DNA from: Ruegeria sp. TM1040
GTDB lineage: Bacteria > Pseudomonadota > Alphaproteobacteria > Rhodobacterales > Rhodobacteraceae
Direction: 5' to 3'
Length of the DNA stretch: 64,000 nucleotides
Assembly (NCBI RefSeq): GCF_000014065.1
Contig: NC_008044.1
Span: forward strand, 2,503,501-2,567,500
The translations under genes and the position numbers were made by a program. Below, one piece after another: positions 1-64,000 of this stretch. Positions within the stretch are counted from its first letter, which is position 1; each line of letters opens with the position of its first letter. Under the pieces are notes generated by a model. The model saw nothing but the letters and a program-made list of their open reading frames with translations, did no database searches and was not told the origin of the DNA.

Positions 1-264
1 CTTTCTGCTGTCGATGGCTACAAGAATTTCAGCAATAGCATGGCCTCGCGTCAACTCGCGCGCGCCATGGCGGAGCTACGCGAATCCGCTGCAGGCGCCA
101 ACTATCCCAGGGAAGTGGCCCCCTCCGACAAGCCCGCACCGAGCCCACTTCCGGCTGGTGATCGGGACATCGCGCAGCAAGCCTTTCTCGCCCACTGCAC
201 TCAGCACCAGATGTCTGGCCGAGAGGCCAGCCGGCTCTATGCCGGTGCCAAGGCGTTCATCTGA
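1..264 (+). CDS. C-terminal end of an unidentified protein (partial)
   Basis: Frame 1 is open from the first base to a TGA at 262-264, giving 87 residues, so this is most likely the tail of a gene starting outside the window. A methionine at base 40 could also be a start, but no convincing ribosome binding site precedes it. The tail has a basic, alanine-rich helix-like start, a Pro/Ser-rich linker and a final segment with His and Cys. I do not recognise a family. It converges with truA, leaving about 116 bases between them. Confidence 0.45.
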   Translation, partial: LSAVDGYKNFSNSMASRQLARAMAELRESAAGANYPREVAPSDKPAPSPLPAGDRDIAQQAFLAHCTQHQMSGREASRLYAGAKAFI

Positions 265-380
265 TCGCGCCCGCAGCAAAAGCATCAACTTCGCCCTGCT
301 CAAACACACGCGCCTGACTTAGAACACGCACGAACCGTCATGAGATCTGCACAAAACGCGCTGGGTCTCGTCAGCCGAGC

Positions 381-1160
381 TTACACCCGGTCGCTAGAAA
401 AAACCGGATCAGGATAGCCCACCCGCGCCAGATAGAGCCCATGGCCCGGGCACACAGGACCACAGGCCGCGCGGTCCTTGGCCTCAAGCGCGTGTTTGAC
501 GTCCTCGGGGCTCCATGCTCCGGTGCCCACACGCTCAAGTGTTCCGACAAAACTGCGAACCTGATTGTGTAGGAAGCTGCGCGCGCGCACATGAAAATGC
601 ACCTCTGGACCCGATAGTCCCTGAACGCGCTCCACTCTCAGCTCATCCAAGGTCTTCACCGGGCTGGCAGCCTGACAGATCGACGAGCGAAACGTGGTGA
701 AATCGTGATTTCCAAGCAGCATATTGGCTCCCGCCTGCATCGCCGCGACATCCAGATCATGTTTGATCTGCCAGACCTGCCCCTCATCGTGAGTCGCAGG
801 AGCGCGGCGCATCAGGATGCGGAACAGATATTGCCGCTCCACCGCACTGAAGCGGGCATGCCATTCGTCGTCCACAAGGGCTGCATCCACGATCGCAACC
901 GGGGCGGGCTTCAGGTGGTAGTTCAGTGCTTCACTCAGGCGAAACGGATCCCAGTTCTTCTCGAGGTCGCAATGCGCAACCTGCCCAAGCCCATGCACCC
1001 CCGTATCGGTGCGTCCGGCGGCGGCAATCGTGTGCTCACCCGGCTCGATCCGCGCGAGCGCTGCCTCAATCGCCCCCTGAACAGACGGTTGGTCCTTCTG
1101 CCGTTGCCAACCGGCAAACGGCTTTCCATGATATTCAACTTTGAGAGCAAAACGCGGCAT
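381..1160 (-). CDS. truA: tRNA pseudouridine(38-40) synthase TruA
   Basis: Converts uridines 38-40 of the tRNA anticodon arm to pseudouridine. The 259-residue length is normal for the family. The N-terminus has the usual beta strand and the GWQRQ segment. The catalytic aspartate lies in the [14 protein letters not shown] motif (around residue 52), and the C-terminal half has the RSFLHNQVR segment typical of TruA. The ATG at 1158-1160 gives the expected start. The gene points away from ycjX, with 163 bases between them that should hold both promoters. Identification is secure. Confidence 0.95.
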
Positions 1161-1323
1161 GGGCGCGGCCTAGCGCGCGACGGCAATTCTGGCAAGACCT
1201 CCTGAACGCAATCCACAGCAGCACTGGCAACCAAAGGTGCGCCCCCTTATGTTCTGTGAACAAGACGGTGATCCGCGCGTGGACACAGGCCCCACACGCC
1301 CGCCGACATAAAAGGAGCAGAAT

Positions 1324-2760
1324 GTGTCGCGAGGAACAGGTGTTACGGGGTTGGCCGCAGAGATGGCGGATGGCGTGCTGCGCGGGGCAGAAACACTCGG
1401 CGACGCCCTCACGAGCCCATTTGCAGCGCCTTCGCTGAGGCTGGGTGTGACCGGGCTAGCGCGTGCAGGCAAGACGGTGTTTATCACCTCGCTGGTCGCC
1501 AACCTGATCGACAGGGGACGGATGTCGCAGCTCTCGGCCCATCGTGACGGGCGCATCGAGGCTGCCTATCTGCAACCCCAACCCGATGACACCGTGCCCC
1601 GGTTTGATTTTGAAAACCATCTCGCCGCCCTGACCGGGCCGAGCCCACATTGGCCAGAGAGCACCCGGGCCGTCTCCGAACTGCGCCTGAGCCTGCGGAT
1701 GCGCCCCGGCGGTATGTTCGGCGGTCTGACCGGCCCGCGCATCCTGCATCTCGACATCATTGATTATCCGGGCGAGTGGCTCTTGGATCTGTCCTTAATG
1801 GACAAGGACTACCTCAGCTGGTCCGAGGATGTGCTGCGCCGCATCAAGACCCGTGCGGAGGCTCAAGCGTTCTTGCGCGCGGCAGAGGCTGCATCCCCCG
1901 CCGAGAGCCATGACGAACCGCTGGCGCAGGGGCTGGCGCAGGCCTTCGCAGACTATCTGCAGGAGGCGCGCAACGCCGGGTATTACGATTGTACACCCGG
2001 CAGGTTCTTGTTGCCGGGGGATCTCGCGGGCTCTCCCGTTTTGACATTCGCCCCCCTGCCGCCGAGCGAGGCCCCGCGCGGCAGCCTCGCGCGCGAAATG
2101 GCACGCCGCTTTGAGGCCTATAAGTCGCAGGTGGTGCGCCCGTTCTTTCGCGATCACTTCTCGCGGATCGACAGGCAAGTGGTCTTGGTGGACGCTCTTG
2201 GTGCGCTGCATTCCGGCCCCCCCGCCATGGAGGATCTGCGCCGCGCCATGACGGATATCCTCAGCACCTTCCGCCCCGGGTCCAACCGTTTTCTGAGTCA
2301 GTTGCTACGGGGGAAACGCGTCGAGAAGATCCTCTTTGCCGCCACCAAGGCCGACCACCTCCACCATCAACAACACCCGCAACTCACGGCAATCATCGAA
2401 GCCTTAACTCATGAAGCCCGTGAGCGGGCGCAATTTGCGGGCGCTGAGACGGCGGCCCTCTCGCTGGCAGCGTTGCGCGCCACCACTGAGGAGCTCCGCA
2501 TGCATGAGGGGGTGGAGTTGCCCTGCGTGCGCGGCATTCTAGCCGACAGCGGCAAGCCGGCTGCGCTTTATCCCGGCCGCCTGCCCGAAGATCCGCGGCA
2601 TCTGCTGACGCCAGCCCGACAAGGAGCTGATACCTGGCTTGATGGCAGCTACGCCTCCATGCGCTTCGCGCCACAACCGCTGACCCTGAAACCCGGCGAC
2701 GGGCCACCGCATATTCGGCTGGATCGCGCGGCCGAATTTCTGATCGGAGACCGTTTGTGA
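1324..2760 (+). CDS. ycjX: YcjX family P-loop protein (DUF463)
   Basis: A predicted GTPase-like nucleotide-binding protein of the YcjX/DUF463 family (478 residues), a conserved stress-linked protein of unsettled function. The P-loop GLARAGKTVFI is near residue 45. A DIIDYPGEWLLD segment near residue 145 and a TKADH motif near residue 343 look like GTPase switch and base-recognition elements. The start is GTG at 1324, supported by an AGGAG box at 1313-1317. The gene overlaps the next by four bases (GTGA), so it is probably translationally coupled to the GNAT and YcjF genes. YcjX and YcjF are usually neighbours. Confidence 0.9.
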   Translation: MSRGTGVTGLAAEMADGVLRGAETLGDALTSPFAAPSLRLGVTGLARAGKTVFITSLVANLIDRGRMSQLSAHRDGRIEAAYLQPQPDDTVPRFDFENHLAALTGPSPHWPESTRAVSELRLSLRMRPGGMFGGLTGPRILHLDIIDYPGEWLLDLSLMDKDYLSWSEDVLRRIKTRAEAQAFLRAAEAASPAESHDEPLAQGLAQAFADYLQEARNAGYYDCTPGRFLLPGDLAGSPVLTFAPLPPSEAPRGSLAREMARRFEAYKSQVVRPFFRDHFSRIDRQVVLVDALGALHSGPPAMEDLRRAMTDILSTFRPGSNRFLSQLLRGKRVEKILFAATKADHLHHQQHPQLTAIIEALTHEARERAQFAGAETAALSLAALRATTEELRMHEGVELPCVRGILADSGKPAALYPGRLPEDPRHLLTPARQGADTWLDGSYASMRFAPQPLTLKPGDGPPHIRLDRAAEFLIGDRL

Positions 2761-3221
2761 GCTCTGTCCTGCGCCCCGCCACACCATTGGATGCCAGCAA
2801 GCTTGGCGAGATACTCTATCGGTTTGAGCATGAGACACCCTGGATGCCCAAAGAGCACTCGCTGGCGGAGACCATCGCCTTTTGCGACCGCATGATCGCT
2901 CAAGGGTGGATCACAGTCGCGCAGGACCCCGCATCCGGGCAGATCCTCGGCTTTTGCGCAAAGGACGGGCCGGAAATCTGCGCGCTTTACTTGCTGCCAG
3001 AGCACACCGGGCTCGGCGTTGGCAAACAGCTGCTCGATCAGGCCAAGGAGACAAGCCCCGAGCTGCAACTCTGGACGTTTGAGGCCAATCATGCCGCACA
3101 GCGCTTTTACAGGCGCGAGGGCTTTGTCGAAACGCAGCGCACCAATGGTCACCGCAACAGTGAGGGCCTGCCCGACATCGAATATCGCTGGCAGGTCAAA
3201 GAGATGGAGCATGCCACATGA
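2757..3221 (+). CDS. GNAT family N-acetyltransferase
   Basis: A 154-residue acetyltransferase of the GNAT superfamily. The acetyl-CoA pyrophosphate loop is seen as LPEHTGLGVGKQLL near residue 82, followed by the helix and the FEANHAAQRFYRREGF segment that marks the C-terminal half of the fold. The substrate is unknown. The GTG start overlaps the stop of ycjX by four bases, and its own stop overlaps the next start, so it lies inside the ycjX-ycjF unit. The tight coupling suggests co-expression, not necessarily a shared function. Confidence 0.88.
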   Translation: MSSVLRPATPLDASKLGEILYRFEHETPWMPKEHSLAETIAFCDRMIAQGWITVAQDPASGQILGFCAKDGPEICALYLLPEHTGLGVGKQLLDQAKETSPELQLWTFEANHAAQRFYRREGFVETQRTNGHRNSEGLPDIEYRWQVKEMEHAT

Positions 3222-4198
3222 GCCGCGACCCGATAGTTTTCGACGTCGAAGACGATGACTCCGCCGCCCCGCATGTCAGCGATGCGCCCCCGGTGCCTGA
3301 TCTCGACACCCCCACAGCGGTGCAAGCCTCCGCGACCCTATTGGGCGCGCGCGCGCGTTCCGGTTGGGGCGGGTGGATCTGGGGCGGAGTTGCAGGATTG
3401 ATCACCACCCTCGCAACAGTGGCCGCATGGGATTATGCCACAAGTCTCCTTGACCGGATGCCGGTGCTCGGGCTGATCTTCTCGTTGGCTTTTGCAGGGC
3501 TGGTTCTTTTGGCACTGTTGTTCTGCGCCAAGGAACTTGCCGCCGTCGGCCGGGTCCGGCGCGTGGAGGGCTTGCGACAAGCCTGCAGCGAGGCCCGTGG
3601 GGGCACGCTGGCGGAGGCTCAGAACCAGGTCGGCGCTTTGGTGCGGTTCTACAACGGACGCGCGGATCTGGAATGGGGGTTGAAAAACCTCAAGGAGCGC
3701 AAGTCAGAGATCCTAGATCCAGATGCGCTGATCGACCTTGCAGAGGCAGAGCTGATGCGTCCGCTGGACGCGCGCGCCGTTGCGGAAATCGAAGCCGCCG
3801 CCCGTCAGGTTGCTGGCGTCACTGCCCTGGTGCCGCTGGCGCTGGCAGATGTGTTGACGGCACTCGTTGCAAGTCTGCGGATGATCCGCCGGATCGCAGA
3901 GATCTACGGCGGGCGCTCGGGCCTCTTTAGCTCATGGCGCCTGACACGCGCGGTGCTGTCGCATCTGGTGGCCACCGGGGCCGTTGCAATCGGGGATGAC
4001 CTTCTGGAACCGATCCTGGGCGCTTCCGTCCTATCCAAACTCTCGCGGCGTTTTGGCGAAGGGCTGGTCAATGGCGCCCTCACGGCGCGGGTTGGCCTTG
4101 CGGCGCTGGAAGTCTGTCGCCCGATGGCCTTTGAGAGCGAAGACAAACCACGCCTCGGGAAGGTGCTTCAACGCGCGCTCAGCGGATTTGCCAGATAA
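3218..4198 (+). CDS. ycjF: YcjF/DUF697 family inner membrane protein
   Basis: A 326-residue membrane protein of the YcjF (TIGR01620/DUF697) type. An acidic N-terminal stretch (residues 1-30) is followed by two hydrophobic segments (about 48-70 and 83-105) with the GxxRRVEGLRQ loop after them. The C-terminal soluble part has Ala/Leu-rich helices with a glycine-rich segment (RRFGEGLVNG). ATG overlaps the stop of the GNAT gene by four bases. It is the usual partner of YcjX. It converges with the haemoglobin gene, 22 bases away. Confidence 0.85.
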   Translation: MSRDPIVFDVEDDDSAAPHVSDAPPVPDLDTPTAVQASATLLGARARSGWGGWIWGGVAGLITTLATVAAWDYATSLLDRMPVLGLIFSLAFAGLVLLALLFCAKELAAVGRVRRVEGLRQACSEARGGTLAEAQNQVGALVRFYNGRADLEWGLKNLKERKSEILDPDALIDLAEAELMRPLDARAVAEIEAAARQVAGVTALVPLALADVLTALVASLRMIRRIAEIYGGRSGLFSSWRLTRAVLSHLVATGAVAIGDDLLEPILGASVLSKLSRRFGEGLVNGALTARVGLAALEVCRPMAFESEDKPRLGKVLQRALSGFAR

Positions 4199-4220
4199 CA
4201 CAGCAACACGTGACATCGGG

Positions 4221-4634
4221 TCAAATCAGTTTCGGCGGCTCATCTTTGGGCTGGCGAATGGATTCGATCCCGGTGCGGAACCCTTCGCCGATGCGATCGG
4301 CGAGATGGCCCCATTGCAGCGCCTGTTCAGCCGTAACCTCGCGCTCAAGAACCGCGTGGAACAGACCAAGCCAGACCGGGAAATGCTCTGCCCGCACATC
4401 AGGTCGGGACAGGTGTTCGCGCATCGGAAACCCGTCATAGACCCGCTCGCGCAGGATCGCGTTGCGCCAGAAATTGGCAATCTTCTCCTCATGTTGAGGC
4501 CAATCCTCAACATGCGCGTTAAAAACGGGCGCAAGTACCGGATGGCGGCGGACTTCGCCGTAAAAGACCGAAACCACCCGCCTGATGTCATCGGCGGAGA
4601 TCTGGAACCGCGCCAATGGTTGCACGTCTTGCAT
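4221..4634 (-). CDS. Group III truncated haemoglobin
   Basis: A 137-residue truncated globin of group III type. Visible features are FYGEVRRHPVLAPVF in the B-helix region, a HEEKIANFWRNAIL segment, and the probable proximal histidine in RAEHFPVWLGLF. The frame stays open further upstream, but I place the start at the ATG at 4632-4634 because an AAGGAC box lies just before it and the residues upstream do not look globin-like. Family members bind oxygen or NO. The ligand and role here are not shown by the sequence. It diverges from ileS. Confidence 0.85.
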   Translation of the reverse strand: MQDVQPLARFQISADDIRRVVSVFYGEVRRHPVLAPVFNAHVEDWPQHEEKIANFWRNAILRERVYDGFPMREHLSRPDVRAEHFPVWLGLFHAVLEREVTAEQALQWGHLADRIGEGFRTGIESIRQPKDEPPKLI

Positions 4635-4924
4635 GGTTATGTCCTTCACCCGGTTTCCCGCATCGTGCCTAGCAGCATTGGCAGGCCATCTAAAGCGCGC
4701 ATGACGTCGCAGCGATTGTGGCCGCAGCTGCACTTTACCCTCGTGCGACAAGCCCCTATAAGCGAGCGCATGATAGCGACTGCAAAACAACGTGTGGCCT
4801 TCATTATTCGAATTATGACCCCGGCGCTCTGAACAGACGAGACGCCGGGCAAAGGTGCTTGAGTGATCGCACCGAACCGAATATCCCCAAAATCGACCCG
4901 TTGATGCAAAAGGACGCCACCGAT

Positions 4925-7849
4925 ATGTGCGCCGATAAGACCGAAGTCACGCCCGAATACAAAAACACGCTAAATCTGCCCAAAACCGATTTCCCCATGC
5001 GCGCAGGCCTGCCCAAGCGCGAGCCCGCATGGCTGGAGCGTTGGGAAAAGATCGGCGTCTATGACCGCCTGCGCGAAAAGGAAGGCCGTCAGCCGTTTGT
5101 GCTGCACGACGGTCCGCCCTACGCAAACGGCCACCTGCATATCGGTCACGCGCTCAACAAGACCATCAAGGATATGATCGTCCGCTCGCATCAGATGATG
5201 GGTTTTGACAGCCGCTATGTGCCGGGCTGGGACTGCCACGGCCTGCCGATCGAGTGGAAAATCGAAGAGCAGTACCGCAAGAAGGGCAAAAACAAGGACG
5301 CGGTGCCGGTCATCGAGTTCCGTCAGGAGTGCCGCAAATTCGCCGAGGGCTGGATCGACATCCAGCGCGAGGAGTTCAAGCGCCTGGGCATCACCGGCAA
5401 CTGGCCCAATCCCTATATCACCATGGATTATCATGCCGAGGCGGTGATCGCCGAGGAATTCATGAAATTCCTGATGAACGGCACGCTCTATCAGGGCTCC
5501 AAGCCCGTGATGTGGTCGCCAGTTGAAAAAACCGCGCTGGCCGAGGCCGAGGTCGAATATCACGACAAGGAAAGCTTCACCATCTGGGTGAAATTCAAGG
5601 TGGTTGAACCTGCCGATCACAAGCTGGCCGGGGCGCAAGTGGTGATCTGGACCACGACTCCCTGGACCATCCCTTCGAACAAGGCTGTCGTCTACGGTGC
5701 GGACATTGCATATGGCCTCTACGAGGTCACAGGTACGCCGGACGAGTGCTGGGCCACAGTGGGCGACAAATACCTGCTTGCCGACAATCTGGCCGCGGAT
5801 GTGTTCAAACGCGCGCGTCTCTCGGAAGATCAATATAAGCGCGTTGCAGATGTGTCTGCAGAGGATCTTGCAGGCATCGGCCTTGCGCATCCGCTCGCGG
5901 GTTCTGAAGGCTCCGAAGGCGAATGGGACGGCATCCGTGATTTCCGCGCCGCGCCCTTTGTGACCGACACCGAAGGCACCGGTTTTGTGCACTGCGCGCC
6001 GTCGCACGGTATGGAAGAATTCGAACTCTATCGTGATCTCGGCATGCTGGAGCAGATGATCACCTACAACGTCATGGACGACGGAGGCTTTCGCGCCGAT
6101 CTGCCGTTCTTTGGTGGCAAATATATCCTGAACCGCAAAGGCGGCGAAGGGGATGCCAACAAGGCGATCATCGACAAGCTGGTCGAGGTCGGCGGCCTTC
6201 TGGCGCGCGGCAAGATCAAGCACAGCTATCCGCATTCCTGGCGCTCCAAGGCACCGATCATCTATCGCAACACGCCACAGTGGTTTGCCGGTGTGGATCG
6301 CAAGCTAGACGACGGCATGGGCGACTATGGCGACACCATCCGCGAACGCGCACTGCGTTCCATCGACGAGCTGGTGAAATGGACCCCGCAGACCGGCCGC
6401 AATCGTCTCTATTCGATGATTGAAAACCGTCCGGATTGGGTGCTGTCGCGCCAGCGCGCCTGGGGTGTGCCGCTCACCTGCTTTACGAAGAAGGGTGCTC
6501 TGCCTACGGACGCGGATTACCTGCTGCGCAACAGCGAGGTGAACGCCCGCATCATCGCCGCCTTTGAGGAAAACGGCGCCGATGTCTGGTACGAGGACGG
6601 CTTCAAGGAGAAGGTGCTCGAGGGCATCGTGGCCCCGGACGACTACGAGCAGGTCTTTGACGTGCTGGATGTGTGGTTTGATTCAGGCTCCACCCACGCC
6701 TTTGTGCTGCGCGACCGCGAGGATGGCACCGAGGACGGGATTGCCGACGTCTATATGGAAGGCACTGACCAGCACCGCGGGTGGTTCCACTCCTCGCTGC
6801 TGCAGGCCTCTGCCACCAAAGGCCGCGCGCCCTATCGCAATGTGGTGACGCATGGCTTTACGCTCGACGAGAAGGGCATGAAAATGTCCAAGTCGCTCGG
6901 CAACACCATCGTCCCCGAGGAAATCGTCAAGCAATACGGCGCAGACATCCTGCGTCTCTGGGTGGCGCAGACCGATTACACCGCCGATCAGCGGATCGGG
7001 GCAGAAATCCTCAAAGGGACTGCCGACAGCTACCGCAGGCTGCGCAACACCATGCGCTATATGCTCGGCAGCCTCAGCGACTTCAACGAGGATCAGCGGG
7101 TAGAGCCTGCGGATATGCCGGAACTGGAGCAATGGGTCCTGCATCGCCTGGCCGAGCTCGATCGCACCGTGAAGGCAGGCTATAAAGCGTTTGATTTCAA
7201 TGGTGTATGGCAAGCGATTTTCAACTTTGCCACTGTGGATCTGTCGGCCTTCTACTTCGATATCCGCAAGGACGCGCTCTATTGCGATGGCGACACGCTG
7301 AACGCCCGTGCGGCGCGCACCGTGTTGGACATCCTGTTCCACCGCCTGACCACATGGCTGGCACCGATCCTCGTGTTCACGATGGAAGAGGTTTGGCTCG
7401 AGCGGTTCCCGGGCGAAGAAAGCTCCGTGCACCTTGTCGATATGCCCGAAACACCGCGTGATTGGATCAACGAGCCGCTCGCAGCCAAATGGGCCAAAGT
7501 CCGTCAGGCGCGCCGCGTCGTGACCGCCGCTCTGGAAGTGCAGCGCACAGACAAGGTTATCGGCGCCTCGCTCGAGGCAGCACCTGTCGTGCATGTGCGC
7601 GAGGCGGACGTTCTGGAGGCCCTGAAGTCGGTGAATTTTGCCGACGTCTGCATCACCTCTGACGTGCAACTCACCAATGATCCAAGTCCGGCAGAGGCCT
7701 ATCGCCTGCCAGAGGTCGATGGTGTGTCTGTGGTGTTTGAAAAAGCCGAAGGGGAGAAGTGCCAGCGGTGCTGGAAGATCCTACCCGATGTGGGCAGCCA
7801 CGCGCATCCCGGCACCTGTGGACGCTGCAACAGCGCTCTGGGCGGCTGA
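4925..7849 (+). CDS. ileS: Isoleucyl-tRNA synthetase
   Basis: Charges tRNA-Ile with isoleucine. The protein is 974 residues, normal for a bacterial IleS. The class I HIGH motif is in NGHLHIGHALN (about residue 68) and the KMSKS loop in KGMKMSKSLGN (about residue 655). A C-terminal zinc-binding CxxC...CxxC (CQRCWK and CGRCN) is present. The frame extends back to 4718, but the ATG at 4925 has an AAAAGGA box at 4908-4914. An ATG at 4904 is the main alternative. No T-box-like leader is evident in the 290 bases upstream. Confidence 0.95.
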   Translation: MCADKTEVTPEYKNTLNLPKTDFPMRAGLPKREPAWLERWEKIGVYDRLREKEGRQPFVLHDGPPYANGHLHIGHALNKTIKDMIVRSHQMMGFDSRYVPGWDCHGLPIEWKIEEQYRKKGKNKDAVPVIEFRQECRKFAEGWIDIQREEFKRLGITGNWPNPYITMDYHAEAVIAEEFMKFLMNGTLYQGSKPVMWSPVEKTALAEAEVEYHDKESFTIWVKFKVVEPADHKLAGAQVVIWTTTPWTIPSNKAVVYGADIAYGLYEVTGTPDECWATVGDKYLLADNLAADVFKRARLSEDQYKRVADVSAEDLAGIGLAHPLAGSEGSEGEWDGIRDFRAAPFVTDTEGTGFVHCAPSHGMEEFELYRDLGMLEQMITYNVMDDGGFRADLPFFGGKYILNRKGGEGDANKAIIDKLVEVGGLLARGKIKHSYPHSWRSKAPIIYRNTPQWFAGVDRKLDDGMGDYGDTIRERALRSIDELVKWTPQTGRNRLYSMIENRPDWVLSRQRAWGVPLTCFTKKGALPTDADYLLRNSEVNARIIAAFEENGADVWYEDGFKEKVLEGIVAPDDYEQVFDVLDVWFDSGSTHAFVLRDREDGTEDGIADVYMEGTDQHRGWFHSSLLQASATKGRAPYRNVVTHGFTLDEKGMKMSKSLGNTIVPEEIVKQYGADILRLWVAQTDYTADQRIGAEILKGTADSYRRLRNTMRYMLGSLSDFNEDQRVEPADMPELEQWVLHRLAELDRTVKAGYKAFDFNGVWQAIFNFATVDLSAFYFDIRKDALYCDGDTLNARAARTVLDILFHRLTTWLAPILVFTMEEVWLERFPGEESSVHLVDMPETPRDWINEPLAAKWAKVRQARRVVTAALEVQRTDKVIGASLEAAPVVHVREADVLEALKSVNFADVCITSDVQLTNDPSPAEAYRLPEVDGVSVVFEKAEGEKCQRCWKILPDVGSHAHPGTCGRCNSALGG

Positions 7850-7876
7850 CACCCGTACGCACCTCAGATCATGAAA

Positions 7877-7906
7877 AAACGCCCGGAGCAAAAGCTTCGG
7901 GCGTTT
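7877..7906. terminator. Bidirectional Rho-independent terminator
   Basis: Inverted repeat AAACGCCCGGAGC / GCTTCGGGCGTTT with a short A-rich loop. It is flanked by A-runs on the left and T-residues on the right, so it can serve both ileS (+) and the convergent gene ending at 7932 (-). Confidence 0.85.
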
Positions 7907-7931
7907 CTTGTTCAGTGGAGGCACACGCTGA

Positions 7932-8381
7932 TCAGGCAGCAACTCGAGACAGCACATCCTGGGTGTTCGTGTACATCTCCTGTGCAAAGCTCCCCGAGGA
8001 GATCCCTCGGAACACGTTGTCCTGCGCGACCTGCTGCATCTGGCTGCTCAGCGCGCTTTCCAGCGGCGGCAGGCTGATCGGGTCAAAGCTCTGCGGCAGA
8101 GGCGAAAGCAGTCCCTCCGTCTCAATGCTGCTCGCAGACGCAGAAGACGACGAAGATTTCTCGTAAGCGGGCAGCGTGTCACTGCTGAAGAGGGAGTCGA
8201 GATCCCGGTCTCTGGGCGCGGGGTCATCACTCAGGAAATTGCCCAGACGGCTGTTGGCAAATTCCGCACCGGTCGCACCGCTGTCGCTCGAAGAGAGAGC
8301 GACCGTGTCGGTGACCGTAAACACAACGGGGGTCACATTGTTTGAAGGCACACCCGCATAGGGGCGCATCGCTGTAATCAT
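7932..8381 (-). CDS. Hypothetical serine-rich protein
   Basis: A 149-residue protein that I do not recognise. It starts with ATG (8379-8381). The sequence is low in basic residues and rich in Ser, Ala, Asp and Leu, with a run of serines (EKSSSSSASASS) near the middle. The last third is more helix-like (SSQMQQVAQDNVFRGISSG). There is no signal peptide or membrane segment. It is supported as a gene by its clean ORF between a shared terminator at its 3' end and non-coding DNA upstream. Function unknown. Confidence 0.55.
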   Translation of the reverse strand: MITAMRPYAGVPSNNVTPVVFTVTDTVALSSSDSGATGAEFANSRLGNFLSDDPAPRDRDLDSLFSSDTLPAYEKSSSSSASASSIETEGLLSPLPQSFDPISLPPLESALSSQMQQVAQDNVFRGISSGSFAQEMYTNTQDVLSRVAA

Positions 8382-9083
8382 CTCAATTCCTTTCCACCTG
8401 CGTGTCGGGTCGAGACTCCCCGGATCGGGCCAGATCGGGCGTCGCGCCTAGCATATCGGAAAAGAGTTGCTCCGGGCGCGATGCTTAGGGTTTTAGGTAT
8501 TTTGTTGACGCTGCACCTTGGAAGCATTGTCAGGATGCACAGGCCAAAAGCGCCCGCTCGCTGGTCTGCTGCCTTATCCCTGCGCTCAATGGGGACGGTC
8601 CCGTGAACCTACGCGACATCCGGCCCGGCCATTGTCCGGCCTGTCAATGCGGTATCTGCTTGTTGACGCACGACCAAGCCCGTCACTCAAAACAGGATAT
8701 TTCTGTTTTCTTACAATTTGTTGGCGGTCGCATCCCGGACCATTCAGGGTTTCGTCCTTTTGCAGCAGGGGTGACTTATCCCTTGATTTGCCGGTGCCTG
8801 GAACGCCCTAGGCATCCTGTCGAAAAGGCTGCGCAGAAAGATCCGCCAATATGGTGGTGCGCCCGTGCGTGTGGCCTCAAGTTCGTGAGCAGGGAGGTTC
8901 ACTGAACCGGGTCCATCTGCGACAGCATTATACATTGCATTGTAAAGAAGCGATCTGAATTCCGATCGGCATTGTTGCCCACCAAAACCTGACGAAGGAT
9001 ACCGCTGGTCGCAAGACAGATCTCCTGTCGAGATGTTTTGGCCCAAAGCGTACACCGGCCTGAGCAGGCAATCCGCCCCTCCA
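8382..9083. other. Gene-poor interval, about 700 bases
   Basis: Between the serine-rich gene and the gcvP terminator. Several short ORFs occur (for example 8603-8905 plus and 8744-9157 minus), but none has a good start context or a recognisable protein, and the minus one runs through the gcvP terminator. It may hold the promoter of the 7932-8381 gene. I see no tRNA or repeat here. Confidence 0.5.
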
Positions 9084-9089
9084 AACAGG

Positions 9090-9115
9090 AAAGCCCCCCA
9101 AGAGAGGGGGGCTTT
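9090..9115 (-). terminator. Rho-independent terminator of the gcv operon
   Basis: Perfect hairpin AAAGCCCCCC / GGGGGGCTTT with the six-base loop AAGAGA, lying 38 bases beyond the gcvP stop on the minus strand. The final bases on the minus strand are T-rich (TTTCCTGTTT), fitting termination after gcvP. Confidence 0.85.
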
Positions 9116-9153
9116 GCAAGTTCGCTTTTTAACGTCGCCGGAGCGATCGTGGA

Positions 9154-12003
9154 TCACTCTGCCGCTTCTGCGTAGTCCTCAAGCGGCGGGCAGGTGCAGA
9201 TCAGGTGACGGTCGCCATAGACGTTGTCGACGCGGTTCACGGGCGGCCAATATTTGTCGACACGGAAAGCACCCGGCGGGAAGCAGCCCTGCTCGCGCGA
9301 GTAGGGGCGATCCCAGTCTTTCACCAGATCTTCCATCGTGTGCGGAGCGTTCTTGAGCGCATTGTTCTCGCGCGGCATCTCGCCGGACTCGACCGCTTTG
9401 ATCTCGTCACGGATCGACAACATCGCATCGACAAAACGATCCAGTTCCGCCTTGGTTTCGGACTCGGTTGGCTCCACCATCAGAGTGCCCGCAACGGGCC
9501 AGCTCATGGTAGGAGCGTGGAAACCGCTGTCCATCAGACGCTTGGCCACATCGTCCACGGTCACATCTGCGCTGTCGGCAAAGGGACGCGTATCGAGAAT
9601 GCACTCATGCGCAACCCGACCTGTCGGTCCTTTGTAGAGCACGTCAAACGCACCTTCGAGCCGTTTGGCCAGATAGTTGGCCGAGAGGATCGCAACCTTC
9701 GTCGCCTGCGTCAGACCTGCACCGCCCATCATCAGGCAATAGGCCCAGGAGATCGTCAGGATCGACGCCGACCCCAGGGGCGCCGCAGAGACAGGCCCTT
9801 CGGATCCACCGGTTTCAGGATGCCCCGGGAGGTGTTCGACCAGATGCGCTTTGACGCCGATCGGTCCCATGCCGGGGCCCCCACCGCCATGCGGAATGGC
9901 AAAGGTTTTGTGCAGGTTGAGGTGGCTCACATCCCCCCCCAGATCGCCCGGACGGCTCAGCCCCACCATGGCGTTCATGTTGGCGCCATCGATATAGACC
10001 TGACCACCCGCATCATGGGTGATTTTGCAGACCTCATGCACGGTTTCCTCAAACACGCCATGGGTCGATGGGTAGGTGATCATGCAGCCCGCGAGGTTGT
10101 CGGCGTGTTTCTCGGCCTTGGCACGGAAGTCCTCAAGATCGATGTCGCCGCGCTCGTCGGATTTGACCACAACCACTTTCCAGCCAACCATCTGAGCGGA
10201 GGCCGGGTTGGTGCCGTGGGCGCTCATCGGGATCAGGCAGATATTACGGTGCCCTTCACCGCGCGCCTTGTGATAGGCGGCAATGGTCAGGAGGCCAGCA
10301 TATTCGCCCTGCGCGCCAGAGTTCGGCTGCATGGAGATCGCATCATAGCCGGTAATGTCGCAGAGCTTCTTCGAAAGGTCTTCAACCATCTCGCCATAGC
10401 CAGCCTGCTGATCCGCAGGTGCAAAGGGGTGGATGGTCGAAAACTCTGGCCAGCTGAGCGGCATCATTTCCGCTGCCGCGTTGAGCTTCATGGTGCAGGA
10501 GCCAAGCGGGATCATCGCACGGTCCAGCGCCAGATCGCGATCCGCAAGGCGACGCATGTAGCGCATCATCTCGGTCTCGGCGCGGTTCATGTGGAAGATC
10601 GGGTGCGTCAGGTAGTCCGACTTGCGATGCATGTTCGCAGGCACGCGGTAGTCCGGGGTGAAATCATCATCCGCACGCACGATGCCAAAGGCACGCCAAA
10701 CCGCTTCGATGGTTTCGGGGCGGGTGGTTTCATCCACCGAGATCCCCACACGGGTTTCACCCACGCGACGCAGGTTGATCCCTTCGTCCACCGCCGATTT
10801 CATGACGGCTGCCTGCAGCGGTCCAACATCGACGGTAATGGTATCAAAGAAAGCCTGCGGGTCGACTTTGAAGCCGGCCTCCTCGAGGCCTTTGGCCAGA
10901 CGCACGGCCTTGCGGTGGATGCGTTGCGCGATCGCCTTCAGACCTTTGGGACCGTGGAAGACCGCATACATGGACGCCATCACCGCAAGAAGCGCTTGCG
11001 CAGTGCAGACGTTCGAGGTCGCTTTTTCACGGCGGATGTGCTGCTCCCGGGTCTGCAGCGACAGACGGTAAGCTTTGTTGCCATGTGCATCGACAGACAC
11101 ACCGACGATCCGGCCCGGCATGTTGCGCTTGTAGGCGTCTTTGGTCGCCATATAGGCCGCGTGCGGCCCCCCTGCCCCAACAGGCACGCCAAAACGCTGG
11201 GTGGAGCCGACCGCAATATCTGCTCCCATCGCACCCGGCTCTTTCAGCAGCGTGAGCGACATCGGGTCGGCAGAAACAACAGCGATGCCCTTGTGTTCGT
11301 GGAGCTTGGCAATGTGGTCGGTAAAGTCGCGCACATGGCCATAGGTGCCCGGATACTGGAACAATGCACCAAAGACAGCCTCGGGATCCATCTTGTCGGG
11401 GTTGCCAACGATCACCTCGATACCTAGCGGTTCGGCGCGGGTTTTCACCACCGCGATGTTCTGCGGGTGACAGTCGCGGTCGACAAAGAAAGCCTTGGCT
11501 TTGGACTTGGAGACACGCTCCGCCATGGTCATGGCTTCGGCGCAGGCGGTGGCCTCGTCCAGAAGCGAAGCGTTGGCGATTTCAAGACCGGTCAGATCAG
11601 AGATCATGGTCTGGAAGTTCAAGAGTGCCTCAAGACGCCCCTGCGAAATCTCGGGCTGATAGGGCGTGTAGGCCGTGTACCAGGCAGGATTTTCAAGAAT
11701 GTTGCGCTGAATCGCGGGCGGGGTCACGGTGCCGTGATAGCCTTGGCCGATCAGCGAGGTCATTACCTTGTTCTTGCCTGCGACCTCGCGCATGTGAAAC
11801 AGCAGCTCGCGCTCGGACATCGGGCGGCCAAAGTCCAGCGCTGCTTTTTGACGGATGGATTGCGGCACGGTCTCATCGATCAGCGCATCTAGGCTGTCGG
11901 CGCCGACCACCTTGAGCATCTCGGCCATTTCCTCGGGCGAGGGACCGATGTGGCGCCGATTGGCAAAGTCATACGGGAGGTAATCTGTCGGTTCGAAAGG
12001 CAT
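9154..12003 (-). CDS. gcvP: Glycine dehydrogenase (decarboxylating), P-protein
   Basis: The pyridoxal-phosphate subunit of the glycine cleavage system, which decarboxylates glycine and passes the aminomethyl group to the lipoyl arm of GcvH. At 949 residues it is the full-length fused form with both halves. The PLP lysine is in [16 protein letters not shown] (about residue 700). The GANMNAM and [10 protein letters not shown] motifs are also present. It is the last gene of the gcvT-gcvH-gcvP operon and ends just before a strong terminator. The 126-base gap from gcvH contains a second hairpin. Confidence 0.96.
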
Positions 12004-12086
12004 CGTTGCCTCCTTCAGGGTCTGTCAGATCTCGGGATCAAAGGCGTGCACCATTGGGTCGGGCAAACCCGGTTACGCCCTTGCAG

Positions 12087-12122
12087 GTAAAAGAGGGGCC
12101 CGCACCACACGGCAACGGGCCC
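12087..12122 (-). terminator. Terminator-like hairpin between gcvH and gcvP
   Basis: On the minus strand GGGCCCG (12116-12122) pairs with CGGGCCC (12096-12102), followed by CTCTTTT. This has the form of an intrinsic terminator 8 bases after the gcvH stop and may reduce, not abolish, transcription into gcvP. Confidence 0.6.
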
Positions 12123-12129
12123 AAACGCA

Positions 12130-12489
12130 TCAGCCAATGAAGTCTTTGTAGCCAGCCTCGTCCATGTAGTCGTCCATCGGCGACATGTCGGAGACTTTGA
12201 GTTTGAAGAACCAAGCTTCGCCTTCCGGGTCCTCATTGACCTTGGACGGCGCGTCCACGATGGCCTCGTTGACTTCGACCACTTCACCGTCGAGCGGCGC
12301 GAGAATGTCCGACGCTGCCTTAACGGATTCGATGACCACGATCTCGTCGTCCTTGGAGACTTCGCTGCCCACTTCGGGAAGCTCAACAAAGACCACATCG
12401 CCCAGCTGCTCGGCCGCGTGGGAGGTGATGCCAACAGTCACAACGTCGCCTTCGACCTGCAGCCATTCGTGTTCTTCGGTGTATTTCAT
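12130..12489 (-). CDS. gcvH: Glycine cleavage system H protein
   Basis: The lipoylated carrier protein that shuttles the aminomethyl group between GcvP, GcvT and lipoamide dehydrogenase. It is 119 residues, a normal length. The lipoyl lysine is in [11 protein letters not shown] (about residue 60). The N-terminus KYTEEHEWL and the C-terminal GEAWFFKLK are typical. A purine-rich GGAAGAGA box precedes the ATG. It lies 41 bases after gcvT. Confidence 0.96.
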
Positions 12490-12530
12490 GGGTTCTCTTC
12501 CTGTGTTGGCCGCTTTAGCGGGGACCGGTT

Positions 12531-13655
12531 TTAGCGTTTGAAGTTGGCCGCCACGAAGGGCAGCTTTGCAACAGTGACGGGCACGCGCTTGCCGCGCAGC
12601 TCGCCAAAGACCTGTGTGTCCAGAGCAGCATGCTCTGCGGTGACGTAGCCCATGGCGACCGGGCCGCCAACGGTCGGACCAAAGCCACCAGACGTGATGG
12701 TGCCGATAGGGTCGCCACCTTCGGCACTTGCGTAAAGCACAACACCCTCGCGCATCGGCGCACGGCCCTCGGGCTTCAGACCCACACGTTTGCGCGGGGC
12801 CTTGCCACCGAGATCAGCAAAGATCGCATCCGCACCGGGAAAGCCGCCCGCGCGGTCGCCACCCGGGCGGCGTACTTTTTGGATCGCCCAGCCAAGAGCG
12901 GCCTCAAACGGGCGGGTCTCAGTGTCGATGTCGTGTCCATAAAGGCAAAGCCCGCCCTCAAGGCGCAGGGAATCTCGTGCGCCGAGGCCAATGGCCTCAA
13001 CGTCGGCATGTGCCAGCAGAGCCTTGGCAAAGGCCTCTGCGCCGGCTTCGGCGACGGAGATCTCATAGCCATCCTCTCCGGTATAACCAGAGCGGGAGAT
13101 CCAGAGCTCTCCGCCTTCATATGCGAAGGTTGCCACATCCATGAACTTCATCGCCGCAACGCCAGGCACCAACGCCTCCAGCGCCGCCTCAGCGGCAGGG
13201 CCCTGAAGGGCCAGAAGCGCGCGATCGGTGACAGGCTCGACTGTTACTTCGGGTTCAAGCGCGGCCTTCATGCGGGCGATGTCAGCGTCCTTGCAGGCTG
13301 CGTTCACAACCACAAACAGGTGATCACCGCGGTTGGCGAACATCAGGTCGTCCTCGATGCCGCCCGTATCGTTGGTGAACAGCCCGTAGCGTTGGCGCCC
13401 CTCGGACAGCCCGAGTACATCCATCGGCACCAGCTTTTCAAACGCAGCGGCCAAGGCCTCATAGCTCTCTCCACGCAGAATCACTTGCCCCATGTGGCTC
13501 ACATCAAAGAGCCCGGCTTTCTCGCGGGTGTGCGTGTGTTCTTTCATGATCCCGAGCGGGTATTGCACAGGCATGGAGTAGCCAGCAAAGGGCACCATCT
13601 TGGCCCCGAGGCTCTCGTGCAATTCAGTAAGGGGAGTGGTCTTCAGATCCGACAT
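12531..13655 (-). CDS. gcvT: Glycine cleavage system aminomethyltransferase, T protein
   Basis: Transfers the methylene group from the H protein to tetrahydrofolate, releasing ammonia. 374 residues. The N-terminal [21 protein letters not shown] and the central [12 protein letters not shown] segment are GcvT hallmarks. It is the first gene of the operon and is preceded by a tandem glycine riboswitch about 115 bases upstream. Expression is therefore expected to respond to glycine. Confidence 0.95.
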
Positions 13656-13740
13656 ATCGGCCTGCCTTCCGCGTCTGCGGCCGGTGCGGTCAAATCATAA
13701 CATGTCAACGCGTCGATTGGCATCCGGCATCCAAGGTTTT

Positions 13741-13760
13741 GCGCAGGCTGAGCCTGCACG
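13741..13760 (-). promoter_or_regulatory. Hairpin between glycine riboswitch and gcvT
   Basis: On the minus strand GTGCAGGC-TCA-GCCTGCGC can form an 8-bp stem (one G-U pair) with a 3-base loop, 11 bases after aptamer 2. It is followed by AAAACC and not by a T-run. It may be part of the expression platform. Confidence 0.4.
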
Positions 13761-13770
13761 CTTTGATGCC

Positions 13771-13936
13771 CCCTCTGTCCCTTCGCCTGAGATCGTTATC
13801 CCTTCGGCGGCCCGATCTGGTCGGGCTCTCTCCAGAGTAGTTACGCGCACACGGTCCTTGTGGCCTGAGAGTTTCCGGGGCGGTTGCTCCTTCGGCACCG
13901 ATCAGCGAGGCGCCAAGCCTCTTGGTCGGTTCTCCC
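13771..13936 (-). ncRNA. Tandem glycine riboswitch upstream of gcvT
   Basis: Read on the minus strand, two glycine aptamers follow each other. Aptamer 1 (about 13936-13854) begins GGGAGAACC and contains GTGCCGAAGGAGCAA and ACTCTCAGGCC. Aptamer 2 (about 13838-13771) contains GCCGAAGGGATAA, ATCTCAGGCGAAGGGAC and AGAGGG. GCCGAAGG and CTCAGGC are the conserved core of the glycine riboswitch, and the paired arrangement ahead of gcvT is classic. Known members switch on gcv genes when glycine is abundant. Confidence 0.92.
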
Positions 13937-13950
13937 ATGTGCTGCGGCGG

Positions 13951-13979
13951 ACGCTAGCAGCGCGGCACGCGTGGCGCAA
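13951..13979 (-). promoter_or_regulatory. Candidate promoter of the gcv operon
   Basis: On the minus strand TTGCGC (13979-13974) and TAGCGT (13956-13951) are 17 bases apart. Transcription would start just before the first glycine aptamer. The match is loose and this was found by eye only. Confidence 0.35.
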
Positions 13980-14117
13980 GACGGAATCGATCCCCATTCT
14001 GTCGCAAATAGTAGCCTTTCTGCGCCCGGGCTCCCTCCAGACGCGATTGTATCAAGCCTGCCGCATTATTGTGCGGGTGGATTGCCGGGCGCAAAAAGCG
14101 CTGCCATAGCTTTGCCC

Positions 14118-15107
14118 ATGAAGATAGCGATCAACGGATTCGGCCGCATTGGCCGTACAATCTTGCGCCAGATCCTGACCAGCCCGCGCGGCTCCGGGAT
14201 CGAGGTGGTTTGCATCAACGACATCACCGATGCGGAGATGTGCGCCTATCTGTTCCAATACGACAGCACCTTTGGCCCCTACCCGGGCGAGGTGTCGCTC
14301 GAGGCGGGTACGCTCTGCGTCGACGGACGGCGGATCGCGCTTCACCAAGAGGCCAATGTGACCAACCTCGACCTCGCGGGTGTGGATGTCTTGATGGAAT
14401 GCACAGGCATTGCACGCACGACCGACCTGGCACAGCGCGGCCTGACCGCAGGAGCGCGCAAGGTTTTGATTTCCGGACCATCTCCGGCTGCCGAAGTCAC
14501 CGTTGTATATGGCGTCAATGATGCTGACCTTGCAGGCGCGCAGATCGTGTCGAACGCCTCTTGCACCACCAATGCGGTTGCAGGGCTGGTGCAGCTGGTG
14601 GATGCGGTCGCCGGAATTGAAACCGGTCACATGACCACCATCCACTGCTATACCAACTCGCAACCGATGGTGGACACACCGCGCGGCGACTTCGCCCGGT
14701 CGCGGGGAGGCGCACAGTCCATGGTGCCCACGACAACCTCCGCAATGCATCTGATCGACGTCGTTCTGCCTCGCCTCAAGGGGCGGATTTCCGGCGCCGC
14801 CGTACGGGTTCCGACCGCCAGCGTTTCGGCGGTGGATCTCGTGGCAACCCTGCAATCAGAATGGGATCAATCCGATCTCCTGATGGCCCTGAAGGCATCG
14901 GCCAACGGCTCGCCCATCTTGGGATGGACCGAACAGCCGCTCGTTTCTTCGGACCTGCGGGCGCGGCCAGAATCGCTGATTATCGCAGCCCCCGAAACCC
15001 GCATGGTGGGGACGCAGCAGCTGCGCATCTTCGGCTGGTATGACAATGAATGGGGCTTTTCGGCGCGGATGCTTGATGTCGCGCGCGCGATGCAGCCCCA
15101 GGTCTGA
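14118..15107 (+). CDS. gap: Type I glyceraldehyde-3-phosphate dehydrogenase
   Basis: Oxidises glyceraldehyde 3-phosphate to 1,3-bisphosphoglycerate with NAD(P). The frame is open further upstream, but the ATG at 14118 begins the true N-terminus KIAINGFGRIGR, the dinucleotide-binding loop. The catalytic cysteine is in SNASCTTN (about residue 150), and the C-terminal WYDNEWGFSARM is typical. 329 residues, slightly shorter than most. The gene diverges from the gcv operon. An aspartate (IND) after the second strand suggests NAD preference, but this is inference. Confidence 0.93.
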   Translation: MKIAINGFGRIGRTILRQILTSPRGSGIEVVCINDITDAEMCAYLFQYDSTFGPYPGEVSLEAGTLCVDGRRIALHQEANVTNLDLAGVDVLMECTGIARTTDLAQRGLTAGARKVLISGPSPAAEVTVVYGVNDADLAGAQIVSNASCTTNAVAGLVQLVDAVAGIETGHMTTIHCYTNSQPMVDTPRGDFARSRGGAQSMVPTTTSAMHLIDVVLPRLKGRISGAAVRVPTASVSAVDLVATLQSEWDQSDLLMALKASANGSPILGWTEQPLVSSDLRARPESLIIAAPETRMVGTQQLRIFGWYDNEWGFSARMLDVARAMQPQV

Positions 15108-15277
15108 TCGGCGCATTTTCGCCACGCCACTACAGCAATTCTCCTCTACATGGGCTCGACCCGGCGGGCCGAGGTTTTATGTCACCGGCCATGCGTGTAG
15201 CCTCATTCATATGCCGTTGGCTTGTTTCTGCCAGCCACGGTTCTGCACCGCCCCGCCTGCCCGCTGCCGGAGATTTC

Positions 15278-17110
15278 ATGTTCAGATTTTGCCAATTGCG
15301 CCGGACTGCCTTTCCCCTGTGCCGCACTCTGCGCCCCTTGTCGCTGGCCTTGAGCCTGAGTGTCGCCCTATCGGCCAGCCCCCTGTCGGCGCTGGATGCA
15401 AACCTCGCCGCTCCCAAGGCACCGGACGATCTCGCCGAACGGCTGCGCGGCGCAAGCGCGGCGCTTGGGCTGAGCCAAAACTCGGAAACACAAGAGATCA
15501 TTGCGGCATCGCTCTCGGACTATCGGACCTTGGTTCAAGTCCTTTATGACGCGGGATATTTTGCGCCTGTCGTCAATATTCGTCTGGATGGGCGCGAGGC
15601 TGCGGCGATCAACCTGCTGAACCCGCCAAAGCGCGTGCAGAACATTGCCATCACCGTCGATCCGGGCCCGGCCTTCACCTTTGGCCGTACCGTCGTCACC
15701 CCCCTGCCCGCGGGGGGGACCGCGTCCCTGCCCGAAGGCTTTGCGACCGGCAAACCCGCCAACACCGGTGCCATTCAGGAGGCTGCAAACGCGGGCCTTG
15801 GCGCCTGGGATCGTGCCGGCCACCCGAAGGTAGAACTTGCCGGTCAATCCATTACGGCCAATGCGGTCAAACGGCGCCTCGATGCCGAACTCAGGATCGC
15901 GCCGGGACCACGGCTGCGCTTAGGCAACCTCAGAATTACAGGCGAATCCGACGTTCGACCTCAGGCGATCCAGCGGATCGCAGGCTTTGCCAAAGGGCAA
16001 ACCTATCATCCCGATCTCGTCTCAAAAGCCGCCAATCGCCTGCGCCGCACGGGGGCGTTCTCGACCGTTGCGCTGCGACAGGCCGACGTGCCGAACCCCG
16101 ATGGCAGCCTCGATTTCATTGCCGAAGTCGAAGATCTGCCCAAGCGGCGTTTCACGTTCGGGGTGGAGATTTCCTCGTCGCAGGCGATGGAACTCAGCAC
16201 CAGCTGGATGCACCGGAACCTGTTTGGCGGCGCCGAGCGATTGAAAATCGACTTTTCGGTGAGTGGCATCGGCAGCAGCGACATCAACAGCAGCATCACC
16301 GCGCGTCTGGACCGCCCGGCTGCCCTGGGCACGGACCGGAACCTGTTCTACCTCGCCTCGATCGAGCAGTTGCGTGAAGAGCATTACACCGCCCGCAGCG
16401 CCTTGGCAGCGGTCGGGGTGCGGCGCATCGTTTCCGACACCACCTTTGTCGAAGGCGCGCTCGGATTGCGCTACATCAACGCGGACGACGCCTATGGCAG
16501 CAACCGCGAGTTCAAATATGTGGCCGCACGTCTGCGGGGCGAAAAGGACATGCGCAATATCAAGACCAACCCGACGGCTGGCTACTATCTCGACGGGGAA
16601 ATCGTCCCCTTTGTGGGCGTATCGGGTGGCGATCCCGGGGTGCAGATCAACATTGATGCCCGCGGTTACAAAGCGCTAGGCAACTCTGATCGTCTGGTCC
16701 TTGCAGGGCGTGTGCAGCTTGGCTCGATCATCGGTCCAGACCCAAGCGATGTCTCTCCGACATTTCTGTATTTCTCGGGCGGTGCGGGCTCCGTGCGCGG
16801 ACAGGAGTTCCAATCCCTCGGGGTTGACACCCCCGGCGGCACAGCCGGTGGGCGCGCCTACCTTGCGCTTTCGGGCGAGCTGCGCGGGCGGATCACAAAT
16901 GCGATTTCGCTGGTGGGCTTTTACGACGTCGGCTTTGTCGACAAAGACAGTTTTATCAGTGGCGACAGCGAATATCATGCGGGGGCCGGTATTGGTGTAC
17001 GCTATGACGTCACCGGTGTTGGCCCGATCCGGCTCGACCTCGCGATGCCGGTGGCGGGCGACACCGAAGACGGGTTGCAGTTTTACATCGGCATAGGACA
17101 GGCGTTTTGA
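15278..17110 (+). CDS. tamA: TamA-type outer membrane translocation barrel protein
   Basis: An Omp85-family outer membrane protein that, with TamB, forms the translocation and assembly module. From the ATG at 15278 (GGAG at 15269-15272) it has 610 residues. It begins with a signal peptide (hydrophobic run LALSLSVALSASPLSA, cleaved near residue 37) and POTRA-like domains over about residues 45-290. The C-terminal barrel contains the GSVRGQEFQSLG strand and ends in the aromatic IGIGQAF. It overlaps tamB (TTGA). An in-frame ATG at 15179 would put extra residues before the signal peptide and is unlikely. Confidence 0.88.
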   Translation: MFRFCQLRRTAFPLCRTLRPLSLALSLSVALSASPLSALDANLAAPKAPDDLAERLRGASAALGLSQNSETQEIIAASLSDYRTLVQVLYDAGYFAPVVNIRLDGREAAAINLLNPPKRVQNIAITVDPGPAFTFGRTVVTPLPAGGTASLPEGFATGKPANTGAIQEAANAGLGAWDRAGHPKVELAGQSITANAVKRRLDAELRIAPGPRLRLGNLRITGESDVRPQAIQRIAGFAKGQTYHPDLVSKAANRLRRTGAFSTVALRQADVPNPDGSLDFIAEVEDLPKRRFTFGVEISSSQAMELSTSWMHRNLFGGAERLKIDFSVSGIGSSDINSSITARLDRPAALGTDRNLFYLASIEQLREEHYTARSALAAVGVRRIVSDTTFVEGALGLRYINADDAYGSNREFKYVAARLRGEKDMRNIKTNPTAGYYLDGEIVPFVGVSGGDPGVQINIDARGYKALGNSDRLVLAGRVQLGSIIGPDPSDVSPTFLYFSGGAGSVRGQEFQSLGVDTPGGTAGGRAYLALSGELRGRITNAISLVGFYDVGFVDKDSFISGDSEYHAGAGIGVRYDVTGVGPIRLDLAMPVAGDTEDGLQFYIGIGQAF

Positions 17111-20100
17111 AACAGAACCTCCAGAGCCTCATCTTCACCTGTGGCCTCGCCACCTGCCCGGTCCTGACTCCCCTGCCCACCCTGGCACAAGACGCGTCAG
17201 AATCTGGCGGCCTCTTGGTGTCCTTTCTCGAGGATACACTCTCCGGCGACAGCCGCACGGTGAGTGTCGAGGGTCTGGAGGGCGCGTTTTCCTCGCAGGC
17301 AAAGATCGCCAAGCTAACCGTCTCTGACGCAGAGGGCATCTGGTTGACGGTCGAAGGAGCCGAGCTCGATTGGAACCGCCTGGCACTGGTACGCGGACGC
17401 TTTTCGGTCAATCACCTCAAGGCAGATCGCATAACCGTGGCGCGCAGCCCGGAACCGGTGCCCGCAGACCCGGAATTGCCCATGCCCGAGGCGACACCTT
17501 TCCGGCTCCCGGAATTGCCTGTGTCAATTGAGATCGGCGACATCGCCGCAGGTGAAATCCGGCTTGGCGAAGCCCTGACCGGCCAAGCAGCCTCCCTGTC
17601 GGTTGATGGCGCGCTGACACTAGCGGATGGGGCGCTGGAGACCGACCTCAATGTGGCACGGTTGGACAGGCGCGGTGACGCGCTCCATCTTGCGGCGTCT
17701 TTTTCCAACACCACCGAACAGCTCGCACTGGATATTGCGCTCGACGAGGCACCCGGCGGCTTGCTCTCGACCGCGATGGACTTGCCCGGCCGCCCTGATC
17801 TACGCCTCGCCATCAAAGGCGAAGGCTCGCTTACAGATTTCACGGCAGACATCGGGTTTGCCAGCAATAGCCACGACCGCATCACAGGGACCGTGAGCCT
17901 GAGAGGCCTGGGAGATGTCGACAGCGATACTGATGCGGGGCTGGCGTTCTCGGCAGACATCGGGGGCGACATAGACCCGCTGCTCCCGCCCGCATATCGC
18001 CCCTTCTTTGGCCCCGGCATGCGCGCCAATGTCAAAGGGCGCAGCCTGAGCTCTGGCGGTGTCGAACTTGACAACCTCGTGCTGCGTACCCGCGCCTTGC
18101 AACTGACCGGCGCGCTACGCCTAGAAGCGGGCATGTTGCAGACCGCCAATATCAAGGCTGCAATCACAGCGCCCGAGGGGCAAGCCGCGGTAATCCTTCC
18201 GGTGTCAGGCGCCGACACCACGGTTGCTGCCGTGACGATGGATTTGAAGAAGCCGGAAGGCGAAAACTGGACCATCAACGCCGAACTCGACAGCCTGCGC
18301 ACAGCAGACCTGAGCATCAAACGCGCGGTCGTGAACGCCGCAGGGGCGCTGGACCAAGACGCAGGTTTTAACCTTGATGGGGCACTTGATGCGCGGCTCA
18401 GCGGCTTTGTGCTTTCGGATCCTGCGCTGGCTGCGGCAACCGGCAGCAAACTCAGCCTCAGCGCACAGCTGACGACGAAAGACGGCGCCGATTTTCTGGT
18501 GCGCGATCTCGAACTGCAGGGCGACTCTTATAGCGCGCGGGGCGAGTTGCGTTTTGACAGGCTCGAAGGAGATCTGCGCATCGCCACCACGCTCAGTCTT
18601 CTGGCAGAAAACCTCAGCCGGTATTCGGTGTTGGCCGGGCTGGATCTGTCAGGATCGGCAGAGGCCGATGTGAGCGGGCATTTCCAACCTCTGAGCGGCG
18701 CCTTCGGGGTCGATCTTGCGCTTCTGGGGCGCGATCTTGGCACCGCAATCCCGAATGTGGACCCGCTCTTGGTGGGAGAGAGCCGCCTGAAACTGGTGGC
18801 CGCGCGCGACACGGCTGGAATCCGGATTGACCAATTTCACCTGCAAACCGCAGAAGTATCCGCCACCGGGCAAGGAACGCTCGATAGTGGCGAAGGCGCG
18901 CTGCGCCTTGATGCCACGCTCGCACGGCTCGACCGGTTTGTGACCGACCTGCCTGGCCCGCTCACGCTCTCGGCGAATTTCGACCGCAGTGGCAACCGTC
19001 TCGACGGCACTGTCGCTTTGCGCGGGCCACAGAAAACCGCGATGGATCTCGACGGCAGCTTCACGCTTGACGGTGCAGCCGATTTTGGGTTTGAGGCCTT
19101 TGTTGGTGCGCCCGAAGCCTTTGTTCCCGAACTCGCTGGGGCGCCGGTGATTGCAACTGGCACGGCCACTCGGCGCGCGGCGCAATGGACCGGGGATATG
19201 ACGCTCACTGCCACCGGCGGTACGCGCGCCCGGATCAAGGGGGGATTTCATGAGGCCGACGGCGCGATCGACCTTGATCTCTCCGCGCTGTTGGCGCGAG
19301 TGGAGCAATTTGCCCCTGCCATCACCGGTCAGGCCACGGCAAGACTGATCGCATCCCGGCGGGACGGTCAGTGGCAGGCCAAAGGTGATGTCACGGCCCC
19401 CGGCGATACCACCGCAACTTTTGACGCAGGCTTTGTTGAAACCTCGGGCGATCTTGATCTCAAGCTGAAGGCGGAGGTGGCAGAAGTGCGCGCCTACGCG
19501 CCAACGCTTCCAGGGCGGGCCTCAGCGGATATTTCCGCTACCCGGCGGGCTGGCGCATGGGCGGCAGGGGGCAAGGTTACAGGGCCCGCAGGAACGGCGG
19601 CTGACCTCGATGTCGAGCTCAGTGAAACCGATGGCACGGCCCGCGTCCGCTTTGACGCCCTGGTGCGCGAGCTACAGCAGATTGTACCAGGGCTGGACGG
19701 GGCACTGAGCGCGAAGGGGGAAGCCCGCCGCGCAGATGGTATCTGGACCGTCGAGAGCACCGCAGACGGCCCACTTGGAATGGCCTCACGGCTGGCTGGA
19801 ACATGGGATGAGGCGCGGGCAATCGCGGATGTCTCGGCCAAGGGAACGTTGCGGCTGGAAGGGGCCAACGCCTTTTTGAAGCCTAATCTCATCAAGGGGC
19901 TGGCCGAATTTGATCTCGCACTGCGCGGGCCGGCGCAACTCAATTCGGTGAGCGGCACAATCACCACATCCGGCGCGCAGATGGTTCTGCCCCAAGCAGC
20001 GCAGACCATCGAGGGGATCTCCACCCGTATCTCGTTGAATAGTGGTTCCGCCGCCGTGAATCTTTCGGCCCGTCCGCGTGACGGCGGGCGCATCGAGGTC

Positions 20101-21114
20101 AATGGCCCGGTCTCTCTTGCCGCGCCTTATGCAGGGGATCTGCGGATCTCGCTCGCTGACGTGGTGCTGACCGACAACCTGTCATTTGACACCTCCCTTG
20201 GCGGGCAGCTGCGCTTTTCGGGCGCGCTTGCGGGAAACAGTCGCCTCTCCGGGCGGATCGACATTGGCGAAACCAACTTCAACCTCAACACAGCCGGGGG
20301 CGCTGTATCAGCCGCGCCCATTCCGCCAATTCGCCACGTCGGCCAAACGGGCGCACAGATCGCAACCAGAGCCCGCGCCGGCTTGATTGAGACGGGATCT
20401 GCGGCTTCCAAGAGCAACAGCAATATCGCACTTGATGTGCTTATCAGTGCGCCAAACAAGATCTTTGCGCGGGGCCGCGGGCTCAATGCGGAACTGGGCG
20501 GCACAATCGCGGTGGGTGGCACCACCGCCAATCTTGCGCCTTCCGGGCAAGTGGGTCTGATCCGTGGCACCTTTGACATTCTGGGGCGCAGGCTGAACCT
20601 CGACGAAGGGCGCGTGACGCTCTTGGGCGACCTCAAGCCCTATCTGGAGTTTGTCTCGAGCGCCAATACCGAACAGGGCACTGCCACCCTCTCTATTGCC
20701 GGTCCCCTCGATGGCCCGCAGATCAAAGTCACATCAGAGCCACCTCGACCAAGCGAAGAGGCGCTGGCCCTGCTGCTGTTTGGGGACAACATCCAAGACA
20801 TTTCACCGCTCGCGCTTGCGCGGCTGGCCAGTTCTGCCCTGACACTGAGCGGTCGCGGCGGTGGCGCGAACAAGGCGCTGCGTGACAGCACCGGCGCCGA
20901 CAATGCAGATATTGGCATCGACAATCTCGGCGTGGGGCAGCTGGGGCTTGGCGGGTATCTTGCGGACAACGTGTACACGGACGTGAACGTGACCGCCGAG
21001 GGCAACAGCGAACTGTCGATCAACCTCGACCTTACCAAATCCCTCACCGTGGCCGGCAAGGCCGATAGCGAAGGCGAGACGGGGCTCGGGGTGTATTTCA
21101 AGCGGGATTATTAA
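17107..21114 (+). CDS. tamB: TamB-type translocation/assembly module protein (DUF490)
   Basis: A 1335-residue periplasm-spanning protein of the TamB (AsmA-like, DUF490) family, the inner membrane partner of TamA. It starts at a TTG overlapping the tamA stop, with a hydrophobic N-terminal segment followed by long repeats of beta strands of the type seen in lipid-carrying bridge proteins. The C-terminal DUF490 region is clear: GQVGLIRGTFDILGRRL, then EALALLLFGDNIQDISPLAL and the final SLTVAGKADSEGETGLGVYFKRDY-like barrel-interacting end. Translational coupling to tamA fits the complex. Confidence 0.9.
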   Translation: MKQNLQSLIFTCGLATCPVLTPLPTLAQDASESGGLLVSFLEDTLSGDSRTVSVEGLEGAFSSQAKIAKLTVSDAEGIWLTVEGAELDWNRLALVRGRFSVNHLKADRITVARSPEPVPADPELPMPEATPFRLPELPVSIEIGDIAAGEIRLGEALTGQAASLSVDGALTLADGALETDLNVARLDRRGDALHLAASFSNTTEQLALDIALDEAPGGLLSTAMDLPGRPDLRLAIKGEGSLTDFTADIGFASNSHDRITGTVSLRGLGDVDSDTDAGLAFSADIGGDIDPLLPPAYRPFFGPGMRANVKGRSLSSGGVELDNLVLRTRALQLTGALRLEAGMLQTANIKAAITAPEGQAAVILPVSGADTTVAAVTMDLKKPEGENWTINAELDSLRTADLSIKRAVVNAAGALDQDAGFNLDGALDARLSGFVLSDPALAAATGSKLSLSAQLTTKDGADFLVRDLELQGDSYSARGELRFDRLEGDLRIATTLSLLAENLSRYSVLAGLDLSGSAEADVSGHFQPLSGAFGVDLALLGRDLGTAIPNVDPLLVGESRLKLVAARDTAGIRIDQFHLQTAEVSATGQGTLDSGEGALRLDATLARLDRFVTDLPGPLTLSANFDRSGNRLDGTVALRGPQKTAMDLDGSFTLDGAADFGFEAFVGAPEAFVPELAGAPVIATGTATRRAAQWTGDMTLTATGGTRARIKGGFHEADGAIDLDLSALLARVEQFAPAITGQATARLIASRRDGQWQAKGDVTAPGDTTATFDAGFVETSGDLDLKLKAEVAEVRAYAPTLPGRASADISATRRAGAWAAGGKVTGPAGTAADLDVELSETDGTARVRFDALVRELQQIVPGLDGALSAKGEARRADGIWTVESTADGPLGMASRLAGTWDEARAIADVSAKGTLRLEGANAFLKPNLIKGLAEFDLALRGPAQLNSVSGTITTSGAQMVLPQAAQTIEGISTRISLNSGSAAVNLSARPRDGGRIEVNGPVSLAAPYAGDLRISLADVVLTDNLSFDTSLGGQLRFSGALAGNSRLSGRIDIGETNFNLNTAGGAVSAAPIPPIRHVGQTGAQIATRARAGLIETGSAASKSNSNIALDVLISAPNKIFARGRGLNAELGGTIAVGGTTANLAPSGQVGLIRGTFDILGRRLNLDEGRVTLLGDLKPYLEFVSSANTEQGTATLSIAGPLDGPQIKVTSEPPRPSEEALALLLFGDNIQDISPLALARLASSALTLSGRGGGANKALRDSTGADNADIGIDNLGVGQLGLGGYLADNVYTDVNVTAEGNSELSINLDLTKSLTVAGKADSEGETGLGVYFKRDY

Positions 21115-21117
21115 GGC

Positions 21118-22116
21118 ATGCGCACTGCGCCACCTTCCCAGTGCGACACGCGCCCAAGCGGGCCCCTGCGTGTTGATGCCATTGTCATTGGGCGCAATGA
21201 GGGCACGCGTCTGCTGGCCTGCCTTGACAGTCTCGCAGGTCAGGTGCAGCGGATCATCTATGTCGACAGCGGTTCGACCGATGGTTCGGTTGCGCAGGCA
21301 GAGGCGCGTGGCGCTGAAGTCGTCGCGCTGGACATGTCACGCCCCTTTACTGCGGCCCGCGCCCGAAATGCGGGGCTTCAGCATCTTGGCGTATCCGGGA
21401 CACCTGGGCTGGTGCAATTCATTGACGGTGACTGCGTGCTGGATACGGGCTGGCTGGCCCAGGCCACAGATTTCTTGGCCCATCACCCGGATGTGGCGGT
21501 TGTCTGTGGCCGCAGGCGCGAGCGCGCACCCGAAGCCAGCGTGTACAATTGGCTCTGCGATCAGGAATGGAACACGCCAGTTGGCGAAACCCGTGCCTGC
21601 GGAGGGGATGCACTGATGCGCCGCGACGCGCTTTTGGCGGTGGGGGGATACCGTGACACGCTGATTGCAGGCGAGGAACCAGAGCTCTGCGTGCGCCTGC
21701 GACACGCCGGCTGGCGGGTCTGGCGGCTGGATCATGAGATGACGCTGCATGACGCACAGATGTTCAGGTTTTCGCAGTGGTGGAACCGCACGCGTCGTGC
21801 AGGTCATGCCTTTGCCGAAGGCGCGTTCCTGCATGGCGCGCCGCCTGAACGGCATTGGGTCACAGAAACACGCCGTGCGATTGTCTGGGGGGCGCTGCTG
21901 CCATTGCTGATCCTGCTGAGCGCCGTCGTCTCGCCACTGCTTGCAGCCGCTCTGGCCCTTCTCTACCCGCTGCAGTTCCTACGCCTGTCGCGCAGGATGA
22001 GGCCGATCGCGGCCTTCTATTCCGTTCTCGGGAAATGCCCCGAAGCCCTCGGCGTGATCGAGTTTCATCTCAACAGGCTGCGTGGCAGCCAGCGGGACTT
22101 AATCGAGTACAAATAG
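21118..22116 (+). CDS. Family 2 glycosyltransferase, membrane-linked
   Basis: A 332-residue GT2 enzyme. The nucleotide-binding start DAIVIGRNEG, the YVDSGSTDGS loop (about residue 58) and the IDGDC acidic motif (about residue 103) mark the GT-A fold, with a GGDALMRRDAL acceptor segment later. Hydrophobic segments near residues 260-295 suggest membrane association. It starts three bases after tamB and so may be co-transcribed with it, but its role fits the polysaccharide genes downstream. Donor and acceptor sugars cannot be told. Confidence 0.88.
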   Translation: MRTAPPSQCDTRPSGPLRVDAIVIGRNEGTRLLACLDSLAGQVQRIIYVDSGSTDGSVAQAEARGAEVVALDMSRPFTAARARNAGLQHLGVSGTPGLVQFIDGDCVLDTGWLAQATDFLAHHPDVAVVCGRRRERAPEASVYNWLCDQEWNTPVGETRACGGDALMRRDALLAVGGYRDTLIAGEEPELCVRLRHAGWRVWRLDHEMTLHDAQMFRFSQWWNRTRRAGHAFAEGAFLHGAPPERHWVTETRRAIVWGALLPLLILLSAVVSPLLAAALALLYPLQFLRLSRRMRPIAAFYSVLGKCPEALGVIEFHLNRLRGSQRDLIEYK

Positions 22117-22183
22117 CTGCCCAGCCAGCGGCGACCGAGCGGTCTCCGTCCGCTCAGCGGTGAGTGGCGACCAGAGGATTGAC

Positions 22184-22987
22184 CTAGATTTCGCGTCTTG
22201 CGGCGCTTGCGTCCATCCGCAGGCGCAACGCGTGGACGACTTGGCCCGGCAGGATCAGAATGCACTTGATATAGCGCGGCATCAAACGGAGCGGGTTGCT
22301 CAGCATGCGCCAGAACCACTCGAGCGCAAGTTTTCGCATTAGCCTTGGTGCACGCCGTTGAGCGCCCGCGATGAAATCCAACCCTGCCCCAATCGACGCA
22401 AAGCCCGTGCGCGGCGCAAGCTCCCGGCCAAGACGGGCAAAATGTTCCTGCTTGGGCGCACCGAGGGCGATAAAACACAGCCCGATGTCTTGGGCATCAA
22501 GGTCTTGCAGGATACCGCGCGCCTCTGCGCCAAACGGATCAAACCCTCTGCTGGGCGCGCGTACATAGACGACCTCAAGCCCCGGCACACGGCGGCTCAG
22601 CTCTGCGCCTGCTTTTTGCAACACGGCTTCCGAAGAGCCCACGAGCGCCACCTTGGCCTTGGCAGATGCGGCCAGTTCAGCGAGCGGCGTCACCATGTCG
22701 GACCCCGGCATCAAGTCGACAGGCTGGTTCGCAAGATAGGAGAGCCAGGTGATCGGGCGCCCGTCCGCAACGATAAAATCCTGCGCCTGATACGAAGTCA
22801 GAAAAGCCTGATCATGCCCCAGCTTCACCAAATGATCGAGATTGATCGTCGCCAGCGCAAAGCCGTCGCGCTCATGGAACCTGTTCGAAATTTTGGCTTT
22901 CAACATGCGCCAATTCGGGACATTGACCGTAATGCTTTGTTTATCAACAGAAAATTCATATTCCGACAGCTCTCTTGGTGCCTGCAC
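22184..22987 (-). CDS. WecG/TagA/CpsF family glycosyltransferase
   Basis: A GT26 enzyme of the type that adds N-acetylmannosamine-like sugars to a lipid-linked intermediate. Hallmarks are ATINLDHLVKLG near the start, IVADGRPITWLSYL, IALGAPKQEHFARL, GASLDFIAG-like IGAGLDFIAGAQRRAP, and a C-terminal LEWFWRMLSNPLRLMPRYI. The frame stays open to 23158, but that would overlap the divergent neighbour, so I chose the GTG at 22987 (267 residues). This start has only a weak ribosome site and is uncertain. Confidence 0.85.
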   Translation of the reverse strand: MQAPRELSEYEFSVDKQSITVNVPNWRMLKAKISNRFHERDGFALATINLDHLVKLGHDQAFLTSYQAQDFIVADGRPITWLSYLANQPVDLMPGSDMVTPLAELAASAKAKVALVGSSEAVLQKAGAELSRRVPGLEVVYVRAPSRGFDPFGAEARGILQDLDAQDIGLCFIALGAPKQEHFARLGRELAPRTGFASIGAGLDFIAGAQRRAPRLMRKLALEWFWRMLSNPLRLMPRYIKCILILPGQVVHALRLRMDASAARREI

Positions 22988-23077
22988 AAACTTCTTTTTA
23001 CCATATTTCCGAAAAACTTGTGCCCGATCTGAAGTATACCGTACTAGGGAATCTGGGTCGAAGTGAGGCGAGAATGA

Positions 23078-24544
23078 GTGCCTAACGCGATTGCAAACTT
23101 GATGTTGCTGGTGTGGCCAGTTGCGGTGCTGGTGTTTTTTCAACGGCTCCCCTTGCAACGTGCAATCTTGCTCTGTCTGATCGGGGGCTACCTGATCTTG
23201 CCACCTGTCGCCGCCTTTGACCTGCCGCTCGTGCCGGATCTCGACAAATTCTCGATCAGTTCGATCATGGCGCTTGTCGGCTGCGTCTTCGTGGCAAAAG
23301 CTCCGGTGCCGTTTTTACCCAGTGCGCTGTTCCTGCGCATTCTGGTCATCGTATTTGTGATCAGCGCGATCCCCACCGTGCTGACCAATTCCGATCGGAT
23401 CCTGTTTGAAACGCTGCAAGACGCCGCGCCGATCATCTTTTATCATTCGGAACTGCCCGGTTTGCGCTGGCGCGATATGGGTTCGGTGATGATCGGGCAG
23501 GTCATCGTTTTGATCCCGTTTTTCATCGCGCGCCGCCATCTTTCGACGCCAGACGCGCATCGCGAATTGCTACTGGCCTTCTGCATTGCGGGTCTGTTCT
23601 ATTCCATTCCCTCCCTGATCGAGATCCGTTTCAGCCCGCAGATGAATGTATGGATCTATGGATTTTTCCAACATGACTTTGCCCAGATGATTCGGATGGG
23701 GGGCTATCGGCCAATCGTGTTCCTGCCGCATGCGCTCTGGCTTGCTCTGTTCATGTTCAGCGCCTTGATCGCTACCGTGTCGCTGGCCCGCGTGGCAGAG
23801 TCAGGCAGCCGCGCACGCCTCTACGTGGCCGCGTTCTACCTCTTTTGTATGCTGGTTTTGTGCAAAAGCATGGCATCGCTGGCCTATGGGCTCGCCTTTA
23901 CCCCCGTTGTCGCGCTGGCGTCCTATCGCCTGCAGGTTAAACTGGCATTGGCTATCGCGCTGATTGGTTGCATCTACCCGATCCTGCGAAACGCGCATGT
24001 TATTCCACTAGAGACGGTCTTGACCAAGATCGAAGAATTCAGCCCGGATCGCGCGCAGTCTTTGGGCTATAGATTTGAAAACGAGGAGGTTTTGTTAGAA
24101 AGGGCTGCTGAAAAACCCGTTTTTGGCTGGGGCGCCTGGGGAAGGAACCTGATCCGAGATGAAAACGACGGCCGCATCCTTTCCATTCCAGACGGCCGGT
24201 GGATCATCACCTTTGGGAGTTTCGGATGGGTGGGCTACCTCGCGGAGATGGGGCTTTTGACGAGCACGCTTGCCCTGCTCTACTGGGCGATGCGACGACA
24301 AGAGACATCCAGAATATCACCGCATGTCTCTTGTATATCGCTGATCTTGGGTGCCACCATGATTGATATGTTGTTGAATGATACGCTGGTGCCGGTCACC
24401 TGGATGTGTGCGGGAGCCATTTTGGGCTATGCGGAACGGGAACTTTACCCGAGGAGCTTTGCCCCCCGTCAAGCGCTGTTCGGTGGACGTCAGGCATTAG
24501 ACATGCCCGCTACAAAGGGCCAGTCACATCCGGTGATGGACTAA
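23078..24544 (+). CDS. Wzy/O-antigen ligase-like polymerase (membrane protein)
   Basis: A 488-residue polytopic membrane protein with about ten to twelve hydrophobic segments and a large loop around residues 320-400. That loop has RAQSLGYRFENEEVLLERA, then PVFGWGAWG, the arrangement seen in O-antigen polymerases and ligases (cf. the Wzy_C G-x-G-x loop). Sequence identity to any named family is too low for me to name it more exactly. GTG start with TGAGG nine bases upstream. It lies among glycosyltransferases, fitting a repeat-unit polymerase. Confidence 0.7.
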   Translation: MPNAIANLMLLVWPVAVLVFFQRLPLQRAILLCLIGGYLILPPVAAFDLPLVPDLDKFSISSIMALVGCVFVAKAPVPFLPSALFLRILVIVFVISAIPTVLTNSDRILFETLQDAAPIIFYHSELPGLRWRDMGSVMIGQVIVLIPFFIARRHLSTPDAHRELLLAFCIAGLFYSIPSLIEIRFSPQMNVWIYGFFQHDFAQMIRMGGYRPIVFLPHALWLALFMFSALIATVSLARVAESGSRARLYVAAFYLFCMLVLCKSMASLAYGLAFTPVVALASYRLQVKLALAIALIGCIYPILRNAHVIPLETVLTKIEEFSPDRAQSLGYRFENEEVLLERAAEKPVFGWGAWGRNLIRDENDGRILSIPDGRWIITFGSFGWVGYLAEMGLLTSTLALLYWAMRRQETSRISPHVSCISLILGATMIDMLLNDTLVPVTWMCAGAILGYAERELYPRSFAPRQALFGGRQALDMPATKGQSHPVMD

Positions 24545-24732
24545 AGCAGCTGCGCAACATGGCACTCAGATCCTCAGTTTGACCACAATCCCACCTCAGC
24601 ACGGCCCAAGATGTTTCGTAACCCGCACTTAAGTCGCCCAGCGCTCAGGCTCCCAAACGCCATTGTGGCGCGCATGTGGCATCTGAATTTTGTGACACTG
24701 AAGTCGGCATAGTCCGAGATAGGTCGACAGAA

Positions 24733-27700
24733 ATGGACAAGAAGACACCAAACGACGCGTTCAGCCCGGACGATATCGCCGTAGTCGGCATGTCGGTCGC
24801 TTTGCCGGGGGCAGCATCGGTTCAGGAATACTGGACCAACCTGCGCGATGGGATCGAGTCGATCCAGAGCGTCGATGAAGACAGTCTTCTTTCCGCTGGC
24901 GAGCGGGCGGAGACGCTGCGCGATCCCAATTATGTCCCCTCATGCGCGCCGCTAGATGGATTTGATGAATTTGATGCGGAGTTCTTTGGGTTTTCACCCA
25001 AAGAGGCGGCGATCCTGGACCCCCAGCATCGCAAGTTTCTCGAGGTGGCTTGGGGCGCAATGGAGGATGCGGGGCATACCCCAGAGAGCCTCAAAGGTCA
25101 GGTGGGCGTCTATGCGGGCTGCGGCATGGGCAGTTATTTCTATTTCAACATCTGCTCGAACCCAGATCTGGTGGATGACGTTGGCATGTTCCTTTTGCGC
25201 CACACCGGCAACGACAAGGACTTTCTCACCACCCGTGTGAGCCATGTCTTTGATCTAAAAGGGCCATCGGTCAACGTTCAGACCGCTTGTTCGACCTCGC
25301 TGGTTGCGATCCATTACGCCGCCGAGGCGCTGCGCAATGGCGAGTGCGACATGGCTCTGGCGGGGGGGGTGACGATCGAGCTCCCGCAGGGGCGCGGCTA
25401 CCTCTACAAGGAAAACGAAATCCTGTCGCCTGATGGTCATTGCCATGCCTTTGATCATCGCGCTCAGGGCACCGTCTTTGGCTCGGGTGCTGGGGCGGTG
25501 GCGCTCCGTCGACTGGGCGATGCAGTCGCGGACGGCGACCATATCTGGGCCGTGATCAAAGGCTCTGCCATAAACAATGACGGCGCCGCCAAGGCCGGTT
25601 ATCTGGCGCCCTCGGTAGACGGGCAGTCCGCCGCCGTGCGGAAGGCGCTGACAGCGGCGCGCGTGAATCCCGAGACCATAGACTATGTGGAATGTCACGG
25701 CACCGGCACCTATATCGGCGACCCCATCGAGGTGGCCGCCCTCACAGAGGCCTATCGCGACGGCACGGACGCCAAGGGCTATTGCCGGATTGGGTCGGTC
25801 AAAACCAATATCGGTCATCTCGATACCGCCGCTGGCGTGGCGGGTTTTGTAAAAACCGCGCTGGCACTGGAGCACAAAACCCTGCCGCCCTCGCTTGGCT
25901 TTGAGAAGCCGAACCCAACAATCGATTTTGAAACCTCGCCTTTTCAGGTCAACGACGCATTGCGCCCATGGATGTCCCACAAGGGCCCGCGCCGCGCAGC
26001 CGTGAATGCACTTGGCGTTGGGGGCACCAACGCGCATGCCATCCTCGAAGAGGCCCCGGTGCGCGCTGCCTCCGAGGAAAGCGATTTCCCGTTTCAGGTG
26101 CTCTGCCTCTCTGGCCAGACCAAAGCCGCGCTCGAGGCCAACACCCAGAACCTGATCGCCTATCTGCGCGCCAATCCCGAGGTTGAACTGGCCGATGTGG
26201 CCTTTACGCTCAAGGAAGGCCGCAGAGGGTTCGCCAAACGCCGCGTTGTGGTGGCCGAAACCGCCACCGAAGCCGCTGACAAGTTGGAAGCGGCCAATCC
26301 ACGCGAGGTCTTCACCCATGATCACCTCGGTCCGCAGCCCGAAACCGTCTTTATGTTCCCCGGCGGTGGAGCGCAGTTTGCGGGTATGGCGCGTGATCTC
26401 TATGAGACCGAACCAGTCTTTGCGGATTGGATGGATCAGGGTCTGGATCACCTGGAAAAGAGCCTCGATTTTGACATCCGCGCGCTGTGGCTGCCTGAAC
26501 CGGGTGAAGAGGCCAGCGCCAATGCGGCCCTCTTGAAACCTTCGGTGCAACTGCCACTCATTATGATCGTGGAATACGCGCTGGCGCAGCTATGGATCAG
26601 CTGGGGCGTTCGGCCCGCCGCCATGGTGGGGCACTCGATGGGCGAAAATACCGCGGCCTGTCTCGCGGGTGTAATGCGCTTTGAAGACTGCATCGACCTC
26701 GTACAACTGCGCGGGCGCTTGTTCGACACGATCGAGCCCGGTGGCATGTTGTCGATCTCGCTGCCGCTGGCAGAGGTGGAGACGCTGGTGGGCGAGGATC
26801 TGGACATCGCCAGCGTCAACGCCCCGGAACTCACCGCTGTCTCCGGCCCCAATGATCGCCTCGACGCCCTGTCCGAGCAACTTCGGGCGCGCGGCGTGGA
26901 GTTCCAGCGCATTCCCATCGATATTGCCGCCCACAGCCGCATGCTCGAACCTATCCTCGGCGCATATGGTGATTTCCTGCGCCGCCTTGATCTGCAACCT
27001 CCGACCCTTCCGGTGATGTCCAACCGCACCGGTCAGCCGCTCACGGCGGAACAGGCGATGAGCGCGGACTACTGGGTCGAGCAGCTGCGCAATACCGTGC
27101 GCTTTGCGGATTGCATCGAAACGCTCGGGGCCACCAAGGGACGCGTCTATCTTGAGGTAGGTCCCGGCAAGGCGCTGAGCGCTCTGGCTCAGATGTCTCC
27201 TGAAGTGGCACCGGGGCAGGTGCTGAGTTCTCTGCGTCACCCCGATCAAGACATTGCAGATGATGCCTATTTCTTTGGCGTAATCGGGCGCCTGTGGGCT
27301 TGCGGCGTCGAAGCGGATTGGCCGCAGGTCTGGGGCGACGCGCAGCGCAACCGCCTGAGCCTGCCCACCTACGCGTTCCAGCGCAACCGATACTTCATCG
27401 AGCCGGGGAAATCGGTGCAGCAACCCGAAGCCGCCCTGCCCGAACACCACAAAGACATGGCCGACTGGGGCTATCGCCCGGCCTGGCGGCCACGGCTGGC
27501 CGATTGTGCACTCGACATTGAAAACGACCTCGCGCTTGAGCCGCACAGCTGGCTCATTTTCGAAGATACCACGGGACAGGGGGCCGCCTGCGCCGAGGCG
27601 CTTCTCGCAGCCGGGCACCGCGTCGCGCGCGTGCGCGCAGGTGATACATATGCGCAGCTTGCACCCGATCTCTACCAACTGGCTCCCGAGGAGGGGCGAT

Positions 27701-30700
27701 TTGGAACCGAAGCGCTGCTGGCGGATCTGACCGAGGCGGGCTATTTCCCAGATCGGATCGCACATTTCTGGCTGGTCACGGAAACTGAAGAGTACCGGCC
27801 GGGCTCTTCGTTCTTTGACCGCAACGTTGAGATGGGGCTGATGTCCCTTACGGCATTAGGTCAGGCGCTGGCGCAGGCCGATTTGCCGCACTCCGTGCAT
27901 CTGAGCGTGATGACCACTGGTGCCATGCAGGTCCACGGCGAGTCCCTGCCCTATCCTGAAAAGGCGATGATCTCCGGGCCTGCCGGGATCATCCCGCGCG
28001 AGATCCCAGGTGTCACTGTCGCCACTTGCGACATCGAATTACCGCAAGCTCCAACCGGCTGGAACGCGCTCCTTGGGGGGTCAGCCCCTGCATGCATCAC
28101 AACGCGGCTCCTCGAAGAGCTGCTTGCCATGCCAGGCAACCACAGCGCTGCTTGGCGCGGTGAAAAACGCTTTGAGCTTGACTACCGCCCGCTTCCTCTC
28201 TCGGAGCCGGACGCACGTGATCTGCCGCTCAAGAAAGGTGGCCATTACCTCCTGACGGGCGGCTACGGCGGCATTGGGCTAACGATTGCGGAACATCTGA
28301 TGCGCACTTACGAGGCGCGAGTGACGCTTTTGTCGCGCGAAACGCTGCCGCCCCGCGCAGACTGGGGCAGAGAGCTGCGCCGCCGCAGCCCGTCCGATCG
28401 GATCGCGCAGCGCATCCGCGCGGTTCAGAAACTGGAGGCCACCGGACGCGGAGAGGTGCTGACGCTGAGCGCAGATGTCTGCAATCTTCAAGAAATGCGG
28501 GATGCTGCCGAGGCCGCCTCTGCTGCCTTTGGTCCGATCTCCGGCCTCTTCCATGGCGCCGGCTTTATCGCCGATGCGCCCCTCTTGGCCAAAACCGACC
28601 GGCAGATCGCTGAGGTGCTCGCGCCGAAAGTGAGTGGTTTGCGGGTTCTGGATCAGGTTTTCCCGGATGGCACCATTGATCTCATGGTGCTGTTCTCATC
28701 CTCGTCGACCGTCACGCGCCCCGCAGGGCAGGTAGATTATGTCGCAGCCAATGAGTTCCTCAATGCATGGGCAAAATCCCGACAGGGCGCTCAAACCCAC
28801 GTGGTGGCGCTGGACTGGGGGATCTGGGCGGATACCGGCATGGCAGCGGACGCCATGGCCGCCCGGCGCGGCAGCGCTGCGCCTTCGGAACCACAGCCCT
28901 CAGAGGCCGCGCTCTGGCAAACCCAAGGATTTGATCGGAACGGCACGCCCATATTCAAAAGCCGCTTTGAGGCGGACAAACACTGGCTCCTCGATGAGCA
29001 CCGCACCAAAGATGGCAGGGCCCTCATCCCCGGCACGGGCAATGTTGAGTTGATAGCCGAAGGGCTGACCGCGCTCGACGTCTCGCCACCATTTGAAATC
29101 CGCGATCTCTATTTTTTGCAGCCCTTTGTGGTTGAGGACGGCAGTCCGCGCGAAGCAGTGATGCATCTGGCTCCCACTCAAGGCGGCTATGACGTCCAGA
29201 TCCACGCCGAAACCTCGGAAGGATACGCGCGCACCGCAGAGGCCGAAGTCGTGTCGCGTGCGCTGGACGCAGAGACCCCGCAGCTTTCGTTGGAGGCCAT
29301 TGCCGCCCGCTGCACACCCAAAGCCGCAGATCCGGCAAGCGAGCGCCTGACATCGCCACAGGAGGCAAATCTGCGCTTTGGTCCACGGTGGCATGTGCTG
29401 CAATCCATGGCCCTTGGTCGCGATGAGGGGCTCGCCAAACTGTCGCTGCCGGATCTGGCCGACCAAGACGGGACACTTCTACACCCGGGCTTGCTGGACC
29501 TTGCAACCGGCTGGGCCATCGAATTGGCACCGGGATATGAGCCAAGCACGCTCTGGGTACCGGTGTCTTATGGATCGATCCGGGTCCACGCGCCCTTGGT
29601 GAAAACCGTCTTTAGCCACGTGCGCCTTGCGCAAGAAGGCGGCGAACGCGGCTCCGTGCTCTTTGACATCACCCTCTGCGACGAGACCGGGAACGTGCTG
29701 GTCGAGATCTCGCATTTCCGCATGCAACAGCTGAGCGGCGGCTTTGATCTCTTGCCCGCTCGCACCGACACCACAGCCGCCGCGCTTGGCCTCACCTCGG
29801 AGGCGGAGATACAGCCCCTTTCGCCGGATGAACGTCGTTTGCTGGCCAATCTCGAGAATGGCATTCGCAGTGAAGAGGGTGGCGCAGCGCTCGAGCGCGC
29901 ACTCGCCGCAAAGCAGCCTCAGGTCATTGTCTCTTCGCTCGATCTTTCGGCCCTGCGCGCGCAGGCGGAAAACGGGGCTGAAATCACGTCAGAGAGCGAA
30001 GGTCAGAGCTTTGAGCGCCCAGATCTGGATACGGATTATGTGGCGCCCAGCACCGAAACCGAAGAAACGCTCGCGGGGCATTTTGCAAGCCTTCTGGGCC
30101 TCTCGCGCGTTGGTGTAGAGGACAGCTTCTTTGATCTTGGGGGGCATTCCCTGATCGCAGTCCGTCTCTTTGCTCAGATCAAACGCAGCTTTGGGGTGGA
30201 GTTTGCGATGTCAGTCCTGTTCGACGCCCCCACTGTCGGAGCCCTGGCGCAACGCATTGATAAGGAGGCCGGCCCTCCGGCGGTCACGGTCACATCTACC
30301 AGCGACACGGAAACCACCACCCCGCAGAGCTACAGTCACCTGGTCCGCCTTGCGCCCGGCGAAAATGGCGAAGCGGCGCCGATGTTCATCGTTGCGGGCA
30401 TGTTCGGAAACGTTCTGAACCTGCGCCATCTTGCTCAAATCCTGGGAGAAGATCGCCCTGTCTATGGCCTGCAGGCGCGCGGGCTGATTGGCGCGGATGA
30501 ACCCCATGAGCGGATCGAAGACGCGGCGCGCGACTATATCGCTGAGATGCGGCTGGTGCAGCCGGAGGGGCCCTATCTGATTGGTGGTTTCTCGGGCGGC
30601 GGCATCACCGCCTATGAAATCGCGCAACAGCTCAAGGCCTCCGGCGACGCTGTGGACGCACTTGTGCTTCTTGATACGCCGCTTCCGGTGCGCCCCGACC

Positions 30701-31185
30701 TGAAACCGATCGACAAGACCCTGATCAAGATCGCCGAAATCCGCGCCAAAGGGCCCGGGTTTGTGACCGAATGGGCGCGCAACCGCATTGCCTGGGAAAT
30801 CCGCAAACGCCAGAGCCGCCCGTCCGAAGGGGCAGAGAATGCAGGCTTCAACAATCGTAAGATCGAATTGGCATTTTTGCGCGCTGTTGCCAGCTACACT
30901 GTGCAGCCCTGGAATGGACCGGTCACGCTCTATCGCCCGGTGCTGGACCAGCACTGGAAGGTCTCTGGCGGCCAGTGGGTGAGCCGCGAGCGCGAGTATG
31001 TTTATCCGGACAATGACTGGAAGCAGTTCGCTCCTGCGCTGGATGTATGCGAGGTGCCCGGCGATCATGATGGCATGGTGCTAGCGCCCAACGTCAGCGT
31101 TCTTGGCAAGAAAATCCGCGATCTGCTGGCGGCAACCAACAGTCGCGCGACCCGGCCTCACGACAGCTCTAAGGCGGCGGAGTAA
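24733..31185 (+). CDS. Polyketide synthase, KS-AT-KR-DH-ACP-TE
   Basis: A 2150-residue type I PKS. Ketosynthase: residues about 15-440, with the active Cys186 in QTACSTSL and histidines in VECHGTGTYIGDP and KTNIGHLD. Acyltransferase: about 535-830, Ser635 in GHSMGE, with IAAHS at the specificity position in place of HAFH or YASH. A structural and catalytic ketoreductase follows, with TGGYGGIG near 1173 and the Ser-Tyr-Asn set (LFSSSS, Tyr1335 in QVDYVAAN). A dehydratase-like hotdog domain has His1423 in DEHRTKDGRALIPG and an aspartate in LLHPGLLDLA. ACP Ser1806 is in DLGGHSL. Thioesterase: Ser1954 in GGFSGGG and a His in PGDHDG. ATG at 24733 chosen; an in-frame GTG at 24676 precedes it. Confidence 0.93.
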   Translation: MDKKTPNDAFSPDDIAVVGMSVALPGAASVQEYWTNLRDGIESIQSVDEDSLLSAGERAETLRDPNYVPSCAPLDGFDEFDAEFFGFSPKEAAILDPQHRKFLEVAWGAMEDAGHTPESLKGQVGVYAGCGMGSYFYFNICSNPDLVDDVGMFLLRHTGNDKDFLTTRVSHVFDLKGPSVNVQTACSTSLVAIHYAAEALRNGECDMALAGGVTIELPQGRGYLYKENEILSPDGHCHAFDHRAQGTVFGSGAGAVALRRLGDAVADGDHIWAVIKGSAINNDGAAKAGYLAPSVDGQSAAVRKALTAARVNPETIDYVECHGTGTYIGDPIEVAALTEAYRDGTDAKGYCRIGSVKTNIGHLDTAAGVAGFVKTALALEHKTLPPSLGFEKPNPTIDFETSPFQVNDALRPWMSHKGPRRAAVNALGVGGTNAHAILEEAPVRAASEESDFPFQVLCLSGQTKAALEANTQNLIAYLRANPEVELADVAFTLKEGRRGFAKRRVVVAETATEAADKLEAANPREVFTHDHLGPQPETVFMFPGGGAQFAGMARDLYETEPVFADWMDQGLDHLEKSLDFDIRALWLPEPGEEASANAALLKPSVQLPLIMIVEYALAQLWISWGVRPAAMVGHSMGENTAACLAGVMRFEDCIDLVQLRGRLFDTIEPGGMLSISLPLAEVETLVGEDLDIASVNAPELTAVSGPNDRLDALSEQLRARGVEFQRIPIDIAAHSRMLEPILGAYGDFLRRLDLQPPTLPVMSNRTGQPLTAEQAMSADYWVEQLRNTVRFADCIETLGATKGRVYLEVGPGKALSALAQMSPEVAPGQVLSSLRHPDQDIADDAYFFGVIGRLWACGVEADWPQVWGDAQRNRLSLPTYAFQRNRYFIEPGKSVQQPEAALPEHHKDMADWGYRPAWRPRLADCALDIENDLALEPHSWLIFEDTTGQGAACAEALLAAGHRVARVRAGDTYAQLAPDLYQLAPEEGRFGTEALLADLTEAGYFPDRIAHFWLVTETEEYRPGSSFFDRNVEMGLMSLTALGQALAQADLPHSVHLSVMTTGAMQVHGESLPYPEKAMISGPAGIIPREIPGVTVATCDIELPQAPTGWNALLGGSAPACITTRLLEELLAMPGNHSAAWRGEKRFELDYRPLPLSEPDARDLPLKKGGHYLLTGGYGGIGLTIAEHLMRTYEARVTLLSRETLPPRADWGRELRRRSPSDRIAQRIRAVQKLEATGRGEVLTLSADVCNLQEMRDAAEAASAAFGPISGLFHGAGFIADAPLLAKTDRQIAEVLAPKVSGLRVLDQVFPDGTIDLMVLFSSSSTVTRPAGQVDYVAANEFLNAWAKSRQGAQTHVVALDWGIWADTGMAADAMAARRGSAAPSEPQPSEAALWQTQGFDRNGTPIFKSRFEADKHWLLDEHRTKDGRALIPGTGNVELIAEGLTALDVSPPFEIRDLYFLQPFVVEDGSPREAVMHLAPTQGGYDVQIHAETSEGYARTAEAEVVSRALDAETPQLSLEAIAARCTPKAADPASERLTSPQEANLRFGPRWHVLQSMALGRDEGLAKLSLPDLADQDGTLLHPGLLDLATGWAIELAPGYEPSTLWVPVSYGSIRVHAPLVKTVFSHVRLAQEGGERGSVLFDITLCDETGNVLVEISHFRMQQLSGGFDLLPARTDTTAAALGLTSEAEIQPLSPDERRLLANLENGIRSEEGGAALERALAAKQPQVIVSSLDLSALRAQAENGAEITSESEGQSFERPDLDTDYVAPSTETEETLAGHFASLLGLSRVGVEDSFFDLGGHSLIAVRLFAQIKRSFGVEFAMSVLFDAPTVGALAQRIDKEAGPPAVTVTSTSDTETTTPQSYSHLVRLAPGENGEAAPMFIVAGMFGNVLNLRHLAQILGEDRPVYGLQARGLIGADEPHERIEDAARDYIAEMRLVQPEGPYLIGGFSGGGITAYEIAQQLKASGDAVDALVLLDTPLPVRPDLKPIDKTLIKIAEIRAKGPGFVTEWARNRIAWEIRKRQSRPSEGAENAGFNNRKIELAFLRAVASYTVQPWNGPVTLYRPVLDQHWKVSGGQWVSREREYVYPDNDWKQFAPALDVCEVPGDHDGMVLAPNVSVLGKKIRDLLAATNSRATRPHDSSKAAE

Positions 31186-31188
31186 TTG

Positions 31189-32211
31189 ATGGCGCGCAAC
31201 ACGATCCTCACGATCATCCTGAATTTTCGCACGCCTGCCATGACCCTCAAAGCGGCAGAAGCCGCATTGGAGGAGATGGAAGACCTGCCGGGCGAGGTGC
31301 TGATAATCGACAATGGCTCGGGTGATGGATCTTTCGAGGCTCTGCAGGCAGGCGCCGCCGCGCGCGGCTGGCTTGACAGCGGACGGTTGCGCATCGAGGC
31401 CTCCCCTGTGAACGGCGGGTTTGGTGCCGGCATGAATATCGGCTTTCGCGCATTGCTTTCGGACGGTACGCGGCCGGACTTCTTTTATCTGCTCAATTCG
31501 GACGCGTTTCCGGAACAAGACTGCATCTCCACCCTGAGGGACTTCTTGCTCAAGACGTCCGAGGCGGGGCTTGCAGGATCTTATGTCCATGGTGAGGACG
31601 GTACTCCGCATTGTACGCTCTTTCGATTTCCAACAATCGCAAGCGAATTTGAAGGGGCCGCGCGTACAGGTTTCATTTCGCGTTTGTTGAAACATGCCAT
31701 CGTGCCCTTGGACATTCCATCTGCCGTGCAACAGGTGGACTGGACCGCCGGAGCCAGCATGATGATCCGCCGCAACGTGATCGAAGCCGTCGGCGGGTTT
31801 GACGAGACGTTCTTTCTCTACTTCGAGGAAACCGAACTGTGCCACCGCGCTGCGCGTGCGGGCTGGCGCACCTATTACGTCCCACACAGCACGATCACCC
31901 ATGTCGGATCGGCCTCGACCGGAATGAAGACGTGGGCGCGCACGCCAGAGTTCTGGCTCGACTCGCGGCTTCACTATTTCACGCAGAGCCACGGAGCGCT
32001 CTATGCGGTTGCCGCGACCTGCGCACGGCTCCTCGGAGGGTCAATTTATGGCTTGCGTCGCCTGATATCCGACAAGCCCCGGGCTGATGCGCCACATTTT
32101 TATGGCGACTTGACGCGCCATCATGTCAAACGCGCGCTTCGGCCACGTCCCGCACCGCGCCCCGCACGGCCCTTTGCACCTGACCCCGTCTTGGAGGACA
32201 ACAAGTCATGA
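31189..32211 (+). CDS. Family 2 glycosyltransferase, rhamnosyltransferase-like
   Basis: A 340-residue GT2 protein. IIDNGSGDGS (about residue 38), NGGFGAGMNIGF (about residue 75) and LLNSDAFPE (about residue 101) are the nucleotide-sugar and metal-binding motifs typical of WbbL/rhamnosyltransferase-like enzymes. FDETFFLYFEETELCHRA is the later acidic motif. ATG at 31189 with GGAG at 31179-31182, four bases after the PKS stop. It overlaps the NRPS start (ATGA). No clear membrane segment. Placement between PKS and NRPS suggests it acts on the same product or its polymer. Confidence 0.88.
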   Translation: MARNTILTIILNFRTPAMTLKAAEAALEEMEDLPGEVLIIDNGSGDGSFEALQAGAAARGWLDSGRLRIEASPVNGGFGAGMNIGFRALLSDGTRPDFFYLLNSDAFPEQDCISTLRDFLLKTSEAGLAGSYVHGEDGTPHCTLFRFPTIASEFEGAARTGFISRLLKHAIVPLDIPSAVQQVDWTAGASMMIRRNVIEAVGGFDETFFLYFEETELCHRAARAGWRTYYVPHSTITHVGSASTGMKTWARTPEFWLDSRLHYFTQSHGALYAVAATCARLLGGSIYGLRRLISDKPRADAPHFYGDLTRHHVKRALRPRPAPRPARPFAPDPVLEDNKS

Positions 32212-35200
32212 CTATTTCAACCGTCGTCATTGGCAATGAATCCCTGCTGATCGGTTGTTGCGAGGCCTTGCTGGCACGCGGTCATGATATTCGCGCCGTC
32301 GTCAGCACAGATGCTGAGATCACCTCTTGGGCAGCCTCCAAGGGTTTGAACACACATTCTAAGCCGCTAGAGATTGACATTGAATTCGACTGGCTTTTGT
32401 CGATTGCAAACCTGCAGGTCCTGCCAGAGGCGGTGATCTCCAAAGCGCGACTGGGGGCGGTCAACTTTCACGATGGCCCGCTGCCAGACCGGGCGGGTCT
32501 CAATACGCCAAATTGGGCCATTCTCGAAGGCGCTGAAGAGCATGGCATCACGTGGCACCTGATCGAAGGCGGCGTCGACGAGGGCGATATTCTGGCCCAG
32601 CGCCGGTTTGCGATTGCACCAGATGAGACGGCCTTTAGCCTCAACTCCAAATGCTACGGTGCTGCACTCGACAGCTTTGGCGAAGTGCTCGAGCAACTCG
32701 AGAGCGGCGCACTAGAGCGCACGCCGCAAGACCTCAGCCATCGCCGCTATCATGCACGCAAGGATCGCCCCGATGCGGCTGGCTTCTTGCGGTTTGACCG
32801 CAACCGCGACACGCTTTTGTGTCTGGTGCGGGGCCTTGATATGGGCGGCTATTGGAACCCGTTGACCACGGCCAAAATCCGCTTGCCGGGACAGGTCGCT
32901 GCGGTCGGTGCAGCGCAAGCCACCGAAGGCGAGGGTATTCCGGGGGAAGTTCTCGCGGTGAGCGCAAATGCTCTGACCGTCGCCTGCGCCGATGGTGCAA
33001 TAGAACTGCGCGACCTGAAGACCCTCTCGGGAGGGGCGTTGCAGCCCTCTGCCCTCCTCGAAGTGGGTGATGTGCTGCCCACCCTCTCCGATCAAGAGGT
33101 GGAGGCCCTCAATGCGGCGGCGCAGACCTGCCAAAAGGCGGAACCTTATTGGCGCCGCTCTTTGGCTGAGATGCTACCCTTGCCCGTGCCACTGCAGGGC
33201 GCGGAACTCGACGTCGAGGCCACTGCCGACATCCAGTTGCCGACGGATTGTGCGCCCCAGACCCTGATGGCCGCAATGCTGGCGTGGCTGTTGCAGAGCC
33301 TCGGTGAGACCGCAGGCTCAATCGCGCTCTCGCTACCGGATCTACAAACGTCAGACGACTTGGGAGTGCTTTCAAACTGGGTGCCGCTGAGCGCGGAGAT
33401 CGACGAAAAGATCAAAACTGTAGAGGCCCGCGCGGCCGAGGTTCTGGACCGCTTGGACAACATGGGGGGCTTTGCAACCGACCTCATCCTGCGCGCGCCG
33501 GAAGTCACGATTGAAACACCTCCAGAGGTTGCGCTGTGCCTTGGGACGAACCTCGCCCCCGCACAGGCCAAACTGGCCCTGATCCAGTCGGATAGCCGAT
33601 TGCAGCTGCGCTCTTGCCAGCTATCACCCGAGGCGCTGTCGATGCTGGCTGCGCGGCTTCAGTGCCTCTTGAACACGCTGCCCGAAGACGGTGCAGCGAC
33701 GCTCTCCACGCTGCCAATGCTGCCAGATTCAGAGCGGACGCGCCTGATTGAGACATGGAACGATACCGGTTGTGACTACCCCACAGATCAAACCATTCAC
33801 GCCGCTTTTGAGGCGCAGGTGGCAAGAACCCCAGATGCGATAGCGGTCGTTTTTGAAGATCAACAGCTGACCTATCGCGCGTTGAACCAACGCGCTGACG
33901 CGCTGGCCCGACATCTGCATGACCTCGGTGCAAAACCGGGCAGCCATGTGGGCGTGTATCTGCGTCGCTCCATGGATCTGGTGATTGCAACGCTTGGTAT
34001 TTTGAAGGCCGGCGCGGCCTATGTACCGCTTGATCCTACCTACCCTGCCGACCGTATCGCGCATTACATCACCGACAGTCAGGCCGCGGTCATTGTCACC
34101 CATGAAAGCCTCGCTGCGGAACTCCCCGAAAGCGATGCCAGGCAGCTGCATCTCGACGCGCTCGACCTCACAACCGAGGCGGACCCGATCCGGGCAGGTG
34201 CTGCCGAAGATCTCGCGTATCTGATCTATACCTCAGGCTCCACGGGCTTGCCAAAAGGCGTGATGGTGCGTCATCGCAATGTGGCGAACTTCTTTACCGC
34301 GATGGATGCGCGCATCCCCCATCAGCCGGGAGACGCCTGGCTCGCGGTGACAAGCCTCTCGTTTGATATTTCGGTGCTGGAGCTTTTCTGGACGCTTGCG
34401 CGCGGCTTCAAACTGGTGCTCTCCAGCGACGAAAGCCGCCTACAGCTGGCCAACGGTCCCATCGGGCTCAGCGATCGCAAGATGGATTTCAATCTCTATT
34501 ACTGGGGCAATGACGACGGCGCGGGCGAAAAGAAATACGAATTGCTTCTAGAGGGCGCCAAGTTTGCGGATGCCCATGGGTTCAATGCGGTCTGGACGCC
34601 AGAGCGGCACTTCCACGCCTTTGGTGGCCCCTACCCGAACCCCTCCGTGACCGGTGCCGCCGTGGCAGCGGTGACCCGCAATATCGGTGTGCGGGCCGGC
34701 TCCTGTGTGGCGCCGCTTCATCACCCCGCGCGCATCGCCGAAGAATGGGCGGTCATCGACAATCTGACGGGCGGGCGCGCGGGTATTGGCTTTGCCTCGG
34801 GCTGGCAGCCGGATGACTTCATCTTGCGCCCCGAGAACACGCCGCCTGCCAACAAACCAGCGCTGTTTGAAGCCCTTCAGACAGTGCGAAAGCTCTGGCG
34901 AGGCGAAGAAGTCGCTTTCCCGCGCGCGGATGGTGGCCAGCATTCGGTGGTCACGCAACCACGCCCGGTTTCAGAGGAACTTGCCGTCTGGGTCACCACG
35001 GCAGGCAACCCGGAGACATGGCGCGAGGCTGGGCGCGTGGGGGCCAATGTGCTTACGCATCTTCTAGGCCAGAGTATCGACGAGGTCGGCGACAAGATCG
35101 CGCTATACCATGCCGCGCTGCGCGAGGCGGGGTATGACCCGGCGGATTTCACCGTGACACTCATGTTGCACACCTATCTCGCCGAGACCCGCGAGGCCGC

Positions 35201-36767
35201 CCGCGAGGTGGCGCGCGAGCCGATGAAGGACTACCTGCGCTCTGCGGCTGGGCTCATTAAACAGTATGCCTGGGCTTTTCCAGCGTTCAAACGCCCAAAG
35301 GGCGTCGACAATCCCTTTGAAATGGATCTTGGCAGTCTCAGCAGCGAGGAGCTGGAAGCCATCCTCGATTTCGCATTTGAGCGATACTTCGAAGAGTCAG
35401 GTCTCTTTGGCACGGTCGACGACGCAGTCGCGCGCGTCGAGGATCTCAAGCGCATCGGCGTCGATGAGGTCGCCTGCCTGATTGATTATGGGATTGCACC
35501 GCATGTGGTGCTTGAAGGGCTCAAACCCCTTGCAGAAGTCCTGCGCCGCTCCAATCGCGTGCAAGAGTTGGCAAATGATGACTTCTCGCTCGCCGCGCAG
35601 ATCGTGCGTCACGGGGTGACGCATATGCAATGCACCCCCTCGATGGCGCGCATGATTGCCTCTGATGCAGATGCAAGCCCCGCGCTCGGGCGCTTGCGAC
35701 ACCTTCTCGTTGGCGGCGAGGCCTTGCCCGGCGATCTTGTTGCCGCCCTGCGCGAGCAGACCAGGGCCACGCTTCACAATATGTATGGCCCCACTGAGAC
35801 TACGATCTGGTCCACGGTTGAAACGCTGGAACGCGCCCCAACGGGTATTGCCCCGATCGGAACGCCTGTGGCCAATAACTCTGTCTACGTTCTCGACGCC
35901 AAGGGGCAACTCGCCCCCGTCGGGGCGGCAGGTGAACTCTACATCGGCGGCGCAGGCGTGACGGCCGGGTATTGGCGGCGCGACGCGCTCACGGCCGAAC
36001 GGTTCCCCGATGATCCCTTCCTGTCAGGGCAAAAGATGTATCGTACCGGGGATTTGGTGCGGTGGCGCGAGGACGGCAAGCTCGATTTTCTCGGGCGCAC
36101 GGATCATCAGGTCAAGATCCGCGGCCAGCGGATCGAACTGGGCGAAATCGAAACCGCGCTGACCGCAGTCGAGGGCGTGACCGCTGCCGTTGTGATCCCA
36201 CGCAAGGTCGGCTCAGACGAGCGGCTGGTTGGCTATGTCACCGCATCCGGCGTTTTCTCAGAGACCGAGGCCAAGGCACAACTGTCGCGGCAACTCGCCG
36301 GGGCAATGGTGCCGTCACACATAGTGGTGCTTGAGGCTTTCCCTCTGACGCCCAACAAGAAAATCGACCGCAAGGCGCTGCCCGACCCAACCCCCAGCCG
36401 ACAAGAAGCACATGTAATCTCTGCCGAACCTCAGTCGCCCGTACAGCAGAAGATCTCGGAGATCTGGAAGGCGCTCCTTGGCGTGCCGGCTGTTGGCAAA
36501 AGCGATAATTTCTTTGCGCTCGGTGGGCATTCCCTATTGGCGGTTCAGGCTCATCGCGACATTCGCAGCGCGCTTGAGGTCGAGCGGTTGTCGATCACGG
36601 ATATCTTCCGCTTTCCGACCCTTGACGGGTTGGCCTCACACCTGGAACACCTGCAGACCGGCGACACCACGGTTGCGGAGACGTCCCCTGCCGCCCCGGC
36701 AGGGCGTGCAGACACCATGTCCAAACGCCGCGCAATGCGCGCCAATCGCAAAGCCCGCTCTGGATGA
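32208..36767 (+). CDS. NRPS: formyltransferase, partial C, A split by luciferase-like monooxygenase, PCP
   Basis: A 1519-residue one-module synthetase. Residues 1-290 are a Fmt-like formyltransferase with the catalytic Asn86-His88-Asp124 set (VNFHDGP, GGVDEGD). About 310-510 resembles the C-terminal half of a condensation domain and has no HHxxxDG motif. The adenylation domain starts near 525, with YTSGSTGLPKG (about 673) and FDIS (about 718). It is interrupted at about 755-1100 by a flavin luciferase-like monooxygenase (YYWGNDDG, TPERHFHAFGG, GIGFASGWQP) and resumes with NMYGPTETTIW, YRTGDL and KIRGQRIELGEIE. Carrier Ser1442 is in LGGHSL. No thioesterase. Overlaps both neighbours by four bases. 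Confidence 0.93.
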   Translation: MTISTVVIGNESLLIGCCEALLARGHDIRAVVSTDAEITSWAASKGLNTHSKPLEIDIEFDWLLSIANLQVLPEAVISKARLGAVNFHDGPLPDRAGLNTPNWAILEGAEEHGITWHLIEGGVDEGDILAQRRFAIAPDETAFSLNSKCYGAALDSFGEVLEQLESGALERTPQDLSHRRYHARKDRPDAAGFLRFDRNRDTLLCLVRGLDMGGYWNPLTTAKIRLPGQVAAVGAAQATEGEGIPGEVLAVSANALTVACADGAIELRDLKTLSGGALQPSALLEVGDVLPTLSDQEVEALNAAAQTCQKAEPYWRRSLAEMLPLPVPLQGAELDVEATADIQLPTDCAPQTLMAAMLAWLLQSLGETAGSIALSLPDLQTSDDLGVLSNWVPLSAEIDEKIKTVEARAAEVLDRLDNMGGFATDLILRAPEVTIETPPEVALCLGTNLAPAQAKLALIQSDSRLQLRSCQLSPEALSMLAARLQCLLNTLPEDGAATLSTLPMLPDSERTRLIETWNDTGCDYPTDQTIHAAFEAQVARTPDAIAVVFEDQQLTYRALNQRADALARHLHDLGAKPGSHVGVYLRRSMDLVIATLGILKAGAAYVPLDPTYPADRIAHYITDSQAAVIVTHESLAAELPESDARQLHLDALDLTTEADPIRAGAAEDLAYLIYTSGSTGLPKGVMVRHRNVANFFTAMDARIPHQPGDAWLAVTSLSFDISVLELFWTLARGFKLVLSSDESRLQLANGPIGLSDRKMDFNLYYWGNDDGAGEKKYELLLEGAKFADAHGFNAVWTPERHFHAFGGPYPNPSVTGAAVAAVTRNIGVRAGSCVAPLHHPARIAEEWAVIDNLTGGRAGIGFASGWQPDDFILRPENTPPANKPALFEALQTVRKLWRGEEVAFPRADGGQHSVVTQPRPVSEELAVWVTTAGNPETWREAGRVGANVLTHLLGQSIDEVGDKIALYHAALREAGYDPADFTVTLMLHTYLAETREAAREVAREPMKDYLRSAAGLIKQYAWAFPAFKRPKGVDNPFEMDLGSLSSEELEAILDFAFERYFEESGLFGTVDDAVARVEDLKRIGVDEVACLIDYGIAPHVVLEGLKPLAEVLRRSNRVQELANDDFSLAAQIVRHGVTHMQCTPSMARMIASDADASPALGRLRHLLVGGEALPGDLVAALREQTRATLHNMYGPTETTIWSTVETLERAPTGIAPIGTPVANNSVYVLDAKGQLAPVGAAGELYIGGAGVTAGYWRRDALTAERFPDDPFLSGQKMYRTGDLVRWREDGKLDFLGRTDHQVKIRGQRIELGEIETALTAVEGVTAAVVIPRKVGSDERLVGYVTASGVFSETEAKAQLSRQLAGAMVPSHIVVLEAFPLTPNKKIDRKALPDPTPSRQEAHVISAEPQSPVQQKISEIWKALLGVPAVGKSDNFFALGGHSLLAVQAHRDIRSALEVERLSITDIFRFPTLDGLASHLEHLQTGDTTVAETSPAAPAGRADTMSKRRAMRANRKARSG

Positions 36768-37474
36768 TTGCACCCCGACCCGCGCCACAGGATATCTCGC
36801 AGCAGCGCCAGCACGCGCTGCGCCAACTCTTGTCAGATCCGATCGCAATCGCCACCTGCGACCCACATGGTGACCTCCCGGAACCCTTTGCCGAAGAAAG
36901 CGCCTGCTTGTCGCCCAATGCCGTGGAAAAGCGGCGGCGCGAATTTGCCGCCGGGCGCGCCTCGGCGCATCAGGCGATGCGCGCGTTGGACCAACCCTGT
37001 GCGCCGATCCTTATCGGGCCGAAACGCGCGCCTCTTTGGCCAGAGGGTCTGACCGGCAGCATCACGCATTGTGCCTCCTGCGCCATGGCGGCGGTTGGGT
37101 TTACACGCGACTTTACCGGCATCGGCGTCGATGTCGAAGAGGACACCCCTCTGTCGCGCGACCTGTGGGACAGCATCGCAAGCCCCGCCGAACAGACCTG
37201 GATCGCTGCACAGCCTGACCCCGGCCAAGCTGGCAAACTGCTGTTTTCTGCGAAAGAAGCCGCCTACAAGGCTCAGTATTCCCGTTCAGAGCGCTTTTTC
37301 GGCTTCAGTGGGCTCGAACTTGTCTTTGACACAAACAAAGGGCAGTTCACGGCCTGTTTCACCTCGGATCAATTGCCTTACCGCAGCGGAGATCTCCTCC
37401 GGGGTCGATTTGCGATCACCACTGGGGTAATCATCACCGCGGTTGAAATCTCAAAGAATGAGCTGTGCCCATGA
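36764..37474 (+). CDS. 4'-phosphopantetheinyl transferase, EntD/Sfp family
   Basis: A 236-residue transferase expected to load phosphopantetheine onto the ACP and PCP serines of the two synthetases. The signature is clear: GSITHCASCAMAAV (about residue 93), then GIGVDVEEDTPL (about residue 120, metal-binding Asp and Glu) and FSAKEAAYKAQY (about residue 163). An EntD-like N-terminal segment is present. The ATG overlaps the NRPS stop, and the stop overlaps the next gene. Having a dedicated enzyme inside the gene train supports active synthetases. Confidence 0.93.
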   Translation: MIAPRPAPQDISQQRQHALRQLLSDPIAIATCDPHGDLPEPFAEESACLSPNAVEKRRREFAAGRASAHQAMRALDQPCAPILIGPKRAPLWPEGLTGSITHCASCAMAAVGFTRDFTGIGVDVEEDTPLSRDLWDSIASPAEQTWIAAQPDPGQAGKLLFSAKEAAYKAQYSRSERFFGFSGLELVFDTNKGQFTACFTSDQLPYRSGDLLRGRFAITTGVIITAVEISKNELCP

Positions 37475-38436
37475 TGAATCGCCTGCGCCATCTGCCGCGC
37501 CGCGCTTTGCTGCTGATCTGCGCCGCCCTACCGGTTGGCGCGCTCACGCTTTGGTCTCTGGGATCGCGCGGCTCCAGCCCAGTCGAGGTCCCACCACTTC
37601 CAGCCCCGCAGGCCCCATTGACGGTGTATCACCTCGGACACTCACTGGTGGGCGCGGATATTCCGCATTTCCTGGCGCAGTTTGCAGGCTCCGGCCACGC
37701 CTACAATGTCCAGCGCGGCTCAGGTACAGCGCTGAGAGCGCATTGGGAAGAAAGCGAGCCGATCCTCGACTTTGACAAGGTCAACGCCGCTCCGATCTGG
37801 CGGGACCCCAAAGAGGCGCTCTCCACGACGGACTATGATGCTGTGATCTTCACCGAAATGGTGGAGCTGCGCGATGCGATCAAGTATTTCGACGGTGCAC
37901 GCTATCTCAATCGGTGGGCCGATCTGGCACGCAAAGGCAACCCGAACGCCCGGCTCTATCTGTATGAGACATGGCACCGGCTCGACGATGCCGAAGGGTG
38001 GCTCAATCGTATTGACGCCGATCTGGAGGCGCTGTGGTTGGATGAACTCGCTGCCCGCGATGACCGCGCGGCCTCGGACCAGCCCTTGTATCTCATCCCC
38101 GGAGGCCAGGTGCTTGCCGCCGTTACACGCGCAGCCGAAGCCGGGGAGATCAACGGCTTCTCAGACCGCGAGGCGCTGTTTGATCTGCTGCCGGACGGCA
38201 CGCGCGACCAGATCCATCTTAGCCCGCTTGGCGCCTATATCGTCGCGCTTACGCATTATGCGGTGCTTTATCATCGCACTCCTGAGGGCCTGCCCCACAG
38301 GGTAGCCCTTGCCGATGGTACGGAATTCAAAGCACTCGACGCAGAAACCGCCCGCCAGTTGCAATCCATCGTATGGCGCACCGTCACCCACCTGCCCCGC
38401 ACCGGCGTAGCAAGTGCCAAATCGGAGGCATCATGA
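37471..38436 (+). CDS. Membrane-anchored or exported SGNH-like hydrolase/transferase
   Basis: A 321-residue protein with a basic N-terminus and a hydrophobic segment (residues about 8-27), acting as a signal or anchor, then a proline-rich linker. The body looks SGNH-like: YHLGHSLVG (block I, with His replacing Asp of GDS), and near the C-terminus DQIHLSPLGAYI (the Asp-x-x-His block). The same two blocks and a YETWHRL segment recur in the next protein, so the two are paralogues. Such proteins can be esterases or acyltransferases acting on glycans. The substrate is unknown. ATG at 37471 overlaps the preceding stop. Confidence 0.7.
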   Translation: MMNRLRHLPRRALLLICAALPVGALTLWSLGSRGSSPVEVPPLPAPQAPLTVYHLGHSLVGADIPHFLAQFAGSGHAYNVQRGSGTALRAHWEESEPILDFDKVNAAPIWRDPKEALSTTDYDAVIFTEMVELRDAIKYFDGARYLNRWADLARKGNPNARLYLYETWHRLDDAEGWLNRIDADLEALWLDELAARDDRAASDQPLYLIPGGQVLAAVTRAAEAGEINGFSDREALFDLLPDGTRDQIHLSPLGAYIVALTHYAVLYHRTPEGLPHRVALADGTEFKALDAETARQLQSIVWRTVTHLPRTGVASAKSEAS

Positions 38437-40970
38437 GCACGGAGGCCCTCATCACTGCCGTGATGATGATTGGGCATTCTCTGATCGGTCCTGAAAATCC
38501 GCGCATGCTGCAACAGCTTCTTCAGGCCGGGCAAGAGAACCGACCCGTGGTCGAGTTCCAGATCATCAACGGTGCGCCCCTGCGGTATAATTGGGAACAC
38601 GCCGACAAGGCCCAGGGGGTCAATGCCCGCACGCGCCTCGCCGAAGCTCCGGTGGATGCGCTGATCGTGACAGAGGCGATCCCGCTCGCCAATCATCTGC
38701 GCTGGAGCGATACCGAAGGCGCGATAGAAAAATTCTATAGCGTCGCCGCCCAGTCGAACCCCAATGTGACACTATATGTCCAGGAGGGCTGGCACAGCCT
38801 CTTGAGCGGAACCGGAGAAGAGGTGCCCTTTGATGACGGGGGCGACGTGGCCTGGCGCAGCCGCCTCGACAACGATCTGCCCCATTGGCAGGGTGTCGTA
38901 GAAAAAGTGCGCTCAAACACCGGCGGCGACATTCGCCTCTTACCCACAGGGCAAGCCCTTGGTCGTCTCGCGGACGCCATCGAAACCGGCACCGTGCCGG
39001 GGTTGAGTAGGATCAACGATGTCTTTTCGGACGACATTCACCCCAATGACATCGGGTTCTATTACCTCGCGCTTGTGCAATATGCGGTGCTCACCGGCAC
39101 CTCGCCCGAAGGCCTGCCACGCGTCCTGAAAACCGAATGGGGCACACCCTACAAGGCGCCTTCTGCCGATCTTGCGCTGCGCTTGCAGGAAATTGCGGCG
39201 GGCGCGGCCACGGGATCACAAGCGCGCATGACGCTTCCACCGGATCCTGTCGCGTTGCCGCTCGAGCCCGGGCCTGCAATCCTGAATGACGAGACCTCTG
39301 TTGCTGCCCTGCCATCCGGGAAACCGATTGTACGCAAGCAGCCGATTGCGATGAACCTTGCCGCGATCCGCGATTGGAGCCCGCAGGCACCTTTCCTCGA
39401 TCACTTCAAGACCGCGCGCGCCTGGATCGGACATTTGCCCGGGCGCTGGGGCGGTGTCACCGAAGAAGAGCTGCGCGCCGCAGGCTATCTCGACCCGGAT
39501 GGCTGGCCGCTCGCTATTCCGCCCGAGCTTGGCTCCATTGGAACCGTGCTCTTGAACGATCTGCCAGAAACCGCCAACAGCCTCTCGGGGCGCTATGTCG
39601 TGCGCTTTGACGGCAAAGGCATCGTCGAGGCGGGGGGGCGGGCAAAAAATGTCCGCTATGGCAAAAACCAGGTCTCGTTTGATTTTGAGCCCGGTCCCGG
39701 CGCGGTGGATATTCGCATTCAACGCTCTGATCGCGCGGGTACGGGCGACTATGTGCGCAACATCACCGTGGTGCGCGAACGCGACCTGCCAGCCTATGAT
39801 CAAGGGGCGCTGTTCAACCCGGACTGGCTTGACCGGATAGAAGGCTTTGCCGCGCTACGTTTCATGGATTGGATGGATACCAACAATTCGGACCAGATCG
39901 GTTGGGAGGATCGTCCGCGCTATCGCGACTACACTTGGAGCACCCGCGGTGTGCCCGCCGAGGTCCTCGTGACGCTTGCCAACCGCGTGGGCGCCGATCC
40001 CTGGTTCACCCTGCCACATATGTCCGACGATACTTATGTCCGCAATTTCGCCACGCTCGTGCGCGATGGACTGGACGAAGACCTAAAAGCCTATGTGGAA
40101 TATTCCAACGAGGTCTGGAACTGGCAGTTCCAACAGGCCCAATGGGCAGACAAGCAGGCGCAGGAGGCCTGGGGCAAAGACGGTCTGTGGCTGCAGTATT
40201 ATGGGGCAAGATCCGCCGAAATCGCCGAGATCTGGACCGAGGTTTTTGCTGAAGGCACGGATCAAGTACAGCTGCCTGACCGCCTTGTTCGGGTGATGTC
40301 CACTCAGACCGGCTGGCTCGGGCTTGAAGAGCAAATCCTGACTGCGCCGCTTTGGACGGCCGAAGACCCGGATCGCCAGCCACCCTACCGCAGTTTTGAT
40401 GCCTATGCCGTCACCGGATATTTTGGAGCATCACTCGGAATGCAGGAACAGGCGCCCATGGTGCGCGCCTGGCTCGCTGACAGCCGCGAGCGCGCGCGTG
40501 ATGCCGGGGTTCAAAACGGCCTGCGCGGGGCGGCGTTGGCCGGCTATGTTGAGGACCATCAGTTCGACATCGCAACCGCGCAGGCCCTGGTCGAATTGCA
40601 GGATGGGTTGAACAGCGGCTCGCAAGAGGGCGCGCTAAACGACCTCTTGGCGCGCATCCTCCCTTATCATGCCAAGGTTGCGGCAGAACACGACCTGGAA
40701 CTTATCATGTATGAGGGCGGCACCCATGTGGTCGGCCACGGCCCGCTGGTCGATGATGACGCGCTGACCGCGTTTTTCACGCATCTGAACTACAGTCCGG
40801 AGATGGGCGAGCTTTATCGCAAGCTGCTCAATGCCTGGCCCGACATCGGCGGAACCCTGTTTGGCGCCTATTCCGATGTGTCGGTACCAGGGCGCTGGGG
40901 CAGCTGGGGCAACTTGCGGACCCTTTCAGACAAAAACCCCCGCTGGGATGTGTTGGAGGCAGCCAGGTGA
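38433..40970 (+). CDS. SGNH-like domain fused to glycosidase-like barrel
   Basis: An 845-residue protein. Residues about 1-275 repeat the SGNH-like fold of the previous gene (MIGHSLIG near residue 12, YVQEGWHSL, DDIHPNDIGFYY near residue 205). After a linker there is a beta-rich section (about 310-460) and then a barrel-like domain with AYVEYSNEVWNWQF (about residue 553, a likely acid/base Glu) and LIMYEGGTHVVG (about residue 755, a possible nucleophile), reminiscent of clan-A glycoside hydrolases. ATG at 38433 has GGAGG five bases before it. No signal peptide is visible at this start. Enzymatic activity is inferred, not proven. Confidence 0.65.
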   Translation: MSTEALITAVMMIGHSLIGPENPRMLQQLLQAGQENRPVVEFQIINGAPLRYNWEHADKAQGVNARTRLAEAPVDALIVTEAIPLANHLRWSDTEGAIEKFYSVAAQSNPNVTLYVQEGWHSLLSGTGEEVPFDDGGDVAWRSRLDNDLPHWQGVVEKVRSNTGGDIRLLPTGQALGRLADAIETGTVPGLSRINDVFSDDIHPNDIGFYYLALVQYAVLTGTSPEGLPRVLKTEWGTPYKAPSADLALRLQEIAAGAATGSQARMTLPPDPVALPLEPGPAILNDETSVAALPSGKPIVRKQPIAMNLAAIRDWSPQAPFLDHFKTARAWIGHLPGRWGGVTEEELRAAGYLDPDGWPLAIPPELGSIGTVLLNDLPETANSLSGRYVVRFDGKGIVEAGGRAKNVRYGKNQVSFDFEPGPGAVDIRIQRSDRAGTGDYVRNITVVRERDLPAYDQGALFNPDWLDRIEGFAALRFMDWMDTNNSDQIGWEDRPRYRDYTWSTRGVPAEVLVTLANRVGADPWFTLPHMSDDTYVRNFATLVRDGLDEDLKAYVEYSNEVWNWQFQQAQWADKQAQEAWGKDGLWLQYYGARSAEIAEIWTEVFAEGTDQVQLPDRLVRVMSTQTGWLGLEEQILTAPLWTAEDPDRQPPYRSFDAYAVTGYFGASLGMQEQAPMVRAWLADSRERARDAGVQNGLRGAALAGYVEDHQFDIATAQALVELQDGLNSGSQEGALNDLLARILPYHAKVAAEHDLELIMYEGGTHVVGHGPLVDDDALTAFFTHLNYSPEMGELYRKLLNAWPDIGGTLFGAYSDVSVPGRWGSWGNLRTLSDKNPRWDVLEAAR

Positions 40971-41809
40971 CAGCCCCTCCCCAGCGCCGGATTTCCATCC
41001 TCATCCCCGCCCACAACGAGGCCGACTATATCGGTGATTGTCTCACAGCGCTTTATGCGTCTGAGATTCTCGGGCACGAGATTGAAGTCTTGGTGCTGGC
41101 AAATGGCTGCACTGACGAGACGGTTGCACGTACGAGAGAGATCCCCGCCCCCGAAGGCTGGAGGCTGCGCATTCTGGAGCGGGCAGAGGGCGGCAAACTT
41201 GCGGCTCTCTCCGAGGGTGATCGCGCCGCAACTGGGGATATTCTGGTGTATCTGGATGCCGATGTTCAGGTTGAAACAGACCTGCTGGCGCAAATTGCAG
41301 AGGCTCTCGGCAAAGGCCCAGCCCTCTACGCCAGTGGCACGCCATGTGTGGTCCCAGCACAGAGCGCGATCACCCGTGCCTATGCACGCGCATGGGTCCG
41401 CCTCCCTTTTGTAAGGATTGGCACGCCGGGGTTTGGGATCTTTGCCATGACCCGCGCCGGGCGGGCGCGCTGGCAAGACTGGCCCGCGATCATCTCAGAC
41501 GACACCTTTGCGCGGTTGAACTTTCGCCCTGAGGAGCGCATCCGCCTGCCCGGTCGCTATCATTGGCCCATGGTCGAAGGGTTTCGCAACCTCACCCGTG
41601 TGCGCAGACGACAGGATCGCGGCGTCGAGGAGATCAAGGAGCTGTTTCCACAGCTTTTGCAAAATGACGACCGACGCCCGTCTAGCGCACACAGCCTTGC
41701 TCGCGTCGCGCTGACACGTCCTCTCGATGCCACAGTCTATGTTGCCGTTGCACTGGCGGTGAAAACCAACCTGTTTGCTTCAAATGTGGTTTGGACGCGC
41801 GGGCGCTAA
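40967..41809 (+). CDS. Family 2 glycosyltransferase
   Basis: A 280-residue GT2 protein, last of the PKS/NRPS gene train. ISILIPAHNEADYIG is the nucleotide-binding start, VLANGCTDET the next loop and VYLDADVQVE (about residue 93) the DxD metal motif, followed by GTPGFGIFAMTR and the ISDDTFARLNF acceptor motif. GTG start overlapping the previous stop by four bases. A weak hydrophobic segment occurs near the C-terminus. It converges with the GT4 gene, 10 bases away, closing the operon. Confidence 0.88.
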   Translation: MTAPPQRRISILIPAHNEADYIGDCLTALYASEILGHEIEVLVLANGCTDETVARTREIPAPEGWRLRILERAEGGKLAALSEGDRAATGDILVYLDADVQVETDLLAQIAEALGKGPALYASGTPCVVPAQSAITRAYARAWVRLPFVRIGTPGFGIFAMTRAGRARWQDWPAIISDDTFARLNFRPEERIRLPGRYHWPMVEGFRNLTRVRRRQDRGVEEIKELFPQLLQNDDRRPSSAHSLARVALTRPLDATVYVAVALAVKTNLFASNVVWTRGR

Positions 41810-41819
41810 GCGAAGCCAT

Positions 41820-43034
41820 TCACTCAGCGTTTTCCGCGATCGCATCTGCAAAATGTTGCGCCAACTTCTCGGCTTCACGGTCGATATCGTGGCGCTCGAG
41901 CACGCGCGAACGCGCCTTCTGGCCCATTTGCTCAAACTGCGTTCTTGGCAATGCGGCGACCTCTACCATGAGATCCGCCAAGGCCTGTGCATCACCCGCG
42001 GGCACCATCCAGCCAGTTTCATCTGGCACAACCAGTTCGGGCGTGCCGGCGACATAGGTGGCCAGCACTGGTCGTCCGGAAGCCATGGCTTCCATCACCA
42101 CCATCGGCAACCCCTCGGCAAAAGACGGCAGCACCAAAGCGTGCGACTCCACGAGCGCCGTGCGCACGCCCGCCTCCGAGAGCCATCCGGTGAGGGTGAC
42201 ATTCTCGTAAAGCCCATGCGCTTTGATCGCGGTTTCCAGATCGGCGCGCATCTCGCCGTCACCAACCAAAGACACATGAATGTCAGGGACCGCGCGCACC
42301 GCTAGGGCAAGAGCCTGGATCAGAACCATCAGTCCCTTCTGCTCCACAAAGCGCCCGATGGCCACCAGTCGCAACGGGCCCTCTGGTACAGGGGCCGGGG
42401 CGCTGAACCGCGCGGGTTCGATACCGCAATGCACAATCTTGATACGCGGCCAAGCGCCATACGCCGCCCAGCGGCTAAGTTGACTGCGCCCGAAGCTTGA
42501 AATCGCCACGGCGAAACGGGCGCGGTCCACTTTCTCGCCCAACGAAAGCGCATGCGGCGCGTCGAATTCTTCGGGTCCATGGGTGGTAAAACTGTACCCC
42601 GGTGCGCCTAGCGCATTTGCCAAAAGTGCAACCGTTGTGGCATTGGTGCCGAAGTGCGCGTGAAGATGCGCGCACCCCACACGCGCAGTGACGCGGGTCA
42701 CATAAGCCGCCTCCAACAGATAGATCAAATGCCGCAGTCGCTTGGACTGGGCCCTTCCAAGCCGCATCGCCAACAGGAAAGCGCGCCAGCCGGAAAGCGG
42801 CGCGCGCAGACCGCAAGCCAGAAGTGCTAACACAAGACGCGCCGCACCCGCAGCCAGCACATAGTGGCACTGCGCCGCCTCCGCCTGATCACCGGGATCC
42901 ACAAGCGCCTGATCCGTCGCCCGCATCGCAAGCCGGACCACCGTGATCCCCCGCCGCTCGAGCGCTTGGATTTCACGGCGAATGAAGCTCTGCGAAGGTT
43001 GTGGGTAAGTATTGAGCACATAGGCAATTTTCAC
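41820..43034 (-). CDS. Family 4 glycosyltransferase
   Basis: A 404-residue GT4 enzyme with a GT-B fold. The N-terminus KIAYVLNTYPQPSQSFIRREI is typical. The C-terminal half has VAIGRFVEQKGL (about residue 225) and the EGLPMVVMEAMASGRPVLAT motif (about residue 312) with the two spaced glutamates. The frame opens further to 43127, but the residues before the GTG at 43034 do not fit the family. It is alone on the minus strand between two plus-strand units. Sugar specificity unknown. Confidence 0.88.
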   Translation of the reverse strand: MKIAYVLNTYPQPSQSFIRREIQALERRGITVVRLAMRATDQALVDPGDQAEAAQCHYVLAAGAARLVLALLACGLRAPLSGWRAFLLAMRLGRAQSKRLRHLIYLLEAAYVTRVTARVGCAHLHAHFGTNATTVALLANALGAPGYSFTTHGPEEFDAPHALSLGEKVDRARFAVAISSFGRSQLSRWAAYGAWPRIKIVHCGIEPARFSAPAPVPEGPLRLVAIGRFVEQKGLMVLIQALALAVRAVPDIHVSLVGDGEMRADLETAIKAHGLYENVTLTGWLSEAGVRTALVESHALVLPSFAEGLPMVVMEAMASGRPVLATYVAGTPELVVPDETGWMVPAGDAQALADLMVEVAALPRTQFEQMGQKARSRVLERHDIDREAEKLAQHFADAIAENAE

Positions 43035-43238
43035 GCCGGTTGATCCCTTTCCGCGGTCCGCACTGAAACCTAGCCGGATCACCGGATTTTGCCCAGACTG
43101 AACCACCTCGCGCGCTCTTTTGCGCACACCCGTGGTCCAAAAGGCTACCCCACCCCATCTGCCCCGGTGCGGCGATTGACCTCCTGCCAGCGCGGACTTA
43201 GCCTTGGGACGACCCTCAATGGCTCGACCTGGATCCCA

Positions 43239-44591
43239 ATGACACTCAGTACCACCAATCAGAGCCTGATGGCGCGCGTTGTGCGTTCGACGTCATGGAT
43301 CGTTCTGGGGTTTGGGACTGGCCAGATCCTGCGACTCGGGTCGAATTTGTTGCTGACGCGCATCCTCTTTCCCGAAGCCTTTGGGCTCATGGCTCTGGTC
43401 ACTGTGATCATCATTGGCCTCTCGCTGTTTTCGGATATGGGCATTTCCAATGCCATCGCGCAAAACCCCCGAGGCGATGAGCCGGATTTTCTCGACTCCG
43501 CCTGGACCGTTCAAATTATCCGGGGCGGGCTCCTGTGGCTGCTGACCTGCGCCCTCGCCCTGCCTGCCGCTTCTTTTTATGACGCCCCCGAACTGGCCTA
43601 TTGCCTGCCGATCGCGGGGTTTAGTCTGGTCCTACAGGGGCTTTTACCGACACGGGTCGAGACGGCGTATCGCCATCTCCTTGTAGGGCGGGTGACGGCG
43701 ATCAACCTCATGGCACAGGCCTGTGGCATCCTCTGCATGGTGACACTTGCCATCTGGACCCAATCGGTGATCGCACTCGCGATTGGCACTGTCGTTCAGG
43801 AAGGTGCCAAACTGGCATTTGTGCACTGGACGCTACCCGGGCGGCGCAACAGCCTGCGGTGGGAGCCCGCAGCCACGCATGAGCTGATCGGCATGGGCAA
43901 GTGGATCTTCCTTTCCACGGCCTGCTTCTTTCTCACGACCCAGGGCGACCGGGCGATCCTGGGCAAATACCTCTCGCTTGAGGCGATGGGCATCTACAAT
44001 ATCGCGTTCTTTCTGGCGAATTTTCCAGTCCAACTGGGCCAGGACGTCAATCAACGCCTCATGATCCCGGTCTATCGCGACAAGCCAGCGCTTGAGAGTG
44101 ACGAAAACCGGCGCAAACAGCGCCAGCTTCGCTACGCGCTCACGGGGGGGATCCTGTCGATCCTGTGGCTGATGGCATGGATTGGTCCGTGGCTTGTGGA
44201 GCTCTTGTATGATGATCGCTATGCGGCGGCCGGGCCGGTGATCGTTCTGCTTGCGAGCAGTCTGGCCCCGTCGATCATCGTCCTGACCTACGATCGTGCC
44301 GCGCTGGCTGCTGGCGACACCAAGCGATTCTTCTTTTACACGGCCACCCGCGCCTTTGTTCAGACTGCACTGTTTCTGGCCGGGGTCACCCAGTTTGGAC
44401 TGGTGGGAGGCATTGCGGCGATGGGGCTGGCTGTTTTCTGCTCCTACCCGACATTGATGCGACACACGCGCCCTTACCGGGCTCAGGACCCCGGGCACGA
44501 TCTGGTCTATCTGACCGCCAGCCTCGTGATGTGTGGGAGCGCACTCTGGTACCACTGGCCCAAAATCGCAGCCAGTGTCGGGGTCATGTAA
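43239..44591 (+). CDS. Wzx-type polysaccharide flippase (MOP superfamily)
   Basis: An approximately 450-residue membrane protein with about twelve to fourteen hydrophobic segments, of the polysaccharide exporter (PST/Wzx) family. Family features are SWIVLGFGTGQILRLGSNLLL near the start, FPEAFGLMALV, a FSDMGISNAIAQ loop and TTQGDRAILGKYLSLEAMGIY in the second half. It would flip lipid-linked repeat units to the periplasm. The ATG at 43239 and another at 43269 are both possible starts, and neither has a strong ribosome site. Confidence 0.87.
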   Translation: MTLSTTNQSLMARVVRSTSWIVLGFGTGQILRLGSNLLLTRILFPEAFGLMALVTVIIIGLSLFSDMGISNAIAQNPRGDEPDFLDSAWTVQIIRGGLLWLLTCALALPAASFYDAPELAYCLPIAGFSLVLQGLLPTRVETAYRHLLVGRVTAINLMAQACGILCMVTLAIWTQSVIALAIGTVVQEGAKLAFVHWTLPGRRNSLRWEPAATHELIGMGKWIFLSTACFFLTTQGDRAILGKYLSLEAMGIYNIAFFLANFPVQLGQDVNQRLMIPVYRDKPALESDENRRKQRQLRYALTGGILSILWLMAWIGPWLVELLYDDRYAAAGPVIVLLASSLAPSIIVLTYDRAALAAGDTKRFFFYTATRAFVQTALFLAGVTQFGLVGGIAAMGLAVFCSYPTLMRHTRPYRAQDPGHDLVYLTASLVMCGSALWYHWPKIAASVGVM

Positions 44592-44599
44592 CCAAATGC

Positions 44600-45874
44600 C
44601 TAGCTACGCGCGTGCCGTTCCGTGCCGCGTCCGCCCAGCGCAAAGAGGCGTGCAAACAGACCTTTTTTGCGCGTCGTCAGAACCGGGATCGTCACCACCG
44701 GGGACAGGCCGGTTTCCCGCTTCATCTGCCCGCTCGACCGCAGAACCGGATGGCGCAAGTCTAGGGCAAAGGCCGCAAGAACCCCCAAGACAAAGCTCGC
44801 AAGGGCGCCCTTGATCGCCAAAGACTTGCGGCCACCGCCCATCGCATAATCCGGCAGCGGTGCGGGCTCGATCACCCGCAGACGCTCGCCTTGACTGGCG
44901 GTCTCCAGTCGGAACCCGACCTCGGCCTCGGCGCGACGCGCGGTGATGACTTCAAGCTCGGACTGCATCTGCTGTTGACGCCGCTCATAGCTGGCCAATT
45001 GGCGATCCACGTCCGGGGTGAGCTCGAGAGACGCCTCCAGTTCGGCGCGGCGATCCACAAGCAGCTGGCGCTGCGCTGTCAAGCTTTCGAGCTGGGCGTC
45101 GAACTCTTCGCGAACCCGGCGCGCATAGGCTTCACGTTGTGTTGCCTCGGCCTCCTCAGCACCTTTGCGCAATTCGATCTCTTGTCGCGCGAGTTCCAGC
45201 AGGCTTTCATTGATCGCCGTAATTTCCGCGCCTCGCATCTCGATTGCACCGGGCAAGGTCACGGCGTTCTCGTGCCTGAAGTTGGCAATCTCTTCCTCAA
45301 GCGCCGTGATGTCACGCACCAATGCCGCTTCTTTTTCATTGAAAAAGAGCAAGGTTTCGCGCGCCTCGGCGAGCCGGGTGTTCTGGCTGAGGGCAATGGT
45401 GCGCTTGGAAAATTCGCGCGCGACGGCCTGCGCTTGCTCGCGGGTCGGCATATTCGCGGTGATCGTAAGCACCGAGATCGCGCCATCGTCGGACCCGCCT
45501 TCGCGGGCCGCGGCGGTCCCCATCAAAGAAACAGAGTTGCGCATCAGGGGGACAATTTCGGAATCCAGAAGCCCGGGACGGTCCGCAAAGAGGTCAAGCT
45601 GATCCACGATTTCTAGGATCGTTCCGCGCGCCATCAGCTGTTGTTCGATCAATTGGATACGTCGTGCAGAGGACCCCTCCGCAGTCGAGCGCGCCAGATC
45701 TCCGGCAATCTTTGGACGGGTAATCTGGATCACTTCGGTGCTGGAATAGATCGGCTGCTTCTGCAGCGCCAGCCAGACCGACACCACACAGCCCAGAAAT
45801 GTGACGACAACGATCAGCGACACACGGCGGCGCAGCATGTCGATGAAATCTGCAATGGAATAGATAGACGCCAT
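44600..45874 (-). CDS. Wzz/GumC-type chain length determinant
   Basis: A 424-residue polysaccharide co-polymerase. It has an N-terminal membrane segment (about residues 17-35, LIVVVTFLGCVVSVWLAL), a long periplasmic part with coiled-coil stretches (about 130-320, many Glu, Ala, Gln and Arg) and a C-terminal membrane segment (about 345-370, AIKGALASFVLGVLAAFAL) preceded by the proline-containing ERLRVIEPAPLP motif. It has no kinase domain of its own. It lies 33 bases after the CpsD-like gene, as usual for separate Wzz and kinase partners. It sets polymer length and bridges to export. Confidence 0.88.
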   Translation of the reverse strand: MASIYSIADFIDMLRRRVSLIVVVTFLGCVVSVWLALQKQPIYSSTEVIQITRPKIAGDLARSTAEGSSARRIQLIEQQLMARGTILEIVDQLDLFADRPGLLDSEIVPLMRNSVSLMGTAAAREGGSDDGAISVLTITANMPTREQAQAVAREFSKRTIALSQNTRLAEARETLLFFNEKEAALVRDITALEEEIANFRHENAVTLPGAIEMRGAEITAINESLLELARQEIELRKGAEEAEATQREAYARRVREEFDAQLESLTAQRQLLVDRRAELEASLELTPDVDRQLASYERRQQQMQSELEVITARRAEAEVGFRLETASQGERLRVIEPAPLPDYAMGGGRKSLAIKGALASFVLGVLAAFALDLRHPVLRSSGQMKRETGLSPVVTIPVLTTRKKGLFARLFALGGRGTERHARS

Positions 45875-45907
45875 ATCGAAATCTGTCCTCTTTTCCCGCG
45901 AGCCGTT

Positions 45908-47098
45908 TCAGGCGCCGCCGGAAAACTCATCCTCGTTGCGGGCACGGTTCAAAACCACCCCGAGAAGCTGGGTGTGCCCTGCAAGCATTTTCTCGCAGGC
46001 TTTGAGGTGACGCGCCGTTGTCTGGCTGCCATCCGAGACCAACAAAACGCCGTCGACCTGAGGCAGAAAGGCCGCCACATCATCGTTGTGAAGCACGGGC
46101 GGCAAATCGAACAACACGACATCGGCGCGGGTGCGCTCGACCAGATCGTCGATGATCGATGCACAACGGGTTTCGTGGAGCACTTCGGCAGCGTTGTGAA
46201 AGGTCGACGTATTCAGACCCAATGCAAGCCGGTCGGACGCGGCCACGAGATGCTCCTCGAGACGGATCTCACCGCGGAGGAACCCAAGCATATCGCCATT
46301 GTAAAGCGCCGAGCGTTCGAGGCCCAAGCTGCGGGCGATACCGGGATTGCGCAGGTTCATATCCATCAGCACCGTGCGGCTGTTGGGGACGCGTGCAAGG
46401 CTCAAGGCCAGATTGGCCGCGGTGAAGCTCGCGCCACATCCCGGTGTCGGACCACAGACAGCAACACGTTTCCACCCATGCGCCCGCAGGCTGTGCAGCA
46501 TGCGGGTCCGCAACAGATCAAACGCGCGCGCCGTCGGCGAACTCCGGAAGAAATCCACCAGCGGCAGACGGCTGCGACGCTCGTTAAGCCCCGTCACTTC
46601 TACATGTCGCATGATATGCCAGGGGTCCGGCAAGGCGGCTGGCAAGCTGGCGTTGGCCTCACGTTGCAACGGCGGCGCAATATCGATCTGCGCGGCGGGC
46701 GTTACCGATGCGTCCTGCTCGGGCCGGCTCTCTCTCGAGGCCGGTTGCCGCGCGACACGACTGGCTGCAACAGACGTGTCATCATCAGCAGGCTGAAAGC
46801 GCCTAGCACTGCGTCGAGCGGTTAGGCTTTCGCGCGTCTCCGCGTGCACATCGGTCTCTACTTTTGCGGGCGACGGGCGCGAGGGCCGCGTCGGGCGCAC
46901 CGGTGTCACAGGCGCAGAAGCCTCTTTGACCGACGGCGTCGACTGATCGGCCGGGGCACGATCAGCGGAAGGACGGTTCACAGATACACGGTCGGCAGTT
47001 GACGGTTCCGAAGTTGGGGCAGAACGCACGACATCCTGCGCAGGCGTTTCTTCACGCTTGCGCCGCCGCCGAAACTTTCTGAACCCGTGGTCCGTCAT
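45908..47098 (-). CDS. CpsD/CapB-like P-loop protein lacking the Walker A lysine
   Basis: A 396-residue protein shaped like a bacterial tyrosine kinase partner of Wzz. The first half is a basic, Pro/Ala/Ser-rich disordered tail (about residues 1-145). The P-loop domain follows: Walker A region GPTPGCGASF with Ala223 where the catalytic lysine is expected, Walker A' VLMDMNLRNPG and Walker B VVLFDLPP. The C-terminus ends NRARNEDEFSGGA without the usual tyrosine cluster. It may therefore be a pseudokinase or a regulatory ATPase-like protein. ATG at 47098; an upstream open frame exists. Confidence 0.82.
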   Translation of the reverse strand: MTDHGFRKFRRRRKREETPAQDVVRSAPTSEPSTADRVSVNRPSADRAPADQSTPSVKEASAPVTPVRPTRPSRPSPAKVETDVHAETRESLTARRSARRFQPADDDTSVAASRVARQPASRESRPEQDASVTPAAQIDIAPPLQREANASLPAALPDPWHIMRHVEVTGLNERRSRLPLVDFFRSSPTARAFDLLRTRMLHSLRAHGWKRVAVCGPTPGCGASFTAANLALSLARVPNSRTVLMDMNLRNPGIARSLGLERSALYNGDMLGFLRGEIRLEEHLVAASDRLALGLNTSTFHNAAEVLHETRCASIIDDLVERTRADVVLFDLPPVLHNDDVAAFLPQVDGVLLVSDGSQTTARHLKACEKMLAGHTQLLGVVLNRARNEDEFSGGA

Positions 47099-47249
47099 CC
47101 GTGTCTCTTTATCCTCTCTCAAACATAGGACAGAGGCTATGTTTTCACCATCACGATCTACGTAGTCTTTCACATAGCACCTATCAAAACTCTGCGAGCG
47201 CTTCGCTCTTGGCCCGTTTGTCCGTATGCAGGCGGGAAAACGGGCGCCG

Positions 47250-47963
47250 TCAGTACCCGGTGCTGCGCAATATGACACCAAGGGTCCTGAACAAAATGTT
47301 CAGATCTTCCTTGAAGGAGAGATTGCGGCAATAGGCCTCGTCAATTCGTGCACGATCCGCAAAGCTGGTCTCGTTGCGTTCGCCCACCTGCCAGGGACCG
47401 GTGATACCCGGGCGCAGCGCGAAATATGCATCGGCTTTGCCATAGATCGACAGCTGATCCACCATCATGGGGCGTGCACCAACAAGGCTCATATCGCCGA
47501 TCAGCACGTTCCACAGCTGGGGCAACTCGTCCAGCGACGTCACCCGCATCATCCGACCCAATCGAGTCACGCGCGGGTCATCCTTGATCTTCTGATCGCG
47601 CTCCCATTCGCGGCGCAGCTCTGGATCACGCGCCAGGTGCCATTGTAGCAGCGCCTCGGCATCGGGCACCATCGTGCGCAGTTTCAGCATGGAAAACACG
47701 CGCCCGTCTTTGCCCAATCGCTTTTGCCGATAGAAAGGAGACCCGCTCTCGAACCAAAGCGCAACAACGCAGGCCAAAAGCAACGGAAGGGCGATCGGAA
47801 GGGCAAGCAGAACCAAGCCGATGTCGAGTGCACGCTTGCCAAAAGCCGCGTAGCCCCCGTGTGAATAGATGGGACCAACCTCGCGGAGCGCTTCCGCCAG
47901 TGCGATCTCTGGAAAGTCGCGCCCTGTCGGGCGTCTCAACGCCCCGTGATCGAGTGTTTTCAT
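47250..47963 (-). CDS. Undecaprenyl-phosphate sugar phosphotransferase (ExoY-like)
   Basis: The priming enzyme that transfers a sugar-1-phosphate to undecaprenyl phosphate (PGT/bacterial sugar transferase family), 237 residues. One membrane hairpin lies at about residues 46-70 ([19 protein letters not shown]), followed by [26 protein letters not shown] (the Arg and Asp/Glu region) and [24 protein letters not shown]. The ATG at 47961-47963 has GGGGG about eight bases before it; a GTG at 47984 is an alternative. First gene of the minus-strand trio with the CpsD-like and Wzz-like genes. Confidence 0.92.
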
Positions 47964-48333
47964 GTTCAACCCCCAAATATTCACACATCACTCAGACCTC
48001 CGAGAAGGTGACGTCGCTCTCCAATCCCCCGGAAAGCTTAGCCATCGGCGCGACCCATGCCCCCGCAGTGTGGTCGGTTCGATCTGTTGTTGCCCTTTGA
48101 GCGCATGCAGCTGCGCCCTGTTGTTATCTTAGGAATACCGAATTTATCGAAAAATCGACTTAAATCTGTCCAAATGGTTACCTTGCGCTCGAATGGAGCT
48201 TTTACGTCGCCAATTGCAGAAACAATCCCCTATTCGCGGATCGATTGTAGCCAGACATTATGATTGCGCGCCCCGACGAACAGGAATCACATTCACAGAG
48301 GGGAATGTTGGTTCCACCCATACTCTATTGATT
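47964..48333. promoter_or_regulatory. Intergenic control region upstream of the ExoY-like gene
   Basis: About 370 bases between the AraC-type regulator and the ExoY-like gene, more A+T-rich than the surroundings near 48120-48180. The imperfect dyad ATTTATCGA-AAAA-TCGACTTAAAT (48142-48165) centres on TCGA repeats. On the minus strand TTGGAC and a TCGATA hexamer lie 17 bases apart across it. It is a candidate promoter/operator; no short ORF here is convincing. Confidence 0.35.
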
Positions 48334-49494
48334 TCAGGACTTCACAGCAGCCTCTTTGAGCGCATCGCTCCGATAGCTTCCGGGACTTTGGTCGTACCAA
48401 CGCCTGAAGGCGTCATTGAAACTGCTCAGACTGGAGTAGCCCAAAGCAAAGGAGATCTCTGAGAGGGATTTCTCGTTTTGCTGGAGGTAGCGCAGGGCCA
48501 GCGATTTTCGCACCCCCTCCAGGATCGCAAAGAAGCTCGTCCCCTCGCTGGCAAGCTTCCGGGACAGCGTGCGCTGGCTCATATCCAGCGACTCTGCCAC
48601 TTGCGCCAGGCTGGCATCTCCTTCTGACATGCCGTCCATAATCAGACGCTCAACGGTGATCGACAGATCATTGCTGTTCCTGTCCGGGCGGCGGCGCAAC
48701 AGCTCCGCATGCTCCAGCAGGAGCCTCAGCAAGCCTGCATCTGCACTACGCAAGGGCTGGCGCAGATCCTGTTCGCGAAAGGTCAGACGATTCAGGCGCC
48801 CGCGGTAGGTTGGTTTGACACCAAAGGCCAGGACCGCCTGCTCTGAGGAGGATGGCGCAGTATGGGTGAACTCAACCCCTACCGGCGCAACCGCACCGGT
48901 GCAGAGGGTTTTTAAGCTACGAACCAAGAGGGTAGCGATGAACTCGCTCCAGTGACGCAGATCCAGTTTACCCTGCGATCCAAAGTCCCAGCGCAGATCC
49001 ACAAGCCCGCCACTGGCGGAGGCAGAGACGACCTCAAAGACGTTGCTGAGGCGGCTTAGAGTGTACAGCGCCTCACCAGCAGTCTCCGAGGCGCTTACCG
49101 CATAGCCCACAAGTCCTGCATCACGCAGCGTGCATTGATAGGCCAAAGCGTAGCCAATCGACGTGTCGTTGCACACCCTCTCCGCCAGCCCGAAGACCAA
49201 GGAGTGTTCATAAACAGGGAGGACCTGAGCGCTCGAGCTCAGAGGTTCAGAGATTGCGAGCTTTTGGGCTAGCATGTTCTCGAAGTCATGCCCCTGACCG
49301 GTTACGTATTCGACCAGCCGGTTGATAAAGACCCCACCATTGGGGGCAAAAACATCCTTCACCACTCGCCTCCCGTACGCGCTCCGCATCTTTTGGAACG
49401 TTGGCACGGAACAGGAACGAAAAACTGTCGATGTTTCGTCGTTGTTGTTCTGTAGCCGTGCATTCCGAAGTCCTCGCAGATAGGCATACCCCAT
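48334..49494 (-). CDS. AraC-family transcriptional regulator
   Basis: An approximately 386-residue regulator of the subtype with an N-terminal arabinose-binding-like effector domain of about 200 residues. The C-terminal double helix-turn-helix is clear: SLAQVAESLDMSQRTLSRKL (first HTH) and SLSEISFALGYSSLSSFNDAFRRWYDQSPGSYR (second). The N-terminus is uncertain: ATG at 49494 chosen, with a TTG at 49521 and an ATG at 49389 possible. It reads towards the ExoY-like operon and may control it. Confidence 0.82.
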   Translation of the reverse strand: MGYAYLRGLRNARLQNNNDETSTVFRSCSVPTFQKMRSAYGRRVVKDVFAPNGGVFINRLVEYVTGQGHDFENMLAQKLAISEPLSSSAQVLPVYEHSLVFGLAERVCNDTSIGYALAYQCTLRDAGLVGYAVSASETAGEALYTLSRLSNVFEVVSASASGGLVDLRWDFGSQGKLDLRHWSEFIATLLVRSLKTLCTGAVAPVGVEFTHTAPSSSEQAVLAFGVKPTYRGRLNRLTFREQDLRQPLRSADAGLLRLLLEHAELLRRRPDRNSNDLSITVERLIMDGMSEGDASLAQVAESLDMSQRTLSRKLASEGTSFFAILEGVRKSLALRYLQQNEKSLSEISFALGYSSLSSFNDAFRRWYDQSPGSYRSDALKEAAVKS

Positions 49495-49823
49495 GTTTTC
49501 GCATGGGTTAACAGATTTCAAAAAATTACATAGTCAGCCGACAGGAAGTGAGGCAAAAGTTCCTGACTGTTGCCTTCATGGCAACGTTTCAACCATTAAA
49601 CTTAGCAACACAACCTTGCCTTGAACGCCATCTTGGTGCGATCTCTGACAAATATGAGTGTTGCTGAGATGTTTAAAATTCGCACTATAGCATCCGCGTA
49701 ATTTGCCAAACCAAAAGTATAGCGCACCTATCCTGAGTGCGCATTTCACGGGATGATTGAATTTTGCGCTTTTCCAAGGCATCAATGCCACCCGAGCTTC
49801 AGAATACGGAATAGCCGCGTCAC
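49495..49823. other. Intergenic region between AraC-type regulator and DgoK-like gene
   Basis: About 330 bases between two divergent genes, relatively A+T-rich around 49500-49700, which should carry both promoters. An ORF on the minus strand (49576-50043) runs into the DgoK-like gene and has no recognisable protein. I see no other feature. Confidence 0.5.
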
Positions 49824-50630
49824 ATGTCCCAGCTTGCCGAAACCTGGTTTGCCTTTGACCAAACCCATCGTCCCGCTCGATTGTGGCGGATGCGCAATGC
49901 CTCTGCGGATGGGACGGTCCACATTGCTCACAGCCTCGACGAGGCCCGCGAGATCGCGCAGGACGCCTCACTTGTGACCCATGCTGCCTCCGACGGGTTG
50001 GCGCTGACCCTGCCAGCGGCAACCGCAGATCTGAGGCTCGCACCCAAGGACGGTGTCTTGCGCCTTGCGGCTATGGCGCAGACCAAACCGCACGCATGGC
50101 TGAGCGCTGCCTGCGTTCGCATCAAGGGCTTCCTGGAACTCAACAAGGACTGGGACGGCGTGTTATGCTTGCCGGGATTTGACACAACCTACTGGGTGCT
50201 CATCAGCGCCAATGAAGTGGTGAGCGCCCTCGGCTTTGTAACCTCACCTCTGGTGGAGGCGCTCTCTCCCGTTGCTCTGGATACCGAGATCGATCGAGAT
50301 GCGCTTTTGGCCCCGCTTCAGGATGTCATGTCAAAGCCAGAGGCCCTTGCCCTGCGTCTCGCAGAGAGCCGCAGCCAATGGCAGAATACGGCGCTGAATG
50401 ATGCGGGCGCGCACAGTCAGATATGGGGTGCAGCGCTTGGCGCGGAGCTTGCGGCAGCGCGGGCCTATTGGCTCGGCCAGAACATCGCGTTGATTGCGCC
50501 CTCTGCGCTGACCGCGCCCTACAAGGCAGCGCTTGCCAGCCAATATGTCCCCTTCACTGAAGCCGACGAAGCCCAGATGACCCTTAAGGGCTTCGCCTCG
50601 GCCTACGCCGCCTACACCCAATCCACCTAA
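49824..50630 (+). CDS. DgoK-like (2-dehydro-3-deoxygalactonokinase family) protein, possibly inactive
   Basis: A 268-residue protein that lines up with 2-keto-3-deoxygalactonokinase along its length. The N-terminal AFDQTHRPARLWRM matches the family's AVDWGTTNxRAWLM-type motif but has lost the glycine and threonines that hold phosphate. LPGFDTTYWVLIS corresponds to the substrate motif LPGTHSKWV, and WGAALGAELAAARAYW with IALIAPSALTAPYKAAL to the C-terminal half. The family call is my alignment by eye. With two motifs degraded it may be a non-catalytic homologue. Confidence 0.55.
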   Translation: MSQLAETWFAFDQTHRPARLWRMRNASADGTVHIAHSLDEAREIAQDASLVTHAASDGLALTLPAATADLRLAPKDGVLRLAAMAQTKPHAWLSAACVRIKGFLELNKDWDGVLCLPGFDTTYWVLISANEVVSALGFVTSPLVEALSPVALDTEIDRDALLAPLQDVMSKPEALALRLAESRSQWQNTALNDAGAHSQIWGAALGAELAAARAYWLGQNIALIAPSALTAPYKAALASQYVPFTEADEAQMTLKGFASAYAAYTQST

Positions 50631-50663
50631 GGGCGCTCAGACGCGCAGCATTGCGACATCGGG

Positions 50664-51464
50664 TCAGCTTGGGGCGCAGAAACGCGTGCCCGGTGCAGGG
50701 GGAGAGTTTGGTGGCCCAGCAAAACACTGCGCCTGCTGCATCCAACGCTGCGCCACCTCCGAGTTTGCTTTAACGGCAGTGTCCTTCCAGTTGCGCGTCT
50801 GCGCGACGATTTGAGCAAACTCGACCGCGGACCCGGTGACGCGATTGGCTTCCTGCGGCGCATTCCAGCTCCAGATCGCACCAGAAGGGGCGGTCAGCTC
50901 CACATAGGGCGCAGGCTCTGGGACGTCCTGTCCCCAGACCCGAAAACTCCACCCGAACGTAGCGACCCCAAGATGCGCGATATTGCGGATGCGATCGCTC
51001 TCGTGACGGGTCTCGCCAAGGAGATCAAAAATTGCCTGTCCATGTGACCAGGTTTCCATCTGTCGTGCCGTGATGGAGCTCAGGGCGCTCATTTCTGGGC
51101 CAAGCCATTTGACCCGCGCTTTGGGATCAGCCGCTTCATAGGCCTCTGCGACGCGCGCGGCGCCCTGTTGCCAGGCGTCGAACAGGGCGCGCCCTTGCAG
51201 ATCCCCAAGCCAAGGAAACTGCAAATCGAGGATCTTGCCCCCCGAGGAGAACCTCTCCATGGCAGGAGCCATCATCGCGTCAAACGCGTCCGCTCCGGCC
51301 AGGGCAGCTTCGGCGGCGGCATTGAAGAAATGAAGATGACCAAGGATGTCGTCGACGGTCCAGGATTTGAACTGCGTTTTCGTGGCAAAGATGCGATCCG
51401 GCGCGGCCTCAAGGCAACGCGCCAAGATCTGGCTTTCCTCAAGAAAATCGCTGGCTTGCTGCAT
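50664..51464 (-). CDS. TIGR03084-type DinB-fold metal-binding protein
   Basis: A 266-residue protein of the DinB/maleylpyruvate isomerase-like fold. The SWTVDDILGHLHFFN segment (about residue 33) and RQMETWSHGQAIFD (about residue 135) supply the histidines that would bind a metal ion. The C-terminal part (VWGQDVPEPAPYVELTAPSG) is typical of the TIGR03084 group. Its reaction is unknown in this family. It is convergent with the DgoK-like gene and divergent from nothing, running the same way as the methyltransferase gene downstream. Confidence 0.75.
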   Translation of the reverse strand: MQQASDFLEESQILARCLEAAPDRIFATKTQFKSWTVDDILGHLHFFNAAAEAALAGADAFDAMMAPAMERFSSGGKILDLQFPWLGDLQGRALFDAWQQGAARVAEAYEAADPKARVKWLGPEMSALSSITARQMETWSHGQAIFDLLGETRHESDRIRNIAHLGVATFGWSFRVWGQDVPEPAPYVELTAPSGAIWSWNAPQEANRVTGSAVEFAQIVAQTRNWKDTAVKANSEVAQRWMQQAQCFAGPPNSPPAPGTRFCAPS

Positions 51465-51576
51465 GTCGCCCTCCCGTTGGCACTTCTCGCGTCACAAGAG
51501 AGCCGCGCGGACCTGTCTTTGCAAGCCGCGATCTTCTGCGTGACGCAACGGATGGTGCGGGGTTGAGGCCCCGCGC

Positions 51577-52698
51577 TTAGGGGAGAGGGGCGGTCTGAAA
51601 CAGGCGCACCTTCAAGCCGCCGTGCGCAATTGGCGCGCCAACGGGCAAGAATGGCAAGCCGGTGGCGCGCGCAAGGGCGGTATCGCTGGTGACGATCCCG
51701 ACGCGCCACCCGGAAAACCGCGTTTTCAACACCTCGCCCATGGCGCCATAGACCGCAAACAGCTGTTTTTTGTTGCCAATCCTTGCCCCATAGGGGGGAT
51801 TGACCATCACGAGCCCCGCCGGACCTTCTGGACGTTGCAGGTCACTGACGGCGGCATGGGTAAAGTGGCAAATCCCCTCCACGCCAGCGCGGTCGGCGTT
51901 CTGACTAGCCATCTCGATGGCACCCGTATTTCGATCCGAACCAAAATACCGACACACGGTGGGAACCGCCTCTGGCATGCTTGCCTTGAGATCAGTCCAA
52001 GCGGTCGCGTCGTGATTTGCTAGCTGCTCAAAGGCAAACGACCGGCTGCGCCCCGCAGTGAGGCCGGACGCGATTTCTGCCGCCTCGATCACAAATGTCC
52101 CCGACCCGCACATCGGGTCCACGACAGGTTCGCTCCCGTCATAGCCGCAGGCGCGCAACAGCAGCGCCGCGAGGGTTTCGCGCATCGGGGCCTTGCCAAC
52201 AGCGACCTTGTGGCCGCGTTTATGCAGGCCCTCGCCAGAGGTATCGACACTGAAAATACAGGTGTTGTCGTCAATCCGAACCTTGAGCGTCACCGGCGCA
52301 TCAGGGGCGATTGGCGCACCGAGTTCCTCGGTGATGGCGGTCTCGATCCGCTGTGTGGCCGCACCCGCATGATAGATCTTGGACTTCTTGTTGGTGACCA
52401 CCTCAACCTTGACCGGTACGTCCTTGCGCAGAACATCCCCCCACGGGAATTTTCGCGCGCGCTTATCCAGCTGGGCAAGGTGGAAGGCGCGAAAAGAACC
52501 GATCCGCGCCAGAACACGCGTCGCACCACGCAGCACCAGATTGGCGCGTCGCACGTCCTCCCAAGTGCCTTCAAAGCTCACACCCCCAGCAACTTGGCGC
52601 GCCGCTTCAAACCCGGCCTCGCGGGCCTCTTCACACAGGACATGTTCCAGCCCCGGAGGAGCCACGAGAAAGATTTCAAAGGAGGTGTCAGCCATCAT
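51577..52698 (-). CDS. THUMP-domain RNA methyltransferase, RlmL-like
   Basis: A class I S-adenosylmethionine-dependent RNA methyltransferase (COG0116), 373 residues. The N-terminal ferredoxin-like/THUMP part (about 1-160) contains the ATRVLARI and KSKIYHAGAATQRI segments. The catalytic half has DPMCGSGTFVIEAA (SAM-binding loop, about residue 195) and VNPPYGARIG (the N-P-P-Y motif, about residue 297), indicating guanine-N2 methylation, probably of 23S rRNA. An AGGTGG box precedes two adjacent ATGs at 52698 and 52695. Confidence 0.88.
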   Translation of the reverse strand: MMADTSFEIFLVAPPGLEHVLCEEAREAGFEAARQVAGGVSFEGTWEDVRRANLVLRGATRVLARIGSFRAFHLAQLDKRARKFPWGDVLRKDVPVKVEVVTNKKSKIYHAGAATQRIETAITEELGAPIAPDAPVTLKVRIDDNTCIFSVDTSGEGLHKRGHKVAVGKAPMRETLAALLLRACGYDGSEPVVDPMCGSGTFVIEAAEIASGLTAGRSRSFAFEQLANHDATAWTDLKASMPEAVPTVCRYFGSDRNTGAIEMASQNADRAGVEGICHFTHAAVSDLQRPEGPAGLVMVNPPYGARIGNKKQLFAVYGAMGEVLKTRFSGWRVGIVTSDTALARATGLPFLPVGAPIAHGGLKVRLFQTAPLP

Positions 52699-52973
52699 GC
52701 GCCACCTCTTAGCTGGAATCACTGGCCGGGGGTATCCCTAATGAGACATCGTCAAAACGCGCGCCCACAGTGACGCACAGGCGCGTGCCTCCCCCGCAAA
52801 CTGTGCAACAGAACGCGAGGTAAGGCACCATGAAGACGCAATATAGATATTTATTATCAATGCACTATACGATTACTAAATAATTAGTTTGACATCACGG
52901 CTGGCTCGGTGAAATCCTTTAGGCCAGTCAGATGGGCAAAACATCTGACCTTGCAGACTTTAGGGAGGAAAAG
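52699..52973 (+). promoter_or_regulatory. Candidate promoter region of the glycerol-type ABC operon
   Basis: About 275 bases. The part at 52840-52895 is strongly A+T-rich for this genome and includes TTGACA at 52889-52894, followed 17 bases later by a poor -10 (AAATCC). A run of A+T dyads (TTATTATC and TAAATAATTA) just before it could be an operator. Downstream lies GGGAGG before the binding-protein start. Confidence 0.4.
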
Positions 52974-54707
52974 ATGCGGAAGTATCTTTTGACCGCAGTT
53001 GCAGCCGGGGCTGTAATTGCGGCAACGGGTTCGTATGCCGATGAGGCAGCGGCCCAGAAATGGATCGACGAGGAGTTTCAGCCGTCGGTTCTGAGCAAAG
53101 CAGAACAACTTGCCGAGATGCAGTGGTTCATCAACGCCGCCGAGCCTTACAAGGGCATGGAGATCAACGTACTGTCCGAGGGCATCCCCACGCACAGCTA
53201 CGAATCCGAGGTGCTGACCAAGGCGTTTGAGGAAATCACCGGCATCAAGGTGAACCACCAGATCCTGGGCGAAGGCGAGGTCGTTCAGGCCGTGCAGACC
53301 CAGATGCAGACCAAGCGGAACCTCTATGACGCATACGTCAACGACTCCGACCTGATCGGCACGCACTCGCGCCTGCAGCTCGCTTACAACCTGAGCGACA
53401 TGATGGAAGGCGACTTCAAGGATGTGACCAACCCCGGTCTCGACCTTGACGATTTCATGGGCACCCAGTTCACCACTGGCCCCGATGGCGACCTCTACCA
53501 GCTGCCCGACCAGCAGTTTGCGAACCTCTACTGGTTCCGCAAAGATTGGTTCGACCGCGAAGATCTGAAGGCCGCCTTCAAAGAGAAATACGGCTACGAG
53601 CTGGGTGTTCCGGTCAACTGGTCCGCCTATGAAGACATTGCCGAGTTCTTCTCTGAAGATGTGAAAGAAATCGACGGCACCACCATCTACGGCCACATGG
53701 ATTACGGCAAACGCGCGCCTGACCTCGGCTGGCGGATGACCGATGCGTGGCTCTCCATGGCCGGTGCGGGCTCCAAGGGTGAGCCGAACGGTGTTCCGAT
53801 CGACGAATGGGGCATCCGTATGGAAGAAGGCACCTGTAACCCGGTGGGCGCAAGCGTCACCCGCGGCGGTGCTGCAAACGGTCCGGCAGCAGTCTATGCG
53901 ATCCGCAAGTGGGACGAATGGCTGCGCAAATACGCACCTCCCGGTGCCGCGTCTTATGACTTCTACCAGTCTCTGCCCGCACTCGCTCAAGGCAACGTCG
54001 CGCAGCAGATCTTCTGGTACACCGCCTTTACCGCAGACATGGTGAAGCCGAAGTCCGAAGGCAACAACACCGTCGACGACAGCGGCACCCCGCTGTGGCG
54101 CATGGCACCGAGCCCGCATGGCCCCTACTGGGAAGAAGGCCAGAAGGTTGGCTATCAGGACGTGGGCTCCTGGACCTTCCTCAACTCCACCCCGCTGGAC
54201 CGCGCACAAGCCGCATGGCTCTATGCTCAGTTCGTCGTCTCCAAGACCGTCGACGTGAAGAAGTCCCACGTGGGTCTGACCTTCATTCGCGACAGCTCCG
54301 TCAACCACGAGAGCTTCACCGAGCGTGCGCCCAAACTGGGTGGTCTGGTGGAATTCTACCGTTCGCCCGACCGGACTGCATGGTCCCCGACCGGCATCAA
54401 CGTGCCTGACTATCCCAAGCTGGCGCAGATCTGGTGGCAGCAGATTGGTGACGTGAACTCCGGTGCCTTCACCCCGCAAGAAGCGATGGATCGTCTGGCG
54501 CAGGAAATGGACATCACCATGGGTCGTATGCAGCGTGCAGACGAGCAGGCGAATGTCTATGGCGGCTGCGGCCCGCGTCTGAACGAAGAAAAAGACGCGG
54601 AGTGGTGGTACGCCAATGGCGGCGCCAAGCCGAAGCTGGAGAACGAAAAGCCGCAAGGCCAGACCGTCAACTATGACGAGCTGGTGGCGCGCTGGGCCGC
54701 GAACTGA
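52974..54707 (+). CDS. glpV: ABC transporter solute-binding protein, GlpV-like (glycerol)
   Basis: A 577-residue periplasmic binding protein with a signal peptide (MRKYLLTAVAAGAVIAA, cleaved near residue 23). It belongs to the large binding proteins of the CUT1-related group, with the segments NLYDAYVNDSDLIGTHSRL and the C-terminal GGCGPRLNEEKDAEWWY. Its size and its neighbourhood (two distinct ATPases, two permeases, a small DUF2160 protein) match the Rhizobium glycerol uptake system GlpSTPQUV. The ATG at 52974 has GGAGG at 52964-52968. The substrate assignment is inference from the gene set. Confidence 0.85.
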   Translation: MRKYLLTAVAAGAVIAATGSYADEAAAQKWIDEEFQPSVLSKAEQLAEMQWFINAAEPYKGMEINVLSEGIPTHSYESEVLTKAFEEITGIKVNHQILGEGEVVQAVQTQMQTKRNLYDAYVNDSDLIGTHSRLQLAYNLSDMMEGDFKDVTNPGLDLDDFMGTQFTTGPDGDLYQLPDQQFANLYWFRKDWFDREDLKAAFKEKYGYELGVPVNWSAYEDIAEFFSEDVKEIDGTTIYGHMDYGKRAPDLGWRMTDAWLSMAGAGSKGEPNGVPIDEWGIRMEEGTCNPVGASVTRGGAANGPAAVYAIRKWDEWLRKYAPPGAASYDFYQSLPALAQGNVAQQIFWYTAFTADMVKPKSEGNNTVDDSGTPLWRMAPSPHGPYWEEGQKVGYQDVGSWTFLNSTPLDRAQAAWLYAQFVVSKTVDVKKSHVGLTFIRDSSVNHESFTERAPKLGGLVEFYRSPDRTAWSPTGINVPDYPKLAQIWWQQIGDVNSGAFTPQEAMDRLAQEMDITMGRMQRADEQANVYGGCGPRLNEEKDAEWWYANGGAKPKLENEKPQGQTVNYDELVARWAAN

Positions 54708-54745
54708 TCGCGCCTCACTCTCCCCGGGGATCTCTCCCCTGACGT

Positions 54746-54779
54746 GCCGGGCCTGATCTCACCTTGATCCGGGCCCGGC
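54746..54779 (+). repeat. Stem-loop downstream of the binding-protein gene
   Basis: Inverted repeat GCCGGGCC (54746-54753) with GGCCCGGC (54772-54779) around an 18-base loop, with no T-run. It could stabilise the 3' end of the upstream message. Confidence 0.5.
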
Positions 54780-54787
54780 CCCACCTG

Positions 54788-54835
54788 CCCCGGCTGATTG
54801 GCCTGCTTTGACGCGGCCCGCCGGCCGGGGTTTTT
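54788..54835 (+). terminator. Terminator-like hairpin inside the glycerol ABC operon
   Basis: CCCCGGC (54788-54794) pairs with GCCGGGG (54824-54830), directly followed by TTTTT. This is an intrinsic terminator shape between the binding-protein gene and the ATPase genes, likely leaky, giving more binding protein than transporter. Confidence 0.7.
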
Positions 54836-54904
54836 CCTTCGACACCACGATTGCCCCGCGCGCACGCTGACTTTGGGCGCTGGGCGGGAAAGCTCCATAC
54901 CACC

Positions 54905-55981
54905 ATGGCACTCGAACTCAGATCCGTGACCAAACGCGTGGGCGGTGATCTCCATATCAAGGAGACCTCCCTGACGCTCGAGCCCGGTCACTTCAACGTC
55001 CTTCTGGGCGCCACCGGGTCGGGAAAGACCTCTCTTATCAAGATGATGGCCGGGCTTGACCCGATTGCCTCCGGCTCTGTCCTCATGGACGGGCAGGACG
55101 TGACCCGCCTCAACACACAAAAGCGCAACATCAGCCTTGTGCATCAGTTTTTCATCAACTACCCGCACATGACGGTCTACGACAATATCGCCTCGCCACT
55201 CAAAGTTGCGGGCATGGCAAAGTCGGAACTTGATGACCGCGTGCAGGAAGCGGCGAAAATTCTGCAGCTCACCCCAATGTTGCATCGCCGCCCGCACGAG
55301 CTCTCTGGCGGTCAGCAGCAGCGGACCGCGCTGGCGCGTGCGATTGCAAAGGAAAGCCGCGCTGTCTTCCTCGACGAGCCGCTGGCGAACCTCGACTATA
55401 AGCTGCGCGAGGAATTGCGCGATCAGCTGCCGGAGCTCTTTGCCGGTCGTGGCGCGGTTGTGGTCTATGCCACCTCTGAGCCCGAAGAGGCGCTCCTTCT
55501 TGGCGGCAAGACAGCACTCATGCGCGATGGCCGCGTGACCCAATTCGGCCCCACCGCAGAGATCTATCGCAATCCTGAAAACGTCGAAGCCGCACGCGTG
55601 TTCTCCGACCCGCCGATCAACACGGCGACAATCACCAAACAAGGCTTTGAGGCGCGTTTGGGGCCGGATGTGCGCTGGACCCTGGATGGCGCGGCTGCCA
55701 GCCTGAAGGACGGCACCTACACCATCGCAATCCGCCCGCATCATGTCACCCCGGTGGCATCCTCGGCAGGACTGGTAAGACTCAACGGTCGCGTGCAGGT
55801 GACAGAGCTATCCGGTTCCGAAAGCTCGGCGCATTTCGATCTTGCGGCCTCCGGGCAGGAAACCTCCTGGGTGTCCCTGAGCCACGGCGTCCACCCCTAC
55901 GAGGTTGGCGAATTGCATGATTTCTATATGGACCCGCGGGCGGCATATGTCTTTGCCCCTGACGGCTCCCGCGTGGCGTGA
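54905..55981 (+). CDS. glpS: ABC transporter ATPase 1, GlpS-like
   Basis: A 358-residue ATP-binding subunit of the CUT1/MalK-like type. Walker A is GATGSGKTSLI (about residue 35), the signature LSGGQQQR and Walker B VFLDEPLANLD are intact, and a C-terminal OB-like (TOBE) domain occupies about residues 230-358. The H-loop position reads ATSEPEEALLL, in which a serine replaces the usual histidine (typical THDQxEA). The ATG at 54905 was chosen over the upstream open frame. It is paired with the second ATPase nine bases downstream; the two probably form a heterodimer. Confidence 0.88.
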   Translation: MALELRSVTKRVGGDLHIKETSLTLEPGHFNVLLGATGSGKTSLIKMMAGLDPIASGSVLMDGQDVTRLNTQKRNISLVHQFFINYPHMTVYDNIASPLKVAGMAKSELDDRVQEAAKILQLTPMLHRRPHELSGGQQQRTALARAIAKESRAVFLDEPLANLDYKLREELRDQLPELFAGRGAVVVYATSEPEEALLLGGKTALMRDGRVTQFGPTAEIYRNPENVEAARVFSDPPINTATITKQGFEARLGPDVRWTLDGAAASLKDGTYTIAIRPHHVTPVASSAGLVRLNGRVQVTELSGSESSAHFDLAASGQETSWVSLSHGVHPYEVGELHDFYMDPRAAYVFAPDGSRVA

Positions 55982-55990
55982 GGCGACAAC

Positions 55991-57064
55991 ATGGCCAAGA
56001 TTACACTGTCGAAACTGCGGCACAGCTACCTTTCAAATCCCAAATCCGACAGCGACTACGCGCTGAAGGAAATCGATCTTGATTGGCAGGACGGCGGCGC
56101 CTACGCGCTGCTCGGCCCGTCAGGCTGCGGCAAATCCACCCTGCTCAATATCATTTCGGGCCTTCTGGTGCCGTCTGAAGGGCAGATCCTCTTTGACGGT
56201 CAGGACGTCACCAAACTGCCCCCAGATCAGCGCAACATCGCACAGGTCTTTCAGTTCCCGGTCATCTACGACACCATGACCGTCTACGACAATCTGGCGT
56301 TTCCCCTGCGCAATCGTGGCCGGGACGAGGCCACGGTGGAACAGCGCGTCATGGCGATTGCCGAGATGCTCGAAGTCACCGAGATGCTGAACCAGAAGGC
56401 GGCGGGGCTGTCTCCTGACAACAAACAGAAGATCTCCATGGGCCGCGGCCTCGTGCGTGAGGACGTGAACGTAGTGATGTTCGACGAACCGCTCACGGTG
56501 ATCGACCCGCATCTGAAGTGGAAACTCCGCTCCAAGCTCAAGGAGCTGCATCAGCGGGTCAAAGCGACCATGATCTACGTCACCCACGACCAGACAGAGG
56601 CGCTGACTTTTGCGGATCAGGTGGTCGTAATGCAGCTGGGTGAAGTGGTGCAGATCGGCACGCCGGTTGAGCTCTTCGAACGCCCTGCACATACCTTTGT
56701 GGGTCACTTCATCGGCTCTCCGGGCATGAACATCATTCCCTGCAGTTATGACGGCGCGGCGAAGGTCGAAGGTCACGACATTGTGCTGGAAGGGCCGGTG
56801 CGCGGCACCCCCAATGGTCAGACCGAAATCGGCATCCGTCCGGAGTTTGTGTCTCTCTCCGACAGCGGCCTGCCCGCGACTGTGACCAAAGTCTCGGACG
56901 TAGGGCGGCACACGGTCGTTGAATGCGACTGCCTTGGTCACAAGGTGAATGCCGTGATCGAAGAGGGCGCAGCACCTGAAAAAGGGGCGCAAACCCACCT
57001 CGCCTTCCGCCAAGACCAGACCCGCCTTTATGTGGATGGCTGGCTCGCCACTGATCCGGAGTAA
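55991..57064 (+). CDS. glpT: ABC transporter ATPase 2, GlpT-like
   Basis: A 357-residue ATP-binding subunit. Walker A GPSGCGKSTLL, Walker B VVMFDEPLTVID and the H-loop THDQTEALTF are intact. The ABC signature, usually LSGGQ, reads LSPDNKQKISMGRGL and is degenerate. Together with the serine at the H-loop of the neighbouring ATPase, one composite ATP site would be complete and the other weakened. A TOBE-like domain fills the C-terminal third. The gap to the permease gene is five bases. Confidence 0.88.
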   Translation: MAKITLSKLRHSYLSNPKSDSDYALKEIDLDWQDGGAYALLGPSGCGKSTLLNIISGLLVPSEGQILFDGQDVTKLPPDQRNIAQVFQFPVIYDTMTVYDNLAFPLRNRGRDEATVEQRVMAIAEMLEVTEMLNQKAAGLSPDNKQKISMGRGLVREDVNVVMFDEPLTVIDPHLKWKLRSKLKELHQRVKATMIYVTHDQTEALTFADQVVVMQLGEVVQIGTPVELFERPAHTFVGHFIGSPGMNIIPCSYDGAAKVEGHDIVLEGPVRGTPNGQTEIGIRPEFVSLSDSGLPATVTKVSDVGRHTVVECDCLGHKVNAVIEEGAAPEKGAQTHLAFRQDQTRLYVDGWLATDPE

Positions 57065-57069
57065 CAAAG

Positions 57070-57933
57070 ATGAAAACCGAAAATCAAAAAGCCTGGTTCT
57101 TTGTGCTGCCGGTCCTGCTGCTGGTGGCTTTCAACGCGCTCATTCCGATGATGACCGTCGTCAACTACTCCGTACAGGAGACCTTTGGGGACAACGTGTT
57201 TTTCTGGCAGGGTCTGGACTGGTTCCAGCAGATCCTGCGTTCGGACCGTTTCCATGCCGCGCTGGGGCGTCAGTTCCTCTTCACCTTCCTGATCCTCATT
57301 ATCGAGGTGCCGCTTGGTATCGCCATTGCGCTCTCCATGCCGCGCAAGGGGTTCTGGGTACCGGTTTGCCTCGTGCTGATGGCGCTGCCGATGCTCATTC
57401 CGTGGAACGTGGTTGGTGCAATGTGGAACATCTTCACCCTTCCTGACATCGGCCTGCTTGGCTATTTTCTGAACCATGTGCTCGGCATCAACTACGACAT
57501 GACCCAAGATCCGGTCGCGGCATGGGTGACCATTGTCACCATGGACGTGTGGCACTGGACCTCACTTGTGGTGCTTCTGTCCTACGCCGGTCTCGTGTCG
57601 ATCCCAGACGCCTATTATCAGGCAGCCAAGATCGACGGCGCGTCCAACTGGTCCGTGTTCCGCTACATCCAGCTGCCGAAGATGAAGACGGTTCTGACCA
57701 TCGCGATCCTGTTGCGGTTCATGGACAGCTTCAACATCTACACCGAGCCCTTCGTGCTCACCGGCGGTGGTCCCGGCAACTCCACCACGCTCCTGTCGAT
57801 CGACCTTGTGAAGATCGCACTTGGGCAGTTCGACCTCGGCCCCGCCGCCGCGATGTCGCTCATCTACTTTGCAATCACGCTTCTGGTCAGCTGGCTGTTC
57901 TACACGCTGATGACCAAAGACGACCAGAACTAA
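57070..57933 (+). CDS. glpP: ABC transporter permease 1, GlpP-like
   Basis: A 287-residue permease with about six membrane segments, beginning WFFVLPVLLLVAFNALIPMMTVV. The EAA loop that contacts the ATPase is YYQAAKIDGASNWSVFRYIQLP (about residue 180). The gene is five bases after the ATPase gene. It is the MalF-like partner of the next permease. Like its neighbours it is assigned to glycerol by context. Confidence 0.88.
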   Translation: MKTENQKAWFFVLPVLLLVAFNALIPMMTVVNYSVQETFGDNVFFWQGLDWFQQILRSDRFHAALGRQFLFTFLILIIEVPLGIAIALSMPRKGFWVPVCLVLMALPMLIPWNVVGAMWNIFTLPDIGLLGYFLNHVLGINYDMTQDPVAAWVTIVTMDVWHWTSLVVLLSYAGLVSIPDAYYQAAKIDGASNWSVFRYIQLPKMKTVLTIAILLRFMDSFNIYTEPFVLTGGGPGNSTTLLSIDLVKIALGQFDLGPAAAMSLIYFAITLLVSWLFYTLMTKDDQN

Positions 57934-57941
57934 GGGAGGGT

Positions 57942-58742
57942 ATGATGCAAAAACGATCCATCGTCCCCATCGTCTATATTCTCTTCCTCATGCTGCCGAT
58001 CTATTGGCTCGTGGCGATGAGCTTTAAGACCACAAATGAGATCCTCTCCGGTTTCTCGCTCTTCCCGCAGACCTTTACGCTCGAAAACTACAAGGTGATC
58101 TTCACCGACCCGAGCTGGTACTGGGGCTACATAAACTCGATCCTTTACGTGTCGATCAACACGGTGATTTCCGTCGCGGTGGCGCTGCCTGCGGCCTATG
58201 CCTTCTCGCGCTATCGGTTCTTGGGCGACAAGCAGCTGTTCTTCTGGCTCTTGACCAACCGGATGGCCCCGGCCGCCGTTTTCGCCCTGCCCTTCTTTCA
58301 GCTCTATTCGGCTGTGGGGCTCTTTGACACGCATCTGGCTGTGGCACTGGCGCATTGCCTCTTTAACATTCCGCTGGCGGTCTGGATCCTCGAGGGCTTC
58401 ATGGGTGGCGTGCCGAAAGAGCTGGATGAGACGGCCTATGTGGACGGCTATTCCTTCCCGCGCTTCTTCGTGTCGATCTTCTTGCCCGCCATCAAGGCTG
58501 GCGTGGGCGTGGCGGCGTTCTTCTGCTTCATGTTCTCCTGGGTGGAGCTCTTGCTGGCAAAGACCCTGACGGCCGTGGCTGCAAAGCCCATCGCGGCCAC
58601 CATGACAAAGACCGCATCCTCTGCGGGCTATGAGCTGGGGCTTTTGGCAGCCGCAGGCACCTTGACCATCATTCCGGGCGCCATCGTGATCTATTTCGTC
58701 CGCAACTACATCGCGAAGGGCTTCGCGATGGGGAGAGTTTGA
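57942..58742 (+). CDS. glpQ: ABC transporter permease 2, GlpQ-like
   Basis: A 266-residue MalG-like permease with about six membrane segments. The EAA loop is ELDETAYVDGYSFPRFFVSI (about residue 165). GGGAGGG at 57934-57940 precedes two adjacent ATGs (57942 and 57945). A long open frame continues upstream to 57522, but this overlaps the other permease and is out of frame noise. It starts nine bases after glpP. Confidence 0.88.
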   Translation: MMQKRSIVPIVYILFLMLPIYWLVAMSFKTTNEILSGFSLFPQTFTLENYKVIFTDPSWYWGYINSILYVSINTVISVAVALPAAYAFSRYRFLGDKQLFFWLLTNRMAPAAVFALPFFQLYSAVGLFDTHLAVALAHCLFNIPLAVWILEGFMGGVPKELDETAYVDGYSFPRFFVSIFLPAIKAGVGVAAFFCFMFSWVELLLAKTLTAVAAKPIAATMTKTASSAGYELGLLAAAGTLTIIPGAIVIYFVRNYIAKGFAMGRV

Positions 58743-58743
58743 T

Positions 58744-59022
58744 ATGTTGAGCTGGATGGCCTGGACCTGGCCCACCGCCCTTGTCTTCATCGGGATCTTC
58801 TCTGCCATTGGCGTTCTGATCCTCTTGGAAATCCGCAACCCCGGCGGGGATGCCCGCAAAGGTGTGCTTGGCCTCACCACAACACGCGGTGACCGGCTGT
58901 TCATCAGCCTCCTTGGCACCTCCTACATCTTCCTGGCCTGGCTGGGCCTGATGGGGATGCCGCTCTGGACACCGCTAGGGCTCGCGATTGCATGGGGCAT
59001 CTTCTGTTTCTGGAAGGTGTGA
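58744..59022 (+). CDS. glpU: Small membrane protein, DUF2160 (GlpU-like)
   Basis: A 92-residue protein with two or three hydrophobic segments (WPTALVFIGIFSAIGVLIL, SLLGTSYIFLAWLGL and TPLGLAIAWGIFCF) and a LEIRNPGGDARKGVLGLTTTRGDRLF loop between them. It is the DUF2160 type that accompanies this transporter in Rhizobium, where it is called GlpU. It begins one base after the permease stop. Its function is not known; a role as an accessory membrane subunit is the simplest reading. Confidence 0.82.
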   Translation: MLSWMAWTWPTALVFIGIFSAIGVLILLEIRNPGGDARKGVLGLTTTRGDRLFISLLGTSYIFLAWLGLMGMPLWTPLGLAIAWGIFCFWKV

Positions 59023-59047
59023 CCGCCCGCACGGCAAAGTCAAAACC

Positions 59048-59078
59048 GGTCCTGAGGGCACGTCTGCCCCTCAGGACC
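59048..59078. terminator. Stem-loop at the end of the glycerol ABC operon
   Basis: An 11-bp perfect inverted repeat GGTCCTGAGGG / CCCTCAGGACC around a nine-base loop, 26 bases after the last gene. No T-run follows, so it may act as a 3'-end stabiliser or be Rho-assisted. Confidence 0.6.
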
Positions 59079-59319
59079 ACCCCAGCCCCAACAAAAGCCC
59101 CCTGCGCCATAACCGGACATGTCTAAGATCCAGCGCATCTCTTCTGGCGGACAATCGGCGCGCGGAAGCGCACAATTTAACACCCCTCAGATGGCGAAAC
59201 ACGCATCTTCTAAAAAAGTAGTTTTCGAAACCGCCAAAATCCCCTACCCTCGCCTGTGATCTCTTATGGATCACTGCGACTTCTCCCCGGTCGCGGCCCG
59301 AACAGCAAAGCTTGGAAAA

Positions 59320-59715
59320 ATGCGCAAGAAACAGACCCACTCCCTTCTGACCGAGGTTGAACTCGAATTCATGACCGTGGTCTGGGATCTCGAAAAAGGG
59401 TCCGTGCGCGACATTCTGGCTGAACTGAACAAAGTACAAGAGCGCGCCTACACTTCTGTGGCCACGGTCCTCAAGATCATGGAGCAAAAGGGCTTTTTGA
59501 CCAGCGAGCGGGTTGACCGTTCCCTTGTTTATCGCCCTGCAATCCCGAAGGCCGAGTATCAGAAAACGTCGCTCAAAAACCTGTCGAGCAAGCTCTTCAA
59601 CGATGCTCCCGCGGCCCTCGTGGCGCGGTTGGTCGATGATGAGGATATCACTGATGCCATGCTTGAGGAAATGCGGGCCTTGCTGAACGAAAGGCTGGGG
59701 GACAATGAAAGCTGA
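59320..59715 (+). CDS. BlaI/MecI/CopY family repressor
   Basis: A 131-residue winged-helix repressor from the ATG at 59320 (the frame is open back to 59266, a less likely start). LTEVELEFMTVVWDLEKGSVRDIL and AYTSVATVLKIMEQKGFL form the DNA-binding domain. The C-terminal leucine-rich helices form the dimerisation part. It overlaps the next gene by 11 bases. Family members are cut by a partner metalloprotease on signal. No beta-lactamase or copper gene lies beside it. Confidence 0.88.
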   Translation: MRKKQTHSLLTEVELEFMTVVWDLEKGSVRDILAELNKVQERAYTSVATVLKIMEQKGFLTSERVDRSLVYRPAIPKAEYQKTSLKNLSSKLFNDAPAALVARLVDDEDITDAMLEEMRALLNERLGDNES

Positions 59716-60847
59716 TGCGCTTCTGAACTCTTATATCGACCTGAACCTTCTGGTTTGTGCCGGCGCCCTGCTGTGGCTCGCCGCGCGTTGGGTTTTGCGA
59801 CGAACGGCTCTGGCGACCGCCTATGGGCCGCAGCTGCGTTTGCTCAATGGGATGACTGTCCTACTGGCAGCCATGCCGTTCCTTGTTGTCGCCCTCAATG
59901 CCATCGGTATCGGTCACCCGCCCACCCTCTCGGATGTCCTCGTATCCCAATATCTGCAAGGCAATGTCGGCATGTCCGCAGTGCAGTTTGAATCGATGAT
60001 TGGCCTGCGCGAAGATCTGGTCCGAGACCTTGTTTACGGCGCAACCTTTGGGAGCCGGGTTGCCACTGTCTTTGTGGTGATCGGAACAGCTGTCTCGCTC
60101 TTTTTGCTGGGCTCCGCCATTCTGCGCCTGCACCGTGCATTGGCCTCCGCCTATCGCTGGAAGCGCATTGGCCGCGTTGATCTGCTTTTGAGCGACGATA
60201 CCGCAGTGGCATACTCCACCCGCGGCCTCTTTCGCCGGTATGTGGTGTTGCCGACGTCGCTGCTGAATGACCCGCAAGATCTGCGCCTGACGCTGGCGCA
60301 TGAGCTTCAGCATTTTCGCCAGAGGGATGTGGAAATCGCCTTCCTGATGGAATGCCTGCGACCGCTCCTGTTCTGGAACCCCGCCTTCTATCTTTGGCGC
60401 CGCGACATGCGGGCGGTCCGCGAATATGCCTGCGATCAGGCTCTTAGCACCAAGGGCCGCTTCGACCCGCGCAGCTATTGCGAATGTTTAATCCGCGCCA
60501 CCGAACGGGCGCGCAAATCCCCTGTCTTCCTCAGCCCGCGCAGCCCCTCTGTCGCCCTGCTTGAGCGTCGCGAAATCTTGCATACGCCCATGCTTGCACG
60601 CCGCATCATCGCGGTTACCGAGCAGCCGCCACGCGGCCGGCTCGGGCTTGTCTGGGGAGGTGTCTCTACAGCCATTGGCTGCGCCGTTATCGCAACTGCC
60701 TTCCTGATCCAGCGCCCAACGGACTGGAGCCACGATCGGCTGATGCTCTCAACAGTAGTCAATCTGGAGCGCATGGCGCAGCGCAGTTCGAACCAGGTCG
60801 CCGGGCCGCAGTGGACAAGCTCCATTTTGATCCCCGCAGGTCGCTAA
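59705..60847 (+). CDS. M56 family (BlaR1/MecR1-like) metallopeptidase
   Basis: A 380-residue membrane metalloprotease. There are about four hydrophobic segments (near residues 12-28, 50-70, 110-140 and 310-330) and the zinc site HELQHFRQRD (about residue 198), with a second glutamate in REYACDQAL. No penicillin-sensing domain follows the peptidase, so the signal is unknown. It is translationally coupled to the BlaI-type repressor, which it presumably cleaves. A weak stem-loop (TTGCCCA / TGGGCAA, 60883-60908) lies beyond the stop. Confidence 0.85.
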   Translation: MKADALLNSYIDLNLLVCAGALLWLAARWVLRRTALATAYGPQLRLLNGMTVLLAAMPFLVVALNAIGIGHPPTLSDVLVSQYLQGNVGMSAVQFESMIGLREDLVRDLVYGATFGSRVATVFVVIGTAVSLFLLGSAILRLHRALASAYRWKRIGRVDLLLSDDTAVAYSTRGLFRRYVVLPTSLLNDPQDLRLTLAHELQHFRQRDVEIAFLMECLRPLLFWNPAFYLWRRDMRAVREYACDQALSTKGRFDPRSYCECLIRATERARKSPVFLSPRSPSVALLERREILHTPMLARRIIAVTEQPPRGRLGLVWGGVSTAIGCAVIATAFLIQRPTDWSHDRLMLSTVVNLERMAQRSSNQVAGPQWTSSILIPAGR

Positions 60848-60926
60848 AAGACCCCAAGCCCCACCCTATCCGGATCGAGGCTTTGCCCATCGCGTTCAGG
60901 CTGGGCAATTGTACCTGCCCCTGCCT

Positions 60927-61802
60927 TCAGCGTGTGGGAACGGGAACCTCGCCACGGTAGTCGTAGAATCCGCGCTGGGTTTTACGCCCCAGCCAGCCGG
61001 CCTCGACATATTTTGTCAGCAGCGGGCAAGGGCGATACTTTGTATCCGCAAGCCCGTCATGCAAGACGTTCATGATTGCAAGACAGGTATCCAAACCGAT
61101 GAAATCTGCAAGCTCTAGCGGACCCATCGGGTGATTGGCGCCAAGCTTCATCGACTCGTCAATCGAACGCACGCTGCCCACGCCCTCATAAAGCGTGTAT
61201 ACCGCCTCGTTGATCATCGGCATCAGGATGCGGTTGACGATAAAGGCAGGGAAATCCTCGGCGCTTGCCGCTGTTTTACCCAGCTTTTCCACCACGGTTT
61301 GACAGGTCTGGAACGTCTCCTCATCCGTCGCGATGCCGCGAATGAGTTCCACGAGTTGCATGACCGGTACCGGATTCATGAAGTGGAACCCCATGAAACG
61401 CTCGGGCCGATCGGTGCGGCTCGCCAGACGCGTGATCGAAATCGACGAGGTGTTGGACGTTAGAATCGTATGGGGTTCCAGATGCGGCAGCAGATCCTCA
61501 AAGATCGCCTGCTTCACGGTTTCGCGCTCGGTGGCGGCCTCGATCACCAAATCGGTCTTGCCCACATCCGCCAGTGTCAGGCTGGTGGAAATCCGCCCCA
61601 TGGCTGCGGCGACCTCGGCGTCGGCAATCTTGCCCTTGCTGGCCTGTCGGGCAAGGTTCTTCTGGATCAGGGACAGAGCGCTGTCGAGTGCTTGTTGGCT
61701 TATGTCGTTGAGAACAACATCAAATCCAGCCAGGGCCATGACGTGAGCGATACCGTTGCCCATCTGACCTGCACCAATAATTCCGACTTTTTTCACGTCC
61801 AT
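60927..61802 (-). CDS. 3-hydroxybutyryl-CoA dehydrogenase
   Basis: An NAD(P)-dependent dehydrogenase of the 3-hydroxyacyl-CoA family, 291 residues. The Rossmann motif GIIGAGQMGNGIAHV opens the protein. The catalytic histidine and neighbours are in MGFHFMNPVPVMQLVE (about residue 137), followed by NRILMPMINEAV and the LGANHPMGPLELADFIG segment. The ATG at 61802 is preferred to an upstream GTG/ATG region because the Rossmann fold starts there. It probably serves butanoate, PHB or crotonyl-CoA metabolism. Confidence 0.93.
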   Translation of the reverse strand: MDVKKVGIIGAGQMGNGIAHVMALAGFDVVLNDISQQALDSALSLIQKNLARQASKGKIADAEVAAAMGRISTSLTLADVGKTDLVIEAATERETVKQAIFEDLLPHLEPHTILTSNTSSISITRLASRTDRPERFMGFHFMNPVPVMQLVELIRGIATDEETFQTCQTVVEKLGKTAASAEDFPAFIVNRILMPMINEAVYTLYEGVGSVRSIDESMKLGANHPMGPLELADFIGLDTCLAIMNVLHDGLADTKYRPCPLLTKYVEAGWLGRKTQRGFYDYRGEVPVPTR

Positions 61803-61970
61803 GATGAATGGCCTTTCCTTGCGCCTGCCCAATGCCTGCGGGCGGATACTAAAGGCTTCGCGTCCGCAGAAACAAGGCCGATTGCCTCAGTTTTCAGCAA
61901 ATTCACGGATTAGCAGTTTGGAAAGATTCGGACGGCAGTATGGCTCTTGGGTGAAAAAGTGGTGGAAGAA

Positions 61971-62795
61971 ATGAGCTATGAACTCAAAAGCGCTGATGCG
62001 CTTGTGAGCGAGTTATGCAGCTATGGCGAGTCCAAGCTGCGCGTCAGGGGACCAGAGCGGGACTTTGGGACACCTTACATCAGTTTTCTCGGCGGAACCG
62101 AAGTCTTTGGTCGCTTTGTGGAGCGGCCCTTCACGCAGGGCATAGAGAGCCAGCTTGGCCTGACCTGTATCAATCTGGGATGTGTGAATGCCGGTATTGA
62201 TGCCTTTCTCCATGATGAGCCCCTGATGGAGATCGCGGCAAGCGGACAAATGACCGTGTTGCAGGTCATGGGGGCACAGAACCTCACCAACAGTTTCTAC
62301 AAGGTACATCCGCGGCGCAATGACAGGTTCCTGCGCGCCTATGATACGCTGGCGCATCTGTTTCCAGAGGTTGATTTTACCGACTTCAACTTCAACAAGC
62401 ATCTGCTCACATCTCTCAAGGCGATCTCGGAGGATCGGTTTGAGCGGGTCTGTGCAGGCTTGCAGGAAACCTGGCTGACACGGATGGGACGCGTTGTTGA
62501 CGCGCTCGACGGGCGCGTTGTTCTGCTGTGGATGCGCTATGATATGTCCACAACCGACGTTTTGGGCCCCGCCCCCTGCCTGGTGGACCGATCAATGGTG
62601 GATGTCTTGCGTCCGCGTCTCTTTGATGTGATCGAACTGGAAGTCACAACTGCAGGCCAGGCTCAGGACATTCCGGGGATGATATTCGGTCCGATGGATC
62701 TGCCCGCTGCGCGGTTGATGATCGGCCCCAAAGAGCATGACCGGATCGCCGATGTGGTGGCATCACGGCTGCTAAAGATGCTCTCGACAGCGTAA
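61971..62795 (+). CDS. DUF6473 family protein
   Basis: A 274-residue protein of the DUF6473 type, common in Rhodobacterales. Recurrent segments are YISFLGGTEVFGRFVERPF, INLGCVNAGIDAFLHDEPL, VMGAQNLTNSFYKVHPRRNDRFLRA and the C-terminal MIGPKEHDRIADVVA. The first two could be compared to SGNH blocks I and II (GGTE and GCVNAG), but this is only a suggestion. There is no signal peptide. ATG at 61971 with a GGA box. Function unknown. Confidence 0.72.
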   Translation: MSYELKSADALVSELCSYGESKLRVRGPERDFGTPYISFLGGTEVFGRFVERPFTQGIESQLGLTCINLGCVNAGIDAFLHDEPLMEIAASGQMTVLQVMGAQNLTNSFYKVHPRRNDRFLRAYDTLAHLFPEVDFTDFNFNKHLLTSLKAISEDRFERVCAGLQETWLTRMGRVVDALDGRVVLLWMRYDMSTTDVLGPAPCLVDRSMVDVLRPRLFDVIELEVTTAGQAQDIPGMIFGPMDLPAARLMIGPKEHDRIADVVASRLLKMLSTA

Positions 62796-62816
62796 CTCGA
62801 GCCCTTCGCTCAAGAA

Positions 62817-62845
62817 AAAAGGCCCATGCGCTGCATGGGCCTTTT
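62817..62845. terminator. Bidirectional Rho-independent terminator
   Basis: AAAAGGCCCATGC (62817-62829) pairs with GCATGGGCCTTTT (62833-62845). A's lie to the left and T's to the right. It serves both the DUF6473 gene (+) and the etfA operon (-). Confidence 0.9.
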
Positions 62846-62865
62846 CAAATCCAAAGCGGTGGGGT

Positions 62866-63795
62866 TTAACCCAGCTTTTCCGTCAGCTCAGGCACGGCCT
62901 GGAACAGGTCTGCGACCAGACCGTAGTCCGCCACCTGGAAGATCGGCGCTTCTTCGTCTTTGTTGATCGCGACGATGATCTTGGAGTCCTTCATCCCGGC
63001 AAGGTGCTGGATCGCACCGGAGATGCCAACTGCGATGTAGAGCTCGGGCGCTACGACTTTACCGGTCTGACCCACCTGCCAGTCGTTCGGCGCAAAGCCG
63101 GAGTCGACGGCTGCGCGGGACGCACCAACAGCCGCACCCAGCTTGTCGGCCAGGGCTTCGATGATCTTGAAGTCTTCTTCGGAGCCAACCCCACGGCCGC
63201 CGGAGACAACCACACCCGCAGATGTGAGCTCTGGACGATCGCTTTCGGCGAGCTTGTCTTCGACCCAAGAGCTGAGGCCGGGGTTCTCGGTCGCGGAGAT
63301 GGTCTCCACAGACGCCGCACCGCCTTCTCCGGCTGCATCAAAGGTGGAAGTCCGGAAGGAGATCACCTTTTTTGCATCCGCAGATTTCACCACCTGAATG
63401 GCGTTGCCTGCGTAGATCGGGCGCTCGAAGGTGTCAGCGTCGACAACGGCCGTCACGTCGGAGATCACCATCACATCCAGAAGTGCCGCCACGCGGGGCA
63501 GGATGTTTTTGGCGTCGGTGGTAGCAGGCGCGACAATGTGGCTGTAGTCGCTGGCCAGCGCAGCAACCAGAGCCGCTGTGGGTTCTGCAAGACGGTGGCC
63601 GAGGCTTTCGTCTTCGGCTACCAGCACCTTGGCTACGCCATCGATTTTGGCGGCAGCTTCGCCCGCTGCAGCGGCGGACGCCCCAGCAGCCAGAACAGTA
63701 ACATCGCCCAGCGACTTTGCAGCAGAAACAGCCTTTGCGGTCGCATCAAGCGCCAGTTCACCCGCGTTGACTTCGGCAAGGAGAAGAACAGCCAT
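62866..63795 (-). CDS. etfA: Electron transfer flavoprotein alpha subunit
   Basis: FAD-binding alpha subunit that carries electrons from acyl-CoA and other dehydrogenases to the ETF-ubiquinone oxidoreductase. 309 residues, normal length. The C-terminal FAD motif is complete: [12 protein letters not shown] (about residue 200), [33 protein letters not shown] and [18 protein letters not shown]. The ATG at 63793-63795 abuts the stop of etfB (63796-63798). The gene lies in the usual etfB-etfA order. Confidence 0.96.
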
Positions 63796-64000
63796 TACAC
63801 AGCTCCCGCTTCTTTGAGTTTCGCAACCAGCTCGTCCACGGATCCCACGATGACACCTGCGGAGCGGGCTTCGGGTTCCTTGGTCTCCACCACGGTGAGA
63901 CGCGGTGTGACGTCAACGCCGTAGTCAGCGGCAGTCTTCTCGTCGAGCGGCTTTTTCTTTGCCTTCATGATGTTCGGCAGCGACGCATAGCGCGGCTCGT
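63796..64000 (-). CDS. etfB: Electron transfer flavoprotein beta subunit (partial, C-terminal end)
   Basis: Only the last 67 or so codons are in the window; the gene enters from the right edge. The translated tail reads [17 protein letters not shown], then a [15 protein letters not shown] segment and ends KLKEAGAV, typical of EtfB. Its stop directly abuts the etfA start, so the two subunits are co-expressed. Confidence 0.92.

Follow-up and report, generated by a model that had tools for sequence, protein, structure and literature searches.

A hybrid NRPS-PKS line within surface-glycan loci of Ruegeria sp. TM1040 and its relatives suggests a custom chemical group for the sugar coat

The window, i.e., the whole stretch of 64,000 nucleotides from Ruegeria sp. 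TM1040 analysed here, contains a train of seven plus-strand genes, all of which have been confirmed at the coordinates proposed in the initial annotation. The train opens with a type I PKS (24733-31185) with the Pfam domain order KS-AT-KR-DH-ACP-TE, located approximately at 24769-25902 (KS), 26347-27183 (AT), 28240-28833 (KR), 28939-29736 (DH), 30067-30258 (ACP) and from 30382 (TE). It is followed by the family 2 glycosyltransferase GT2a (31189-32211; PF00535, 40 bits) and by an NRPS (32208-36767), whose architecture has been resolved by Pfam, NCBIfam and comparison with solved structures: a formyltransferase (about 32208-33080) precedes a residual condensation region, an adenylation domain in two parts (33807-34442 and 35571-36362) that is split by a luciferase-like monooxygenase (34488-35540), and a carrier (36447-36644). 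Further downstream lie a 4'-phosphopantetheinyl transferase (PPTase, 36764-37474; PF17837, PF01648), an enzyme that activates carrier domains, the SGNH-hydrolase-like SGNH1 with an N-terminal hydrophobic helix (37471-38436), an SGNH domain fused to a TIM-barrel glycosidase-like domain (38433-40970), and a second family 2 glycosyltransferase, GT2b (40967-41809; PF00535, 76.8 bits). The names of the PKS, the NRPS, the PPTase and both GT2 genes are backed by Pfam and NCBIfam. Four-base ATGA/GTGA overlaps had been counted at six of seven junctions, which is a miscount, as seven genes form six junctions; five of these are such overlaps, and PKS and GT2a are separated by a 3-bp gap.

The flanks have been found largely as originally described, but a GT4-family gene between GT2b and Wzx had been omitted. 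Upstream, the family 2 glycosyltransferase GT2c (21118-22116, plus strand; PF00535, 57 bits), a WecG/TagA/CpsF-family glycosyltransferase (22184-23158, minus strand, ORF start uncertain; PF03808, 141 bits) and a Wzy-like polymerase/ligase (23078-24544, plus strand; PF04932, 23 bits, below the cut-off of 31.7) lead up to the PKS. Downstream follow the GT4 gene (41820-43127, minus strand; PF13692/PF00534), a Wzx-like flippase (43089-44591, plus strand, start uncertain; PF13440, 156 bits) and, all on the minus strand, a Wzz-like chain-length protein (44600-45874; PF02706, 21.6 bits, below the cut-off of 25.5), a P-loop ATPase that is possibly tyrosine-kinase-like (45908-47281; weak ParA match below cut-off), and an ExoY-like initiating sugar-phosphate transferase (47250-47984; PF02397, 195 bits). 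Of the parts of a Wzx/Wzy-type locus, the initiating transferase and the flippase score above cut-off; for Wzy, Wzz and the kinase-like protein, the labels depend on sub-threshold Pfam matches. Relatives of the P-loop ATPase occur in 51 of the 80 named loci surveyed below. Neither a Wza outer-membrane exporter nor a membrane acyltransferase has been recognised among the window ORFs scanned.

Both SGNH genes lack any Pfam or NCBIfam match, and their original naming has gained its backing from predicted structures. The AlphaFold2 model of SGNH1 (mean pLDDT 91.4) finds its nearest solved folds in SGNH-type hydrolases, with CE2/CE3, PatB, OatA and SsfX3 lower down. For the fusion protein (model mean pLDDT 86), Foldseek has returned SGNH lipases/CE3 for one part and barrels of galactanase, arabinofuranosidase, xylanase and beta-glucosidase type for the other, and the residues E560 and E761 are invariant in 23 sequences.

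The NRPS loading module and the PKS module are complete with intact active sites and thus constitute a hybrid NRPS-PKS line. Counted from alignments, the catalytic residues of all six PKS domains are invariant in each of the 71 relatives long enough to count, the NRPS formyltransferase residues are kept in 75-77 of 78 relatives, and the carrier serine is kept in 78/78. The adenylation code, interpreted against a reference code, is Gly-like, and each fixed position is kept in 74-78 of the 78 relatives. The monooxygenase domain matches TIGR04020 of NCBIfam (475 bits), and its best solved sequence relative is the luciferase-like monooxygenase domain of PuwE (PDB 6ket, 344 bits), which is part of a cyanobacterial lipopeptide pathway. 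No HHxxxDG motif has been found by text pattern in any of the 78 NRPS, a release domain is seen by Pfam on the PKS only, and no enoylreductase domain is recognised by Pfam in the single PKS module. For the region between formyltransferase and adenylation domain, phmmer has given no clear match and a profile has matched only the end of a C domain and the C-A linker, hence the cautious wording "residual condensation region". A TGA flagged in several NRPS matches raised the idea of selenocysteine or a broken NRPS, which has been rejected: eight of these matches contain no stop within the tblastn alignments, so that the flagged TGA lies beyond them and fits a natural stop codon.

The conservation of the train has been surveyed in the best 80 named relatives with flanks of about 10 kb. 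PKS, GT2a and NRPS are contiguous in 79 of these loci, the 80th beginning at a contig end, and the PPTase follows in 75/80. As a unit, the seven-gene train has therefore been upheld in its PKS-GT2a-NRPS(-PPTase) portion, but not for the SGNH genes and GT2b, which are variably present. The recurrence of the core order across many genera shows that the arrangement is not due to chance, and two local gene orders, type A (35/80) and type B (25/80), have been distinguished around it. GT2a orthologues of at least 300 bits occur in 99 of 295 family genomes, and each of these 99 also has the NRPS. The two-enzyme line is found within surface-glycan genes in roughly one third of the sampled related genera. 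Distance-matrix correlations are high within the core (0.90 for PKS-NRPS, 0.86 for PKS-GT2a, 0.80 for NRPS-GT2a) and similarly high with Wzz (0.88 for PKS, 0.87 for NRPS), and hence do not single out the core.

The physical linkage to glycan genes is seen directly. Such genes lie nearby at 79/80 loci, the 80th being a 9.9-kb contig, and one or more of six glycan markers are present at 77/80 by tblastn (E <= 1e-8, a few matches being just 24-30% identical); two of the three marker-less loci carry ManC and an acyltransferase, and DegT, GT4 and epimerase genes, respectively. WecG and the NRPS are no more than 20 kb apart in 69 of 80 genomes, against an expectation of about 1. The linkage is phyletic as well, since WecG occurs in 80/80 NRPS-positive versus 15/80 NRPS-negative genomes; the window copy is the sole match at E <= 1e-15 in its genome. 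Similar glycan settings have been observed on plasmids of Ruegeria, Shinella and Paracoccus, in three records labelled Hydrogenophaga, and in G756 and G861 outside the family. Genome G574, where the window proteins gave just a weak GT4 match nearby, had appeared as a counterexample and was overturned by Pfam, as UDP-sugar dehydrogenase, Wzy_C and DegT genes mark a glycan locus. G924 may be of either kind; the 40 kb examined there include genes for a polysaccharide-lyase-like protein and for an acyltransferase. A GT2 relative on an Allocoleopsis plasmid has been set aside as a more distant GT2 (38%) with no annotated NRPS adjoining. Beyond the core, no gene family is common to all 80 loci within the flanks of about 10 kb, and consequently there is no dedicated acyltransferase to point to. 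Overall, the proposed tie of PKS-NRPS to a surface glycan has strong support, as their genes are conserved side by side and occur together across genera, although a minority of copies lies elsewhere.

This minority comprises the PKS-NRPS trains away from polysaccharide genes that had been named as the finding that would speak against the link. They exist in G217, G185 and G292 as intact, closely related copies (PKS 53-55%, NRPS 51-55% identity), around which GT2a is absent and no glycan genes have been recognised in the surrounding stretches, so that the product may serve a different purpose or act in trans. The absence of glycan genes is clear for G185, and many neighbours in G217 and G292 are without Pfam match. 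More distant copies (G900, G144, G888) stand in other settings, an exception in G900 being neighboured by a TRAP transporter and a glutamate dehydrogenase, and in G144 an NRPS matching nearly over its full length directly precedes a KS-AT-KR-DH-ACP-C-A-PCP-TE line. Two relatives within glycan loci have decayed: G085 has lost the luciferase-like monooxygenase (LLM), KR and DH, and G097 has additionally lost the active sites of KS, AT, FT and PCP. Both keep the glycine-type adenylation domain, ACP, TE, GT2a and PPTase, and would thus make simpler glycine-derived groups. A stop interrupts the PKS gene in one of these two genomes, which could therefore be a pseudogene.

We regard it as fairly probable that the surrounding genes make a Wzx/Wzy-type polysaccharide and that a glycine-primed two-module line provides it with a short acyl group. 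The lacking HHxxxDG motif, the release domain confined to the PKS and the gene order in G144 suggest that synthesis would run from the NRPS to the PKS. Glycine would be adenylated and loaded onto the NRPS carrier, the formyltransferase would N-formylate it, and the monooxygenase would oxidise either its nitrogen or its alpha carbon. The PKS would then add one malonyl unit, followed by reduction and dehydration, and the terminal thioesterase may either release the acyl group or hand it over to a sugar. GT2a would be the dedicated partner that links the acyl group to the repeat unit, and the SGNH and SGNH-glycosidase proteins may trim or move acyl groups and glycan. More tentatively, the main surface polysaccharide in about a third of the sampled family genera may be a hybrid polymer with an NRPS-PKS-built group per repeat, tuned by switching off domains from G085 to G097 while TE, carrier and GT2a are kept. 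On this series of only two genomes, a reduced, oxidised C4 amide would give way to an unreduced formylglycyl-ketide in G085 and to a plain glycyl group in G097.

Parts of this scheme have known parallels. In the Dlt (D-alanyl-teichoic acid) and Alm (glycyl-lipid A) systems, the amino acid destined for a surface glycan is activated by an adenylation domain and loaded onto a carrier, and the Dlt system also includes the SGNH-fold protein DltD. The Gly-code adenylation domain and PCP resemble these systems, to which the decayed G097 locus would come closest in its working; in contrast, the PKS here would extend and modify the amino acid before thioesterase release, and no membrane acyltransferase has been recognised among the scanned window ORFs. 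A formyltransferase ahead of an adenylation domain is shared with linear gramicidin synthetase LgrA, solved relatives being available for both parts, but the LgrA start module is formyltransferase-A-PCP and is not known to have an inserted monooxygenase, a PKS or a glycan context. The oxime modules of necroxime-type lines are primed with glycine, on which an oxygenase and a dehydratase have been proposed to act as the line begins (PMC7318616); likened by description rather than sequence, these lines share such elements and differ in being large trans-AT lines for free macrolides, as opposed to two modules in a glycan locus. For conversion of the glycine nitrogen to an oxime, the monooxygenase domain of the present NRPS would be the candidate. 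RkpA/WcbR are mono-modular type I PKSs of rhizobial and Burkholderia capsular polysaccharide loci (PMC3908369), and here again the likeness, a single-module type I PKS among capsule biosynthesis/export genes, is one of description; the order KS-AT-KR-DH-ACP-TE, the formyltransferase-A(Gly)-monooxygenase NRPS, the PPTase and the intervening GT2 set the present locus apart.

Other readings of the same genes have to be weighed. The line could make a free small molecule, such as an antibiotic, a metal binder or a signal, and have no more in common with the glycan genes than location and regulation, e.g., because both serve the biofilm state. The intact G217, G185 and G292 copies without recognised glycan neighbours, the larger metabolite-type line of G144 with the same loading module, the G900 copy in its non-glycan setting, and the capacity of a thioesterase to release a free acid are all consistent with this, yet we consider it rather unlikely, given that GT2a lies between PKS and NRPS and is found only in NRPS genomes, that the glycan association holds across two local gene orders, and that WecG is rarer in NRPS-negative genomes. 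The position of GT2a in 79/80 loci and its absence around the three stand-alone copies would also suit a product that is itself a residue in the backbone or a side chain of the repeat unit, with GT2a glycosylating the PKS-NRPS product directly; as the GT2a matches are to ordinary GT2 only, with nothing direct for a non-sugar acceptor, this appears unlikely.

For capsule-locus PKSs of the RkpA/WcbR type, a lipid or primer role is one idea, and the present line might make a lipid or primer by which the glycan chain is anchored or from which it starts. That capsular loci can include a single-module PKS is shown by RkpA/WcbR (PMC3908369), and iterative use of the present PKS may occur; against this, the adenylation primer is of Gly type, the one PKS module has no recognised enoylreductase, and the locus carries its own ExoY-type initiating transferase, which renders such a role quite improbable.

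A literature search of open-licence PMC papers has yielded no title or passage that describes the link of the cluster to polysaccharide. Genome papers on such bacteria report PKS and NRPS genes (PMC4062626) or PKS and NRPS-like clusters that resemble no known cluster (PMC11225332), which may or may not be the present genes. Should the cluster serve a surface glycan, one would expect a polymer-bound group and no free metabolite, which could explain why a metabolite search would overlook it. The analysis suggests that these bacteria build or decorate their sugar coat with a custom chemical group, probably a glycine-based acyl. If true, this would connect exopolysaccharide chemistry with natural-product assembly lines in a bacterial group with many marine members, and the decayed natural variants would provide a series of predicted structures open to test.

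The train at 24733-41809 in this 4.15 Mb genome (PKS, GT2a, NRPS, PPTase, SGNH1, SGNH-glycosidase and GT2b, all plus-strand) has been confirmed with its gene positions as first described. The initial annotation had counted four-base overlaps at six of seven junctions; there are six junctions in all, five of which are four-base overlaps and one the 3-base gap already reported. The train is neighboured by genes for a WecG-type GT, GT2, GT4, a Wzx flippase, a P-loop ATPase and an ExoY-like transferase, and Wzy and Wzz near it have given weak matches only. The glycan locus is immediately preceded by an Omp85/TamA-like and a TamB gene (15179-21114; Pfam Omp85 114 bits, TamB 154 bits), and TamB relatives have been seen beside 7 of 80 named loci (10-kb flanks).

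A link between the train and a surface glycan had been proposed from co-location, and co-location and co-occurrence with glycan genes indeed recur across genera. A scan of named genomes has confirmed at least 557 relatives, from which the best 80 have been used for locus comparison, a top-scoring set possibly biased toward conserved settings. PKS, GT2a and NRPS are contiguous in 79 of these loci (the 80th, L108, begins at a contig end), the PPTase follows next in 75, and the flanks contain relatives of SGNH1 in 47, SGNH-glycosidase in 56 and GT2b in 58. Conservation beside Wzx/Wzy-type genes, about which the initial annotation had asked, has been borne out for the PKS-GT2a-NRPS unit, as 77/80 loci contain one or more of six markers (Wzx, Wzy, Wzz, WecG, ExoY, kinase-like), a few being weak matches of 24-30% identity. 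The three marker-free loci comprise L076 with ManC and an acyltransferase, L106 with DegT, two GT4 and epimerases, and L036, a 9.9-kb contig. Gene orders are window-like in 35 loci (type A), have GT2b and Wzx upstream of the PKS in 25 (type B), and are different or cut in 20.

A less selected test has been based on WecG in the best 80 of 102 NRPS-positive family genomes, with counts that are not independent events as the genomes share ancestry: WecG occurs in all 80 (95 copies, a single one in 67 genomes) and is found 20 kb or less from the NRPS in 69, with ∼1 expected under uniform placement, the others being 26 and 35 kb away in two genomes and on another contig in nine. Among NRPS-negative family genomes (the first 80 by handle number of 161 without NRPS match at 1e-50, listed as the family genomes left over once the positives of the NRPS search were removed), 15 contain WecG. 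When each genome's best candidates were scored, GT2a orthologues (≥300 bits, the next match falling to 192 bits) were found in 99 genomes, every one with an NRPS, which matches at ≥1000 bits in 94 and is fragmentary or decayed in five. GT2a lies within 200 bp at 87 of 104 NRPS places and farther on the same contig at three; the 14 with no GT2a on the contig include several at contig ends.

Trains away from polysaccharide genes, which the initial annotation had named as evidence against the link, do exist in a minority, clearest in G185, and have not been found in most loci examined. The genomes G217, G185 and G292 have PKS and NRPS with every checked catalytic residue, but without GT2a and recognised glycan neighbours. 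SGNH1 is retained beside the copies in G217 and G292 and the PPTase beside those in G185 and G292; a search with the window's glycan proteins against 32-40 kb around the copies has given no other match. The non-glycan setting is clear for G185 and less so for G217 and G292, because all five scanned neighbours in G185 are non-glycan (e.g., glutamine synthetase, trimethylamine methyltransferase, a lipoyl-synthase-like protein), whereas Pfam matches were obtained for one of eight in G217 (cobalt transporter subunit) and three of six in G292 (efflux protein, porphobilinogen deaminase, UbiA-HAD). A UbiA gene, as in G292, is also present in a Ruegeria plasmid glycan locus. Among more distant sequences, G900 has a copy in a non-glycan setting and G144 and G888 contain large NRPS lines; outside the family, G756, G861 and G574 do show glycan neighbours.

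The PKS has the Pfam domain order KS, AT, KR, DH, ACP, TE, with KR preceding DH, and 71/71 sequences of sufficient length, out of 79 loci with a PKS match, retain the residues checked (KS, AT, KR, ACP, TE; DH His and Asp). The NRPS comprises a formyltransferase (FT), a region resembling only the terminal part of a condensation domain with its linker, an A domain and a carrier (Pfam, NCBIfam). The A domain is split by a luciferase-like monooxygenase (TIGR04020, 475 bits vs. cut-off 244), whose closest solved relative is PuwE (344 bits); that of the FT is ArnA, with LgrA lower in the list. In the FT, Asn is retained in 75, His in 77 and Asp in 76 of 78 NRPS, the carrier Ser in all 78, and each fixed position of the A-domain code D-I-L-Q-(M/L)-G-M-I-W-K in 74-78; DILQLGLIWK, which we take to be the standard glycine code, is identical to the code in G085. 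Since the HHxxxDG motif has been found in none of the 78 NRPS by motif search and the release domain is on the PKS only, loading most likely runs from the NRPS to the PKS. In G144, KS-AT-KR-DH-ACP-C-A-PCP-TE comes directly after a sequence related to the NRPS over nearly its whole length. A conserved, ADTMSKRRAMR-like basic tail after the NRPS carrier (36717-36764; Arg in 76/78 and Met in 69/78 of the alignment) could serve as a peptide for docking to the PKS. By analogy, the monooxygenase could oxidise nitrogen or carbon, as put forward for the glycine primer nitrogen of necroximes (PMC7318616) and for carbon in palmerolide (PMC8739492).

Monooxygenase-free NRPS occur in 2/295 genomes, G085 and G097 (query G097 NRPS, E ≤ 1e-180). 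G085 is missing the DH and its KR is without the Ser-Tyr-Asn; all checked residues remain in place in KS, AT, FT, A, PCP, ACP and TE. In G097, the active sites of KS, AT, KR, FT and PCP are replaced, the DH His is a Tyr, and a stop splits the PKS reading frame; A(Gly), ACP Ser and TE Ser/Asp/His are kept. Both loci keep GT2a (51% in G085, 49% in G097) and relatives of PPTase, Wzy, Wzx, GT2b and SGNH-GH. The parts retained suggest, as a lead from two genomes and one interrupted gene, that the part under selection may be a glycine-derived group on the ACP, handled by the TE. The frame that stays open up to the in-frame stop in G097 (L139-L140) spans 1208 aa; its KS-AT-KR active sites are dead, and it is perhaps kept as a scaffold.

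Pfam and NCBIfam searches have given no match for either SGNH gene. Relatives of both served to build AlphaFold2 models, which are of high confidence (mean pLDDT 91.4 for SGNH1, 86.0 for SGNH-glycosidase). The former is similar, at moderate TM-scores, to SGNH hydrolases including carbohydrate esterases CE2/CE3, PatB, OatA and the acyltransferase SsfX3; the latter combines an SGNH domain, related to that of SGNH1 (29% identity, E 6e-32), with a TIM barrel like those of galactanases, arabinofuranosidases, xylanases and beta-glucosidases, in which invariant E560 and E761 would fit a retaining glycosidase.

The NRPS matches at ≥1000 bits in 102/295 family genomes (294 genera), and matches outside the family are rare at E ≤ 1e-150, with one of six in a class sample (337 genomes) and six of 16 in a phylum sample (398 genomes). 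The best 80 named relatives are mostly Rhodobacteraceae-type records, the closest by NRPS among the matches listed being Tritonibacter scottomollicae (76%), with records nearest the window's genome possibly omitted. Three are labelled Hydrogenophaga (Betaproteobacteria; L059, L063 and L079, titled H. pseudoflava NBRC 102511) and have the unit at 55-56% identity adjoining glycan-type genes, some weakly matched, a pattern suggestive of horizontal transfer or, for the MAGs L059 and L063, of mislabelled bins. Two near-full-length NRPS copies each have been seen in G132 (C72, C142) and G126 (C6, C47), the second G126 copy having no GT2a orthologue on its contig.

On plasmids, PKS-GT2a-NRPS lies among GT, DegT and sugar-transferase genes in Ruegeria; in Shinella, export, WecG and GT genes share a locus with the NRPS, the PPTase and a PKS that is divergent. 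In Paracoccus, the FT is encoded separately on a plasmid, where a second gene, of C-A-PCP-TE type and with its start cut off, adjoins WecG. On a cyanobacterial plasmid (L113, Gloeothece verrucosa; 5404-18963), a C-A-PCP-TE NRPS adjoins a GT2a relative (39%), and a nearby cadherin-like protein matches SGNH-glycosidase (32%, 254 bits).

A lone PKS within a capsule locus is already known from RkpA/WcbR (PMC3908369). PKS Inhi_1972 and NRPS Inhi_1974 of Phaeobacter inhibens (PMC4062626) have locus numbers that would fit a PKS-GT2a-NRPS unit, and Tritonibacter mobilis AK171 is described as having PKS and NRPS-like clusters that resemble no known cluster (PMC11225332). In the open-licence papers searched, no description of a link between the cluster and polysaccharide has been found, and the coupling is apparently unstudied there. 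The predicted product and its putative attachment to the glycan are based on gene content and location; the coupling of a mini PKS-NRPS line to a surface-polysaccharide locus is real and widely conserved.
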